A program made the translations under genes and the position numbers. 64,000 nt of DNA from Amanita rubescens (taxonomy: Eukaryota; Basidiomycota; Agaricomycetes; Agaricales; Amanitaceae): contig WION01000005.1 in NCBI GenBank assembly GCA_015039365.1, positions 1-64,000 on the forward strand. Reading direction: 5' to 3'. The notes below the pieces were generated by a model that did not search any database, was not told the origin of the DNA, and worked only from the letters and a program-made list of their open reading frames with translations. This document shows positions 1 to 64,000 of this stretch, one piece after another (positions within the stretch are counted from its first letter, which is position 1; every line of letters starts with the position of its first letter).

Positions 1-2428
1 CATCAATGGCGGAACACTGGATCGTTGCACAGAGACAGAAGCCGGACGAGCGCCGGAATCATCCGAGTCGTCCGAAGATATCTCGATGACGGACGTATTG
101 ACCGCCTTCGCGTTAGCAGCTCGTTTACGCGGAGAGGTTGACCGTGCTTGGCTTTCTACCAAAGTGCGTTTCAGAGATTTCCGTGGCGACTGGTGTCGTT
201 GGGAATCCGACGTCTGCGATGAACTACCCTCCAGACTCGTCTTCGTGGGTCTCATCGTGTTTAGCCGGCCATGAGTATCGCTCGACGAGAGCACGTCCTC
301 CTTGTTGAACGAAATCGGAAATGGTGGTTGCTCATCTTCATCTGATGACGATAGATAGCCGAACCCGGGCTTTCTCCGTTTCTCACATTTGGCGGCTGTC
401 TTGGAGAATTCGGCGCGTGACTGTGTCATAAAAATGGGCATTGAAAATAACGCGTTGGATCCGCTTTCCTGGCTTTCTTCAAACAAAGCTGGTAGCACCA
501 TCCGTCCATCGGCTCTACGGCTAGGAGTCGACTGTATCGTCGCCTTTCTCTTCGCAAGCATGTCTTCAAGGGGTAGCTGCTGATCTGTGTCCGAGTCGTA
601 TAACGGTTTCTGGGACTTTGATACCTTATTCTTTGACTGCTTTGTAGCGCCTGATTCTTCTCTAGCTTTCCCGTTCTCCTTCGAAGCCTTCTTAGACCTT
701 CGCTCATTATACTCTTCGACGATCTCTGGTTCTGCCATTTCCACCATACATGCTGGCATCCACAGCCGCAGATGACTTGTCGGATCCGGAGGTGGCTTCA
801 GTCCCTTGGTCTTTTTCCCAGCGTCGGAATCGGCATTGTCCCCTCCAACATCCTCCTCGGATGTCCACTCGTCCGTGTGCGAAGGCTCCCTCATTCTCTT
901 GATGCCTGATTCTGCCAATCGCACCAGCTGAGCGGGTGCCACTTCGAGACGATATTCTAAAAGCCCATCCGTGCTCGCATGATTTCGCGAAGAGTGGATC
1001 TTCACAATAAGAGGCCCTTCATCACCAGACTCTGGCGAGTTGAGACCCATCGAAGCAAAATGCCTCGCAACCATTTTAGATGGCGTATTAATAATGCGAG
1101 GATGTGCCCGGTCCTTGCCTTTACGCGGTGTAGAGGGCATGGTAGTTGAGGACGAGCTATAGTCAGATGTTTCCGCGTTGATCACGGCCCGCCTCAATAT
1201 TCGTAGTACGATCGAGTGCCACAGCAGCGTCCTAGATCGCTTGATAATCGCTTCTTTGTATCCCCACTCAAAGTAGAATTCACATGTAGCTGCCAGTTTA
1301 CCAACATCTGGCTCCTTCCCCCAAGTCAGCTTCATATTTTTCTCGGCCGCGCATCCGAGGCTCTCGGAAGTTATGGGGTTTGTGTAGGATAGGAGGATGT
1401 CGATGTTGGGAAAAGAGTTGGGGACTTCTTTGGCTAGTTTCTTCAGCTTACGACCTATGATTCCTCGAGAATTCGTTCGAAGTTCTTCTTGCAAGTCTTG
1501 GCGCCAATGGGCCAGAAAATTGGGGAGAGCATCAGCAGGTAGGGTAGTAGCTGCTTCGTATAAAGAGTCACCGAAGCCGCAGCGTGCGAGCGCGTGGGCA
1601 GTGGTAATACCGCACCCAGGTAAACCGGCTTGAGCGTAATCACCACCCGACAAGAGGCCTATAAGTACAAAGCCACCCCTGGTAAGTGAAATGGACGAAT
1701 GGCTGCGAATTGTCAACGCTCGATACAACCCTGTATGGTTCTTGTCGTCCCTGCCTTCGCTATTCAAGATGGGGTTTGCTCTGTTACCAGAAAGATTGTT
1801 GCTTAAACTGGAAAGGGGTATGAGTCAGACTATCACGTCGCGGCTGGAAGGCGCACTTGCGGATTACGGTAGTGGCGCCGAAGAGGAAGTTATCAACGTC
1901 ATCTGAGAGTACAGCATCAATGATGCCAGCTCTATTGAGATACGCTAGCTCGGCCTCAGCCTCAGCTGGAGCCTACAAGCTACTCAAAAAGGGGGAAAAT
2001 CGAAAGAAACGGAAACCCACCATTCTCCATTCGAATCCAAAAGCCTCAATGATAGCCTTCATACCGGGAATAAGTTGGTGACGGGTCTTGTTAATCTTTT
2101 TGCCGCGTTTGAAGTTGGGCCTTTTCGGACCATCGAAAACGAACAATGGCAAGAATGTCGTCCGCATCAGAGTAGCGCAACGAAAAAAAAGCGTGCGGAG
2201 CACCGGATTTTCGCCCTTCTTCCCGTATTCGGCATGAAAGAACCATATACTCGCGTCTATTCCAATCCGAAACCCGCGAAGTCCCTGTGGATTGGCGATA
2301 AAACCCTCCGTGATCGCCAGCTCTGTCATGGAGCGTACTTCTACGGCCGGTTTAAGTACCTGGATGTTTTCAACAGAGCGTCCTGGACTGTGCTTCCTAC
2401 GTACCTCCCAAAGCCCTGCTACACCCAT
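1..2428 (-). CDS. XPG/FEN1-family nuclease, GEN1 (Holliday junction resolvase)-like, partial at left edge
   Basis: Structure-specific DNA nuclease of the XPG/PIN family; GEN1-type members cut Holliday junctions or flaps in the nucleus. Exons on the minus strand: 2428-2405, 2359-2021, 1972-1857 and 1807 to the window edge, with introns of 45, 48 and 49 nt. Spliced N-terminus reads MGVAGLWEVLKPAVEVRSM, the usual XPG-N start. Visible motifs are GFRIGIDASIWFFHAEYG, PLFVFDGPKRPNFKRGKK, then the XPG-I block with acidic catalytic residues (EAEAELAYLNRAG, SDDVDNFLFGA) and GGDYAQAGLPGCGITTA (metal-binding D plus helix-hairpin-helix). Without splicing the frame breaks, so the introns are well supported. 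The frame stays open for about 600 codons to base 1; its distal part is polar and Ser/Lys/Asp-rich with an acidic IEISSDDSDDS stretch, typical of the disordered tail in this family. The stop lies outside the window. Family assignment is secure; the exact substrate is inferred. Confidence 0.93.
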
Positions 2429-3000
2429 AATGCGGAGGGTTTTGAACGCGTGGTAACACTAGCTAGTAGCAGGTGACCGTGACAGTCGTGAAAAGGAAGC
2501 GCCAGGGTCAGCTCTACACGACTTCAGGTCTGCAAATTCATTCAAGCAATGGTCTGTAGAACTGCGATTTTCAAGGATCAGTACATCTAGGCTGCCTCGG
2601 GAACTTATCATCAAACAGAAGTCAGTTGATGTAGAAAATAAACAAATTGGGAAGTACGTTTGTTACATTTTATTCTTTTTTACTGACTGCCACAAACTAC
2701 AGTTACGGACAACAGTGGGTCTGCGAGCCCCGATTCTGCTTAGTATAACGGCACTTCCTAATATTCAAATTGAGAATCACGCAGAGAAGGATTGTGAGTG
2801 AGAACAGACTTATAAAAGGCAAAATCAGGAAAAATGGGGTGGGCCGTGCGGCGGCCGAGGGACGAGTGTTCGGGCAGCCCAGATCTGTCTTATGACCGCC
2901 GCTCTTCTCGTGCCGCGTTATACTCGGTTCATATGCACTCTTCTCTTCCAACGAACTGTAGGTTGTCTCCGTTCGAGTCGAGTACCTAAGCGCTAAGCCT
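2429..3000. other. intergenic, no gene recognised
   Basis: Upstream region of the XPG-like gene. It holds AT-rich stretches around 2630-2700 and no reading frame that looks coding. It presumably contains the promoter of the minus-strand nuclease gene, but I see no distinct TATA box. Confidence 0.5.
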
Positions 3001-3012
3001 TGGTTGGATCAA

Positions 3013-3470
3013 CCTTGAGAGAGCCACACAGGCGCAATATCTACATCGCAGGCTTGGAAGCACATATTGACCGTTTACATGCTGAACTAGAGGAGTACTC
3101 ACAATTCCTCTCCAGAAATAAGGCTTGCTAATGTTCCTGAAGGATTAGGTTTTGGGCCTGTTGTATTTGATGAATCAGAACACTACGAGTACCCGTACGC
3201 CATGAACCCCAAAGGTGATTCCCTACTCTAGTAACCATGGGTGTATGAGATAAATTAAAGAAAACAAGTTCTTGGTTGGATGTTTACAGCATGATGTGTC
3301 TGTCTCAGAATATAAGTTACTCGAGCTGGAACATGCAGTACTGTACTGCACATACTTGAAATCCTTGTATTCGGACTTACACGAAACGGCGTGGAACAAG
3401 AAACTGATGGAGATTCTGCAATATTCACAAGACATTCGCTTGACTCAACCGACTCTACCATCAAATTATT
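3013..3470 (+). pseudogene. decayed coding remnant with coiled-coil-like peptides
   Basis: Three short stretches look protein-coding but lie in broken frames. 3018-3131 reads LREPHRRNIYIAGLEAHID and continues as an acidic helix (RLHAELEEYSQFLS) to a stop. 3132-3231 gives a Pro/Gly/Tyr-rich peptide (NVPEGLGFGPVVFDESEHY). 3269-3340 gives LVGCLQHDVSVSEYKLLELE. Heptad-like Leu/Glu spacing suggests coiled coil. Frames change between pieces and no single intron model restores a protein, so I treat it as a relic or an unusual multi-exon gene of unknown function. Confidence 0.35.
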
Positions 3471-3475
3471 GAGTC

Positions 3476-3880
3476 CTACAAGACCCGCCTGCGCTGCGCT
3501 CCGACGGTAAAATGTAATCAATTACCACGTACTATGATGTGATACTATTTCAAAGTAAAAGATTTCATATGACCACTGTTTGCCAGTGCGAAAAAACCAA
3601 AGATGAAGAAGGACGACATTTTTTTCTGTCGTTTCCGATGTGGAAAAGGAGATTGCTTGACGACTATTTTCTTTACATAAGATATATCACATACATCACA
3701 AACTCTGTTATGACTGCACTCAAATGCAATGTCCCCGTGATTGCAATTCCACGTAGTATACATTTGTTTTCGTCTCTGATTCTTTTGTCCATTGTATCAC
3801 ACCATCGATGGGGAGGTGTGCGGAACATTATTTGAACCAGTAGACAGGTTGTAATCTTCGACAAGCATCTATGCGAAATG
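3476..3880. other. AT-rich stretch, nothing recognised
   Basis: Open frames up to about 98 codons exist on both strands here (for example plus 3539-3835), but their composition is that of AT-rich non-coding DNA and no motif or splice pattern supports them. Confidence 0.4.
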
Positions 3881-3881
3881 C

Positions 3882-4270
3882 TCAGGGGTAGCGATGGGAT
3901 CTATAAAGACATGTTAAACATTTGGGAGATGATCGATTACGGAACATACCATTTAAATTCCACACAAACGTTTCACGATGCTCTACATCCAACTTGAGGC
4001 ATATCAGAATGAGCTGTTCCGGCCTGTTGTCCATACTATAAATTCCCTCGCACGCGTGATGAGATCAAGATAGCCTCGATTCTCGGATCGTTCGTACGGA
4101 CGAAGGACTGGGTAAACTAGTGGAAGCAGAGTCCTGGCTTCCGATGATAAACTACTCGCGCTCGTTGCAGACACACGAACTTGAAAAACTTGTGGGCGGT
4201 CGAGTTGAGGACGGGTCCGGATTACGACGGAAGAATCGCGAGACGCTGGAGATGGGCATGAACCGTTGAA
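3882..4270 (+). pseudogene. possible degenerate gene fragment
   Basis: Peptide stretches with ordinary codon use appear in alternating frames: MLRGSDGIYKDMLNIWEM (around 3878-3950), MLYIQLEAYQNELFRPVVHT (around 3978-4040), DEIKIASILGSFVRTKDWVN (around 4059-4120) and, one frame over, LVEAESWLPMINYSRSLQTH through 4270. The pattern suggests a frameshifted gene relic or a gene with introns I could not place. Family unknown. Confidence 0.3.
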
Positions 4271-4744
4271 TTCCCGCAACCTGAAAAGGTGAAGGGTTTT
4301 AGGACTAAGGATAGCCTTCCCGCCAAAGCTTGAGCACGGAGCACGTGCCGGTCATGTGACCTGCGTACTGTAACCTACTAACCCATACGGTTTGAGCTCT
4401 AAGCTCTTCCCTAGCGCTTCGACTCCGGTCCTCCGTGGCCGATCACATCTTTTTTTTCATGCTTCTACCGCTTCGATCCTTTGCATTGGCCCAAGTGTAA
4501 GACAGGAGCCACCGCAAGGCCAGTATTCCGCAAAAACACAATCTCTCCGCCCGCTGCGGCACACACAGTCTTGCGCTTTTCACTCATCTCTTCTTCGCCG
4601 ATGCCCCTGGGCAGGGGAATCTTAGCGACGACGACAGATAGGGTTTCTCGGCGAACGCTTCACCATGTCTCTCTACAGTATTCCCGCCGCTCTTCCCGTC
4701 CTGTCTTAATTCTCCTTTGAAGTCCTCCTGCTGTCGCCCTTCTG
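4271..4744. other. upstream region of the 4791 gene
   Basis: Pyrimidine-rich toward its 3' end (4640-4740), as is common in fungal promoters just before the transcription start. No gene recognised on either strand. Confidence 0.4.
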
Positions 4745-4753
4745 TATATATAG
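4745..4753 (+). promoter_or_regulatory. TATA box of hypothetical gene 4791-6442
   Basis: TATATATAG lies 38 nt before the ATG at 4791 and is followed by CT-rich sequence. It is the clearest core promoter in the left part of the window. Confidence 0.6.
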
Positions 4754-4790
4754 GCTAGCGACACCTCTCACTCCATCCGCTTTCTCGAAT

Positions 4791-6442
4791 ATGTCCGACT
4801 CTGCCTTCTACTTAGATCGTGTCACCTCTGGCGACTACAACCGACTCATCGATAACGTACGAAAGATGGGGAGCCGTGCCCTGATTAATCTCGAATACAA
4901 GCGGGATTTTGAACGGGACACGCGGAATGGATTTAAACTCAAGTCAAACGATGAAAAAATTGTTCCTTTCACCGCTTGGATCTTCGGAGAAATTCGCGCC
5001 ACGTGCCGTCGGAACACCTCACCAGGCTTCGGGAACCACTACATTGGACGCCCTCCCGTGTGTCTTTATTTCTTTTCTGTCTGCGGTGTTTCACTAAACA
5101 TGCTTGTTTGTACTTATAGAACTATAATCTCATTAATGATGACACGTGAGTGAAGGATGCTTTTATGATAAAGGTTCCCACCAGCGCTCCGCGGGAACTG
5201 ATGTACCTATTTGACTACCAATTAACTGTCCTAAACTCGATGTGTTGGAATACAAGCCGACGGTATCACCGACTCGATGCCATTCCCGCGCCTTCGCCAA
5301 GCACGCTATACCCCGCCGCCGAGTAACTTTCCGCTAGCACTTACACGAAGACGAACAACTGGAACAGGAAAATGATCAGGTTCTTCGAGCATTCAAGTCT
5401 ATTTTATCTGATGCTAACCCATCCTCTGCAGAATGTCGAAGCGGTCGAATGGTTAAGTCCATCAAATCCGGATAGAGCTGCCGACTTGATGTGTGTCTAC
5501 ATGGGCCCCAAATACGTCGTACCATCTTCTTCAACCTCTACATCGTCTGGCACCAAAAGACGAGGGCGCAAACGGAAAACAACCGAGAATCATGGTATCA
5601 GCACCTACTCCGGTGGACGACTCAACGCACATGGAGCCTGTGCCCGGTTTGTTACTCCTTCGGGTACGTGATCCGACATGCAGCGCTTGCATAATGCTGA
5701 CGTGTACTTCCAGTCTCGGAAATTAAACTTGGCGCTCACTACGATCCCCGTCTTCTATCCGATTATGGTGGCGCTTTGTTCAACCATAGCCTGGCCAACT
5801 AGTCCAAAGAAACACTGTCGACGAAGATGGGATACTGACGCCTCCTTGGCTCGAGTACGATAAACTGCGCAACGGAACAGTCGTTCTCACGAGGATATCA
5901 AAATTACTCGCAGAAAAAGGTTCATACTTCGTTTCTGTTCACCTAATGACCATTGATCCCTCTCAGTTTTATCAAATTTACGCGGACAGAGTGAAGTACT
6001 CATGCCCTCGCTGGAACCAATTGACGAGCGCTCTATACGTCTCTCTATCGACGACTACACCACCAACGAGGAGGGCATTCAATCCGACAGCAACAACAAT
6101 TGCTTAAGAGGTTTTGACACCGTCTCGCCCGCCCGGGATAGCGATAGGACCGCTCAGGTACCGAGTTCTGACTGTCTAGTCGACCATATTTATGCTCATG
6201 TTTTCTTTCACAAGTCGTCCTCAGCTAATCACTTAAAAGTCATTGACAGCGTTTCACCCCTAGCTCCGGGGAAAGGAATGCTGGGGTAACGATATCTTCT
6301 TGTCTAATTAATCTGTTTATGCTCACATATTCTCCCAGTCATCCATGGCCTCTTCCTCTCTTAGCGCGCCATCTCCACCACCGTGAAACAGGCTAAGACC
6401 TCGGCGAGGAAAGTGGGAAAAAACGTGAAATGGATACTATGA
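4791..6442 (+). CDS. hypothetical protein with basic NLS-like motif, multi-exon
   Basis: I do not recognise the family. Start ATG 4791 (MSDSAFYLDRVTSGDYNRL). Exon 1 runs to about 5060 (..GNHYIGRPP). The intron from GTGTGTCT to TTATAG (about 5061-5119) leads into NYNLINDDT; a further intron from GTGAGTGAAGG leads into APRELMYLFDYQLTVLNSM. A later exon carries HEDEQLEQENDQ joined to NVEAVEWLSPSNPDRAADL, then the basic cluster KRRGRKRK (around 5558-5580), a likely nuclear signal. After an intron starting GTACGTGATCC (about 5664-5713) the frame reads KLGAHYDPRLLSDYGGALF and continues through WLEYDKLRNGTVVLTRI. Further introns near 5911-5967 and 6157-6212 lead to an acidic, Ser-rich tail. The stop at 6440-6442 is my best guess. 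Splice choices in the middle (5240-5430) are uncertain; the start and several junctions are well supported by frame continuity. Confidence 0.6.
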
Positions 6443-6683
6443 ATATCAATTGAGGTGAATCATCATCGTTTGTTTCTTTTCTCGATATGCCCTAAATAAA
6501 TAAAAATTGGATAAAAGGAGGAAATAGGCTTCAATACTTTCTACGTTACGACTCATTGCATATTACTGCCTTGGCTGAACTGATACATAAAACAATGATA
6601 TAATCAGCCTCGTGAGGTCTTCTCTTTCTCTAGATCACCCCTTCGGTGGCAGGAGGACGTCCATCCGCACAAACTCCGGTTGT
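6443..6683. other. intergenic between convergent genes
   Basis: AT-rich, with AAATAAATAAA at about 6493-6503 as a possible polyadenylation region for the plus-strand gene. Nothing else seen. Confidence 0.4.
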
Positions 6684-7060
6684 TCAAAAAGAGAGAGAGG
6701 GGTTATCACCAATCCATAAATAAGAAACGTGCTCAGGCGTTCTCTTTCGTTCTTGTTTTGGAACATGCCATTCCTCCACGCAACTCGGATAACAGCCTAC
6801 GACCATGTTGCTCACGTACGCGACAACCTTATGGCCACCTACAGCCAAACTACCAGTAATCTTCCAGTCCGTTACCGCAGCGGAAACCAATGTTGTGACG
6901 TTTAGCTGACTGCTGGCTTAGTAATAGCGCCCTTATCGAATGGGTATACTTATCTACAACGGTCTGAAGTCCGCACGAGCCGTCCCGGTTCCTGTTAAAG
7001 ACCATACCGCTCTCACCAATATAGGCGTGGTGGGTTCATCTATGGCAGTTGACACATGGA
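6684..7060 (-). CDS. hypothetical protein, 3' two exons
   Basis: Minus-strand gene end, family not recognised. Last exon 6912-6684, intron 6957-6913 (45 nt, GTAGATAAGT..AAGCCAG), preceding exon from about 7060 down to 6958. Across the splice the frame reads TGTARADFRPFSQLNVTTL and then SAAVTDWKITGSLAVGGHK, YVSNMVVGCYPSCVEEWHV and TPEHVSYLWIGDNPSLSF before the stop. Two Cys in CYPSC and a beta-rich pattern would suit a secreted or extracellular domain, but no signal peptide is visible because the 5' end is unclear. Upstream (7060-7440) the minus strand has coding-like pieces separated by stops, while the plus strand has an 82-codon frame (7094-7342); I could not decide between them. It may be a truncated gene. 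Confidence 0.45.
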
Positions 7061-7342
7061 TTACTAGACCATTGCCCTGCACCCCGACGTTAGATGGACG
7101 AAAGTGGTGAAAGTAACGGACACGCACGCATTATTTTATTACTCAACCAAAACACGCAAATCCCATATGGAGTCGACAGAGATCACATCTATATGGAGGA
7201 TGCTATAGGGGATGTACTTTATTTGAAATTTGAGGCCAATGTAGTGGTTGACACCAATGATGACAAGTTGCCGCTGGTATTGACGGGTTTACTAGAAGTA
7301 ATTATGCATTTGTCCCGAGTCGTGTATGCGTATGCCAGATAA

Positions 7343-7985
7343 CTTGCAAATATCACTTGCCCGGGCTAATTGTAACTGGAATTCCGAGGCCCCCTCATTT
7401 TTCATATTGGCCAAGGATGTTGCGGGTTGTGCCGCGCAGGCGGGCGTAAAGCTTTAATTTGAACGCTGTCCGTGGTTGAGGTTTGACGGTCCAACTAGTC
7501 ACGTGATATACGGTGACTTCCGCAGCTTGGACACTGCGTAGCGATTCGTCTGGTGGAGGTGCTGCAGGGGGAGAATGAGCTGATGGGGGGCTCGATGTGC
7601 CAAATTTCCTGTTGGCTATGCTGAAAGTGAATACGGCAGCTACAGCTAGAGGAGAAGACGGGGGTTGAGTAGAGGGTGGTGGCTATGTTCGTGGTGGAGA
7701 ATGAGGTGGGAGAGTTGATGTGGATGCATAGCAGGTGTTCATACGACGCCCCCGGTCGTGTCTGACCGAATGGTCATACTATATCATAGTCACTGTCGCA
7801 ACGAACACCAGCGAAACAATGCTGGAGGCTGCTGTGGATGATGCATCTTAATAGCTGCTCGCCCTGATCGCACGGCTAGCAGTGCCGGAGAGTTGGGGAC
7901 GTATGGTCAAAATGGGAAGAGGAGAAAAATGCCGATGATGATGGGGTACAATCGCGGGTGTACCCATGCAACGCCAAATGGCCGA
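7343..7985. other. non-coding, G/T-rich
   Basis: No gene seen. Includes CACGTGATAT at about 7500 (E-box-like) and G-rich sequence at 7550-7720. Leads directly into the tandem array at 7986. Confidence 0.4.
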
Positions 7986-8620
7986 TGTCGGTGTAAGAAA
8001 ACCACGGGCGAGGGGGTGGAAAATGGCTCTAAAAAACCATGGGGGTACTGGTGTAAGAAAACCGCGGGTCGTGGGGAACAGTTCTAAAAAACCATGGAGG
8101 TGTTGGTGTAAGAAAACCACGGGGGTACGTACTGGTGTAAGAAAACCACAGGCGAAGGCGTGGAGAATGGTTCTGGAAAACCATGGGGCGCCAGTGTAAG
8201 AATACCACGGGCGGCCCGGGGGGCATGGCGAACGGTTCTCAAGAACCACGGCGTGCTGGTGTAAGAAAACTGTGGGTGGGGGCGTGATGATTGGTTCTAC
8301 AGAACCATGGGGGTGCTGGTGTAAGAAAACCACGGGCAAGGGTGGGCGAACGGTTCGCAAGAACCATGGCATTGCTAGTGTCAGAAAACCGCGGGCGGGG
8401 GCATGGCGAATGGTTCCAAAGAACCATGGGGGGTGCCAGTATAACAAAACCGCAGACGAGGGCATGGGGGATAGTTCTCAAGAATGATGGGCATGCTGGT
8501 GTACGAAAACTGTGGGCGAGAGGCGGAGGAACGGTGTTGGAGAACCACAGGCCACGGGGCAGCAATGCTGCTGAGAAACCATGGACAACAGCAATAGAGC
8601 AGTGGTGGTACTGAGGTACC
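7986..8620. repeat. about 60-bp minisatellite with internal GGTTCT..AGAACC palindrome, ~10 copies
   Basis: Diverged tandem units, each containing GTAAGAAAACCACGGGCG (positions near 7993, 8053, 8108, 8134, 8194, 8262, 8321, 8379, 8438, 8499), followed by a GGGCGTGG-like stretch and the short inverted repeat GGTTCTcaAGAACCATGG. Spacing is about 26-68 bp, mostly near 60. Open frames of 205, 127 and 107 codons exist only because the unit lacks stops; they translate to tandem-repeated peptide and I do not call them genes. An isolated inverted copy of one unit lies at about 32018-32112. Confidence 0.85.
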
Positions 8621-9136
8621 AAGGACGGCAGGGCAATGCGGGGAGTGGTGGGGGCTAAATCACCAGGTTGCTAGGCGCCGGCATGACCACTGGTGTAGAG
8701 GAAACGTTAGACGGCGGTTCGTAAAGAGTACGGTGGGGAAATCAAGCCTTGGCGTTGATAAGATAGACCCTAGATAGATGAGACGGTGAGCAGACGAGCA
8801 TACAGCGCTCACGCGCTCACGTACCAGGGCAGAATCCAGATATGTACGATCGATGGTTTTTGGAAAAACTATCACATCAGATATGTCACGTGCTGAGGGA
8901 ATTTCGACCATCCGTTCCTCTTTTTTGGTGGCAGTACGTGTCTGTTACGGGGCCGCTGCGATGCACGGCATGTCCGAGGCCTAACTTCGTTGAAGGAATG
9001 CTACCCCTAAAACTTGATAGGGTCACCGTTCACGGAAGATACCGGCGTGTCTCAGCCTTACTGATGAAAAATGCTCGCTATAAGACCGAGCCTTCGTTTC
9101 ACTCGGCCTCGGAAAAACATTTAATGCTTTCCACAA
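8621..9136. other. intergenic with a 30-nt CCGAGGCC hairpin copy
   Basis: No gene recognised. At 9083-9117 the minus strand reads CCGAGGCCGAGTGAAACG and then AAGGCTCGGTC, a stem-loop sequence shared with 11347-11378 and 17639-17670. Confidence 0.5.
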
Positions 9137-9144
9137 CGGTGTTG

Positions 9145-10019
9145 TAAGGCTCCAACCATATAGTATATGTATAGGCCTGAGGGTGTAAATATACGGATAC
9201 GGTAAATTATACTCTATTTACCATATAAATACAGTTATACAGTATCTATATATGGTTATTGTGGCAGTCCCACTGAGCTGTGCTTTAGGCACTTTGCTGG
9301 CTTCTGGACGACTTCTAGAAGCCCACTCCGGATCCATACCTTCGTCAAAAGGGCCTCGCGAACTGTTTCAGCCCTGAGAGAGCTACGAAGATCAGTGCAG
9401 ATATGCCTGGATTTGGAAAACACCCGTTCTACTGCGACGCTCGTGGCTGGTATGGCAAGGATGTCGCGTGCAAGTAAAGCAATGGTCGGGAACACTCCTG
9501 AAAGGTTCTACATAACGACAGAAGCATAAATGGTCAGTTACTAGTTAGTAATGCAATTCTGATAACACTTACCTTCCATAAGTTGACCAATAGATTATCG
9601 TCCAGTCCACCTCGCCCACCATATTTGAAATTTCGGAGTGTGTGGACTGACCGTTGGCCCGTTGCTGTCTGGCAATGGCTGGCATAGATTATCCTTCCCC
9701 GGTTGGCCCTCCTCCTGATGATGCCAGTCGATGCCGGGCTGATTCTGCCCAACTACACATCAATCACGGTCTATGTTGCATGAGAGTTTGATCTGGTCGA
9801 TTGCCATAGCCTTCAGCACTGTCTGAGGCACGAATCGTGCAGCCGTGAAACGCGATGCAGGCCAGCTTTCTTTGGGCGTATTTGTTCCGGAGACAACCGT
9901 ATAAATAAACCATATACTGTATGTTTTGGCCTTTCCTCCACAGACCCTATACATATACGTATACGTATACCGTATCTACTGTATATACACGGTAGATAGA
10001 TAATACGGTTGGAGCCTTA
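9145..10019 (-). mobile_element. hAT element 1, 875 bp, non-autonomous, complete ends
   Basis: Terminal inverted repeats are read directly: the left end begins TAAGGCTCCAACC and the right end, read in reverse complement, begins TAAGGCTCCAACC, 13 of 13 matching, then diverged AT-rich subterminal sequence with CGTATAC-type repeats. It is flanked by an 8-bp direct duplication CGGTGTTG at 9137-9144 and 10020-10027, the size made by hAT transposases. It carries only the C-terminal end of a transposase on the minus strand, so it could move only with help. The right duplication doubles as the first half of a unit of the 10028-10740 array, so it inserted into the edge of that array. Confidence 0.92.
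9256..9640 (-). pseudogene. hAT transposase C-terminal fragment (dimerisation domain)
   Basis: The spliced minus-strand frame reads DDNLLVNLWK, then after a 65-nt intron (9572-9508, with a CTAAC branch-like site) NLSGVFPTIALLARDILAIP, ATSVAVERVFSKSRHICTDL and RSSLRAETVREALLTKVW. The pattern ..LARDILAIPATSVAVERVFS..ctdlRssL is the hAT C-terminal dimerisation motif. The N-terminal DNA-binding and RNase-H-like catalytic parts are missing. It lies inside hAT element 1, whose ends it probably came with. Confidence 0.88.
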
Positions 10020-10027
10020 CGGTGTTG

Positions 10028-10740
10028 GACCCACCATAATGCATAACATTTAATATGGTGGATAATTCACCATATCTGATTGATTAAAAATGGTGTTGAA
10101 AACACCCTACAGTATGGTGTACAATTCACTTTCCAAAGATGGTGTCAGAATCACCTTATTGTTCAATATGGTATATATTTCACCATGTTGCCAATTGGTC
10201 AGAAATGGTGTTAGCAACACCATACATTGAAAATATGGTGTACAAATCACCATTCTGAAAATGCAAGTGTATTTCCAAATATGGTAATAGGTGTATTATG
10301 GTGTTTCCAACATCATACAAAAATGGTGTACAAATCACCATTCTGCATTGCCAAATATGGTAATAGGTTACCAAATATGGCAATGAATCCTTCTATAATA
10401 CAGCTCTTTCTGCCAAATATGGTAATAGGTTACTAAATATGGTAATGGAATCCTGAATTTGGTGTGGAAATCACCATATCTAGATGGTGTACAGCTCACC
10501 ATACCCCTCAGACAGTGTACAACACACCATACCTCGCCACAGATGGTGTACAACACACTATATCTCCCCACAGATGGTGTACAACACACCATTTTCAAAT
10601 CTCTCCTCAAATGGTGTACAGCACACCATACCCAAAGATGGTGTACAACACACCATATTCAAATCTCTCCTCAAATCGTGTACAGCACACCATACCCAAA
10701 TCTCCCCTCAGAAGGTGTACATCACACCATACTATAAGGC
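10028..10740. repeat. array of ~18 imperfect palindromes ATGGTGT..CACCAT
   Basis: Consensus unit ATGGTGTACAACACACCAT is nearly self-complementary. Units occur about every 25-40 bp (near 10058, 10091, 10114, 10139, 10169, 10206, 10236, 10299, 10323, 10460, 10485, 10513, 10543, 10574, 10610, 10638, 10675, 10713). Spacers differ, but the last eight share a GATGGTGTACAACACACCAT core with an AAATCTC(T/C)CCTCA spacer. Between 10345 and 10450 a second motif, TTACCAAATATGGTAATA, alternates. Three plus-strand frames of 92-98 codons are artefacts of stop-free repeats. Confidence 0.85.
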
Positions 10741-11040
10741 ACCACTATTACTTAACATAGTGTAATGGTCACATGATATTGGTACCGCCGGCTGTACCCA
10801 TTTTTTAGTGGTAGGCGGTTACCGCTAGGCGTTGCTACCTGCCTCCCAGCAACTAAGCGGATACGCTGACAAAGCGCTGGTTGGTGTAATGAGCTGATCA
10901 GGTATCTTGCCCCACCTTCACCAGTGACCACAGCTGATCCATAATGCCCCAGACCCCACACTATGTTCCTGTGCCCTCCAGTATAGTATTACGAGCTTCT
11001 CACACCGTTGTCCGCTAACATTATAGATTATAGCCAAAAA
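10741..11040. other. non-coding gap
   Basis: Contains a short imperfect hairpin GGTACCGCC..GGCGGTTACC near 10780-10824. No gene seen. Confidence 0.35.
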
Positions 11041-11095
11041 AAAGGATGGCCTCAGACATGCCACGCAAAGCGGTGGCCCACATCGCCAAGTGATA
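11041..11095 (+). repeat. short copy of pogo-like transposase sequence
   Basis: ATGGCCTCAGACATGCCACG and the following GCAAAGCGGTGGCCCACATC match the stretch opening the transposase remnant at 11829 (MASDMPREAMAHITK). After GCCAAG it changes abruptly to GTG-rich sequence. A third copy lies at 17920-17961. Confidence 0.6.
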
Positions 11096-11825
11096 GTGGA
11101 TGGTGAAGAGTACTAGTGGTGGTGCAACGGTTGTGATGGAAGTCATTGGGGGCAGTAGCAGCCTCACTACTGCCAGCTGGTAGTTACTTGTGAGTGGTAG
11201 TCACTGGGTGGTGGTGGTGGTGGTGATGGTGGTGATGGTGGTGATGAGGACTGGCAGTACTAAGGAGTAGTGGGTGGAAGCATTTGTCATGATGGTGGTA
11301 AGTACTACTGTGATTCTATTAGCCAAAGAAAGGAACATCGAGTTATTCCGAGGCCGACTGAAAGGAGGAATCGGTTTTTTTAGTGACGAGTTTTGTAACA
11401 CTTTAAGCTGCCGATGATGGCTGAGACCTTCTGAAACAAACAAACTATAGTAGAATGTACAAGTATCATGGTCTGCATCAAACAAAATGAACATAAAATT
11501 TATTATCAGACTATGATCCACTGCCTGTCATGTCCAGGGTGGGCTGCCGTGATTCAGGTGAACCGCCATGATCCCTCCAGACTTCAGTGCAGATATCGGT
11601 CATAGCCGAGTCGCCTAAATTTGGAGCTGGCTCTGATTGGCTCAGCTTCTTTTGGCAGCTTTCGACCCATCACCCGCTCAATCACCACCCCCATGAACTT
11701 GACCTATTTCAATGATCCAGCCACTGCATCTGCATGCTGGGAACTGGGTACCATGCTTACTTGGTACTAAATACCAATACATGTACTAGATTAGTTAAAC
11801 AAGGTCATTCATATTATTACATAAT
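11096..11825. other. GTG-rich DNA plus CCGAGGCC-type repeat copy
   Basis: 11150-11310 is GGTGGTGAT-rich. At 11342-11480 a segment starting TTATTCCGAGGCCGACTGAAAGG and containing GTAACACTTTAAG is related to 17633-17715. No supported gene. Confidence 0.4.
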
Positions 11826-11828
11826 AAG

Positions 11829-12430
11829 GTGGCCTCGGACATGCCACGCGAAGCGATGGCCCACATCACCAAGTATTGCTTACCACCAAAGACGACACAT
11901 AAGCTGCAGCCTTTAGACATCAGTGGCGTCTTTGGGCCACTGTTACAACGCGTGTGGCAGAAGGAGCTTGAGAAATATGTTGCAGTGACGGGTCTTGGGC
12001 TTCCACGTGCTGACGTCGTTAGTGTCTACATGAAAGCACGGGAACAAGCATTCACTGCTGGAATAATCTTGAAGGCTTGGAAAAAATCGGGAATTCGTCC
12101 GATGATGACATAGACCTTGAAGGCAACACTGGCGATGATGACGGTGATGGTCAGGATGCTGGTGACGGTACCCATTATCTAATCACTGGTGACATGGGAA
12201 CCCGCACACAAGTCCCTTCTACTTCGGCCATGCATTCTACACATGCATCTCCCACTACTAGTAATTGCGCACCTGGAGATTACACCCCAGGTCCTGTCAA
12301 CGTGATGACTGGACCGACACCACTCCCGGAAACATCCGCAGTCAACTCAGCTGAATCAAATGTGACCACCGCACCACCCGCGTTCAATGCTCAGAGCCAG
12401 AATATCGCAGGAGATGAGATTACGCGGTGA
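11829..12430 (+). pseudogene. Tc1/mariner pogo-like (DDE_1) transposase fragment
   Basis: The frame starting 11829 (94 codons) contains LPPKTTHKLQPLDISGVFGP LLQRVWQKELE, the conserved end of the pogo/Fot1 DDE catalytic domain (PPHTTH-LQPLDVGVFGP-like). It ends AWKKSGIRP, the usual GIRP motif. The acidic residue of the catalytic triad that would lie further upstream is not present in this short piece. A second frame (12077-12430) continues with an acidic, Thr/Pro-rich tail such as is found after DDE domains. With 12817-13788 it probably represents one decayed element; the 5' half is missing. Confidence 0.75.
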
Positions 12431-12816
12431 AACACTGCAATGTGCTCTGGGTTGTACCCAGCACTGCAGGTGCCATGCACAATAGTGCACAGACTTAAGC
12501 TAAGGCTGATCTGAGGGGAAGGGAACTCCAATTCTCGTTCGTAGCTATTGTATACGACTACATGTGACATGTACTTATAGTAACTACCATGCGCTTACCA
12601 TGCGCTTGTGGTCCGACATAATCCGACATATTCCCGTGCATCCGACATACTCCGACGAATTCCCGCGCGTCGGAGCGGAGCAGATCGAAGCGGATCGAAA
12701 GCGGACGGAAGCGGACGGAAAGCGGATCGAAGGTGGATGGCGGAGGACATCTTCGGAAGGCTTCAGAGCATGCTGCACACTGTAACAGGATTCCATCCGT
12801 TACAGCGGCCTAACAG
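12431..12816. other. non-coding gap with GCGGATCGAA repeats
   Basis: 12640-12745 is a run of diverged 10-12 bp units related to GCGGACGGAA/GCGGATCGAA. It may hold the missing middle of the pogo-like gene, but no clear frame is seen. Confidence 0.4.
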
Positions 12817-13788
12817 GTGAGCCTAGTAAACTTTTCTTTTTGGATTTTAGATGATTTATTGGACTGTAGCGCACAACCGTCGCTTACTACATCAAGCATA
12901 AGAGGCCTGAATACAGGCTCCTTATCGGCTTCGTCATCATCTAGCCTCGCATTGTCCAGTATAGGCCACTCTGGATCTAATTCTGCTGACCATGTGCCAG
13001 CCAAGGAAGTCCGTCGAAGGATGGGCTGTATCGCAGCAGCAATACACGACCAGGAAGCCGATCATCCAGCTGCAATTAAAGATGCCTTAGATCTTGTTGA
13101 GATCTTACTCGGAGATAGGACGCGATACAAGGCTCGGAGTATTATCATGGCCAACCAGCTGGCACATACCACTCGGCAAAAATATGCTAGAGAGGCACAG
13201 TTACAACGCCGAAACCGCTCAGTTCATGTAGACCACAGAGAAATCCTCACAAGCTCAGAAGCGCTTGCCCGTCGCGCAGCCCAGGATGCAAAGAAGGCTG
13301 AAAACAAATGTATTGAAGAAGAGAGGGCAAAGCGGCGCAATGCAAAGAAAGCAGAGCGACAAGCTCAGTGCCTTCGCAATGAACTGTTCTTGGGTTCTCT
13401 GTCCAGTAAAAATAAAAACGACTTGGAAGACATTGCTCTCGCTCTCGGTGTTCCATTTACAGACAAGACTTTGAAAGCGGACATCCGGAAAGCCATCCAG
13501 GATCACTTTGAAGCACATCCCGAGCTAAAAGAAGATCCTCAATTTTCTGGCCTCTTCCGCCGTTCGAACCGATCTGTTCAAGGCCCTACTACAACTTCTG
13601 AAGCATCAAGCTCATCCAGTAATCATATGCTACATGCTCCCAGAAATGCTGTAGCTACGACTCCGAATCCTTACTATTCATCACAGGTTCCTCAACTAAA
13701 TGGTAATTTCCAAGGCTATTTTCATAACCCGATATATTCAAATAGTCCTTATAATACATTTTACTATACCGTTCCGCAAAACATGTAG
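12817..13788 (+). CDS. C-terminal region of pogo-like transposase with SAP-like domain
   Basis: A 323-codon uninterrupted frame. Order: Ser-rich linker (residues ~20-60), a helical stretch (LDLVEILLGDRTRYKARSII), a basic coiled coil with ILTSSEALARRAAQDAKKAE and AKRRNAKKAERQAQ, then LSSKNKNDLEDIALALGVPF and TDKTLKADIRKAIQDHFEAH, which has the helix-turn-helix spacing of a SAP DNA-binding motif, and a Pro/Tyr/Asn-rich tail. The ILTS.EAL motif followed by a charged coil is typical of C-termini of fungal CENP-B/pogo transposases, and the DDE end lies 0.4 kb upstream in the same orientation. The listed ATG may not be the true start: TTTTAG at 12845-12850 could be a splice acceptor. It could instead be a domesticated host gene, since the frame is intact over 0.97 kb while its neighbour is broken. 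Confidence 0.6.
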   Translation: MSLVNFSFWILDDLLDCSAQPSLTTSSIRGLNTGSLSASSSSSLALSSIGHSGSNSADHVPAKEVRRRMGCIAAAIHDQEADHPAAIKDALDLVEILLGDRTRYKARSIIMANQLAHTTRQKYAREAQLQRRNRSVHVDHREILTSSEALARRAAQDAKKAENKCIEEERAKRRNAKKAERQAQCLRNELFLGSLSSKNKNDLEDIALALGVPFTDKTLKADIRKAIQDHFEAHPELKEDPQFSGLFRRSNRSVQGPTTTSEASSSSSNHMLHAPRNAVATTPNPYYSSQVPQLNGNFQGYFHNPIYSNSPYNTFYYTVPQNM

Positions 13789-14252
13789 ATACCTTGATTT
13801 TCTCGAATAGAATACCCAACGTTGTTTTCGACGTGAATTCGACCGTGACGTGCGTTGCGGAGTTTGATTTCCCGGGATGACAAAGCGTGACAAAGCGTGA
13901 CAGTTTTGTTCAAATTCCGGGTCAGAACATAGAATCATTCAGCATCTAGGAACTACAAATGCAAAAAGTGTGATGGTATTGCAGGACAGTAGTTATGACA
14001 TCCTTTTCCCGTCTGAGAAAGACTGAGGTAAGTCGGACATGAGAACACGGAGCTATGGACAATATTTGAAAATTGTTCAAATTCCTGATCAATGATAGTA
14101 CTATGAGTGACCACCACCACCATTATCAGTGCAACCACCATTACCACTACAACTGCCACCACCTGCCACCACTATACTGAGAAGGACTTCTAAGGTTTTG
14201 GAGTTTTTATTGTCCTCTTGACATCAGGAAATTGGGGAAAAATCTGATTTCA
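13789..14252. other. non-coding, nothing recognised
   Basis: Contains the small direct repeat TGACAAAGCG (13878 and 13888). CAC-rich from about 14105. No coding signal. Confidence 0.4.
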
Positions 14253-14505
14253 TCTGATTGCATCTGACACTGCTGGAACACTGGCTGTCTGATTGTCTGA
14301 TTGTCTAACCAGCACTGGAACACTAATTGTCTGACAGCCTGATTGTCTGACATTGTCTGACAACATCTGACACCTCATCTGGCACTTGTCAGACATTGTC
14401 AGATGATGTCAGACAATCAAGCTGTCAGACAATTAGTGTTCCAGTGCTGGTTAGACAATCAGACAATCAGACAGCCAGTGTTCCAGCAGTGTCAGATGCA
14501 ATCAG
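14253..14505. mobile_element. foldback (long inverted repeat) MITE-like element, ~253 bp
   Basis: The left arm begins CTGATTGCATCTGACACTGC and the right arm ends with its reverse complement GCAGTGTCAGATGCAATCAG. The arms match over about 85 bp with few differences (shared internal CTAACCAGCACTGGAACACT) and more loosely for another 35 bp down to a loop of about 14 nt near 14370-14385. The heptamer TGTCTGA/TCAGACA recurs throughout. No transposase frame. A target duplication is not certain (CAT on the left, CCAT on the right). Confidence 0.8.
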
Positions 14506-14599
14506 CCATCTACTGACAGTATCACTACCATAACTGCCACCGCATTTCACTCATGATTTACTGCCACCACCACTACTCACAGTACTCACCATCACCAGT

Positions 14600-15515
14600 G
14601 ACTCCACCACAACTACGATGTATCACCTACCACCACCGTGACTGCTCTGATTTTGCCAACAGATGGCTACCATCACTATTGGCATACCACTACTTGACAC
14701 TAGTACTACTATATCATGACCACAACTGTGACCTAGTCCTACTATAGTCTATCTGGGCCTACTGCCAGTACTCTCACCACCACCACCACCACCAGTCACT
14801 AGTACTCACTTGTAACACTTTAAGTTGCACACTGCATGCTGTTTCAACCCTCTCAGCTCTGGCTTTGTTCCATCCTGCCATACCCTCTCCTGCATGTTCT
14901 GTCTCTCATGCAATGCTCTGTCCCTGTCCCCAGCTCCATTCACCCCATCTTGTCTTCACTTGCATACTCTTCCCCTGTCCCTCCAACTCGCCTTGGTCAA
15001 TGAAGAGGTTCCACTGGGTGTGGATGTGGAGGGAGCATGTGATATGGTAGTGCGGCACTGCAGCTTGATTCTCACCCAGCCCAGCCATACTTGTGCTCTC
15101 AGTCCCAGCCTTAGCCACCCTAGGTCCTAGCCTCAACCATCCTAGGTCCCAGCCCCCAGCCCCCCCTCCCCCACCACCCCTGTCCACTGTCTCAGGCTTG
15201 CACCCCCAGCACTTAGGACTCACCCTATCTACTCTTGCACATGCACTGCCACATCCCCAGCACTCAGCTCTGGCCATTCTCAGCCTGAATGAAATGGTGG
15301 CCTACTACATCACCAAGCAATTCTACAGACTACCATCATCACCAAGCAATTCTACAGACTACCATCATCACCACTGCCACCACCAGACTCACCACCACCC
15401 ATGACCATGGTCCAGTGTCATGAGTCACACCACTACCACTTTGACAACCACTACCACTAGTGACTATCACTCCCATGACACTCTACCTAATAATACCAGC
15501 ACTGCTAACACTACT
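14600..15515 (+). repeat. left arm of a diverged large inverted duplication
   Basis: Homologous in opposite orientation to about 19117-20290. Shared landmarks in order: ACTGCCAGTACTCTCACCAC, CACTAGTACTCACTTGTAAC, GGTCAATGAAGAGGTTCCAC, CATTCTCAGCCTGAATGAA, TGTCATGAGTC and CAGCACTGC(T/C)AACACTACT. CAC/CT-rich on the plus strand. Frames of 101-123 codons overlap it on both strands but do not match between the two arms, so I do not call genes. Confidence 0.75.
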
Positions 15516-16261
15516 AACACCACCATGGTCCACAGATCAAGAAAGTCCATCAGGGTACATTGGGGGTGTACATACCCTGCATACCATCAGTACGACTACC
15601 ATTACTACTCATCCCACCACCAGCACTCTTCACAATCAACTATCACCACTATTCATACAACTGCCAACTCACTACCACCACCACTGCTCATGGGTCTCAT
15701 TCCCGGCCGAAAAAAGTGAGGGCTTTGGTTTTATATCTGTTTGGCTTTATATGCCATTTTTGACTGAGCTATGGGGTCAGTTATGTGACTATTATATCCT
15801 GGGTACTGATTAGCCAATAGCTGAGACATAGCTGAGAAGTCAACTTCCAGCACAAGGACAGTGATTCTAATTGGGACAGAGTATAATGGGGTCTGGGACT
15901 GAGTGGGGAAAGGCTAGTGTGCAAGCTGTGCCATGCTAATGTGTGTCTTGCCTAAACTTCTGGAGAACTTCACTCTGGAGTCTGGAGCTGGAGTCTGGGG
16001 CTGGAGTCTGGAGGTGAATGGTCTGGATGGGGTCGTAGATGATGAAAGACAGGGAGTGTTAGAACAAGTTGGGGCATAATCCAAGTTGATATTCAGACTA
16101 CTGTATGTGTACAAGTGAAGCCTTATATACTTAGTCCGACAAGGGGTTCTATGGCCATGTTCTGATGTGATATGAGTGTGGAATGGATGTGGGGTATAGT
16201 AGGGTGTCCATTGGAGTCCGAGGTTATGGAGTTTGGGTGGAGTCTGGAATGGGATATGACA
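15516..16261. other. CAC-rich to mixed non-coding DNA
   Basis: 15560-15700 is ACC/CAC-rich; 15960-16020 has short TCTGGAG(C/T)TGGAG repeats. No supported gene. Confidence 0.4.
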
Positions 16262-16710
16262 ACCAGCACCCGCACTCACCAACACCCGCACTCACCATCA
16301 CAGCACTCACCAGCACCAGCACTCACCATCACAGCGCTCACCAGCACCAGCACTCACCAGCACCAGCCCTCACCATCACAGCTCTCACCAGCACCAGCAC
16401 TCACCATCACAGCTCTCACCAGCACCAGCACTCACCAGCACCAGCACTCACCATCACAGCACTCACCAGCACCAGCACTCACCATCACAGCACTCACCAG
16501 CACCAGCACTCACCATCACAGCACTCACCAGCACCAGCACTCACCATCACAGCACTCACCATCACAGCACTCACCAGCACCAGCACTCACCATCACAGCA
16601 CTCACCATCACAGCACTCACCAGCACCAGCACTCACCATCACAGCACTCACCATCACAATTCACCATCACAATTCACCATCACAATTCACCATCACAATT
16701 CACCAGCACC
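16262..16710. repeat. minisatellite, CAGCACTCACCA(G/T)CAC units, ~450 bp
   Basis: Alternating 15-16 bp modules CACTCACCAGCACCAG and CACTCACCATCACAG form units of about 30 bp repeated some 14 times, ending in four CACCATCACAATT copies at 16645-16700. Two plus-strand frames of 199 and 222 codons read through it as His/Gln/Ser/Thr repeats and are not called as genes. Confidence 0.9.
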
Positions 16711-17632
16711 AGCACTTACTTGGCCTGTATGGGCCGCCACTTCATGCAGCATGTGGCCAAGGCCAAGGTAAGGCTGTGTTTGCTCCTGCATGGCAAGCCA
16801 CATCTTGGTAATTACTGGCTCTTAACTGTCCATTACAAAAATGAACAGTGATGGTGAAAGGATAAGGCCGAAGCCTTTGTTAAGCTTTGGCCTTGGAACC
16901 ACAGTTCTCAAGTAGTACTACTAGGATCAACTGTCTGGTGACCAGTGACCTATGAGTGGTAGTGACTGGGTAATGAATACTACTGGTGGTCCGTGGAATG
17001 TGGTGGTTGGTGGTGTCAGCCTATGTCTGGGTTGGGCTGGGGGGCCAAACCAGAGCAGTGGCAGCAGTAGTACTGGTACTGGTGGTTGGTGATAGTAGTG
17101 ATGGTGATGGTGATGGTGATGGTGGCAGTTGAGTATTGGTGGTGATGGAGTGTTGGTGATGGTGGCAGTTGAGTATTGGTGGTGGTTGAGTGTTGGTGGT
17201 GGTGAGTGGTGATGGTGATGTAGGTAGTGAATAGTATAGTAAGATAGTGGTAGTACTAGTACTACTAGTAGTCTGTCAACAGTGATGGTCATGTTCAGTA
17301 CTGGCAGCAGTGGTAACTTATACTATGGAATACTGCAGGTTCAGTGGTTTAGTGGATACCTGTCACACCCTTACCTGTAGTGACCTGTGTGATGGGTTGA
17401 CTGGTCCAGGTACCACTAATTATATGAAAGGTAATTGAACACCAGTAGCTTTGATATGGCCCAGAGGTAGCCAGACCTGTACTACTGCCTTGATCTATTC
17501 TGCTCCATAAAATAGTGATGGTGGTGAAGTGTGGTGGTGGTAGCAGATGGTTGTATATTGGGAGGTAGCTGTACCTCCACAATAGAGAAGGATTTTTCCT
17601 GATCAGTGGACAAAGGTGGTGGTGGTGGTTAT
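16711..17632. other. GTG/GAT-rich non-coding DNA
   Basis: Strand bias flips here: after CAC-rich DNA to 16710 the plus strand is GGT/GAT-rich from 16930 to 17630 (for example GATGGTGATGGTGATGG at 17100). No gene supported. Confidence 0.4.
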
Positions 17633-17961
17633 TCCGAGGCCGAATGTAATGAGGCTCGGTTTTATAATTGGCGAGCTGCGCAAGTTTTTGTAATAATGCT
17701 CCATTAAGATACCAGCATTTTCCGGTGCTCAACATGTACAAATACAGCTTGTAGCGACGAGTGCCACAAAACCCGCAACACATCTCATCCTCGATTATGA
17801 AATACTAAAGTAAGGAGAGTGTAAAAAAAAAACTATTCATAACTTCAGATACAGCAACTTGTTGTGAAGGGAGGAAGGATGTGAGGGATGCTGTGGACAG
17901 CATGATGCAACGGTAATAAAGGGCCTCGGACATGATGCCGTGCGCAGCAGTGGCCCACATT
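17633..17961 (+). repeat. CCGAGGCC-type repeat and pogo-like sequence copy
   Basis: 17635-17672 reads ATTCCGAGGCCGAATGTAAT then GAGGCTCGGTTTTATA, related to 11345-11380. 17922-17961 is a third copy of the pogo-like GGCCTCGGACATG..GTGGCCCACAT stretch and forms the left target site of hAT element 2. Confidence 0.6.
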
Positions 17962-18250
17962 TAGGGATTGGCCTGGGTATACCCCTGGGTGACCAGGTGC
18001 ATACCCGGACCCGGACCCCGTGATATACCCAGACCCGTAGCCGGGGTATGGGTTTGGATGCGGGTAGAGGATAACTTGACCCGGACCCAGACCCGACCTC
18101 TTACCTGTACCCGTACCCACACGGGTTGTATGCAACGGGGCGGCATACCATCGAGTGTGTGGATGATGAGGCCGAGGATTCAGGCCCATTGCCAAACAGG
18201 TATAAAGCACATAACGAGACCGCGACATGTCACGGCCACTGTCGTCTGCA

Positions 18251-18387
18251 ATGAGCAATACAGCCGCTCACCAAGTTCAGCCACCCACCCGCCCAGTTCA
18301 GCCACGGCCAAAAATGTCTGAAGATGGTGATGACGAGGAAGTGGTAGAAAGATCCGTGGTTCTGGCGGTTGGATTGGACATTCACGG
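18251..18387 (+). pseudogene. putative first exon left inside hAT element 2
   Basis: ATG at 18251 opens MSNTAAHQVQPPTRPVQPRP and continues KMSEDGDDEEVVERSVVLAV to a consensus splice donor (GTAAGCC at 18388). This could be the 5' exon of the lost transposase gene. No continuation is found in the following Pro/His/Cys-rich repeats. Confidence 0.4.
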
Positions 18388-18549
18388 GTAAGCCCCCTCT
18401 GATACATATTTATTTTTGTTTGCTAACAAATCTACACCTCGCCGCCGCCCTTGATGACCTTGTTGCACCTCCAACATATCCACCACACCTGCCGCACCCC
18501 CATGAAACAGTTACACAGTGAGACGATCTGCCCTACCACATTTCATGAA

Positions 18550-18860
18550 CTAACGGCCCTCCACCCGTCTTTGCCCACCTTGCAAGTTGCCACACCCCTC
18601 CACCACCACCACCCGCAAACGTGCTGCACCAACCACACACCGTGCCGCACCCCACCAACGCTGCCTTAAACATGTCGTGCCCCTCTGGCACCACACCAGC
18701 CCTCCACCCGTCTTTTCCCACCTTGCAAGTTGCCACACCCCTCCACCACCACCTGCAAACATGCTGCACCCTTCACGGATCCCCCACAATTGTGCTGCAC
18801 CAACCGGTGACCCACCGTGCCGCACCCCACCAACGCTGCCTTAAACACGTCGCGCCCCAA
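18550..18860. repeat. ~150-bp tandem duplication inside hAT element 2
   Basis: CCCTCCACCCGTCTTT..CCCACCTTGCAAGTTGCCAC, AACGTGCTGCACC/AACATGCTGCACC and CACCAACGCTGCCTTAAACA occur twice in order (from about 18555 and about 18707). The second copy has an extra insertion near 18773-18810. Confidence 0.8.
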
Positions 18861-19116
18861 TGCAAACCCCACCACACCACGCAAACTCCACCACACCAAG
18901 CAAACTCCGCCGCGCCATGCAGACTCTATCGGCGCATCACGCAAATAACACGGGAGTGGGTATAGGCACGGGTATGTGTGCCCTACCCGAACCCGCGATG
19001 CAGGTTCGGGTTCGACCACGGGTCTACAGAGTGTAGACCCCCACCCGTACCCTCTACGGGTGCGGGTACATGACCCGCGCGGGTTGAGCCGACCCGTGCC
19101 AATCCCTACCCACATT

Positions 19117-20290
19117 AGCCAAGTAGTGTTGGCAGTGCTGGTATTAGTAAGTATTGTGTGAGTGGTAGTTACAAGTGGTGGTGGTAACTTGTGAGCAGTG
19201 GTGGTGGCTGTGTGAGTGGAAGTGGTAGTGCTGCGACTCATGACACAGCAATGGTCATGGTGATAAGTACTGGTGGTGGCAGTGGTGATAGTTATGGTAG
19301 AACTACTTGGTGATGTAGGCCACCACTTCTTCATTCAGGCTGAGAATGGCCAGAGCCAGGTGCTGGGGATGCAGTGCATGTGCAAGAGTAGACACATAGG
19401 GTGAGTGCTGGGTGCTGGGTGCAAGAATGAAAGGGCAAACAGGACTTAGGGTGGCTGGGGCTGGGTGAGAATCAAGTGTGAGACAATACAATAGCTCAGT
19501 CGTGGCAATAAGCGACTCTATAATCAATAGTACCTGTGAGACAATACAATAGCTACAGGTAATATAAGCAACATGAAAGGAATAAGGCAAATAGCGTGGA
19601 TCTCACCTCAGTCGTGGCAATAAGCGACTGAGGTGCGACCTGGCAACGTCTAGACTATAAGGGAAAATATGCGCAGCGTATGGGAAACGGGAACGGCAAA
19701 ATATAAAGGCAAACGACGTTTAGGCGTCGCTGCAGACGAGAATAGAAACGTACTAAATATAGCGCATCAAGCGCTGATCGTCCATCACGTCCTCGGCATC
19801 AGGCATCACGCGCATCACATCCACGCCCATACTCGGCGGGATTGAACATCCAACATCAAGCTGTACTAGTGATCCAGGACTACCACATCACATGCTCCCT
19901 CCACATCCATAACCAGTGGAACCTCTTCATTGACCAAGGCAAGTGTGGAGGGACAGGGGAAGAGTATGCAGGTGAGGAAGATGGGGTGGAATGGAGCCAG
20001 GGACAGGGATAGGGACAGGGACAGGGTATGCATGAGAGACAGAGTGTGCAGGAGAGGGTATTGCAGGGTGGGCATGCAGTGATGGCAGAAATAGGAAGGG
20101 TGAGCCAAAAGAGGAAGGGGCAGGAAGCCAATCAGGGTTTCATTGTTTCAACAGGGCTTGGCCATCAGTGGGGAACTTAAACTGTTACAAGTGAGTACTA
20201 GTGAGCAGTGGTGGTGGTGGTGGTGGTGGTGAGAGTACTGGCAGTTGATAGTAGGTGTTGGTCATGCTAATGGTGTGAGTAGTAGTACTA
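19117..20290 (-). repeat. right arm of the diverged inverted duplication, split by a solo LTR
   Basis: Counterpart of 14600-15515 in opposite orientation. Both arms share the landmarks listed there. The arm is interrupted by the 379-bp solo LTR at 19477-19855. It ends at the hAT element 2 target site on its left side. Confidence 0.75.
19477..19855 (-). mobile_element. solo LTR, 379 bp
   Basis: On the minus strand it begins TGTTGGATGTTCAATCC and ends ATTGTATTGTCTCACA, with TATATTTT as a candidate TATA box. The 5-bp duplication TCAAG flanks it (19472-19476 and 19856-19860). The uninterrupted sequence GAGAATCAAGCTG in the homologous arm near 15065-15077 (minus strand) confirms the insertion point. 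Near its 3' end a sequence of about 55 nt containing CAGTCGTGGCAATAAGCGAC is duplicated. No internal region remains, as after LTR-LTR recombination. Confidence 0.88.
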
Positions 20291-21212
20291 GTAATACCAA
20301 GTAGCAGTGGTAATGCCAGTAGTGATGGTAGTAGGGCTGGTGGTGGGTGGTGGTGAGGGTGATTGTAAGGGGTTTCCTCATGAGGAATTCCAGAGGTAAA
20401 CATGTATATGTACATTCAAGTGAAGTCAGCATCAAATACTTGCATTTGTAGTTAGTGTAGTCATAGTATTATTAACTGTCCATTACACTTCAGCCTTGGA
20501 ACAATAAATCCTCAATCATAGAGGCCCTTCAATTCAGTAGTGGTGGCAGGTGGTGGCAGTTTGTAGTGGTTGCACTAGTGCTGATAGTAGTAACACAGTA
20601 GCCACTTGTGCATGGGAATGGTACCAAATCCAATGATGGTGGTGATAATGGTGGGCCATCCCTAGGCCATTGCTCCCTAGGCCAGTGGTAGGTACAACCT
20701 TTGTTGTTGCTGTTACTACAGTCTACTAGAGTAGCCGTGGTGGTAGCAGCAATGGTGATATGATAGTAGGTGGTTAGTGCCACCCTGTGAGCACTTGAGG
20801 AGCAGTCATTGTGCTGAGTATTGGAGCAGTGGTGGTGGCGGTATTGAAACATCATCATACATATGGAGGTGTTGGTTGGGTGCAAGAATGGCTTGCAGTA
20901 TGATACATTCTATATAATTGACCATATTATGTCACTAGTCAGTGTCACAAAATGAGCAGGACCTGCCAAGTCCATCAGCAAGTATGTATTGGCAGGTATG
21001 GGTCAGTTGCATATATCATTTGCCTCTCCAGCTCACATATATATATACTTGATGCTTGCGTGGTCCTTCAACAAGTAGTAGTAGGTGGTAGGAAACATCT
21101 GGGGGTATATCCCTGTCATCCCCCTAGCCCTATGAGCAACTAGGTGGCAGTACTAGCAGTGGTGAGGCCTCAGTGGTGATACTCTACAGGAAATGCTCCT
21201 TTTAAACTCAGC
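20291..21212. other. GTG-rich non-coding DNA
   Basis: Plus strand rich in GGTGGTGG/AGTAGT; no supported gene. It abuts the palindrome at 21213. Confidence 0.4.
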
Positions 21213-23192
21213 CATAGTGACGGTCCCATATGGGACCGTCACTATGCACACAAGAAAAGGGCTTCTCTGCTTCATCCCACCTCCCCTGGTTCCGATATGT
21301 GGATGCTAGATTAGTCATGCTTGAAAGAGTGTTTGGATGGTGTGATCCAAGCTTTTCTTTTGTCAATTTCATGACTTGTACCTCAAGCTTCTCCTCCTCA
21401 TTCCAATTCCCAACATGATGAAATACAAGTGCAAATCTAACACACTCATCAACATAGTAGGCATCATCTGAGCTCAACTGTGCTGGATAATGGTAATTTG
21501 CCTTGATATGTGGGGCAAGCAGTCCACAAAACTCATAGTTGTCAATCTCATAATTCAACTCCACAGAGCATGCCAGCATGGCCCTTGTCATTGAAACCTG
21601 CCCATTGATTTCTATTCCTGGAATCCTGTTCCTGTTCCAGGAGTTCACCAATGGGTGAATTGAATACATTTTACCACTGTTCTTGATCAGAGAAAATGAT
21701 ATTAGTATTTCCATCCCAAGCTGAAATTGCATTTTATTCCATTCTCCTCTTCTATCCAAGCACAAGACATCACAATCCAACATCATCACTGACAGTGGGA
21801 GACCCAGTCTCTGTTCTGCTTCAATGTCCCTTTTTTTGTAGTTTTCTGCTGCATTCTTGAACAATTCTTCTGGTATGTTCTCATGATGCAGAAAAGCAAT
21901 TATCTTAAACAGTGTAATAGCATATTTTGCAGCATTAACTTCAGAATCCCTTCCCTTTGCAGCTCTTGCCTCAATCTCTTTCATTGAAATATCCCAAGTC
22001 CCATATGTAGATGATCCATAACCAGATGCTCCTTTGAAAGAGGGACTTGACATTAATTGACCATGATTTCTTACAAATAATTCCAAGTAGTGCTCAAGGG
22101 AGCAGCTGCATACCATCATGTATGCCCCTGCTTGATCAATTGCAAGTGGAATCCCACCCAGCTTTGATATAAGCTGCTTGGCCAAGGTTTCCATCTGCTC
22201 AGAAGTGTCATTTATCATGGCTGATTTGAACAGCAGTGATAGAGCCTCTTCTTCTTCCATTTCAAGAACTTCCATAGAATCCTCTGTGATCCTACACAAT
22301 TCAACATTCCTGCTTGTTATCAAAATATTTCCTCCAACTCCAGGTGGGATAAACTTCTCAACCACATGGTATCCACCATCTGCATCATCATATATCATCA
22401 ACCAATTTGACTTTCTAGAAATCCACTTGAGAGCAGATGCAGCTGAGGAGGCAGCTTCAGGAGTGGCATTATATGCCTGGGCAATCTGCCTGAGTCTGAG
22501 ATCAATAGCACTTTCTGAAGAAGCATCAATCCAAAATATGTCAGAAAATCTAAGATAACTCAATCATGCCATTTAGCTATAAAAGTGCAGTAACACTCAC
22601 AGATTTTCATGCTCTTCAATAAATTTGAGGCAAATCTGAGTTTTTCCAATGCCACCCATGCCATGCAAAAGAAATGATTTCCTTTTTCCTATGGAATTAG
22701 AGCAAAAATAATCCTTTAGCCGTCTTAGGTATATATCATGACCTGTGAACATAGTGCTTGGCTGCTGCAGAGGTAGTACAGCTGCTCCATGATTGATGAT
22801 TTGCTGAGGATTGCTATGATTATGGATATCTTCACACCAAGACAATAGTTACATACATGATAGTTCCCATATACCTCTATGAATTGGCCACCTGAAATAG
22901 AAAAATTCTGTGCTGCAGGAAAGTAGTCTCCACTGGTACTGGCCGAAATGATACTATTGTTTTGCTGAGGATTGCCATGATTATAGATATCTTCACACCA
23001 AGACAATAATTACATACATAATTCCCATGCACCTCTGTGAATTGACTATCTAAAATAGAAAAATCCTGGGCTGCATGAAAGTAGCCTCCACTTGTACTGG
23101 CCAAAATGATATTATTGTCCCTGTGGGATTGTTCACCTGTTATTTCATGGCTTCGGGTGATAGCACCCCTCCTGATTGAGAAGCAGATGCCC
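21208..23192 (-). CDS. NB-ARC/TPR NLR-like STAND NTPase, 3' end truncated
   Basis: Fungal NLR-type signalling ATPase, likely cytosolic, of the group tied to non-self recognition. Minus-strand order: N-terminal segment with the F(H/P)AAQ(D/N)FSI..QF.EV.GN motif (around 22885-23110), partly duplicated; then exon about 22830-22604 with P-loop GMGGIGKTQICLKF; intron with GTGAGTGTTACT donor and ATCTTAG acceptor (about 22603-22553); then a long exon with kinase-2 NWLMIYDDAD, RNBS-B GGNILITSRN, GLPL-like GGIPLAIDQAGAYM and a winged-helix region. It ends in about one TPR of the kinesin-light-chain type (LGSHHPNTLSSMTNLASTYR, NQGRWDEAEK). After WDEAEK the sequence changes abruptly and stops 17 codons later inside a 34-bp palindrome, whereas relatives normally carry many more TPRs. 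The start (ATG 23192, MGICFSIRRG) is tentative. Confidence 0.82.
21213..21246. other. 34-bp perfect palindrome at the NLR break point
   Basis: CATAGTGACGGTCCCAT followed immediately by its exact reverse complement, centre between 21229 and 21230. It lies where the TPR coding sequence is cut. Such a structure may mark a rearrangement junction or a transposon end. Confidence 0.95.
22805..23123 (-). repeat. ~160-bp tandem duplication of an exon-intron module in the NLR gene
   Basis: Two copies (about 22805-22965 and 22968-23123) share GAAAAATTCTG/GAAAAATCCTG, AAAGTAG(T/C)CTCCACT(G/T)GTACTGGCC, TATCTTCACACCAAGACAAT and GGATTGC(T/C)ATGATTAT. Each contains the end of the FSI..QF.EV.GN exon and the following short intron, so the module was duplicated in the N-terminal part of the gene. 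Confidence 0.8.
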
Positions 23193-24060
23193 ATGAGAGA
23201 AGAGTATACAGTGTTTGACAGTGTGGTTGTCAAGAAGAGAAAGCAGTTGTAACGCATGTCACACTCGGCACACTGGAAGCGTGGACCGGCAAAGACCGAC
23301 CGCACTGCAGCCTCGTTCTGGTTCCAAGACAAGACAACGGGTAAAAATCATCTCATGACTCAGAAACCTCGGAGCACAGTGCGAGACACACGTTCGAATC
23401 ACCGCTGCCATCTTTAAAAACGTCGTTTAGCGGCATATCTGGCTCTGGCTCTCCTTACCCAGCTATAGCTATCGGCGCGGCGCGTCGCCGGAAATCTCAA
23501 TGCATTTAGGGGAGATATATCCTTTCCACGATGACGATACTGCACGCAGTCCGAGATCTCGGAGACTACTAACTTGGATAATCCGAGTCAAGACAAAGGC
23601 TCAAGTGCGACGACACGTATTGAAAAGGAGGACATAATTGGAGGCGGCGAAGTTGTCACGGTCATCGATAGGGTCGGCAGGGAGGTTCAACGAAGGTAAG
23701 CTGTCTCTAACAAGCCGTTTATTCTGCTGACGATCGTAGTAGATCTGTGATCGCCGCTGGAGAACAGCATCGTAACAAGGGCCTTCAAGTTGTTGTTAGT
23801 CTTCGACGCAATCTTGGGATGTGCCCGTTCTTGCATGGTGCAGAGTAATACACGTAGAGAGGCGCAGGTTCACATTACCCGACGCTACCAACGCGAGGTG
23901 TGCTACGGTAATGGAAGAGCTAGCGCCGCAACAGGCATGAATACAATACCTGAAGGCCTCAACAAGTACTAGTATTTTGAACATACACTTTTGAACAGTT
24001 GTACTACGCTACAATCTCACATATATATCTATAAACACTGTATAACGGGGTATACGTGGG
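23193..24060. other. intergenic
   Basis: Upstream of the NLR gene and downstream of the WDR20-like gene. A GTTCGAATC motif near 23392 resembles a tRNA B box but no cloverleaf folds around it. No gene recognised. Confidence 0.45.
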
Positions 24061-26154
24061 TTATATCTCATCGTGCCCGACATGACTCCTAGTCTTTGGC
24101 GACAACCGGGATTTCAGCGCAAGCGGTCGTATCCACAGCTTGATATGACCTGATTTTGTCGAGGTCAACACCGAGCGTGGTAAGAAAGCAACGTCCGACA
24201 GGAGATCGCTTTCGATAGGTTTGATCTGCCCATTTCATTAAACAATTTGAATTAAATCATATTATACACAGAAGAGCTTACCAAAACAGGCTGAACGATT
24301 GCAATTTCGTTTCGAGAGGGAGCGGGATGATAACGTGGGGATGTTTCGTTGTAGGGATTTGTTACCGGCAAAACTTGCGCCGAACGGTCTCTTCGGAATG
24401 CGAGAGAAAGAGAGGATGAGACAGACATCCGGTGGGGTTGCGACGTCTGAATCACTTTTTAATGAATCACAAGAGAACGTAAGAGTAAAATACTATTCAC
24501 CTGTGCCTTGGGACGATGCAGAGCTCCACTGAAGAAATCCCACTACATAGTGCATCAATTCTTCCGTGTGGTTTGAGAGGTTTTCTTTATACTGACCAAG
24601 ATGAGCTTGTTATCTTCTCCGACACTGCCGAATCGATACGACCGTCCATCGCAATGAAGTTCATCAAATGCTACAGCCGAAACAAATGAAGAATGGCCTT
24701 GACAGCGGGCGACGACACGTTGTTCCCAAGGAGAAAAAATGGTTACCAGATCATCTTGACCACCTGTCTTGATTTCCATTAGCGATATGGGTATTAGGCA
24801 AAGAGAAAGGGAGGGATACGATGATGAAACGACCATCGGGCGACCATGAGACGCAGGTGAGTGCCCCAAAGTACGAAGCGTAGCAATCAACCAATCTAAT
24901 AAAACAATCAGATACGTCGACGGGTTACACAAGCAAACTTACTGTTCCGACATGGCATCAATAACTCTCAGACACCCGTCTTCAGATATGGCGGCCACGT
25001 ATTTCACATCTGGAGAAAATACAAAGTCTGGGAGTATGCATCAGACGACATGTCGGTTGTGTTTCTCTCGAAGATCTGGGCACCTCACCAACGATCTTTC
25101 GATGCGAGACTCGCCAATGGCTTACAGGATTCTTCGCCACCTTTTCTTTCTCCGTCTTATCGGAATGATTTCCAGACATGACTGGATGCCATGAAGGCAT
25201 TGTGACGACAATACTATCTGTCGGATCCCATTGATGGGCATCACAGGGAGGAGGAATAAATGCGCCGTCTTCGCGTTCCTTGTCATAGGCAATGATGGTG
25301 CCATCGGCGTGAGAGACGAGGAACAGGGTTGGAGAAGCAGGAACCCAGCGAACGGCAGTACATGGCGAGTTGGTTATGCAGCCCTTGCAGTTATGTAATT
25401 AGTAAAAAGTCATTCGCATGTAGATCTGCATACCTGCTTGTTCAGACGGCCATATCGAGAGGATATGGGATCTGTCGGGACGTGTCAGATGCGGAAGGAT
25501 ATATGCAGATATCGGTTACCGAGCCATACGAGGTCCCCAGTCGCGAAGCCAATGATAATGTCAAAATGCTCCGGAGAGGCTGTATACAGATTGACATCGT
25601 GGCACGTTGGGTATGCCGAGAACGTGATTTTCGAGAGTGGTTCCTTGAATAGAGACGTGGCGTGAGCGGAAAAAAATGTGGACGAGGTGAGAGGTTACCT
25701 TTGACTTTGTTCCGGCCTCTACCCATATAAAACACTTTGCCAAATTGTAGAAGATAAAGGTAGCATCACCTTGCTTTGATTGGAGTGTTCTAGAGAGGCC
25801 CTCGGCAGTCTGAATACGAGTGATGAAAGTGGAAGAAGAAGTCTTGATGTTATGCCTGGGCCGGGCTGTTGAACGCTTCTTTGCTGGGTGTGCAAAGAGA
25901 TCTGGTGCCGAGTCTGGAGTCGAGGAGTCGTCTTGATCGCCCAAGTCGCTGTTGGTGGCATCGTCGCGGTCGCGAGGTCTCGCACCGAGCAACTGTGCGA
26001 AAGCGGGAGTTGGACCTTGTTGTCTGGCGGGGAATCGAACGGCGACAGACGCGATGTTGGTTGGGAATACCGGGAGAGCGTTGGGTGGGTATATGAGTTC
26101 CTCAGCGACAGTGTAGACGCCTTCTGGTGCGACGAAGGAAAGGTCAGTTTCCAT
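24061..26154 (-). CDS. creC: WD40 protein, WDR20/CreC (DMWD) family
   Basis: Regulatory WD40 protein; fungal CreC binds the deubiquitinase CreB in carbon catabolite repression and WDR20 activates USP12/46. Start ATG 26154 ([20 protein letters not shown]). Exon 1 26154-25699, intron 25698-25644, exon 2 from 25643 ([34 protein letters not shown]), then several short introns. Later exons give [80 protein letters not shown] and [20 protein letters not shown], which are the diagnostic blocks of the family. The last exon ([21 protein letters not shown]) ends at the stop 24063-24061. All junctions keep frame, so the gene looks functional. It is divergently paired with dynactin p62 across 339 bp. Confidence 0.92.
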
Positions 26155-26493
26155 GTTGCGGACCGGCGTACATGTTTACCCGCACTACATAACATATTGT
26201 CACTACACTATCCGTCACCCTTTATACTATGTATTGTTTTTGGATCATTGAAGATGCTAGTTGGTATCGGGCTGCAAGTAACCGATCGCCATTTTGATTG
26301 CGCAAGTCAACTGGATCGAGTACGGTTATATATAAAAATCGGTGCAATTCGCCAAGAGTTACTATCTAACTGAACTTCTCTACGTTCTTGGAACATAGAA
26401 AAATATGAAAGACTTTGAGCCAGCAGAATCAAAGTCACAATACAAGTCACACATGTCCAACGTCGATCTACTTACAAAGGGCAGGCATTAGAC
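26155..26493. promoter_or_regulatory. shared divergent promoter region
   Basis: 339 bp separate the start codons of the WDR20/CreC homologue (minus) and dynactin subunit 4 (plus). GTTATATATAAAAATC at 26325-26340 is a candidate TATA region for the plus-strand gene. The short head-to-head spacing suggests a bidirectional promoter. Confidence 0.6.
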
Positions 26494-28252
26494 ATGCCTC
26501 CCTCAGTTTACTACCACTGCCCTTGCCTCGCACCATCACCAGTTCCTCCTCCACCACACCTTCCGTCTTCCGCATTCAGCTTTCACCCGTTGCACACCCT
26601 CTTTTTCTGCGAAGAATGCGACGCAATTCGATGCAACCGCTGCGTCGCAATCGAAGTCTCTACCTATTACTGCCCCAACTGTCTCTTTGAAGTTCCTTCT
26701 GCCAGTGTCCGTGCAGAGAAGAATAGATGCGCTCGCAATTGCTTCCATTGCCCGATTTGCCGGAATACCCTCTCTGTCGTCCCTTCAGACCCTCCAGATT
26801 CTGACCGTCTCTCTGTCCCTGCCTCTGCCGTCGGTGAACCCCCGTTTTATTTATATTGTAACCATTGTCGTTGGGACTCTGCAGAAATCGGTATCGTGTT
26901 CGAGAAACCAACAGGATTGGCAGCCCAGTTACAAAGACACGAAGATTCTGCTCCCGATTCCCTTGAATTCGACAGACTAAAGGAGCACTTTGAACCGTTT
27001 ATACGCGCCTCTAACCTATCCGCAAGTACTTCTGCCCACCCCAGTAGCGCAGCCCACTCCCTACATCTCTACTCTTCCTCCATCACAGCCGCAGCCTCAG
27101 CCGCTTTGGCCCGTGATATTTCAGGTGTGGCAAAGTACACTCCATCACTCGCTAGGAGCGCGTCAAGCAGAAGCGGCCGGGATCGTTCTGCGAACAAGGA
27201 CGAGATGCCAGATTACAGAAGCCGCCTGGATATCTCCACGGCAAGCATTGTTGGAAGTGGCGGAGGCGATGCCGATGTCGAGTTTATGAAGCATGTAGAG
27301 AACGTCGGTGACGTTGCTAGTTTGGAACAGAGGTGGGAGAGCAGCTGGGCGACTTCATTGAGAACTAGGTAAATGCGCTCTCCCCCCACGCTGCTATCAA
27401 GCTGATGCTGTTCTAGGGACCTCAGGCCTCTTCGGATACCCCTTCATTCAAAACGCTCAAAACGGTGTCCAGTGTGTACGCATATCCTCATCAAACCAGA
27501 ACAAAAGGCCCAATCGGTCCGCTACAAAATCAAACTCGTCGCTGCCAATTACCTCCCAGCCATCACCGTTGCCCTTCCTCACACATTCCCTACTCCAGAT
27601 ACCGTCAAACAGGCCTTGGTAAAGACAACGTCGTCATCAGCTGCTAACGACCCATCCAATGTGGGGCTACATCCAGGAGAGACGTACTCCTTCCACCTAG
27701 CCTTAACCAACCCTCTTTATGATCCTATACAACTTCGGTTGGCAACACCACGTATGCACTCTGCAACGCAGGAAAAAGTCCGTCGCCCTCCCTTTGGAGT
27801 TTCTTTACCCACTTCGACTTTCACTGTTGCTGCATTTGCTGAAGCGTGGGAGTACGACGAAGATGAAGAGATGTACTGGACAGATGAGGACGAGTTTGGT
27901 CCGAACAAGGGGAGTAGGGTAAAGGACAAGTCGAAAGCCAAGACAAAGGCGGTCGGCGTGTTGGAAAAAAGAGCAAACACTACGATTGTGGGCGGCGAGG
28001 TTATTATTGGCAAGGAAGCACGCGGAAGGTTAAAGGTAAGCTGCCTGAAATGATTTGTGTTCCGCTATTGACGAGCCGAAATAGTTTATCATGCTCGTTC
28101 AATATACATATCGGTCAGACGACCCTGCGCCGTCGGAGAGTAATGATGGGGGTGAGGCAGACACGAAGAGACCAAGCAAGTCTCCAGAGACAAAAACATT
28201 TGAGTTTTATACGGTAGTGGATCTTGGTGACATTGTGCCCAAGGAGGGATAG
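26494..28252 (+). CDS. dynactin subunit 4 (p62)
   Basis: Component of the pointed-end complex of dynactin, which links dynein to cargo on microtubules. Three exons: 26494-27368, 27417-28035 and 28085-28252, introns of 48 and 49 nt; spliced length 553 aa, in the range of fungal p62. The N-terminal zinc-binding region has the typical cysteine pairs: CEECDAIRCNRCVAIEV, YYCPNCLFEVPSASV, CARNCFHCPICRNTL and YCNHCRWDSAEIGIVFEKPT. The C-terminal part carries CPVCTHILIKPEQK, a beta-rich segment and an acidic insertion (YDEDEEMYWTDEDEFG), ending FEFYTVVDLGDIVPKEG. Start chosen at MPPSVYYHCPCLAP because the first Cys pair follows directly. Gene appears intact. Confidence 0.95.
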
Positions 28253-28474
28253 GTTATACTAATAGACGCTATTGTTTGACGACCAGCAAACTAGGGTTAG
28301 GGTTTGCCCCCCCCATTTGAACAGCCTCATCGTCAAGGACACTCTTTCCTGACCTGTAGTCTCATAGCCGGCCTTGGGACTCGTCCATTCCTTCTCTTTA
28401 TATTGCCAGGTGCAAACCAGCACGCAGTTTCAAGGAAATCAACGAAAAGTTTGCAGGCGCAGGCGCACTGTTAC
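28253..28474. other. intergenic / 5' UTR of 28475 gene
   Basis: Contains CTAGGGTTAGGGTTTG at about 28291 and a C8 run. The frame of the next gene extends upstream to an ATG at 28304, but that part looks like leader sequence. Confidence 0.4.
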
Positions 28475-29506
28475 ATGGTCCCACAAACCGACTCCTCTGA
28501 ACAACGACTGGAGGCTGGTCCTCTGCCACGAAAGCGGGGCGAAATCGGATTCGTTGACGGTGTTCATGACCAGTTGAATTTACAACCCCCACCAACGGCA
28601 GTCCTTCTCTCACCTCGACACCCCGCGGACCGAGATAGCGACGTCGAAGCGCAGATTACCTCTCCCACCACGAATATCCCAATCACACCCGTCGTACCCC
28701 AAACAAGCACTGCCAATGCCCCAGATACGCCCAACACCGCTGCTAAAAAATCGAAATGCTTGCCCACATTAGGCGGCGTAGGATTGATCACATGGTCCGT
28801 TTTCGGTCTTCAAGTCCTATTCGTCGGCGGGACGATCGGGGCATGGGTATTAGCCGCCCACGCATTGAACAAGAACAATTCAAATTCTGGAGCTAATAGT
28901 AATATTGGAGGCAGCACTCTCGTGATATTCCTTCACACCATTTTTACCGTCGCCCTCCTCGTACAGCTCGTATTCGTCGAACGGTCCATATACAGGATAC
29001 GTGCAGAACGGTATTCTTACCTGCACCCTGGTGAAATCCTACCTTCTGTTCGGATCCGCGGACGACTTCCGGCACCTTTTATCGCGTTTGCGCCTTGGAA
29101 TAGACCGCCGCTGCCGACGTATGCAGCTGCGTTGGCGCAGAGCGGTGTAGGCACAGGGGACGTGGAGGATCATCTCATTGCTGCGCCTCCCCCTCCTGCT
29201 TATGGCAACACGCGGGGGAGCAGGCTTCTCTTACAAGGACATATAAGGGATAGTCTCAGGGCGCAAGTTCAACGGCCCGATAGTGCCCTCAGTTATATTA
29301 ACGTCGTGCCGCCGGGTGAACCTGATCCGATGAGTTACGAGCAGTTTGTGCAGGCGCTGCGGGATGGTCAGACGCAGCAGAGTAGTGAGCAAGAGGCGGC
29401 GCGGGATGATGCCGATAGAGATCGAAGGCGCGATGAGACGCTCGCACAGCTGCAGAGTTCAGCTCCTTCATCTGCAAGTGTAGACCAACATGATCACCAA
29501 CGGTGA
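28475..29506 (+). CDS. predicted two-helix membrane protein
   Basis: Family not named with certainty; resembles conserved agaricomycete membrane proteins of unknown function. Single exon. I prefer ATG 28475 (MVPQTDSSEQRLEAGPLPRK) over 28304 because the upstream 57 residues look untranslated. About 343 residues: polar Pro/Thr-rich N-terminus, transmembrane helix 1 (LITWSVFGLQVLFVGGTIGA, residues ~105-130), an Asn/Ser/Gly loop, helix 2 (LVIFLHTIFTVALLVQLVFV, ~148-168), then a long soluble C-terminus with Pro-rich APPPPAYG, a conserved-looking MSYEQFVQALRDGQ and a charged tail. Two closely spaced helices suggest a hairpin with both termini on the same side. Same orientation as dynactin p62. Confidence 0.75.
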   Translation: MVPQTDSSEQRLEAGPLPRKRGEIGFVDGVHDQLNLQPPPTAVLLSPRHPADRDSDVEAQITSPTTNIPITPVVPQTSTANAPDTPNTAAKKSKCLPTLGGVGLITWSVFGLQVLFVGGTIGAWVLAAHALNKNNSNSGANSNIGGSTLVIFLHTIFTVALLVQLVFVERSIYRIRAERYSYLHPGEILPSVRIRGRLPAPFIAFAPWNRPPLPTYAAALAQSGVGTGDVEDHLIAAPPPPAYGNTRGSRLLLQGHIRDSLRAQVQRPDSALSYINVVPPGEPDPMSYEQFVQALRDGQTQQSSEQEAARDDADRDRRRDETLAQLQSSAPSSASVDQHDHQR

Positions 29507-30286
29507 ACGAATGACGCTCCGGGGTCCTGGTGAAACCGCGAAAAAAGGTACGCATATTGTGATATTTGGAAAACGTGAATAGACTAATGGAGGCATATCC
29601 AGATTTGTTTTCATTCATTCATTTTGCTCGTTGATGTGCCTTGCATGCTTGTTGTGTTGTTAGTCAGAATCTCCTGTGTTCTGCTGTACATTTTGTATCG
29701 CTTGTGTCGAAACTTTGAGCTTAAAGGGCCTGGCCTCACTATAGGCTTTTGACGCTGCACCGGCGGCCGACTGCCCAGACATTTATGACCAGACGGCACA
29801 GGTATTAGTACTCTGAGTCTAAGTAACCACTGGCCAAGGCCTAGCCAGCGCTAGGCATTTGGCATAGAAGGTGGGCGTGGCGCGCCCTAGACCCTGGCCC
29901 TGGCGAGACGGGACGCTCCCACTATCTCGGACCTATTCGGTATGCATTCATGTTCCCAGGAACGATGATTGGCTACAGATGTCATATGCAGAACCCCACT
30001 AGGCAATCGCCGCTGTCATACCACTTACCCTTTTATACATCCTCCGCTATCAGCAGCCTCAAACGAGTCATGATGGCTTCCGACCCTTAGGCTTCCGTCC
30101 AATGACTCATTCCCAGCGGCTAGATGACCAATCCAGAGGGAAATAGTACAGCCGAAATCGAAACATTGATAAAACATTCATCAACTTCACCTCAAAAACT
30201 ACTTCCTCTCCGCATTACCCGTCAGGGGGCGTTCGCTGCGCGCCCCGAAAAGTGACTCATAACCTCGTCTGTCGGGGTAGCAAACC
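29507..30286. other. intergenic
   Basis: 3' region of the membrane-protein gene and upstream region of the arrestin-like gene. TTGGCATAGA/CTAGGCATTTGGC near 29845 and GGCGCGCC near 29880. No gene recognised. Confidence 0.4.
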
Positions 30287-31825
30287 ATGTTACCCGAATA
30301 TTCTCCTTCCCCGCCTGCCCCGGCATATTCTATGGAGCCCTCTGCAGACGAACAACGGCTGGAGCTCGCACCCCGTCAAGGTAGGAATGGGTCTTCATTA
30401 TCGAGCACCTTCATCAAAAGACTTGGCAAGGCCACTTTGGTCTTGCACGATCAAGAAGACGATGTCCAAATCCCGTCGTATGAACGGAATAGTATCGTCC
30501 GCGGCTCCCTTTGCTTTGACGATCCTACCAATATTACCGACGTCATTGTAAAGGTGCGCTTTATATATTATGTACAGGTGGCATATGATCGATTAAGCAG
30601 GTTCTCTCCTGTATCGGTTATATATAGATCCGTGGTACGATTGAGACGACGCTGAGCGAATTCGGGGCGAGAACGAAGCGGATTATGAATAACAACTACA
30701 CGCTGTGGAAAAGCGCGGACGCTACGCGCTCGACTTGCCCCAATCAATTAGCCTTTTGTTGCCCTCTTCCTTCAACTTATGTAGAGGATCAAGAAGAGAA
30801 ACAACTTCCGCCGTCATTTCACCTTTTCATTCCTGGATTCTATGTCAAACTTTATTATTGCCTCACAATTGAGGTCATTCGTACGCGCCGTTGGAAAGTG
30901 GATTTCTGGCCTTCAGTTCAGAGGTAGGCTATCATTTAATTATTTCACGAGATTCTGCGGCTGACGATAGACGTGCTTCCAGGGACTGTGTAGCTTTCAA
31001 TTACTGCCCTAGGTCGCGCCCGAACAGGCCTATCGTACATATACCCGATTTCCTCTGCTCTGTAAAAACGCTACCAGAAGAGTGGTATCAAGCAACTTCA
31101 ACCTTAAAAACGCGACCATACTGGGCACCGGGTCGAACTCGGGAGCCGCTACATTGCCATGTAAGTCCTTATACTCTCGTAGCGAGAAGATACTCATTTT
31201 TTGGTTCAGTTCTTCATACCAAGTGTGCGTGTATTCGGTGTCTCGGATACCATCCCCTTCCATATCCAGCTTAACGGACCAATTTCATCTCTTTGCGATT
31301 TCTTCCCGCCCGACGCTCTCCAACGAATAACGTCTTCGGACTCGTCCCTTTCTGCCCTTTCTACCATCTCCAGCATCGCAACAGCCAAGTCTAGTCGAGC
31401 GGCTAATGCATTGCAAGCACTCCAACCATGTGTTCGAGTCCTGCTAATTCGGCAGGTTGTAGTCAACCGTGATGGCATCAAGGTCTGGAGAAATTCAAAC
31501 ATTGGGCGGGGTATCGTGCGGCCTCTACCACCACCGCATATCCGTGACAGGTGCTTGGGCACTAGAGAAGAAAATCTAGACTGGACGGGTCACATCAAGT
31601 GCAATGAAGACGTCGAGGGAGGGAGCTTTGTTACTAGTTCGGTCCACGTACAGGTTCGTCGTTTACTTGTCGAGCAAATTTTAGGGAGACTGAATGACGT
31701 TAAAAAAACAGTATTTTATGACTTTGGTTTTCACACCGCCAGACCCTCGCAAGTCGCCTTTCATAGAACTCACTATCAATATACCCATCAAACTCGTTTC
31801 AGACTCGTATTCTGAGGCTGGTTAG
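30287..31825 (+). CDS. arrestin-like protein
   Basis: Alpha-arrestin-like adaptor, a family that in fungi recruits ubiquitin ligases to membrane transporters. Start ATG 30287 (MLPEYSPSPPAPAYSMEPSA), the usual PPEYS..PAPAYS opening of basidiomycete members. Five or six exons. Exon 1 ends ..ITDVIVK before a GTGCGC donor; later exons give IETTLSEFGARTKRIMNNNY, LPPSFHLFIPGFYVKLYYCL, then an intron near 30927-30981, FNYCPRSRPNRPIVHIPDFL, WYQATSTLKTRPYW, an intron near 31159-31208, FFIPSVRVFGVSDTIPFHIQ and, after the last intron (about 31653-31710), TLVFTPPDPRKSPFIELTIN and PIKLVSDSYSEAG before the stop 31823-31825. Both beta-sandwich lobes are present. The frame is continuous across the introns, so probably functional. 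Confidence 0.88.
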
Positions 31826-32017
31826 CTTTTACTTTAATCTGTTCAATATGCTATTATATATGCTGCTACCTGTATTCAACTACTCGTCAGATAAGCTGGG
31901 ACTATTTCTTTAAACTACTGTACATACCCTGTCGAAAACACCCTAAGTTACTGTTGTAAATTAGAACAACTCTCATGTCTGTCAATAATAAAAGTACGAT
32001 ATTTTTTCCCGGTACAA

Positions 32018-32112
32018 ATAGTTCTCGAGAACCGTCCCCCACGCCCCCGCGGTTTTCTTACACCAGCACCCCCATGACTTTTTAGAACGCCCGCTACGCC
32101 CTCGCCCTAATT
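32018..32112 (-). repeat. isolated copy of the 7986-8620 minisatellite unit
   Basis: In reverse complement it reads GGCGAGGGCGTAGCGGGCG, then TCATGGGGGTGCTGGTGTAA, GAAAACCGCGGGGGCG and GGTTCTCGAGAACTATT, matching the array unit including its GGTTCT..AGAACC palindrome. It lies 24 kb from the array and in opposite orientation. Confidence 0.8.
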
Positions 32113-32607
32113 TTTATGGAAGAGGGAAGTATATATCAACTTTTGAAGGAATCCGAGTACAATGTTGTCGTGCTATGCATCTTGCTTCGTTGATATGGGT
32201 TTGTTGCACGAGATATACCAGAGTATGAGCTTAAGTCCGAATCCCAGAAAGCTATCCAGGGAGGCTATTCTACCAGGCCATATGGCCATCCTGATACATA
32301 AAGTGCCTGTTACATTAGCAAAACGTCTGATACATAACTGCTGATATAACAGGCGTGGGAAGCTCAATACTACTTGGGCATTTCGCCTCCACGGCCACTT
32401 GATTGTGGGAATATATGCTCCCGCCGGCCGCAGGGCGCGCGCGCCAGGCGTCGCTTTCCATATATAGCATTGCATTTTCGTGTACCAAATTCAGCTGTTC
32501 TCATTTCTGGCCAAACTGCTACATTGAACCCTGATAGGAAATGGATTAAACAAAGCCTAATCGTCACATCTCATGTATAAAACCATTATTTGCTGAAAAT
32601 GACGAGT

Positions 32608-33328
32608 GTCATGTGATCCGTGCCGAAAACATCGCATTTGCCTGTATTGCTTGTTCCGCCCACTAATATATATCACTGAATGTTGATAACTCGTATATTT
32701 ACTTATTTACATCGATATGTGATTGTCATGAGCCATCTTTGGCCCTATCTGCGGGATTCCTGAAAAATAACGGTAATCACGTGACCACGCCAAAAGATCG
32801 TTTGGCCTGTCCTGCTTGTTCCGCCCACAAAAACGGATCGCTCAATGTTACAGATTAAATAAATACATAGTATAAATGATATGAGATTGTTATAAGGCAT
32901 GCACAGGACATTCTGAGTAACGGTCAGACGAAAGTAGGGAATGGCAACAAAAGTTGCATTAACAAATATGTCTATCACAAGGATTCAGACTGGATACAAT
33001 CTTCTCTTGTTGTTTTTGTTCTTCCAATCGAACCACAACTATTGTATATGACATTATCTCTACATATATTGTAAGGGGAAGCCTATATCTTGACCTAGAA
33101 CATAATAATTTTGCGCGCGCGATGTTTCGGCGTTGTATCACGTGACCGTTGATATGTCGCCGAAATGTTTTTTTGGCTCACCCGAGGGCCGACGCCCAGT
33201 GCCCAGGCGTTGAACATTTCCGAAGAGTCTGTTGACGCAATAAACAATGCCTGGAATGGTTCAAACACCAATAATGATTGATTTGATCTGATCACGTGAC
33301 CAAGTTGATATGTCGTCAAAATTTTTCT
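32608..33328. repeat. diverged direct repeats (CTTGTTCCGCCCAC and CACGTGACC..TTGATATGTCG)
   Basis: Pair 1: about 32616-32740 and 32782-32900 share TTTG.CCTGT..TGCTTGTTCCGCCCAC and a following TCA(C/A)TGAATGTT/TCGCTCAATGTT. Pair 2: 33139-33175 and 33291-33328 share TCACGTGACC, TTGATATGTCG and AAAATTTTT-like runs. Origin unknown. Confidence 0.6.
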
Positions 33329-33565
33329 TTTGACATATCCTGATCTAGGCATTGATTAGGCAACTCACAATACATTTCAAGAATAACAGCTTCAATACAT
33401 GGGTCTCAACTTGAAACAAATGAAATGACATATCAATTCCAGGAATGACCAAATTGAGCCATGACCAAATATGGCAGAGGTGCGCGGACAGAGCGATGCG
33501 CTTTTCTACCCAATTTGGGAAAGATAAAGTCCCAGGTGTGCCTGTTGTATCAATGGCTTTATGTA

Positions 33566-34785
33566 TCAGACATGCCTGTTATTAACAGGTTTTATGTATC
33601 GTACATAGCGCTGATGTAACAAGGTTTTATATATCAAAACCGCGGGATCAGGTGATTCTACTTTAGCTTCCACAAACGCATCTTCAACGTACTCCCGGTC
33701 CCCCATGAACCAGAGTCTCCTTTGTTGGTCACGTTCAATAGTGGACATGAGAAATGCGAACTGAGAATTTTTCTCAATCATTCTTGCCGTGTCGTCCACG
33801 TTGCTCCTTGTAATCATAGGGCTATTCATCTTTGTCGCATGTGACTTTTTTCGCCTCTTCCTTGCCTTTCCATCGCAATCGCAATCACCATCGCCAGCAT
33901 TTGGGACCGCACCTCTTTTCAATCCGGCATCAACGAAAGGTTGGGAATAAGGCATGAAAGGGAAATCATCATCGACTCCTAACGGTATCGGTTTTATTTC
34001 TATGTCACCTGTCTCTTGAAGCTGAGTGATCGTACTCAAGAGGACCGTCTGGAGTGCGTTGTGACCATGGAAGCGAAAACCTGAAACCTTGTCGCTTTCA
34101 AGCTTTAAAAAGTATGGATGATGCCAGGCTTGTTGAAAGTAGGTGTCCAAAGTAAGCAACATTCCCTCGAACGGATGGAATTGAGGAGGCAGCAATTCTC
34201 CCTCGGGCACACCTCTGATGTCCTGGCGTGACATAACTTTATTTAAAACCATGGACGTGAATAGTTCAGTACGCTGGCGTCGCCGCTGACGTTCGCCAGA
34301 GTCAGGGTTTTTAGGATCATAGTCCTTCGGCCACGCTCGAAGGAAGAACATTACAATGAGCCAAAAAATTGATTCGGCGTCGTGTATTGGTGCGTGATCA
34401 ATATGATCTGGCGCCTCAATAATTGTTGAAACCTCCCTCAAACTTCGAAGCCTTTCGAATTTCTGTACAGCTTTCAGGAATTGCTTCACTTCATCCCGGC
34501 GTTGATTGACACCAGTAACTCGTGGGAATACTAAATCACAAGCAGCACCAGGGTCAGTCCTGAAACTCCGCAGGGCCGTTGGGCGGGCGCAGAGGGATCT
34601 TGCCATGAACATAGGAGTTCCCTGTCGAGACGATAAGAATCCATTAGAGGGCGGTACGTTTCACTTACGGTTATTTCACCTCTAGTCATAGTTAATGAAT
34701 CTGGCCTCTTACCGCTTTCAAGGATACATGCACAATCAAAATCAGATAACATGGCATGGACTTTTCTTGCTTCTTGCCTTGTCAA
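33566..34785 (-). pseudogene. FunK1-type protein kinase, C-terminal part of a split gene
   Basis: C-lobe of a fungal-specific FunK1 kinase. Exon 34785-34669 holds QEARKVHAMLSDFDCACIL, where DFDCA stands for the DFG motif; a 47-nt intron (34668-34622) leads to GTPMFMARSLCARPTALRSF, the APE-like activation-segment end; then the FunK1 signature IHDAESIFWLIVMFFLRAWP. A basic cluster KARKRRKKS follows and the frame ends at 33566 (KPVNNRHV). The catalytic loop (HRD) and N-lobe are not here: they lie at 36255-36915 and beyond 63975, separated by two insertions. The intact frames suggest recent disruption. The gene cannot make a normal kinase unless 34.8-36.25 kb is spliced out and the LTR nest is absent on another allele. 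Confidence 0.85.
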
Positions 34786-34873
34786 AAATAAGTCAAAAAC
34801 TTGTGACCGTTAAGACACCAAGGAACGCACTTGACATGTTGGACCACATCCATCAGGAAAATGCCAAACTGAC

Positions 34874-34907
34874 AATTATGGGTAATTACCTCTAATTGCC
34901 CATAATT
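34874..34907. other. 14-bp stem hairpin
   Basis: AATTATGGG-T-AATTA, loop CCTC, TAATT-G-CCCATAATT: one mismatch in 15 pairs. It sits about 90 bp inside the boundary of the FunK1 insertion. Confidence 0.8.
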
Positions 34908-35231
34908 AGGTGCAATCTTTTTTCAGGGCAGTCCCTAACTGCTACCCATATTTTACGTGTAAATTAACATAATTACAGTGAAATAAGCCAGGTTAATTCA
35001 TCCTACCTCAGCCCATTCTCACAGGTCATTCAGGTTCATGGCAACAAACCAAGCTATATTCTCATTGCAGCTTACATAGAGGATACATATATATGGTGTA
35101 TAAAGACTCAGTATGTAGATGCATGGCTTATTAATAAATTAATGAAGCCCTAGGAGAAGCGGCTAATGGTGAGTGGAGAATGCTTGTCAAGTCACTTGAC
35201 AGGCAGAGAGGGCACGATTGCAGGGTTATGC

Positions 35232-35437
35232 AGTTGAGGACCACAGAGAGAGAGAGAGAGAGCTAGGTACGGCAGGGAGCTGACAGGGTGGGCACGTCCA
35301 CATTGAGGACCACAGAGAGCTAGGTGCGGCAGGGAGGTAACAGGCATGTCCACATTGAGGACCAGGTGCGGCAGGGAGCTAACAGGTGGGCGCGTCCACA
35401 TTGTGGACCACAGAGAGAGGCTAGGTGCGGCAGCAAT
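35232..35437. repeat. tandem array, ~50-60 bp units x4
   Basis: Units contain GAGGACCACAGAGAGAG(GCTAGGTGCGGCAGGGAG, TAACAGG and GCACGTCCACATT. Copy 1 has a longer GA run. Minus-strand frames across it are repeat artefacts. Confidence 0.85.
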
Positions 35438-36254
35438 GTTTGTGGGAAGAGACAAGCGTGAAGATGCAAAGTCGAACATTCAACATGTTTATTTAATACC
35501 TGAACCGTGCGTGAGAACTTATGTAATAACACATGACTTACAGTTGCGAAGTCCGAGTCCTGCACCTAACCCTACCTAACCATCCGACCGTGTCATCACC
35601 GTCCCACCAAGCTCAATATCATGGATATGGTGGTATCAGTGTGATGCACTGAGCGCTCCACCACTCGACTGTGTAGAAGATTGTGCCAGCGGATGCGGAG
35701 AGAGGAGGGTGTTTTTCGGCTGGAGCGCTGCCAGAAGCCTCGAACGGGCCGCACGGGACAGGTAGGCGCAGATGAGCGAAGCGAAGCAGCGCAATGGCAA
35801 CGCTTGGTACAAGTGAGTATTAATTCACGCTTGTCTCCCCTTTATTGACGTACATGTCTTGCAGTCTTTCTACCTTGTTGGGCCACAGTGGAGCCTGAGA
35901 GGCTTCTTCGACGAGCTTCTCATCATTGATGGCCTCGGCGCACCGTTTTCCTGAATCTCGTCATTGGGATGGTGCTTTGGATGTGGTTGGTTGCATTCCC
36001 ATCATCTCAAGGCCCGGCTTGCCAGTAAATCTATCACCTGTTCCCGGAAGAACGATACCTCGGGATGGAATAATAATACAGATGCGGAGTCTCGGACGCC
36101 ATCACGAGACACATTCATTGTTAACTCTTTTACGGACTCTTGTACTTACTTGTTATTTCACGGTCCTAAATAGCCCCCATTGTAGTTCAAGTAACTTACC
36201 ATAATTCACATATTTAACACCATTTAACTGACACTACAAGTATCTAGACATTTT

Positions 36255-36915
36255 AATAGACCGTAATACGCCCTATGTCTAATTATATCTAGTTCGCAAT
36301 TTGGTGTTTTCCTGATGTCAATGAAAGGACGATCGCAAGGATCATCTGGCTCATCTTCGTCTACGTGGGTGGGATTGATCAATACGTTCCCCCAGCTTAT
36401 GTCCCGATGGAGGACCTGATGGTCCTCAACGAGCAGTCGATGGACTAAACGTGATAAGTTGTATATCGAGGCAGGGACAGGTACTTACCTTCAACTAAGT
36501 CATACATGGCCTTTAGGAATTCCATCACCGAGGGACAGGACGAAAGGGCCTGTCCAAGTGACTTCATCACAAGGAAGACGCTCTGACGGGACACATGATC
36601 TCCGCCAGTCAGAGAACCTGAAGGTGCCGGTGTCGTGTCCCGTGACAACACTCGAGAGTTGTGAAAGTCCACTCGCACGATGCCAGCGGTACATCGCTTC
36701 TTTTCTAATGGCCTATTATAAATGTGCTGCATAATTTGCAGCTCATTGAAACGTCGTCGCGAATCGTGCCAATAGTGCTTGATAACATTCCAATCTAAGC
36801 GCTCATCGATGTGCTCGCTAATTCCAATGCCGACGTAAGCATTTCGGTGCCAACCGTCACCTCGGTGAAGGTCAAACAGCCTATTCGTAGTAGACGTCCC
36901 CGGGAGGTGGAACCG
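36255..36915 (-). pseudogene. FunK1-type kinase, middle part with catalytic loop
   Basis: Reads on the minus strand FHLPGTSTTNRLFDLHRGDG, WHRNAYVGIGISEHIDERLD, a kinase N-lobe stretch including SVFLVMKSLGQALSSCPSVM, an intron (GTAAGTACC donor near 36486) and then the catalytic loop HQVLHRDISWGNVLINPTHV, with EDEPDDPCDRPFID. HRD-x-S-x-GN is the FunK1 form of the kinase HRDxxxxN motif. It is cut at 36916 by the LTR of element A and loses homology near 36250. Frame continuity with 63975-64000 shows that element A inserted into an exon. Confidence 0.85.
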
Positions 36916-37242
36916 TGTCAAGCCCCTGTTTTACTCCTTGATACGCCGCATGCTTCGTGCATGTACTGACTCATGTACCCTATACCCTATGACATAGTAT
37001 GACTCATACCCCGTACCCTATGACTCATACCCTACGCCCTAGGTAGTATATAAGTAGCGTATATTGTAGTACATACCCTAAGCAACAAGCTAGTCTTTCC
37101 TTGGACAGCTCGGAGCTCCTCCCCTCTCAACTTTGCCCTGAACCTCGACGGTTCTTGTATTCGCCCTCGCTGCTTGACACGGTCAGCAGTAGCCTAGAGT
37201 GATTGAGTCTTGTGTTGTGTAGCCTGTCTAAGGCTCGTGACA
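36916..37242 (+). repeat. 5' LTR of element A
   Basis: Begins TGTCAAGCCCC and ends GGCTCGTGACA. TATA box TATATAAG at 37047-37054. The presumed transcript start lies about 33 nt downstream at AAGCAACAAGCT (37080-37091), the sequence complementary to the primer site. GACTCATACCCTA-like short repeats fill 36970-37035. Confidence 0.95.
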
Positions 37243-37244
37243 TA

Positions 37245-37256
37245 AGCTTGTTGCTT
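37245..37256 (+). promoter_or_regulatory. self-complementary primer binding site of element A
   Basis: AGCTTGTTGCTT, 2 nt after the LTR, is the exact reverse complement of AAGCAACAAGCT at 37080-37091 in the LTR. No TGG start as expected for a tRNA CCA end. This is the arrangement of self-priming elements such as Tf1 and sushi, in which the 5' end of the RNA folds back as primer. Confidence 0.75.
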
Positions 37257-37400
37257 TTCTTCACACCACTCACCACGAATTTCCTAAGGATTTTCCTCGC
37301 TATCGCCCTGATAGCACACCTCACATACCTCTACCTTGTAGCAGTTTATATTGCACAAGTACACCAACAACTTTACACAACTCCAAACACCCGTTAAACC

Positions 37401-38738
37401 ATGGCCCTACCAGCTGCGCTCACCGCGATCGCGCTGGCAGGATTCACCTACCTCATGCGACGAAATAGGATACAGGTTGTCCAACCAACATTCGACGAGG
37501 CCGGAAACATCGTCGGAGCAACCTCGACAACGGCTATACCCACCATAGAAACGATTACAACAGAAACCGAAGATGCAACTATTGCTGCAGCAGCAATGGG
37601 AGCAAACATTGCAAACGTTGTAGAACAATTATGGGTACAAAACGAAAACTTCCAACGGCAACTAGCACAACAACAACAAGAGTTTGAAAGACAACTCGGA
37701 CGAGAACGACGTGCTGCGGAAAGAGCCGATAGGGACGCCGACAGGCTTAGGACGCGACCCCCGGAATTAAAAGTCGAACCACCAGAACATTACGAAGGAG
37801 AACCGGCGGAGATAGATGCATGGCTACGAAGAATGAATTATTACTTCGTTCAAGTACGACTGGCCGATGATTTGGGACGTATTACATACGCGGTCCAACG
37901 CATCAGAAAAGGAAAAGGAAACCGGGCAACTAATTGGGCAAATGGTAAAATAGGAGAAATCGCACAGAACGACGAAGAAAGGATTAGGTTTGCAAACACC
38001 TATCCAGGGCGAACCTGTACCCATTACCAGGCATGTACGACAGTCCCGGCAGAAGAAGCGACACCAGAGCACCCGGCATGGGAAGAATACGCCTTCATAC
38101 ATAAACCACCATTCCTTAACTGGGGGGCATTTGTAACGGAAGCAAGGGAATACTTCCTAACAACGGAAACACGGGATGAAGTGGTAAAGAAACTTCGAGA
38201 ACTCAAACAAGGAGAAAAAACGATCGAAGAATACATTATCGAATTCAAAGGATGGGCTCAACTCTCAGGATTCGATGAAATCGCACTAATCGATCAATTC
38301 AAAAGAGGAGTCAAAACCGGTGTAGGAAGAAGGGTAATCGAACTTGGAAACCCAGGTGACGGTAGCCAACCAGGACAACTCCAGGCATGGTACGCTAGGG
38401 CAACAGAGATAGAAAAGCAATTCCGAGAAGCCGAAAAATATTACGGCAAAAGGGAATTTAAAGTCACAAGGACAAACGCGCAAGCCGGACCAAGCCAAAC
38501 GAAAAAGGAAACGATCACGGTCAAAGTAAAGGACGAAAACGCAATGGACGTAGACCAAACACCTACAACCCGTCCGCCGCCGAAATGTTATAACTGCGGA
38601 AAAATAGGGCACATTGCGAAGTATTGTAAAGGGAAGACCGTCATCAGGAGACAAGCCGTAGGAGATTACTTCGGAACAATGACCGAAGAAGAAAAGAATG
38701 AAATGAAGGAGAAACTGGGTTTTGTCAAGGATCAGTGA
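37401..38738 (+). CDS. gag: element A Gag
   Basis: 445-residue structural protein. N-terminus MALPAALTAIALAGFTYLMR is hydrophobic like a membrane anchor, unusual for Gag. Residues ~85-115 form a Gln/Arg/Glu-rich coiled coil (RQLAQQQQEFERQLGRERRA). The capsid-like Retrotrans_gag region follows (IDAWLRRMNYYFVQVRLADD; REYFLTTETRDEVVKKLREL; LDQFKRG-like IDQFKRGVKTGVGRR). One CCHC zinc knuckle CYNCGKIGHIAKYC is at ~395-410. The stop at 38736-38738 overlaps the pol frame, which lies in the -1 frame. Start ATG 37401 is the first ATG after the leader and has ACC before it. Confidence 0.92.
   Translation: MALPAALTAIALAGFTYLMRRNRIQVVQPTFDEAGNIVGATSTTAIPTIETITTETEDATIAAAAMGANIANVVEQLWVQNENFQRQLAQQQQEFERQLGRERRAAERADRDADRLRTRPPELKVEPPEHYEGEPAEIDAWLRRMNYYFVQVRLADDLGRITYAVQRIRKGKGNRATNWANGKIGEIAQNDEERIRFANTYPGRTCTHYQACTTVPAEEATPEHPAWEEYAFIHKPPFLNWGAFVTEAREYFLTTETRDEVVKKLRELKQGEKTIEEYIIEFKGWAQLSGFDEIALIDQFKRGVKTGVGRRVIELGNPGDGSQPGQLQAWYARATEIEKQFREAEKYYGKREFKVTRTNAQAGPSQTKKETITVKVKDENAMDVDQTPTTRPPPKCYNCGKIGHIAKYCKGKTVIRRQAVGDYFGTMTEEEKNEMKEKLGFVKDQ
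38717..38723 (+). promoter_or_regulatory. candidate -1 frameshift site, GGGTTTT
   Basis: In the Gag frame the bases read G GGT TTT, a heptamer of the X XXY YYZ type, 12 nt before the Gag stop. Slipping back one base gives TGT CAA GGA, an open path into pol. Confidence 0.6.
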
Positions 38739-39869
38739 AGGATAGTCCCTCTTCATTGATCCCCGAACAATGTATTTACGAATCTCTAGTACCTTCCGAA
38801 TATGTATCCCTTGAATCTATAATATACGAGGTGAAACAAAAGGAAGGGAAGATTCGAAACACATCAATAAGGGACAAAACAAACAAACTTAGAAACTCGT
38901 CATCAGCATGGATGATAAGACAATTATGGAAATATCCGGCACAAGGGATCACGCAATTACGGACATTCGCACACCAAACCTTCAGAGAGCAAATTGATGA
39001 AGAATTAATCAACAAAATCAATGGCCTCGAAGAAGAAGAAGCGATCTGGTATTTGCGAAAACTCAGGGAACCGCAATGGATCGGAGCATCAGGACATAGA
39101 GAAATGGACATACGAGTCATTCTCACCACACAGGACACGGAAGAAAGCTTCGATACCATAGCATTGATCGACAGCGGATGCATGATGTCGGCGATATCCA
39201 AACAATTCGTCGAGGAACACAAGATCAACACGACCAAATTACCACGAGCAATAACCGCTACAAACGCCGACGGAACGTTAAACGTCGGAGGAAAGATAAC
39301 GGATATGGTTACAATCAAAATGAGGATTTACGACCATGAAGAAACGTTAGAACTAGCAGTGGTAAACATTGGAAAGAAAGACGTATTCCTCGGACACGAT
39401 TGGCTGGAACATCATAACCCGGAAATCGAATGGCGGAAAGCCCAAATAAAATTTTCAAAATGTCCAGGAGAATGTTACGACGAATCATGGGTCAGAGAAC
39501 CAGAAGATGAAATAAATCAATACGACCCAGAAGAAGATAAAATACTGGCCATCGATATTGATCGACCCGAATTCATACGACATGTCGACCTCCCCTGGAT
39601 AAAAGTACGAGCAAAATCAAACTTTGCGACGGATATCGCGGGAGCAAATCAGATCGAAAGAACTTGGAAGGAGATAGTACCGGAGGTATACCGCGATTAC
39701 AAAGAAGTGTTTGAAAAACAGACATTCGACCAATTACCACCGAGAAGGGCATGGGACCACGCAATCGAACTAACACCAGGAGCGAAAATGGTAGATTGCA
39801 AAATATACCCGTTAAACCCAGAAGAGCAAAAACAATTGGACGAATTCCTGAAAGAACAATTGGAAACGG
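38724..39869 (+). CDS. pol: element A Pol, N-terminal part (protease, start of RT), split
   Basis: Open -1 frame after Gag, without an ATG near its start, so it is probably made as a Gag-Pol fusion. Retroviral-type aspartic protease with FDTIALIDSGCMMSAISKQF (DSG catalytic triplet) and the partner segment VVNIGKKDVFLGHDWLEHHN. Ends in the RT N-terminus: WDHAIELTPGAKMVDCKIYP, then EEQKQLDEFLKEQLET. The coding sequence is interrupted after GAAACGG by element B; the frame resumes at 60333 once B and one copy of ACGG are removed. Confidence 0.92.
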
Positions 39870-40187
39870 TGTAACGTGCCGATACCGGCTACGTTGTACT
39901 CAGTGCTCAAACCCGACACATGGCGGGCTCCGACCTCCGACACTGCGGACCCCGAAACCCGACATCGGACGCATCGGATCGTCGGACGCATGTAGTACAT
40001 GAGGTAGACATTATATAAACATGTCGTAGTTTAGTTTTATACACCTTCTTTCCTTCCGACCACTTTAGTTCCATCGTCCGACAGTGCGGCTGAGGTTGGG
40101 TGCGACTGCCCCGTCCACCGAACTCATTCGGCACACGCCGAAACACTCGGGGGTTGTGCGCAACACAGCCTCTTTTGAGTTGTTACA
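39870..40187 (+). repeat. 5' LTR of element B
   Basis: TGTAACGTGCCGATACC..TTTTGAGTTGTTACA. TATATAAA at 40012-40019 is the likely TATA box. Confidence 0.93.
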
Positions 40188-41544
40188 ACTGGAGCCCACC
40201 GCTCGGTCCAGCCTTTGGCCGCACTCAAGAAACCCTCGTTTTTCATTCACAAACAGCCCCGGAGGCGCTCATTCTTTCTGGACGGCCCCATCAGCTCATT
40301 CCCGCTCCCATACATCTGCTAGTTACCGCCAAACACGCCGCATCTGCACTACAGCCCTCCGACATACACAGCACCGCTGCTATCTGCCATCCGCCACATC
40401 AGCTCCGATCTGCCCGCCTACGCATCATTCCTGGCTCCGCACCCCGCCACTCGATGCCTACAGTCATCCGCAGCCCTATCGGATCCCATCAAGCACCATC
40501 CGCATGCACTGCCTCGCACCACGTGTCCACCTCATGCACCATGGCCCGCTTTTACATCCTACCCCGTTGCTCGATGTTTACAGCCTACCAGATCCCGCCT
40601 GGCGACGTCTACAGCTTACTGCACCCTTACTGGATCGCATCAGAAACCATCGGGAGCCCGCCAAGCCAGCCACACGACGTCCACAGCCTATTGCAGCCTT
40701 ATCGGGACTTATCGGAGCCCATCGACTGCTATCGCGCGCCCTATTCCTCAGCTGCCGACTTGTAGCATACCTCATGTTCAGGCCTCATGTATCAGACACT
40801 CCCGGAGCACAGCCGCCAGTCATTTCATGCCAACCCGACCCTTCGTCGTCGGATCGCATTCCCTACCTCACCGACATGTGTAGACCACACTCCTGCACCT
40901 TCCCTTCACTTCTTGCACTTGCCACAGCCGTCCGCCGCCGCTCCTATGCCTTTCGGACACTACCAGCACCTCGGCTCACTCTACCACCGTTCCGCCGACA
41001 CCCGTGAGTCGCAATTCTTTTTTTTCAGCCTTTTTTTTCTTTTCTACCCAGGATCGGGATACGGCGTAGCCGTATTCGTTCAAAACGGCCAAGTTCATGC
41101 TCAATCGGACCCTCAACCCATGTCTCATCACCATCGGCATCACCTCAGCTCCAAAACCCTTATCAAGCCAGCCCGAAGCGTTAACAGAGTGTGGGGGATG
41201 TTGGAACAGAATCAGGATAACGGATATCAGTACGCACAACGCAGGACTCACCTTAGGCCCTTTATCATTTGACTAGCACTACCGACTCCGACACCACTCT
41301 TTAACACCGTATTGCGCCGACGGCGTCTCAGGAAACATCATAGCAGCCTTACAGGGGTCCGTGCTATTGATTCGGATTACTGGGATGACCGCGATCGCGG
41401 GAAGTAGCGCCCCACCTCGCCAACACTTTCTACCGCCTACAACGACATCCGCCGACACGCCATCTGCTATCTGCACCTCGACACGCCCCTCCTCCACATC
41501 CCGACAACATCCGCAGCACGCCGACTGCCACTGAGACCTCCAAC
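40188..41544 (+). other. element B internal region, left part
   Basis: Starts AC then TGGAGCCCACCGCTCGG (40190-40206); the TGG start suits priming by a tRNA CCA end, unlike A and C. The rest is C-rich, purine-poor DNA. A 307-codon frame (from 40084 inside the LTR) is Pro/His/Ser/Arg-rich without any retroelement motif, and a second frame of 221 codons overlaps it; such frames are expected in stop-poor C-rich DNA. I do not call a gene. Ends at target duplication CCAAC (41540-41544) of element C. Confidence 0.7.
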
Positions 41545-41997
41545 TGTTACAACACGGTACGGACTCCCGCATTATGCTTACATGATACGTCGGACATGTT
41601 TATTTTCCTTATGCATACCTTACTCGTCACTCCCCTTATGCTCGATTCATACGGACTAACTCGTTTCCTTACTTATACCAATCCTTGTTCCACATATGAC
41701 GCCGTCCTTATACTTACTTTCGTACTTACCATTATTCACTAATTAGTACGTCTCCTTGTACTTGCTAGTATAAGTACCGCTTGTATTCTAGAGTCGAACC
41801 CTAAGTTCGACTTAGCTGTTTATTGTCGTCTGACAATATAACCTTGCTCTTAAACTCATCTACCACAATCGTCCTCAGATCCTAAGTCAACGTCTTGACT
41901 TAGTATTGAACTTATAATCTTAACGTTTGACTTAAGACTTGTAATCGTGACAAGAGTTGCCGTTGCAACTTAGGTTGAGATTAACGAGTTCGTAACA
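41545..41997 (+). repeat. 5' LTR of element C
   Basis: TATAAG at 41769-41774 is a candidate TATA box. TAAGTTCGACTTA at 41802-41814, 33 nt downstream, is the likely RNA 5' end and matches the primer site in reverse complement. Confidence 0.93.
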
Positions 41998-41999
41998 AT

Positions 42000-42012
42000 T
42001 AAGTCGAACTTA
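42000..42012 (+). promoter_or_regulatory. self-complementary primer binding site of element C
   Basis: TAAGTCGAACTTA, 2 nt after the LTR, is the exact 13-nt reverse complement of 41802-41814. Same geometry as in element A. Confidence 0.78.
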
Positions 42013-42036
42013 TCAATAAGCCTGAACATCGATTCA

Positions 42037-43831
42037 TTGGCATTTGATAACACACACTTCGACGAACTTCCGGAAAGCCAGCCCGTAGGTTACTGGCCAC
42101 GTTGTCAAAACGGATTGGAGAGCTCCACCAAATAGAGCTACACGAGATCGTAAAGGGAACTACGTTCTTGACGGATACTACGTCAGACTAAACGGTGCAA
42201 AACGAATCTGGGAAGATACAGGAGGGAATCCAGTTAAAGAACAAGAATTCTGGATACCACAAAAAGAAACTAGACCTCTGAACGAATCATACTATTACTT
42301 CGCAGATCTATATCTTCAGGAACAACACATCAGATTCGATCACCTCACAGAACGTTGGATAGCATCCGAGACACAAGACTTTGTCCCTAACGAATACTTC
42401 AACACCCCTACTTGGATAAAAGGGACTGTTGATGCTCTACCGGAAAACTTAAGACCGAAAATTCTCCAATCCATACAGACAACTACAAAAGGCAAAAAGA
42501 AAGCAAATTTTGGCCTAAACGATAGTGAATCCGAGAAAGAAGAAGAAACAGATCAAAAACCCGATCTATCTCTTGATTTTCTCAGTGACCTTTCAATTGG
42601 AACGACACCAACACCTGCCCAACAACCGACCAATCCCGAACCAGGTCCTTCGAACCCTAAAGAAGAAAAGGACGAAGAAGACCCGTTTGACTCTGACAGA
42701 ATCAAAGTAGACGAACCTAAACCCGATCCAACTCCACCGCGCAGAGATCCATCACCCCCACCATCACCAAGAATGTCTGGAGGAAGTACAGACCCTATAC
42801 CCAACCCACGAACCCCTAGTCTCATCGGAGATCTCCCTGAATTTAAAGGGAAGCGAAAAGATGCCAATACGTTCATAGAAGATATCGAAATCTTCTTTGA
42901 CATGAATCCTGAACGGATGAATACAGACCGTTTAAAGATCCTTGCTGCCCTAAACAAGATCTCAGATGGAGCTAGACAGTGGAAAAAGAATAAATTAGCG
43001 GAGTTACGAAAATCACGCGCTACCGTTGAAGGAGGCGTCACAAGACCCGCTTTATTCGATGACTGGGAAGCATTCAAACTATCATTCTTGACAGATTGGG
43101 GAGAAGTTGATCCGAGCGGAAATGCATACACGAAAATTCTCAATCTACAGAACAGATCGTCCATGAAAGGAAAGAAACAGATGACCTTGCCTAATTACGT
43201 CAATCAGTTCAAGGAACAAATCACGAAAGCAGGAATCGAAGGAGAAGCAGCATTCCATATGTTCGGAAAAGGACTCACAGCACCCGAGTTCGAAAAAGCA
43301 ATGCTCATGAACCCAAAAACATTACAAGATTGGTACGACATTGCTATCAAACTCGACAACATCCGAACCCGTTCATACGCTTATTCCCCCCGATCTGGAA
43401 ATGGTCATTCATCATCCTCTCATAACGACGAATCATGGGCTATGCAGATCGATCATAAATTTCTAGAACAAGAAGAAGACCCAGAACTAGAACTCATGAT
43501 CAGATCTATGTCCAAAGAAGAAAGAGAACGCTACATCAAAGACGGTTTATGTTTTATCTGCGGAATCAAAGGACACATGTCAGGGCAATGCCCGAAGAAG
43601 AAAAGAAACAAAGGGAAAGGCCGATTTAAAGGAGGAAGGAAAAGAGGATTCACGCCCAAACGTCACATTCGAGCCACATCAAATGATGGTGACGGAAATT
43701 GGGAAGAAGAAGAAGTCCGAGAGTCTAAACCAAATTACACCAAGAACATCCGAGCGCTGATGAAAGGGATGTCAACCGACGAAAAGAATGATCTATTACT
43801 ATCTCTTGCCGATGATAACGAGGATTTTTGA
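42037..43831 (+). CDS. gag: element C Gag, 5' end apparently damaged
   Basis: The clear frame from ATG 42773 encodes 352 residues with capsid-like TFIEDIEIFFDMNPERMNTD, FLTDWGEVDPSGNAYTKILN, FHMFGKGLTAPEFEKAMLMN and a CCHC knuckle CFICGIKGHMSGQCP, then a basic tail. The same frame is open upstream to about 42105 (GYYVRLNGAKRIWEDTGGNP; WIASETQDFVPNEYFNTPTW; acidic Pro-rich stretch) without any ATG. A further plausible N-terminal piece (FDNTHFDELPESQPVGYWPR) lies in another frame from about 42037, where TTG occupies the expected start. Either this copy lost its start codon and gained a 1-nt shift near 42120, or it uses a non-AUG start. Stop 43829-43831 overlaps pol. Confidence 0.8.
43825..43831 (+). 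promoter_or_regulatory. Gag stop / -1 shift site TTTTTGA
   Basis: Gag ends GAT TTT TGA. Slipping back one base on the T run gives TTG ACA GTG, directly into the pol frame, so the overlap suits -1 frameshifting at the stop. Confidence 0.5.
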
Positions 43832-45493
43832 CAGTGGGACTCATGACAGTGGATGAAGTCTCAGACACACCAGATTCAACTCTCGATATATCTCATGTAA
43901 CAGTACAATCTATTTCGAAACGAAGATTATCTGTCCCTATCAAAGTTGAAACTGAAAACAACACTGAAAACCTCGTTGCCCTTGTCGACTGCGGAGCCGA
44001 AGGGATATTTATCGACAAAAGGATAGCACACAAATGGAGAAAACGAAAAATTCTACGACCAATTAGAGTTTATAACGTCGATGGCACCATAAACAAAGAA
44101 GGAGAAATTGATGAACAATGTCTAATCACCTTCGAAATGAACGGAAAACGCATGACTGAATGGTTTTACGTATCAGCAATAGGAAAACAAACGGTTATAC
44201 TGGGGCTTCCTTGGTTAGAGAAGCATAACCCTGACGTAAATTGGAGAGAAAAGACTCTAGAGTTCCAAGACTCTGAACAGGACAAAATCAAGGCATCACT
44301 TCGGAGCATCTGTCAACAGATTGACAGAATAGCTATGCCTGAATGGGAAGAAGATCTCGTCATCGGATATTTGATGTCACACAAAGGATCACAGACGACA
44401 GATCACAGATGGAACACGCATACATTTGAGGATATAGGAAGCTGGTCAGAAGACGAATACGACCAAGTAACTATCGCACGATATACACCAGCTCAACAAA
44501 TGGAACACAAATACCATCAAACAGAGGAGGTTTACACGCTCCCTCCTGAATACTCGGCATGGAAAGATGTATTCGAGAAAAAAGCAAGTGAACGATTCCC
44601 GGAAAGCCGATCTTGGGATCACCAGATAGAACTTCGCGATGATTTCATACCAAAAAGAGGAAAAATCTATCCCTTATCTCCGAAACAGCAGAACACACTG
44701 GATGAATGGATCAAAGAACATGTTGAAAAAGGCTACATCAGACCATCGAAATCGCCGCAGGCATCACCTTTCTTCTTTGTAGAAAAGAAAGAAGCACAAA
44801 AACTACGACCCTGCCAAGACTATCGATATTTGAACGAATACACTAAACCAAACGCATATCCATTACCCCTTATCTCCGATCTTATGATTAAACTCAAAGA
44901 TTCGGAATACTTTACGAAATTGGACATCCGTTGGGGATATAATAACGTTCAAATCAAAGAATCTGACAGATGGAAAGCCGCCTTTATCACCAATCGAGGT
45001 TTATTTGAACCTAACGTCATGTTCTTTGGATTACGAAATTCACCAGCAACGTTCCAAGCTATGATGGACGATTATTTCAGGGATTTTACAGAAAAAGGAT
45101 GGCTCGTCATCTACATGGATGACATGCTAATACACGCGCGCACTAAAGAAGAACTCGAGATTCGAACGAAACAAGTACTTGAACGATTACAGAAACACGA
45201 TCTTTACCTCAAGCTTGAAAAGTGTAAATTCGCTGCCAAAGAAGTTGATTTTCTAGGCACCGTCATATCCAAAAATACAATAAAAATGGATCCGATCAAA
45301 CTTGCCGGAATCAGGGACTGGCCAACCCCTTCTACCGTTAAACAAGTTAGATCCTTTTTAGGATTCGGAAATTACTATCGAAGGTTTATTTTCGGATTCG
45401 CCCATCTTGCACGACCCCTGCACGACCTAACAAAGAAAAACAAATTATGGACATGGACCGCAGAATGCCAAGTCGCATTCGATCTATTAAAAG
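43828..45493 (+). CDS. pol: element C Pol, N-terminal part (protease, RT), split
   Basis: Begins in the -1 frame at the end of Gag. Protease region LVALVDCGAEGIFIDKRIAH has D-C-G where D-S/T-G is expected, an oddity worth checking; partner segment KQTVILGLPWLEKHNPDVNW. RT has the usual blocks: WDHQIELRDD, GYIRPSKSPQASPFFFVEKK, RPCQDYRYLNEYT, YFTKLDIRWGYNNVQIKE, FGLRNSPATFQAMMDD and the catalytic YMDD (near 45114). Ends in FLGFGNYYRRFIFGFAHLAR and CQVAFDLLK, where Copia element D interrupts. Removing D and one AAAAG copy continues in frame at 55574. Confidence 0.93.
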
Positions 45494-46198
45494 TGTTGAA
45501 CTTATAATATACGATATACATACAGTATATAGTAAATATAAGTGATATCATTAGTTTACACTAACTAATGTAATAACGCTCAGTTACTTACTCGTCTCTC
45601 AACCAATCATAATAGTGGATGATTGAGTGTGAGATAATATATTGACATGAGAATATATTCAACATATTCTCATACTCATCTACCAATCATAATAGTGGAT
45701 GATTGATGATGAGAACATATTCTGACATGAGAATATTCTAGCGATATTCTCATAAGATCATCCAATCATAATAGTGGAACTATTGATGATGTGAATATAT
45801 GTTGACATGAGAATAGAAGACATATATACGTTATGGTTATCGACCTATCACATTGAAGATTGATAATGTGATGAGTCAGTCAATATAATTGATGAGTCAA
45901 GTGCTGCGCAAAGCTATGCATTGCTGTACAATAGCTGTGCATTGCTGTGGAATGACGCCTTATGAGTCAAATACCTTTGACTCATACTGATAAGACTCTT
46001 TATACTTATTTGTAGTTTAGTAGTATATAAACTGTACTCTAGTAGCGTCAATCCTTATCCTATTATCCTCTCTACTGTCTACTGTTGAGCCCCAGCTCCA
46101 GTAAGCTCTTAACAACTCCACACCACACTCGGTAAGTAGTACATTCTATGTACTAGACTGCGCTGCTCGCTAGGGACTTGTTACCCCTAGTTTCAACA
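45494..46198 (+). repeat. 5' LTR of element D
   Basis: TGTTGAACTTATAATATACG..CCCCTAGTTTCAACA. TATATAAA at 46024-46031. Internal short repeats CCAATCATAATAGTGGA (three times, 45602-45776) and GACATGAGAATA. Two splice-donor-like sites, GTAAGC at 46101 and GTAAGT at 46132, lie downstream of the likely transcript start. Confidence 0.95.
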
Positions 46199-46211
46199 GG
46201 TTATGGGCCCC
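46199..46211 (+). promoter_or_regulatory. primer binding site of element D, half-tRNA-iMet type
   Basis: GGTTATGGGCCCC directly follows the LTR. GGTTATGGGCCC is the complement of the initiator-tRNA anticodon arm (..GGGCCCAUAACC), the site used by Drosophila copia, which primes with a 5' half of tRNA-iMet. Confidence 0.78.
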
Positions 46212-47424
46212 GAAACCAGACGCCTTTGGCGCTATTGGTTGTGAAGCCAAGCGACGCACACTCTCAAGTCATTGACGGAGAGAAAAGGTAAAACAAAGGT
46301 AACTGGGCGAGGCGCCCAGTGTGGTTTTCATTTTCTTGTTAAATTAGTCACCGCACTTGGCTAACCCTTCTGGGAAGTGAGGGATAGACTCAGAGTCATC
46401 CGCTTACCTGGATTGTATACGCCCGGACCCAGGGCTAAGGGGACCCCGTTAATTACTCAGCGGTCTAAATTACGAGTATCCCTGTACAAGGGACAGTCTT
46501 GGATGACGTTAAAAACCGGCTTAGATCGCCTTAAAAATCTCGCAGTGGACCATTACTGCGTCAATAGAAATTGGCTCACTTGTGAAGTGTGAACTTCACC
46601 GGTTATTACCTACCGTATAAAAGGGTAACGTCCCACACTGTATTCCGCTTGGGCAGTGTGATGTGATTGGACGTATTGAACCACGCTATACCATCATCAG
46701 GATTTTCGATCCTGTAAAATACCTAATATATGTACAAGTAATAATAGATTCTAGTATAAGGGGTGAGATGAGGTCTCATTGTGGACCGTACACTCTGCCT
46801 ATCGAGAATGTGCCCTTAGGGACTTCTCTAGATTAGGAATACACTCAGCTGTAACCCAGCGGTGTCTAGATTAATTCTTAATACTTGTACATACACGTCT
46901 AGTGGGGGATTGAGACCCCATAGACCATCTAAGTGATGGACTTATCTCATGCATTTGGGAATGCAGTCGTTATCGTCATGGTTATTCCAGAGATTAAACG
47001 GTTATCATTTGATCGTTTAAGAAGGGACAAGGGCCGATCCCCGAGTCTTTAATCTATTGTCAGACGCTTAGGTTGGCTATTCTTACCTACATTGGATCAT
47101 ATCCCACGCAAATATTATGCTGCGTTATTAGATGCTAAAAACATTGAAGTGGATACCAATGTGACATAGATCTTGGTTAATATAACACCTTTCATAACGA
47201 TTAGTACCAAATTCAACATGCATGACAAGAAGAAACAATGATGTGCGAAACTTGTGCCGAAACATCCAATTTGCGTACAAATTATCTGTTTTCTGGGATT
47301 AGTAAGGGCTGAAGGCTCTGAACGCCCATTCCTTTCTTTTTGATCTTATCCAAAGAACTATGTGATGATTAAACCTCCTGATTTCAGCAAAATTTTTAAA
47401 TTCATTTTTTCATTTTATATAAAA
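46212..47424 (+). other. long leader of element D
   Basis: About 1.2 kb without a clear gene. A 71-codon frame (46377-46592) is present but unsupported. Ends CCTCCTGATTTCAG at about 47376-47389, a good splice acceptor 35 nt before the ATG at 47425, so the leader may be removed as an intron using the GTAAGT donor in the LTR. Confidence 0.55.
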
Positions 47425-48681
47425 ATGTCGTTCGAAAATTCCTTTTCGTTGTTGTCCCGCACTGGTGTTGCCCCTGGCACACCGACTTTTTCACGCGGGA
47501 GCCCCCGCCAGAACACCTTTGGCAACGCTTTGCCGAACTCTGGCGTCCGGCACCTCCAGGTCCCTGTTAGGACCTTACCAAAGAATTCGCCGCCGCCTGC
47601 AAAGGCACAGGTACCAGAAATGGTACCTTCATTACGTATTCCTGTTCCGACTTCTGCGCCTCAAGCTGTGAGGCTTAATAGGAACTATAAAAAGTATCCT
47701 GTTCCCATGGGCTCGCGCCCATATATGCCTCATGCAGCAAAGGGCTGCCACTGTTCGCATCCCGATGCGATACATCACGTACACCGCTGTGTACAAAAAG
47801 TCGTCTTCGACTATAAAGGAGTCCCGACGGCTCCCAAATCAATGCGGAGCCCAACAGGTCAGTCTTCCAGAAATACTAGGTGTGCATCTTTATCTCATAA
47901 AGATAATCTAGTCTCATACGCCAAGGCCGCGAAGGCTGTTGGGCCAGTCTCTCGTCCACAAGGACGACCTGTTATCGTCAACGAAGGTTGGCGATATAAC
48001 AAAGATCGTGGATCGCCTTGGATCCACAACACTAAACCGGAAGAGTGGTCCTATGGACCACCAAACAATGCCCATGTCCAATTCAGGCCAGTCACCAAAA
48101 ATGACTGGCATAAGGGTAATCGTCAATGGAAAAATAAAACGAATATCCCTAATGCTTTGGATTCGGATGCGTACCGCCAACATTTCCTTGGCATCGCATC
48201 TGACGAAAGGGGCAGAATTCCTCTTCCGGAGGAGATCACTCAAATATACAAAAAAGGAAAGGTAAATACACCTTTTAATGTATATAAGACCCAACTAAAA
48301 CATAATATAGAACAAAAAGGATGGCGAAAGTCAACAACACCTACCTGGAGTAGATGTGCCCCCAACATTGCAAGTTGGGGATATATCGTATCTAAAACTC
48401 GAGCCGAAAGCAGAGCGGCTGGAGTGTTTCCTTCAAATCAAGAGGGAACCGAAGTAAAAAGGGTTGTTGACGAATATAGTAATGACATGGGAATATGGCA
48501 GGAAACTGGAAGGCTTCCCGGACGGTATAAAGACTTTCCTCACATAAAATTACCTAAAGAATCTATTTTCGACAAACCTGTCGATGATAGAGACAATAGG
48601 AGGGCTAGATTCGCATCTAACCCTGTGACGGAAATTCGATATTACATACCTGAAAGGACGTGTAAAAAAGATATTCCCTAG
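47425..48681 (+). CDS. element D ORF1, extra 5' gene of unknown function
   Basis: I prefer ATG 47425 (MSFENSFSLLSRTGVAPGTP, preceded by AAAA) to the upstream in-frame ATG 47362. About 418 residues, basic, with an N-terminal Ser/Pro/Gly-rich part, a Cys/His cluster CHCSHPDAIHHVHRC (residues ~117-131 from this start) that could bind zinc, then Trp-rich segments (WRYNKDRGSPWIHNTKPEEW; RQWKNKTNIPNALDSDAYRQ; GWRKSTTPTWSRCAPNIASW) and a charged C-terminus ending KDIP. No protease, integrase or RT motif. Since the polyprotein's Gag lacks a CCHC knuckle, ORF1 might supply nucleic-acid binding, but that is inference. Copia elements normally have no gene here. A captured host gene fragment is another possibility. 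Confidence 0.75.
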   Translation: MSFENSFSLLSRTGVAPGTPTFSRGSPRQNTFGNALPNSGVRHLQVPVRTLPKNSPPPAKAQVPEMVPSLRIPVPTSAPQAVRLNRNYKKYPVPMGSRPYMPHAAKGCHCSHPDAIHHVHRCVQKVVFDYKGVPTAPKSMRSPTGQSSRNTRCASLSHKDNLVSYAKAAKAVGPVSRPQGRPVIVNEGWRYNKDRGSPWIHNTKPEEWSYGPPNNAHVQFRPVTKNDWHKGNRQWKNKTNIPNALDSDAYRQHFLGIASDERGRIPLPEEITQIYKKGKVNTPFNVYKTQLKHNIEQKGWRKSTTPTWSRCAPNIASWGYIVSKTRAESRAAGVFPSNQEGTEVKRVVDEYSNDMGIWQETGRLPGRYKDFPHIKLPKESIFDKPVDDRDNRRARFASNPVTEIRYYIPERTCKKDIP

Positions 48682-48875
48682 TTTACTTTCTAGTATTAAC
48701 ACTAGAATAGTAAAAAATACTATATTCTTGTCATTTCTGACATGAACGACATTAAGCTTAAGAAATCAGGACGGAAATTACATCATCACATATATTCTTA
48801 TGCCTTATTATTATTTGAACCTTTTCTTACGAAAAATCTTCTTAGATTTTAAACAAACTTAACCAAAGTAAGAAA
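48682..48875 (+). other. ORF1/gag-pol spacer of element D with acceptor-like site
   Basis: AT-rich 194-nt spacer. AATCTTCTTAG at 48836-48846 is a plausible splice acceptor about 30 nt before the Gag-Pol ATG, giving an alternative exon 2 for the LTR donor. Confidence 0.45.
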
Positions 48876-51800
48876 ATGTCTTCTTCCAATTCGATAAACT
48901 CCATTGTTCCTGTCCTTACTGGATCAAATTGGCTTGCATTCGAAAGACTTATGACTGCGTACTTGAACAGTCAAGGTCTTGGTGCACATATTGATCCTAA
49001 ACTTGATTGGCCCAGAGATCTTGAACCATCTGAAAAAGAGGCGATCAAGACATCTGATATAAAGCCAGATCAGTTAAAAACTCTTAAAGAAATTCGCAAA
49101 GAATATGTCGAATTTAAAGAGGACAATATGAAAGCCAAGGGTTACATTACCTTAAAACTAGCACCTAATCTTGTACACCTTGTTGACGATAAAAATGATA
49201 AAGCCGAAGTCCTTTGGAAATCTCTAAAGGATAAATTTGGTAAACAAGGTCTGGCTGCTACGTTTGGACTCTATAGACAAATTGTCGACTGGAAACTTAA
49301 AGAGAATTCCAATCCAAACACTCAAGTTCCGCATCTTATGGACTTGATTAATAGAGTATCAAACCAAGGTGTAACCTTAACCGTCAAAATGCAAATTATG
49401 ACGATCCTACATGCCTTACCTCCTTCATGGGACAGCTTTGTCGCAAATCTGTTGGCACACTCCGCAGATGATGACACTGTAGATGAATTCCTTAATCTCA
49501 TATCTGAGGAATGGTCCCGAAGGAAAGGTAACAGGAACAATGCCAATACTTCTGTTGTCACGAGAGGGAATAAACATTCTAACTCTCAAGTAGTTGCAAA
49601 TATGGCACGCCAACAATTGCAACAAGGACAACCTCGCACCCCTTGGAATTCCTATCGTGGGAAATCCTTTCGAGGCAGAGGTGGAAGAAAACCAATGGGA
49701 AATCGAAGAAACCCAACACAACATACTTCGACAGGTGGACCATCTAATGGACCAAAACATACACCTGGCCAATCTCAGACTCCTTTTAGACCCCAATGGG
49801 CTGGTCAAGTCCCTAATCAGTCTAAAGGACCAAATTGGGAACGCAATAAGGCAGCTAAAGCAAAGAATCGTGCGAATAAACTTGCTGCTCGCACAGCAGC
49901 TCAATCAACACTTGGTTCTGGGCATGCTATGGCATCTTCGACATCAGCATCTTTACCTCTGATTGCCAGAATTGGAGATCAGGTAATGACAGATTTTGAT
50001 GAAGAATTTGTCCCCAAGATTTACAAGTACAAAGGTACTCGTGCGGTTCCCACGGACGACTTCATGGGGAGAATTGATGAGATATCCGAAGATTCGGGAA
50101 ATTCTGTATCCAGAGATGTACAAAAAGTACGAACTGAATCAACGGACTACTCTGATATCTTTGATTCTGCAATATTTGCAGATACTAAGGATACTCAAAG
50201 TTTGGACGATCTTGCTAGTCCTATCTTTGCTTCCTCTAGTATATCCCATCATCAAACCGATAATGAAGGATATCAAACAGATAATGAATCACATCAATCT
50301 GAGGCCAATTCTTCAGGGTATGAAGGACTTTATACCGATGAAGAGCCTGAGGGACCAATGCCTGGTTCCTTTGATGATGAACAAATAAGTTGGTGGTATG
50401 TACATACCAGACAATATTATGTGGATCAAGTTCGACAAGCTAATTTGGAAGCTCGAAGAATGAATACTAATGCACGCACTATAGAACACTTACAAAATAT
50501 GTTGAGAGGGATGGTAATTGACCATGACACTGTATCCCTCCGACCAGAATCTGTAAGTTCATCAGATTTAAATTACTTTTACCAATCTGATCAAGATTCT
50601 GTTTACCATACGGCTCCAGAATCTATGGCATCATCTCAAATCCAAACAAGGCCTATTACGCCTTATGAAGATTTTTTCAATTTATACGATTATCCAACTA
50701 ATCGTACTATTGACACTGTACCGGTAATACCATCAAATGTACCGATAGTAAACCCTACACCAAGAAGATCTACTGATCTTCATAATCTATATAATTTTGA
50801 TGCCAATATGCGTGAAAATGAAAGATACAGACAAAATATGTCTTATCTTCAAAATCTTCCAAATCATGGAACATTCTCCGAATTATATAATGAATATAAC
50901 TTGGATGAATTCATAATAGAAGAAAACAATTGTAGACGTGCTAATGTAATTAACATTGGACATCTTCAAGATCCATATAGTCAACTTTGTGATAAATCAC
51001 CCTCTTGCAAATGTCCTGAATGTTATAAAAATAATAAAGGACTTACAATATGGATGTGTGACTCAGGTGCATCACATCATTTTACCGCACACTTAGAAGA
51101 TTTTGTCAGCTATAAAAAATACGAAGTTCCTACTTCAGTATTTACAGCTGATAATCAAGCAGATATATTAGGTATAGGGACTGTGATTTTGGATCACACC
51201 CTTAAGAATGGTTCGGTTTCAAGATTGAAACTTTATCCGGTCCTCCATATGCCAAGTGCCACACTACGACTAATAAGCAATGGAACATTGTGTAAACAAG
51301 GTTTTATTGCAAAACAAGATAATGATAGGATTTCTTTCTACAGAGAAGGCTCTGAAAACGCATCACTGGAAGGATTTCCAGGAGATGGTAATGAAACATT
51401 AATGTGGACAGAAGGTCAAATTATTAAACCTTCAAATTATAAATTAATGATGACCACTATTAATGTTGTTGGATATGAAATTTGGCATCAACGGATGGGT
51501 CATCCTAGCCAACAAATATTAAAATTAGGCTCTAAAAACTTAGAGGGTTTCCCTCCCTTAACAATTCCTAAAGACTTAGAACCTTGTAACGGTTGTCTAA
51601 AAGGAAAAGCTGTTTCACAAAGCTTTCCTCTTTCAGAAAAACGTGCTACCCAACCCTTTGAACGTATACACTGTGACTTGATGACTTTTCCTATACAATC
51701 TTATCATAAACAGAAATATTTACTTGTAATATTTGATGATTGTACATCACATGTATGGGTAAAACCATTACAGAAAAAGTCTAACGTCGCTGTAGTATTT

Positions 51801-54800
51801 GAAGGTTGGCACAAACAAATATACAACCAATATGGATATAACATAAAAATAGTTCGTTCCGATCGAGGGGGCGAATTTATGTCCACCAACATACAAGATT
51901 ACTTAACTGATGTAGGAATTATTCATGAAAAATCTACTCCATATATACATCAACAAAATGGAAAGGTTGAACGCATGAATAGAACACTTTGGGAAAAAAG
52001 TGAAGCATTGAGATTACATGCTTCATGTCCTCAATCTTGGTGGAACTTTGCGATCGAAACTGCCGTACATGTTTATAATCGTACTCCACTTAGACGAACC
52101 AAATGGAAGACCCCTGTTGAAAATCTTACTGGAAAGAAACCTGATGTTTCTTACTTTAAGATATTTGGATCTAAAGCTTGGGTATTTATCCCACATGAAT
52201 CGCGCGAAAATAAATTAACACCAAGGTCTGAAATAATGACCTTTATTGGATACGAACCGAATGCAAAAGCATACCGCTTCATGACAAATACAAATCAACT
52301 TCGAGTATCCACCCAAGCTGAATTTGATGAAACCAAATTTCCAAGAGCCAAACCTCAAGATGAAAATTATACAAAAAACTTGGACCCTATCAGGCCTATT
52401 GAGCAGGATAATTCTGAAAACTCAGATAAAAATATCTCTGATGGTAAACCAGATAATGAAGGAGATATTTCATCTGAACAGCAGCATTCAGATGATGATT
52501 TCTTTGATTTCAACTTTGAAAATCATCCTAGTTCTGATTCATCAGATGATGATGATGATGACACTAAATGGGATGATAAATTAGAATCTTTCTTTGAAAA
52601 GAAAGATACATCTTCAAAAGACAAAGGTGTTGAATTGGATCAACCTACAGGCGTTGAATTAGATCTACCTGTACAAAGTCTTAAAAATAAACCTACTAAA
52701 GGAAAAGGCAAAGGAACTGCTAAAAAACCTGTAGAACCTACTCGAAGATCTGAAAGATCTAGAAAACCGGTTATACAGAAAGACAATGCTTATGGTAATA
52801 AAACACCATTAGAAATTGAAAAAGAAATTACAGAAGAACAAGATGTTGTTCGAGAATTAATTCAAGATCTTAAAGAAAAAGATAAATCTGATCCAAGACT
52901 TGACGTTACAATCAGATATTCTCTTAGATCTAAAATACGACAACATATTGATAAAGTTAAACTACTTTATTCAACATTACACAATGCTCAAATTAATGAA
53001 ATGTCATGTCTCATTAAAGAGCAAGGTAATGGTTTTCTGAATTACTTACTCGCACAAGCAATTCCTGCCATTGATATTTCAAGAGATAATATCAGAGAAT
53101 ATCAATACAAAGATATTCAAAAAGTCAAAGTTGCTGATCCCAAATCTTACGAACAATGGGAAACAGCAATGAATGATGAAATGAAATCATTGAATGATAG
53201 AAAAATCTGGGAGCTTACAGAATTACCTCATAATCGTACACCTATTAAATGTAGATGGGTATACGATATTAAATCTGACGGTCGAAAGAAGGCTCGACTT
53301 GTCGCTAAAGGATTTTCTCAAAGACCTGGACTTGACTATGATGAAACGTTTTCGCCAGTGGCAAGATATGAAACGATTCGCCTTTTGTTAGCAATATCTG
53401 TGCTAGAAAAATGGGATATTGAAGCACTAGATGTTAAAACAGCCTTTTTGTACGGAGATCTCGAAGCGGATATCTATATGCAACAACCAGAAGGTTATGT
53501 AGTCAAAGGCCAAGAACAAAAAGTTTACCAACTTAAAAAGGCAATATATGGACTTAAACAAGCCTCATATGCCTGGAATAAACAAGCTAATAAATCCTTA
53601 GAGGATTTAGGATTTATACGCTGTTTATCAGATTCTGGCGTATATGTCAGAAGAGAAGACGACACTATAATAGTGTGTATAGTATATGTCGATGACATGC
53701 TTTTCATGGGTGACAATACACCAGAAATTCATAAAGTTAAAAATGCTTTTATGAAGAAATGGGAATGTCATGATCTTGGAAAAGTTAAAGAATACTTAGG
53801 TATGCAAATCAATTACAATAAGAACATGGGTACTCTTATTATTGATCAACATGCATACGCTAAGAAGGTTGTAACAAGATTTGGTTTAGAAAATTGTAAA
53901 CCAACTCGTACACCTTTACCAACAGGATATATTCCAACTGCTGCTACAAAAGAATGTACAGCAGAAATGCGATCTTATTTTCAACAAATAATAGGATCGT
54001 TGTTATATCTTGCATTAGGAACAAGACCTGATATTACTTATCAAGTAATATTAATGTCTCAGTTTTGTGCAAACCCAAATGAAGAACACATACAGAAAGC
54101 ATTATACATAGTACGCTATGTTAATACCACTGTACAAACTAAAATAGTTTATAATGGTTTAAACAAAGAAGGCTTTGTAGCCTTTACTGATGCTGACTGG
54201 GGTGCTGACAAGATTACAAGAAAATCTGTCACTGGATATATAGTAAAACTCGCAGGAGGTGCTATATCATGGGTTTCACGAAAACAAAAAGTAGTGGCAC
54301 TGTCTTCAACTGAAGCAGAATACATGTCAATGTCTGATACATCAAGACAAATAGTTTGGATTGAGTCACTTATGAGTGAACTTGATTTTCCAATTAAAAC
54401 TATTTTCTTATGTTGTGACAATCAAGGAGCAATGTTCTTAGCCAGTAACCCTGCACAAGAACATCGTTCAAAACATATTGATATAAGATTCCACTACATT
54501 AGAGAATGTGTCGAAAGTGAGAAAGTTAAACTCACATACATTCCTACCAATGAACAAGTTGCGGATATAATGACCAAAAATCTACCATATTCAAAATTTG
54601 TAATATTCAGAATGAAGATGGGATTAATCCTTGATGATAGTCAAATATCATTAACTAATCACATTAAGGCATCACAAACTTTTGCTAATTATATCAAAAG
54701 TAAAACCCTTAATAAGTCCCCAGGACAACATAGTAAAATATTTGAAAGAATTCAAGATCTTGAAGTGCGAGGATATCTTGAAGAAATCTTTAAATACTAT

Positions 54801-54848
54801 GAAAGAGAAAATGATAAATTGACTACCCTTTTGAAAGCTAATAAATAA
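48876..54848 (+). CDS. gag-pol: element D Gag-Pol polyprotein (Copia)
   Basis: Single intact frame of 1990 codons, longer than the usual 1300-1450. Residues 1-240: UBN2/gag-like region (LTGSNWLAFERLMTAYLNSQ; KAEVLWKSLKDKFGKQG). ~265-330: RG/Arg/Pro-rich, no CCHC knuckle. ~390-725: long acidic Ser/Asp/Tyr-rich linker, source of the extra length. ~727: protease IWMCDSGASHHFTAH. ~869: pre-integrase WHQRMGHP and CNGCLKGK. Integrase catalytic residues in HCDLMTFP, RSDRGGEFMS and the following Glu segment (GKVERMNRT). ~1200-1400: acidic linker. ~1460: RT WVYDIKSDGRKKARLVAKGF, LDYDETFSPVARYETIR, YVDDMLFMG (~1603). RNase H TDADWG (~1771) and VVALSSTEAEYMSM. A basic coiled tail ends the protein. Start: MSSSNSINSIVPVLTGSNWL, preceded by GAAA. 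Confidence 0.95.
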   Translation: MSSSNSINSIVPVLTGSNWLAFERLMTAYLNSQGLGAHIDPKLDWPRDLEPSEKEAIKTSDIKPDQLKTLKEIRKEYVEFKEDNMKAKGYITLKLAPNLVHLVDDKNDKAEVLWKSLKDKFGKQGLAATFGLYRQIVDWKLKENSNPNTQVPHLMDLINRVSNQGVTLTVKMQIMTILHALPPSWDSFVANLLAHSADDDTVDEFLNLISEEWSRRKGNRNNANTSVVTRGNKHSNSQVVANMARQQLQQGQPRTPWNSYRGKSFRGRGGRKPMGNRRNPTQHTSTGGPSNGPKHTPGQSQTPFRPQWAGQVPNQSKGPNWERNKAAKAKNRANKLAARTAAQSTLGSGHAMASSTSASLPLIARIGDQVMTDFDEEFVPKIYKYKGTRAVPTDDFMGRIDEISEDSGNSVSRDVQKVRTESTDYSDIFDSAIFADTKDTQSLDDLASPIFASSSISHHQTDNEGYQTDNESHQSEANSSGYEGLYTDEEPEGPMPGSFDDEQISWWYVHTRQYYVDQVRQANLEARRMNTNARTIEHLQNMLRGMVIDHDTVSLRPESVSSSDLNYFYQSDQDSVYHTAPESMASSQIQTRPITPYEDFFNLYDYPTNRTIDTVPVIPSNVPIVNPTPRRSTDLHNLYNFDANMRENERYRQNMSYLQNLPNHGTFSELYNEYNLDEFIIEENNCRRANVINIGHLQDPYSQLCDKSPSCKCPECYKNNKGLTIWMCDSGASHHFTAHLEDFVSYKKYEVPTSVFTADNQADILGIGTVILDHTLKNGSVSRLKLYPVLHMPSATLRLISNGTLCKQGFIAKQDNDRISFYREGSENASLEGFPGDGNETLMWTEGQIIKPSNYKLMMTTINVVGYEIWHQRMGHPSQQILKLGSKNLEGFPPLTIPKDLEPCNGCLKGKAVSQSFPLSEKRATQPFERIHCDLMTFPIQSYHKQKYLLVIFDDCTSHVWVKPLQKKSNVAVVFEGWHKQIYNQYGYNIKIVRSDRGGEFMSTNIQDYLTDVGIIHEKSTPYIHQQNGKVERMNRTLWEKSEALRLHASCPQSWWNFAIETAVHVYNRTPLRRTKWKTPVENLTGKKPDVSYFKIFGSKAWVFIPHESRENKLTPRSEIMTFIGYEPNAKAYRFMTNTNQLRVSTQAEFDETKFPRAKPQDENYTKNLDPIRPIEQDNSENSDKNISDGKPDNEGDISSEQQHSDDDFFDFNFENHPSSDSSDDDDDDTKWDDKLESFFEKKDTSSKDKGVELDQPTGVELDLPVQSLKNKPTKGKGKGTAKKPVEPTRRSERSRKPVIQKDNAYGNKTPLEIEKEITEEQDVVRELIQDLKEKDKSDPRLDVTIRYSLRSKIRQHIDKVKLLYSTLHNAQINEMSCLIKEQGNGFLNYLLAQAIPAIDISRDNIREYQYKDIQKVKVADPKSYEQWETAMNDEMKSLNDRKIWELTELPHNRTPIKCRWVYDIKSDGRKKARLVAKGFSQRPGLDYDETFSPVARYETIRLLLAISVLEKWDIEALDVKTAFLYGDLEADIYMQQPEGYVVKGQEQKVYQLKKAIYGLKQASYAWNKQANKSLEDLGFIRCLSDSGVYVRREDDTIIVCIVYVDDMLFMGDNTPEIHKVKNAFMKKWECHDLGKVKEYLGMQINYNKNMGTLIIDQHAYAKKVVTRFGLENCKPTRTPLPTGYIPTAATKECTAEMRSYFQQIIGSLLYLALGTRPDITYQVILMSQFCANPNEEHIQKALYIVRYVNTTVQTKIVYNGLNKEGFVAFTDADWGADKITRKSVTGYIVKLAGGAISWVSRKQKVVALSSTEAEYMSMSDTSRQIVWIESLMSELDFPIKTIFLCCDNQGAMFLASNPAQEHRSKHIDIRFHYIRECVESEKVKLTYIPTNEQVADIMTKNLPYSKFVIFRMKMGLILDDSQISLTNHIKASQTFANYIKSKTLNKSPGQHSKIFERIQDLEVRGYLEEIFKYYERENDKLTTLLKANK

Positions 54849-54863
54849 CTTAGCGAAGGGGAG
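54849..54863 (+). promoter_or_regulatory. polypurine tract of element D
   Basis: GCGAAGGGGAG lies immediately before the 3' LTR, the usual plus-strand primer position. Confidence 0.75.
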
Positions 54864-55568
54864 TGTTGAACTTATAATATACGATATACATACAGTATAT
54901 AGTAAATATAAGTGATATCATTAGTTTACACTAACTAATGTAATAACGCTCAGTTACTTACTCGTCTCTCAACCAATCATAATAGTGGATGATTGAGTGT
55001 GAGATAATATATTGACATGAGAATATATTCAACATATTCTCATACTCATCTACCAATCATAATAGTGGATGATTGATGATGAGAACATATTCTGACATGA
55101 GAATATTCTAGCGATATTCTCATAAGATCATCCAATCATAATAGTGGAACTATTGATGATGTGAATATATGTTGACATGAGAATAGAAGACATATATACG
55201 TTATGGTTATCGACCTATCACATTGAAGATTGATAATGTGATGAGTCAGTCAATATAATTGATGAGTCAAGTGCTGCGCAAAGCTATGCATTGCTGTACA
55301 ATAGCTGTGCATTGCTGTGGAATGACGCCTTATGAGTCAAATACCTTTGACTCATACTGATAAGACTCTTTATACTTATTTGTAGTTTAGTAGTATATAA
55401 ACTGTACTCTAGTAGCGTCAATCCTTATCCTATTATCCTCTCTACTGTCTACTGTTGAGCCCCAGCTCCAGTAAGCTCTTAACAACTCCACACCACACTC
55501 GGTAAGTAGTACATTCTATGTACTAGACTGCGCTGCTCGCTAGGGACTTGTTACCCCTAGTTTCAACA
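54864..55568 (+). repeat. 3' LTR of element D
   Basis: Same 705-bp sequence as 45494-46198; no difference found by eye. Its end joins the AAAAG duplication and the continuing pol frame of element C. Confidence 0.95.
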
Positions 55569-55573
55569 AAAAG

Positions 55574-57519
55574 AACGCTTCACATCCGCGCCTGTCTTGA
55601 TGATGCCCGACGTTAACAAACCTTTCATTCTACAAACGGACGCATCAGATCGCGCTATCGGAGCAGTTCTTATGCAGAAAGATGACAATGGCGACTTACA
55701 CCCATGCGGATACCTATCCCACGCTTTAACACCGACTGAAACACGATGGCAAATCTACGACCGAGAGTTATTCGCCATTTACTACGCTCTTTACAACGAA
55801 TGGAGATACCTGCTTGAAGGAGCAGAACACCCTGTCATTATTCATTGCGACCACAAGAACCTACTCTACTATCGAGAACCACAACGTCTTACAAACCGCC
55901 AAGCACGATGGTGGAACGACTTGTCTCGATTTAATATTAAATTAACGCATGTTCCTGGAGCGAAACTAATAATAGCGGATGCTTTATCCCGCCGACCCGA
56001 TCATATGACAAAAGACGAACCAGAAGAGTTAATAACAATGCTCCCAAAAGAACTCTTTGTTCGCACGATCGCCGAAGATCTCCGTGACAGAGCAATAGAA
56101 ATAACTGTCAAAGATGAATTCGCTCAATCAATCAAGAAATGCCTAAAAGAAAAAGGAACACCGCCTTTACGAACAGCCCTTTCTGATTGGACCCTCGACA
56201 ACGAATTAATCCTATACAAAGGGAAATCTTTTATCCCTCCTGACACCGATCTTCGCCGAGATATTATTAGAGATTTTCATGAATCACCAACAAGCGGACA
56301 CCCCGGTTTCTTCAAAACGCTAGCCTTATTAAAGGAATATTACTGGTGGCCATTAATGTCTAAAATGGTTAAACAGTTTATTGACGGATGCACGGCATGT
56401 CAACAAATGAAATCAAATACTCACCCTACCGCCGCACCCCTGATGCCAATCAAGTCTCACGCACACCGACCCTTCCAACAAATAACCATGGATTTCATAA
56501 CCGACTTACCCATAAGTGACGGTTTTGATTCTATCTTTATCGTGGTCGATCAAGGACTTACAAAGGGAGTAATTCTCATGCCTTGTAATAAAACTATCAC
56601 CGCCGACGAAACCGCCGACCTCTACATTCGGAATGTATTCAAAAATTTCGGTTTACCCGACATCATGATCTCCGATCGAGGACCACAGTTCGCATCACAT
56701 GTCTTTAACGGCATAATGGACTCATTAAAGATCAAACATAAAATGAGTACCGCCTTCCATCCACAAACTGATGGACAAACGGAACGATATAACGCCGAAT
56801 TAGAAGCTTATCTGCGAATATTCTGTGCCTATGAACCAGATACTTGGAACAAGATGATACCAATAGCACAATTCGCGCATAATTCACGCACTCATGAAGC
56901 GTTGAAACAATCACCCTTTCAATTGATGTATGGAACATCCCCGGTTGCACTTCCCCTTGTCTCAAATAAGACAAATACACCAACCGCCGATAACCGCATC
57001 AACTCTCTGTTCCGCGCACGAGAAGAAGCACTCGCCGCACATGATCTAGCACGAGCTAAGATGATGGAAAGAACAACGAGAAAGACTAAACCGTTCAAAG
57101 TCAATGACAAAGTATGGTTAGAATCTAGGAACCTGAAGATTCCTTATCAGAGCAGAAAGCTCGCACCTAAACGAGAAGGTCCCTTTTCCATCAAAGAAGT
57201 CTTAGGACCAGTGACATATCGTCTCACGCTACCAAGACAATGGAAAATTCATAACGTATTCCACGCCGCCTTACTAACGCCGTTCAAAGAAACTTCCTTT
57301 CACGGAATAACAGAAACAAGGCCCCCTCCCGATCTGATCGAAGGAGAAAAAGAATACGAAGTAGAAGCACTGCTTGCACATCGCAAGTTCAGAGGGAAAT
57401 TACAATTCCTAGTAAAGTGGAAAGGCTATGACACCAGCGAAAACACATGGGAACCAGAAAATAACTTGACGCATATGGAAGACCTCCTTCTAGAATATAA
57501 AAGACGAAGGAAACTCTGA
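55574..57519 (+). CDS. pol: element C Pol, C-terminal part (RNase H, integrase, chromodomain)
   Basis: Continues the frame broken at 45493 (the junction codes ..LLK then ERFTSAPVLMMPD). RNase H starts PFILQTDASDRAIGAVLMQK and includes FAIYYALYNEWRYLLEGAEH and HCDHKNLLYYREPQRL. Integrase HHCC zinc region ESPTSGHPGFFKTLALLKEY with GCTACQQMK; catalytic Asp in QITMDFITDLP, Asp in ISDRGPQFAS, Glu further on in the DGQTERYNAELE segment. GPFSIKEVLGPVTYRLTLPR is the usual GPY/F module. The C-terminal chromodomain reads YEVEALLAHRKFRGKLQFLV and KWKGYDTSENTWEPENNL, placing C in the chromoviruses. Stop TGA 57517-57519 is followed after one A by ATG 57521. Confidence 0.95.
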
Positions 57520-57520
57520 A

Positions 57521-58087
57521 ATGTCATTCAAATTATTATGCAAAATGGAAACGACACCACCGACGCCGTTCAGCACTTCCCCTGGTCTGAATTCTACGCT
57601 GGAGAGAACACCGACACCCGACTCACCACTTTCACTGAACCCCACCGACCTCGACTCGTTCTTCATACCACCGACACCGACGAAGAAGACACTGACCCGA
57701 ACGACTTCGTTGATGTTCCCTACAGATCTTCCGATCAGACCTCATCTCAAACGATCCCGGTCACTCCCACCGAAACCCAGGAAACCCATCACGGAACATC
57801 AGAAACTCTGGCTGTACCTGGACGAATTACGGAAGATCGCAATAGCCGACCGATCCCACCTAGAAACGCTGAAGACATTAGCGTTACCTTACATAGAGAG
57901 ACGGTATCTACCGGTCACGCTCCGACTCAACCTCATAACGAATCTATTCGAGGCAACGACCAGAGTCACGGTACAGATGGGACTAACCGCGATATGGCTG
58001 GCTCCATCATACGACCCACCCCCGATCTCTATCTCAGTTATCACGGAATTACTACTTACACCAAGGTTAGAGACCGCGTCACTCTGA
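57521..58087 (+). CDS. element C extra 3' ORF, frame 1 (188 codons)
   Basis: Starts one base after the pol stop (TGA-A-ATG), so it could be reached by termination-reinitiation. Pro/Thr/Ser-rich first half (TPTPDSPLSLNPTDLDSFFI; KRSRSLPPKPRKPITEHQK) and a helical Leu-rich second half (LWLYLDELRKIAIADRSHLE; RYLPVTLRLNLITNLFEATT). It overlaps the first ~180 codons of the 57538 frame in the other phase. The ordered amphipathic look of its second half suggests it is real and that the protein may continue into the other frame by frameshifting or splicing around 58000-58090. No known domain recognised. Confidence 0.5.
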   Translation: MSFKLLCKMETTPPTPFSTSPGLNSTLERTPTPDSPLSLNPTDLDSFFIPPTPTKKTLTRTTSLMFPTDLPIRPHLKRSRSLPPKPRKPITEHQKLWLYLDELRKIAIADRSHLETLKTLALPYIERRYLPVTLRLNLITNLFEATTRVTVQMGLTAIWLAPSYDPPPISISVITELLLTPRLETASL

Positions 58088-59271
58088 TCTGTAACGCCGC
58101 TAGACTACAAGTCGACGTCTTTGACCAAGAAAGGATAGCTCGAGTCTGGCGACTTCTCATGGACTTCCGAACCGCCACTACCCTTGCCGGTCAAGCCCGA
58201 GATCAGTACAATTATCATTGTGCCGATTTAATCGAAACGTTTGTAAACGTTACGTCACTATACTGGGAAGACGTTCATCCGAAAGGAGGAAACCTGGATC
58301 AATTGGCGATAGATCTATTACGACGACTTCTCACAGCTGACGTCGAGCGCTATATCATCCTAGCTATAGAAGGCATTGACGATCAAAGGTTTGGACTAAA
58401 AATACAGCCCCACGATCAGAATAACCGCATCGCTGTCAACCATTGGTTTCGCGCTACCGAAGCTACACCCGACCGACACCGAGCAACTAGATGCATTATG
58501 GAGACAGATCGTAAATCGAGAGAAATCTGGTGCCTCACCGGAAAGATCCGAGACCTCTTGTCCAGTATCCAAGGAGACACAGAATGGACAACAGCCGAAT
58601 TCGCAGATGGAGTTCCCTTGCATCAACTCACTAGCGACCACATTGCGCAGATCAATAATGCGATCAGCGATCTCGATCTTCATCGCCGAATCCGTACAAC
58701 AGGCGATCTCATTGAGGAAGAACCGAAACGAGATAAGAAGGCTCCTCCTCCTCCTCGATCCGCATCACCCCCAACCACCACCGTTATTCGCCACGGAGTC
58801 TGGAATATTCCTGTCCCCACTACTCGACGACACGACACTCCGCCTGCTCGACGACCTACGACCCGCAGTATGACCAATGCCGCCAACCAACGCCCTCACC
58901 GTTACAACCGTTGCATCCATTGCCGAGGTAAACATGCCTCTGAGGATCACCATCTTGCTACTACAATTCCTCCTATGTCTACTCTACCTCCACGCGCTCC
59001 CACGCGCCGACGCGATCCGACGCCCGGTCCTTCCACTAAGAAGAAAGGACGTTCTCGAATTACCACAGATGCCGCCAATACCCCCGCTTCCACTAGCCGC
59101 CGCCCTCATCAGCCGAAGAAGAAGGGAAAGAAGAAGGCACACCACGCGTCACAGTGTCAGGCATGCGTCAACGGACGACAATGCGATGGAGCCGACGACG
59201 ACGCCTGCGATCTTTACGGCGACTACGGCTATCACCACGACGACGACGCCATGCACAACATGAACACCTGA
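57538..59271 (+). CDS. element C extra 3' ORF, frame 2 (577 codons), zinc-knuckle-like
   Basis: Additional gene after pol, not a standard part of Gypsy elements. Residues 1-160: Thr/Asp/Arg-rich, low complexity. ~165-385: folded-looking helical region (RDRVTLICNAARLQVDVFDQ; WRLLMDFRTATTLAGQARDQ; LDQLAIDLLRRLLTADVERY; DHIAQINNAISDLDLHRRIR). ~390-455: Pro/Arg-rich. CIHCRGKHASEDHH at ~459-472 is a possible CCHH zinc motif, followed by Lys/Arg-rich and Cys/Asp/His-rich tail (CQACVNGRQCDGADDDACDL). No signal peptide or membrane segment, so not env-like in any recognisable way; a nucleic-acid-binding role is inference. Ends 40 bp before the 3' LTR polypurine tract. Confidence 0.7.
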   Translation: MQNGNDTTDAVQHFPWSEFYAGENTDTRLTTFTEPHRPRLVLHTTDTDEEDTDPNDFVDVPYRSSDQTSSQTIPVTPTETQETHHGTSETLAVPGRITEDRNSRPIPPRNAEDISVTLHRETVSTGHAPTQPHNESIRGNDQSHGTDGTNRDMAGSIIRPTPDLYLSYHGITTYTKVRDRVTLICNAARLQVDVFDQERIARVWRLLMDFRTATTLAGQARDQYNYHCADLIETFVNVTSLYWEDVHPKGGNLDQLAIDLLRRLLTADVERYIILAIEGIDDQRFGLKIQPHDQNNRIAVNHWFRATEATPDRHRATRCIMETDRKSREIWCLTGKIRDLLSSIQGDTEWTTAEFADGVPLHQLTSDHIAQINNAISDLDLHRRIRTTGDLIEEEPKRDKKAPPPPRSASPPTTTVIRHGVWNIPVPTTRRHDTPPARRPTTRSMTNAANQRPHRYNRCIHCRGKHASEDHHLATTIPPMSTLPPRAPTRRRDPTPGPSTKKKGRSRITTDAANTPASTSRRPHQPKKKGKKKAHHASQCQACVNGRQCDGADDDACDLYGDYGYHHDDDAMHNMNT

Positions 59272-59300
59272 ACGTTTTGTTGTTGCGGTCAACAACGTAG

Positions 59301-59311
59301 GGGAGAGCTAG
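59301..59311 (+). promoter_or_regulatory. polypurine tract of element C
   Basis: AGGGGAGAGCTAG sits directly before the 3' LTR at 59312. Confidence 0.65.
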
Positions 59312-59764
59312 TGTTACAACACGGTACGGACTCCCGCATTATGCTTACATGATACGTCGGACATGTTTATTTTCCTTATGCATACCTTACTCGTCACTCC
59401 CCTTATGCTCGATTCATACGGACTAACTCGTTTCCTTACTTATACCAATCCTTGTTCCACATATGACGCCGTCCTTATACTTACTTTCGTACTTACCATT
59501 ATTCACTAATTAGTATGTCTCCTTGTACTTGCTAGTATAAGTACCGCTTGTATTCTAGAGTCGAACCCTAAGTTCGACTTAGCTGTTTATTGTCGTCTGA
59601 CAATATAACCTTGCTCTTAAACTCATCTACCACAATCGTCCTCAGATCCTAAGTCAACGTCTTGACTTAGTATTGAACTTATAATCTTAACGTTTGACTT
59701 AAGACTTGTAATCGTGACAAGAGTTGCCGTTGCAACTTAGGTTGAGATTAACGAGTTCGTAACA
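59312..59764 (+). repeat. 3' LTR of element C
   Basis: Matches 41545-41997 except one C/T difference near 59517. Followed by CCAAC. Confidence 0.95.
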
Positions 59765-59769
59765 CCAAC

Positions 59770-60014
59770 ACTTCCTGAACCCTATCGCCATCCCCGACTC
59801 CCTTGCTTGCAACTACCTACGCACAATCGGACGCCGTCGACACTACGTCTCACCTCCGATGCCTCTTCCGTCGACGCCAACATTCTGTCTCATTCAATCA
59901 CGGACTTCCGCTGCCCTTCCGACTCGGACACTCCGCTTCCGACACTTCACCTTGTTCATCCACCGACCCGATGCAGGTTGACGGTGACGTCAACATTCAA
60001 AACTGGTGAGCGGG
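59770..60014 (+). other. element B internal region, right part
   Basis: 245 bp of C-rich sequence continuing 40188-41539 of element B. Two short overlapping frames (68-70 codons) are not supported. GGTGAGCGGG just before the 3' LTR of B is the nearest thing to a polypurine tract. Confidence 0.7.
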
Positions 60015-60332
60015 TGTAACGTGCCGATACCGGCTACGTTGTACTCAGTGCTCAAACCCGACACATGGCGGGCTCCGACCTCCGACACTGCGGACCCCGA
60101 AACCCGACATCGGACGCATCGGATCATCGGACGCATGTAGTACATGAGGTAGACATTATATAAACATGTCGTAGTTTAGTTTTATACACCTTCTTTCCTT
60201 CCGACCACTTTAGTTCCATCGTCCGACAGTGCGGCTGAGGTTGGGTGCGACTGCCCCGTCCACCGAACTCATTCGGCACACGCCGAAACACTCGGGGGTT
60301 GTGCGCAACACAGCCTCTTTTGAGTTGTTACA
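60015..60332 (+). repeat. 3' LTR of element B
   Basis: Same length as 39870-40187 with one G/A difference. Followed by ACGG and the resumed pol frame of element A. Confidence 0.95.
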
Positions 60333-60336
60333 ACGG

Positions 60337-63290
60337 GAAGAATCAAACCAAGTAAATCGCCCATGGCGTCACCATTCTTCTTCGTAAAAAAGAAAGACGG
60401 AAAACTACGGCCAGTTCAAGATTATCGGAAATTAAACGAAATGACTATCAAAAATAGATATCCATTACCGCTAATCTCGGAACTAATCGACAAGTTATCC
60501 GAAGCAAAATACTTCTCAAAGATGGACGTAAGATGGGGATATAACAATATTAGGATCAAAGAAGGCGACGAATGGAAAGCTGCGTTCCGAACAAACCGAG
60601 GATTATTCGAACCATTGGTAATGTTCTTCGGATTAACCAATTCCCCGGCGACATTCCAAACGATGATGAACGATATCTTCAGAGAAGAAATCGCAGAAGG
60701 ATGGGTCGTAATCTATATGGACGACATCTTGGTATTCTCAAAAGACAAAAAAGAACATCAAGAACAAGTCAAGAGAATCCTCGAAAAATTACGACAACAT
60801 CAACTTTCGTTAAAAGCGGAAAAATGCTACTTCGAACAAGAAGAGATCGAATTCCTAGGACTAATCATTTCAAATAAAGGAATACGGATGGACCCTAATA
60901 AAGTAAAGGCAATAGCCGAATGGCCAACGCCAACAACAAAAAGGGAACTTCAACAATTCCTCGGATTTGTCAACTTCTACCGAAGGTTCATTAAAGGCTT
61001 TGCAAAAATAGCAAAAGCGTTAACGAAACTAACGGGAAAAATTGAATGGTTATGGACAGAATTGCAACAAGAAGCATTCGAAGGATTAAAAAAGGAAATC
61101 GCCTCGGAAAGGGTCCTTATCATCCCTAAACCGGGAAGACCCTTCCGAATGGAAACGGATGCATCAGATTTCGCGATCGCCGCAATACTTTCCCAACTCG
61201 ATGACGATGGAATTTGGAAACCCGTAGCGTTCATATCGAAAGCGCTAAATGACGCAGAAAGAAACTACGAAATATACGACAAAGAAATGCTAGCGGTAAT
61301 GCAAGGATTCTATGACTGGGCTCATTATCTCAAAGGAACCGAAACGGTAACGGAAGTGTTAACAGATCATCAAAATCTTACATACTTCCGAAAACTGCAA
61401 AACTTAAACAGGAGACAAGCCCGATGGATCATGGACCTACAAGAATACAATTTTGTCATAAAACATCGATCAGGGAAAACGAACACAAAAGCTGATATAT
61501 TATCCAGAAGAGCCGGACATCCGCAAGGAGAAAACGATAACGAAAATATCATTCTCCTAAAAGAAGACGTATTTGGAAAAATCGAAATCAGAATAGATGA
61601 CGAAAGTTACGAATGGCTAAGTATTCGACAAGAAATTCGTAACACACATCGTCGATACTTCGACAAGCAAGTAATCAAGGGAATAAAAGAAAAAGACTCA
61701 GATTTCAAATACGACACCCTTGATCAATGCTGGGAATGGAAAGGACGAATATACGTACCGGCAAAACCGGAAATCCGAGAAAGGGTAATCAGTTCGAACC
61801 ATGACGTAAAAACGGCGGGACATCCAGGAGTCGCAAAAACTCTGGAATTAACGACAAGAGGATTCTGGTGGCCCAACATGAAACGGGACATTGAAACATA
61901 CATCAAAGCATGTCATCAATGCCAAATCAATAAACCCAACAGACAACCCCGGGCGGCGCCATTACAACCGAATGAAATTCCATCAGAACCATGGGCAGTA
62001 ATCAGCGTAGACCTTATCGGACCATTAGTACCGTCAAGGGGAAAAGATATGATCTTGGTAATAGTTGATCGGTTTTCGAAAAAGGCTTACTTCATTCCAT
62101 GCAACACGACAATAACATCGCAAGGAGTGGCAAACCTTTATCGGGAACATATATTCAAAGAGCAAGGACTACCGAAAAAGGTTATATCAGATCGGGGAAC
62201 GCAATTCGTATCTGGGTTTATGAAGGGATTATACCAAACATTAGGAATAGAAGCAAATCCTTCAACGGCGTACCATCCACAAACAGACGGACAAACAGAA
62301 CGAGTAAATCAGGAACTGGAAGAATACCTACGAATGTATGTAAATGAAAAACAAGACGACTGGACGGATTGGCTCCCCATAGCTCAATTCTGCCATAACG
62401 ATCGACGACATTCGGCGACAGGGTTTTCCCCTTTTATGATTACAACAGGGAGGAATCCATTCAAAGGAACGGAAGGCAAAACGGAAACGACGAACCACTC
62501 GGCTGCGGAATACATCGAAAAATTCAAAGAGACATGGAAAACGGTAAAGGTAAACTTGGAACAAGCTGCCGAAAGGATGAAAAAACAACACGATAAACAT
62601 GTCAAACCATCCCGATGGTATCAACCAGGAGATCGAGTGTATCTAGATTCGTCCAAAATTAAAACAACAAGGACATCGAAGAAACTCGACGCAAAGTTCC
62701 ACGGACCCTTCAAAGTAATTTCCGAAGTAGGGAAATCGGCGTATAAACTGGAACTACCACCGACATGGGGGATACACGATGTCTTCCACGAATCGAAACT
62801 TAAACCAGTCTACGAACCGCAATTCCCGGCGCAGCAAGAAAACGAACCACGGCCGCCACCGGAAATTATTAATGGACGTGAAGAATACGAAGTAGAAGCC
62901 GTGAAAGGGGTAAGAAAAACGAGGCAAGGGAAACATTTCTTAGTGAAATGGAAAGGGTTACCCGAAGAAGAAAATACCTGGGAACCTGAGGAACACATGG
63001 AAAACGCAAAGAAGGCGATAAAGGAATATTATAAAAAGAACCCTTCCGCGTTACGACAAAATAAACCCCTTCCTCTCCTCCCCCCATCGTCTCTGTCTCC
63101 AACCCCCTCTGGCCCGCCGACACCGACACCCCCGCATCTCCTTCCCCTCTATGTTCCACACCCGCGTCTTTATGGATGGGATGACAACGCCTTCGACGAA
63201 GAATACCGACGGAAACTCGAGAATAACTGGCAACGCTGGAAGAGCGCACGCGAAGAAGCGAATTCATCGCAAGGACCCACACCAGTTTAA
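60337..63290 (+). CDS. pol: element A Pol, C-terminal part (RT, RNase H, integrase, chromodomain)
   Basis: Resumes the frame broken at 39869 (junction ..QLET then GRIKPSKSPMASPFFFVKKK). RT: LRPVQDYRKLNEMTIKNRYP, YFSKMDVRWGYNNIRIKEG, FGLTNSPATFQTMMNDIF, catalytic YMDDIL (near 60715). Tether FLGFVNFYRRFIKGFAKIAK. RNase H: FRMETDASDFAIAAILSQLD, VLTDHQNLTYFRKLQNLNRR. Integrase: zinc region TAGHPGVAKTLELTTRGFWW with ACHQCQINKP, catalytic blocks SVDLIGPL, ISDRGTQFVSG and the HPQTDGQTERVNQELE Glu. GPY/F: GPFKVISEVGKSAYKLELPP. Chromodomain YEVEAVKGVRKTRQGKHFLV KWKGLPEEENTWEPEEHM. Pro-rich C-terminal tail PLPLLPPSSLSPTPSGPPTP. Intact apart from element B. Confidence 0.95.
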
Positions 63291-63567
63291 AGTGACTGAT
63301 ACCTGTAGCAACAAGATCCAGTACGAACAGGGAGAGAAAAAGATAGAAACAACGAGGAATCGGGAGAGGACGCACCTAGGCAAGATCATGGGTGATGCCT
63401 CAAACGAGGAATCGCGAGATGTCAACGAGCATTCGGTGAACCCTGGAGACGGACCCCTACGTGGAAAGTCGAAAGGCCTAACCTTAGCGTTCGATAGTAA
63501 CCTCCCGTCGGCATTGGACGCAGGTCTGGTAACGGGTAAAGATGAAGGAGCATCAGGAAGAATGTGA
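63151..63567 (+). CDS. element A small 3' ORF overlapping pol (138 codons)
   Basis: Overlaps the last 140 nt of pol in another frame and ends 75 nt before the 3' LTR. Basic and polar (HAKKRIHRKDPHQFKVTD; IQYEQGEKKIETTRNRERTH; SKGLTLAFDSNLPSALDAGL). No known domain. It may be chance or an accessory gene comparable in position to the extra 3' gene of element C. Confidence 0.35.
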   Translation: MFHTRVFMDGMTTPSTKNTDGNSRITGNAGRAHAKKRIHRKDPHQFKVTDTCSNKIQYEQGEKKIETTRNRERTHLGKIMGDASNEESRDVNEHSVNPGDGPLRGKSKGLTLAFDSNLPSALDAGLVTGKDEGASGRM

Positions 63568-63642
63568 GTGCCAATTGTCATTTCGTCAAATTTTTGGATC
63601 CCTTCCAGTTCATCTGGAATCCGAACCTTGAAACGGAGGCTA

Positions 63643-63969
63643 TGTCAAGCCCCTGTTTTACTCCTTGATACGCCGCATGCTTCGTGCATGTACTGACTCA
63701 TGTACCCTATACCCTATGACATAGTATGACTCATACCCCGTACCCTATGACTCATACCCTACGCCCTAGGTAGTATATAAGTAGCGTATATTGTAGTACA
63801 TACCCTAAGCAACAAGCTAGTCTTTCCTTGGACAGCTCGGAGCTCCTCCCCTCTCAACTTTGCCCTGAACCTTGACGGTTCTTGTATTCGCCCTCGCTGC
63901 TTGACACGGTCAGCAGTAGCCTAGAGTGATTGAGTCTTGTGTTGTGTAGCCTGTCTAAGGCTCGTGACA
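63643..63969 (+). repeat. 3' LTR of element A
   Basis: Matches 36916-37242 with one T/C difference. Preceded by GAAACGGAGGCTA, a weak polypurine tract, and followed by duplication AACCG and FunK1 coding sequence. Confidence 0.95.
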
Positions 63970-63974
63970 AACCG

Positions 63975-64000
63975 TATACGTGAGTGGTCATGGCGATCCG
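63975..64000 (-). pseudogene. FunK1-type kinase, 5' piece beyond the retroelement nest
   Basis: Minus-strand bases after the target duplication read in frame DRHDHSRI and, through the AACCG duplication, join RFHLPGT of the 36255-36915 piece. The kinase N-terminus therefore lies to the right of this window. Confidence 0.7.

Follow-up and report, generated by a model that had tools for sequence, protein, structure and literature searches.

The nearest described counterpart of the target choice reported here is that of Phygy, a Ty3/gypsy non-chromovirus clade of the moss Physcomitrella with an insertion preference for NCGN, named in PMC6317226 as the one plant lineage with a target motif. In PMC6911290, target-site duplications (TSDs) of 4 bp are given as the most common ones for Phygy, and of 26 similar nested pairs the most frequent kind is a Phygy element within a Tcn1 chromovirus. 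The elements described below, a family here called L131 and the kin of an element called B, share with Phygy both NCGN and the 4-bp duplication, and L131 is likewise a non-chromovirus gypsy family, the likeness being one of target and class; the position of B in a chromovirus, A, is reminiscent of Phygy in Tcn1. The two cases differ in that Phygy elements are described as rather short and belong to a moss, whereas in the fungus the autonomous family measures 8.46 kb and is accompanied by many non-autonomous elements. The preference itself is already published for Phygy, while the fungal case appears to be unreported: a literature search on NCGN with retrotransposons found only PMC6317226 and no fungal report, and a term search in the available text of PMC3248453, on fungal LTR elements, met no mention of TSDs.

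Among non-coding LTR elements, TRIMs and LARDs have been reported in Boletales (PMC5689174) and resemble B in their LTRs, their primer site and, as far as the tested ORFs of B show, the lack of a recognised protein, and in being presumably mobilised in trans. TRIMs are described as shorter than 1000 bp, and the Helenus TRIMs of fungi as having 5-bp duplications and a tRNA-like LTR (PMC10886601). Helenus and B are both non-autonomous LTR elements of fungi; B differs from TRIMs in its 2.2 kb and from Helenus in its 4-bp duplication and in its LTR. A tRNA- or Rfam-type promoter was rejected, as ARAGORN found no tRNA in the window and Rfam gave one chance-level match and none credible in the nest. 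Chromoviruses of the Tf1/sushi type employ a self-priming mechanism. Elements A and C of this locus are similar in their chromodomain and in a primer site complementary to the putative 5' transcript end inside the LTR, the complement lying, by eye, about 30 bases after a TATA-like box; C differs from that type in a third ORF after pol. A passage on Tcn1 in PMC6317226 is relevant to such self-primed chromoviruses.

The window, meaning the whole 64,000-nucleotide stretch analysed, very probably contains four recent LTR-retrotransposon insertions, each inside the preceding one, of which B was most likely moved by the L131 family.

Four elements, one inside another

The outermost element, A, lies in a host gene:
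36318..36915, minus strand: piece of a fungal protein kinase gene (FunK1-type) left of A, cut by A
36916..63969, plus strand: A, Ty3/gypsy chromovirus (LTR pair, TSD, Pfam)
36916-37242 and 63643-63969: LTRs of A, 327 bp, 1 difference; TSD AACCG at 36911-36915 and 63970-63974
37243..37283, plus strand: primer site region of A, 12 nt complementary to the LTR from position 165
37398..38738, plus strand: gag ORF of A, containing a zinc knuckle (CCHC) and followed by pol in the -1 frame
38702..39874, plus strand: pol part 1 of A (protease), broken by B; the ORF extends a few bases into B
60324..63290, plus strand: pol part 2 of A (RT, RNase H, integrase, chromodomain; Pfam)

By Pfam, A has gag, protease, RT, RNase H, integrase and chromodomain, with RT, RNase H and integrase in the chromovirus order and the chromodomain C-terminal. 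In a first step A, a self-primed chromovirus, would have inserted into the kinase gene; the same piece is also cut by a 1.47-kb element at 34851-36318, and Pfam found nothing on two other pieces of the gene.

The second element, B, lies in pol of A:
39870..60332, plus strand: B, non-autonomous LTR element, 2,238 bp after subtraction of C and one duplication
39870-40187 and 60015-60332: LTRs of B, 318 bp, 1 difference; TSD ACGG at 39866-39869 and 60333-60336
40188..40210, plus strand: primer site of B, ACTGGAGCCCACC..., also in the autonomous family L131

To judge from its sequence, B is a non-autonomous element without known genes. It has two LTRs and a primer site, as TRIMs do, and Pfam matched neither of the two window ORFs tested; in size it exceeds TRIMs, with 2,237-2,604 bp in 12 of the 13 listed B pairs and 9,011 bp in the remaining one, which carries an insert. 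LARDs are larger than B. Close copies have in common open frames of 168-371 codons, so that a protein encoded by B is still conceivable, and no ORF is kept across all 13 listed B loci; on the Pfam result and this one, a reading of B as a gag-only element was rejected. Its primer site and LTR end occur, with up to 2 mismatches, at 184 places in the genome.

The third element, C, a chromovirus that primes itself and carries a third ORF in addition, would next have inserted into B:
41545..59764, plus strand: C, Ty3/gypsy chromovirus (LTR pair, TSD, Pfam)
41545-41997 and 59312-59764: LTRs of C, 453 bp, 1 difference; TSD CCAAC at 41540-41544 and 59765-59769
41998..42038, plus strand: primer site region of C, 13 nt complementary to the LTR from position 258 (self-priming)
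42089..43831, plus strand: gag ORF of C, CCHC knuckle by eye, no Pfam match
43819..45507, plus strand: pol part 1 of C (RT), broken by D; the ORF extends a few bases into D
55561..57519, plus strand: pol part 2 of C (RNase H, integrase, chromodomain; Pfam)
57520..59271, plus strand: third ORF of C, 583 codons, in frame with pol and beyond its stop, with its own ATG 18 bases in

The chromovirus domains of C thus stand on two pieces flanking D. The third ORF matches no Pfam or NCBIfam family, and its dN/dS of 0.16-0.33 among copies (pairs without L019 and L048) indicates that it is conserved.

Finally D, a copia element, would have inserted into pol of C:
45494..55568, plus strand: D, Ty1/copia (LTR pair, TSD, Pfam)
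45494-46198 and 54864-55568: LTRs of D, 705 bp, identical; TSD AAAAG at 45489-45493 and 55569-55573
46199..46213, plus strand: primer site of D, GGTTATGGGCCCCGA
47344..48681, plus strand: upstream ORF of D, 445 codons, no family found
48846..54848, plus strand: gag-pol ORF of D, 2000 codons, integrase before RT

The copia assignment follows the domain order, with rve at 935-1033 ahead of RVT_2 at 1453-1691. Like the primer site of Drosophila copia, GGTTATGGGCCCCGA seems to correspond to the anticodon arm of the initiator tRNA-Met.

Alignment confirms the LTR lengths and differences given in an earlier note on this DNA, and the four TSDs lie where it had placed them (the LTR edges of B and D were set by eye to TG...CA). 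Its treatment of the four elements as equals fails in that B has no pol. Its claim that removing the inserts restores pol of A and of C holds for reading phase, which agrees at both junctions by arithmetic only; in L024, an uninterrupted relative of A, the coordinates of the matches put both parts of pol in one frame.

A CpG at the insertion sites of B and its kin

The kin of B integrate with a 4-bp duplication, NCGN. CG stands at the 5' flank in 53 of 57 distinct B-type sites and its deamination product, TG/CA, in the other 4, while the 3' flank has CG in 32/32; the duplication is exact in 25 of the 29 sites having both flanks, those without being L006, L009, L012 and L014. Given that CG makes up 4.6% of dinucleotides in the window, the binomial probability for the B-type flanks is 7e-66, for sites drawn from best-scoring matches and not as a random sample. 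Five duplicate (allelic) sites were removed before the 57 were counted; L031, L032, L041 and L042 (primer-site pattern mismatch), L089 (LTR start outside the stretch) and all but one of the three primer sites of L087, the one with an LTR start in range, stand outside the count. As a control, 5-bp TSDs were found in 12/13 other copies of A, 4/6 of C and 8/8 of D, and CG occurs anywhere in 3 of 28 control TSDs, a list that omits two C copies lacking a duplication. Against this contrast stand two cases in family A: in copy L067 the match is limited to 4 bp (GATC), and the target of A itself, AACCG, contains CG. By this rule B would have entered pol of A, as the second step, at the CpG of ACGG.

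That the sites merely lie in CpG-rich or methylated regions, with no integrase reading the dinucleotide, is highly improbable. In 9 of 23 B-type loci tested the flanks do contain family A, B, C or P sequence (a figure without random control), but CG or what it decays to occupies the same exact position in all 57 sites, with nothing else in the flank fixed. A regional bias cannot produce such phasing, and it predicts non-CG sites, which are absent from the 57. Nor is it at all credible that CG belongs to the element's LTR edge, for although the TG of every counted LTR is preceded by CG or its decay product, the bases next to CG on either side differ from site to site and are mostly the same at the two ends of an insertion, CG also follows the 3' LTR, and three sites show CG before insertion (ACGG in A copies L016 and L024, and CCGC in the window's B at the place where another B copy, L010, carries its own B insert).

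A CpG rule of this kind is of wider significance, as a near-absolute base requirement seems rare among LTR integrases. A second case, in a fungus that offers numerous young copies and a swarm of non-autonomous elements alongside a candidate autonomous partner, makes the basis of dinucleotide-level target choice testable.

The candidate mobiliser of B

The L131 family, an autonomous gypsy family of 8,457 bp found in this genome, is most likely B's mobiliser in trans. Its LTR tips and primer site match those of B at 86-90% over 27-36 bp, a likeness confined to these short end sequences, and several primer sites retrieved with the B-type search belong to L131-family copies. Its TSD is ACGG, and ten further copies have exact NCGN duplications (10/10; 11/11 in total). 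Pfam places a protease in the gag frame and, in the pol frame, RT (20.7 bits, below the cut-off of 29.6), RNase H, integrase zinc and an integrase core (28.2, below the cut-off of 32.6); no chromodomain was matched, which leaves the gypsy domain order of a non-chromovirus. In PDB the integrase is nearest to foamy virus integrase. Downstream of primer sites (7 with a B-type end, 13 other), 20 stretches of 0.9-1.8 kb yielded rightly oriented RT once, at C24, where it was read by eye after tblastn with A, C and D proteins had not flagged it; the other 19 are short and may still be parts of autonomous elements. We infer that an L131-type integrase acts on B and recognises the central CpG; acting in trans, it would have placed B at NCGN.

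Movement of B by A or C, as gypsy elements of the same nest, is most improbable. They belong to the same superfamily, and B-type elements occur inside A-like and beside C-like sequence; however, integrases like those of A, C or D are unlikely movers because their families make 5-bp duplications against the 4 bp of B. The target motif and LTR ends likewise differ, primer-site self-complementarity is 12-13 nt in A and C and at most 8 nt in B, and 4-bp NCGN duplications are found in 0 of 13 A and 6 C copies.

With L131 as the mover, it is conceivable, if on balance doubtful, that the integrase of this clade reads CpG itself, perhaps methylated. These elements, together with their passengers, would in that case seek out transposon DNA that is silenced and methylated. 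Homing would then proceed by base sequence instead of by chromodomain, with nesting there as of B in A. Since relatives of L131 pol occur in named Agaricomycetes, the rule could be general to the L131 clade.

Order, age and ordinariness of the nest

The nest is real, and the insertion order A, B, C, D claimed earlier is upheld. Other copies of A-D were found in the same genome, and uninterrupted relatives show the empty site at every level, the flanks adjoining and overlapping by the duplication. The B-in-A site is empty in 4/4 A copies compared (its CG reads CA in L015 and L017), the C-in-B site in 11/11 B loci (two allele pairs included) and the D-in-C site in 6/6 C copies; at the site of A, two C18 paralogues have a single AACCG in the corresponding position. 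The earlier note held that LTR mates which are not nearest relatives would speak against the nest; searched against its own genome, each 5' LTR, the only query used, has its mate as best match (among the best 40 candidates scored in each case: A 586 against 563 bits for the next best, of 103 candidates; B 570 against 565, of 98; C 813 against 782, of 420; D 1272 against 1254, of 123). An assembly join of separate repeats is scarcely credible: highly similar repeats are numerous in the genome, but four matched LTR pairs with four duplications are improbable from a random join, and both the mates and the empty sites argue against it. A second haplotype of the locus was sought via the dynactin p62 stretch and the kinase flanks and none was found, the former having one full match in the genome and the latter matching paralogues only (at most 77% left, 75% right).

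The insertions were rightly called recent, and the expected value for insertion preference was borne out in an unforeseen form, the CpG rule of B's group. The expected usefulness for dating was not: with 0-1 substitutions per pair, LTR counts neither date nor order the insertions. At 1.05e-9 per site and year (a rate given in PMC4905642), 1/327 corresponds to about 1.5 My, within bounds of <0.1 and about 8 My, while the identical LTRs of D allow anything from 0 up to about 2.5 My; these hand-calculated ages were set aside as uninformative, and the 95% Poisson intervals of the difference counts overlap among elements. Further, the LTR clock is unreliable here because all three LTR-pair differences in the nest are CpG transitions. 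Such transitions fit 34 of 45 substitutions in 32 LTR pairs (without L004 and L007, which are allele copies, and without the pair L050/L051, which is cut), a warning that LTR dates from genomes of this sort may largely be a measure of deamination.

As to the supposed rarity of deep nests, the counts here concern nests of at least one level: among the matches listed, 9 of 67 other LTR pairs span more than 700 bp beyond the full-length element, a count made on paired LTRs, less two wide pairs that were ambiguous (D on C321, P on C737), and with contents examined in L014 and L017. Nests one level deep or deeper are not rare in this genome, and nesting itself is ordinary.

Target-site preference of element B and its relatives

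The four-element nest at 36911-63974 is confirmed and is, in kind, ordinary; the worth of the finding is the target rule of B, the non-autonomous LTR retrotransposon second from the outside, rather than the nesting itself. The 5' flank was in view for 57 distinct insertions of B or its related families, a non-random sample drawn from lists of best-scoring copies; the four bases 5' of the LTR read NCGN in 53 of them and NTGN or NCAN, the deamination product, in four. The 3' flanks read NCGN in 32/32, the two flanks agree exactly in 25/29, and where a decayed 5' flank has a known 3' partner (copies L009, L014 and L035, the last an allele of L030) the CG is kept at the 3' side. No flank position other than the CG is fixed, G being overrepresented at the fourth base (31/57) and T rare at the first (4/57). 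CG accounts for 4.6% of the dinucleotides in the window. As a control, other copies of A, C and D carry 5-bp duplications in 12/13, 4/6 and 8/8 cases, respectively, and CG falls anywhere within only 3/28 duplications of these families, the window's own included; one A copy, L067, shows a 4-bp match only, GATC. In the literature searched, a rule of this type was previously known only from the moss Ty3/gypsy clade Phygy (PMC6317226).

After subtraction of C, B measures 2,238 bp; the other listed B pairs span 2,237 to 2,604 bp, except for one that contains an insert and spans 9,011 bp. No single ORF is common to all 13 B loci compared, close copies have open frames of 168-371 codons in common, and two B ORFs tested from the window had no Pfam match. 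Elsewhere in the genome, L010:1-2517 is a B copy within another B copy, at the site CCGC.

An autonomous family with similar termini

The B primer site joined to the LTR end occurs, with at most two mismatches, at 184 places in the genome versus 2 for the reversed control. Among 20 stretches downstream of such sites, one (L107, on contig C24) encodes, on visual reading, a correctly oriented reverse transcriptase. The whole element there, L131, represents an autonomous 8.46-kb gypsy family and candidate mobiliser of B, with 487-bp LTRs without differences, the duplication ACGG, a gag-protease frame and a pol frame; its similarity to B is limited to the primer site and the tips of the LTRs. A genome-wide search with its LTR gave 312 candidates, 40 of them scored, and ten further copies of the family all show an exact NCGN duplication. 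The nearest PDB match of its integrase is foamy virus integrase, followed by that of Ty3; foamy virus duplications are 4 bp. The L131 pol has 1405 protein relatives (7986 candidates scored), and the organisms named among the 120 listed are Leucocoprinus, Candolleomyces, Pleurotus and Rhodofomes, all Agaricomycetes; the host is therefore probably a member of this class too. On contig C124 (L087:1-4401), three primer sites lie 1.2 kb apart and may reflect clustered insertions; the final one is part of a copy of the L131 family.

The nest and its host gene

Self-comparison of the window (C439:1-64000, on a contig of 1,228,967 bp) reveals, within the nest region, four long direct-repeat pairs of at least 99% identity, nested in order. 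The element edges, LTR difference counts and target duplications of the earlier note all agree with recomputed values, and each 5' LTR, used as a query against the assembly (75.7 Mb in 786 contigs; best 40 candidates scored each), finds its own mate as top match. The successive insertions which that note described are borne out by empty sites, for which the 60 bases to the left and the 60 to the right of every inner insertion were matched one side at a time to uninterrupted copies: the flanks of B adjoin in 4/4 A copies, those of C in 11/11 B loci (two allele pairs included) and those of D in 6/6 C copies. Among the uninterrupted A copies, L016 and L024 have ACGG at the B target site, whereas L015 and L017 have ACAG. 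For A itself, AACCG is present once at the matching place in two paralogous kinase genes on contig C18. The host gene cut by A encodes a protein kinase of a fungal family (Pfam PF17667; cut-off 24.1 bits), one piece scoring 24.9 bits and a second 18 bits; the Pfam search with two further pieces returned no match. Other features of the window are:

34851-36318, a 1,468-bp element that also interrupts the kinase gene; its inverted terminal repeats are CATCAGGAAAA...TTTTCCTGATG, and it recurs at two other places in the genome (C331 and C737; 99.5 and 99.8% identical)
21208-22563, minus strand, a gene for an NB-ARC and TPR protein
16262-16716 and 7990-8535, runs of tandem repeats well away from the nest

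A is a gypsy chromovirus whose pol lies in the -1 frame after gag, and C a second, with reverse transcriptase, RNase H, integrase and chromodomain. In both, the bases 3' of the 5' LTR are complementary to a mid-LTR stretch (12 nt in A, 13 nt in C) downstream of a TATA-like box, the arrangement of Tf1 self-priming. D, of the copia type, measures 10 kb and has an open frame of 2000 codons; its primer site resembles the anticodon arm of initiator tRNA-Met. Upstream of its gag-pol lies a 445-codon ORF (47344-48681) for which no family was found.

The third ORF of C and CpG decay

Directly past the pol stop of C comes a stretch of 583 codons that is open in the pol frame and has an ATG of its own (57520-59271). 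This conserved third ORF likely encodes a functional accessory protein. It is fully open in five of seven copies examined (window, L019, L020, L047, L049) and broken in L018 and L048, and its dN/dS, run for this ORF alone, is 0.16-0.33, well under 1, in ten pairs from five copies (window, L020, L047, L049 and, as far as its break, L018). By eye it contains a zinc-knuckle-like CX2CX4HX4H motif; it has six database relatives at E <= 0.001 (7992 candidates scored), with no known domain in the ORF and none listed for any relative.

All three LTR differences within the nest are CpG transitions, as are, by fit, 34/45 substitutions across 32 LTR pairs, among them 26/27 in B, where CpG makes up 35% of G+C positions; one C copy, L048, runs the opposite way with 2/10. 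DNA methylase (PF00145) is matched at three places in the genome, and together with the decay pattern these matches are consistent, at the level of sequence, with CpG methylation of transposon DNA. Many repeats are paired with identical flanks (e.g., L003/L004 and L006/L007), so two haplotypes seem to be represented in parts of the assembly; the window locus is single.
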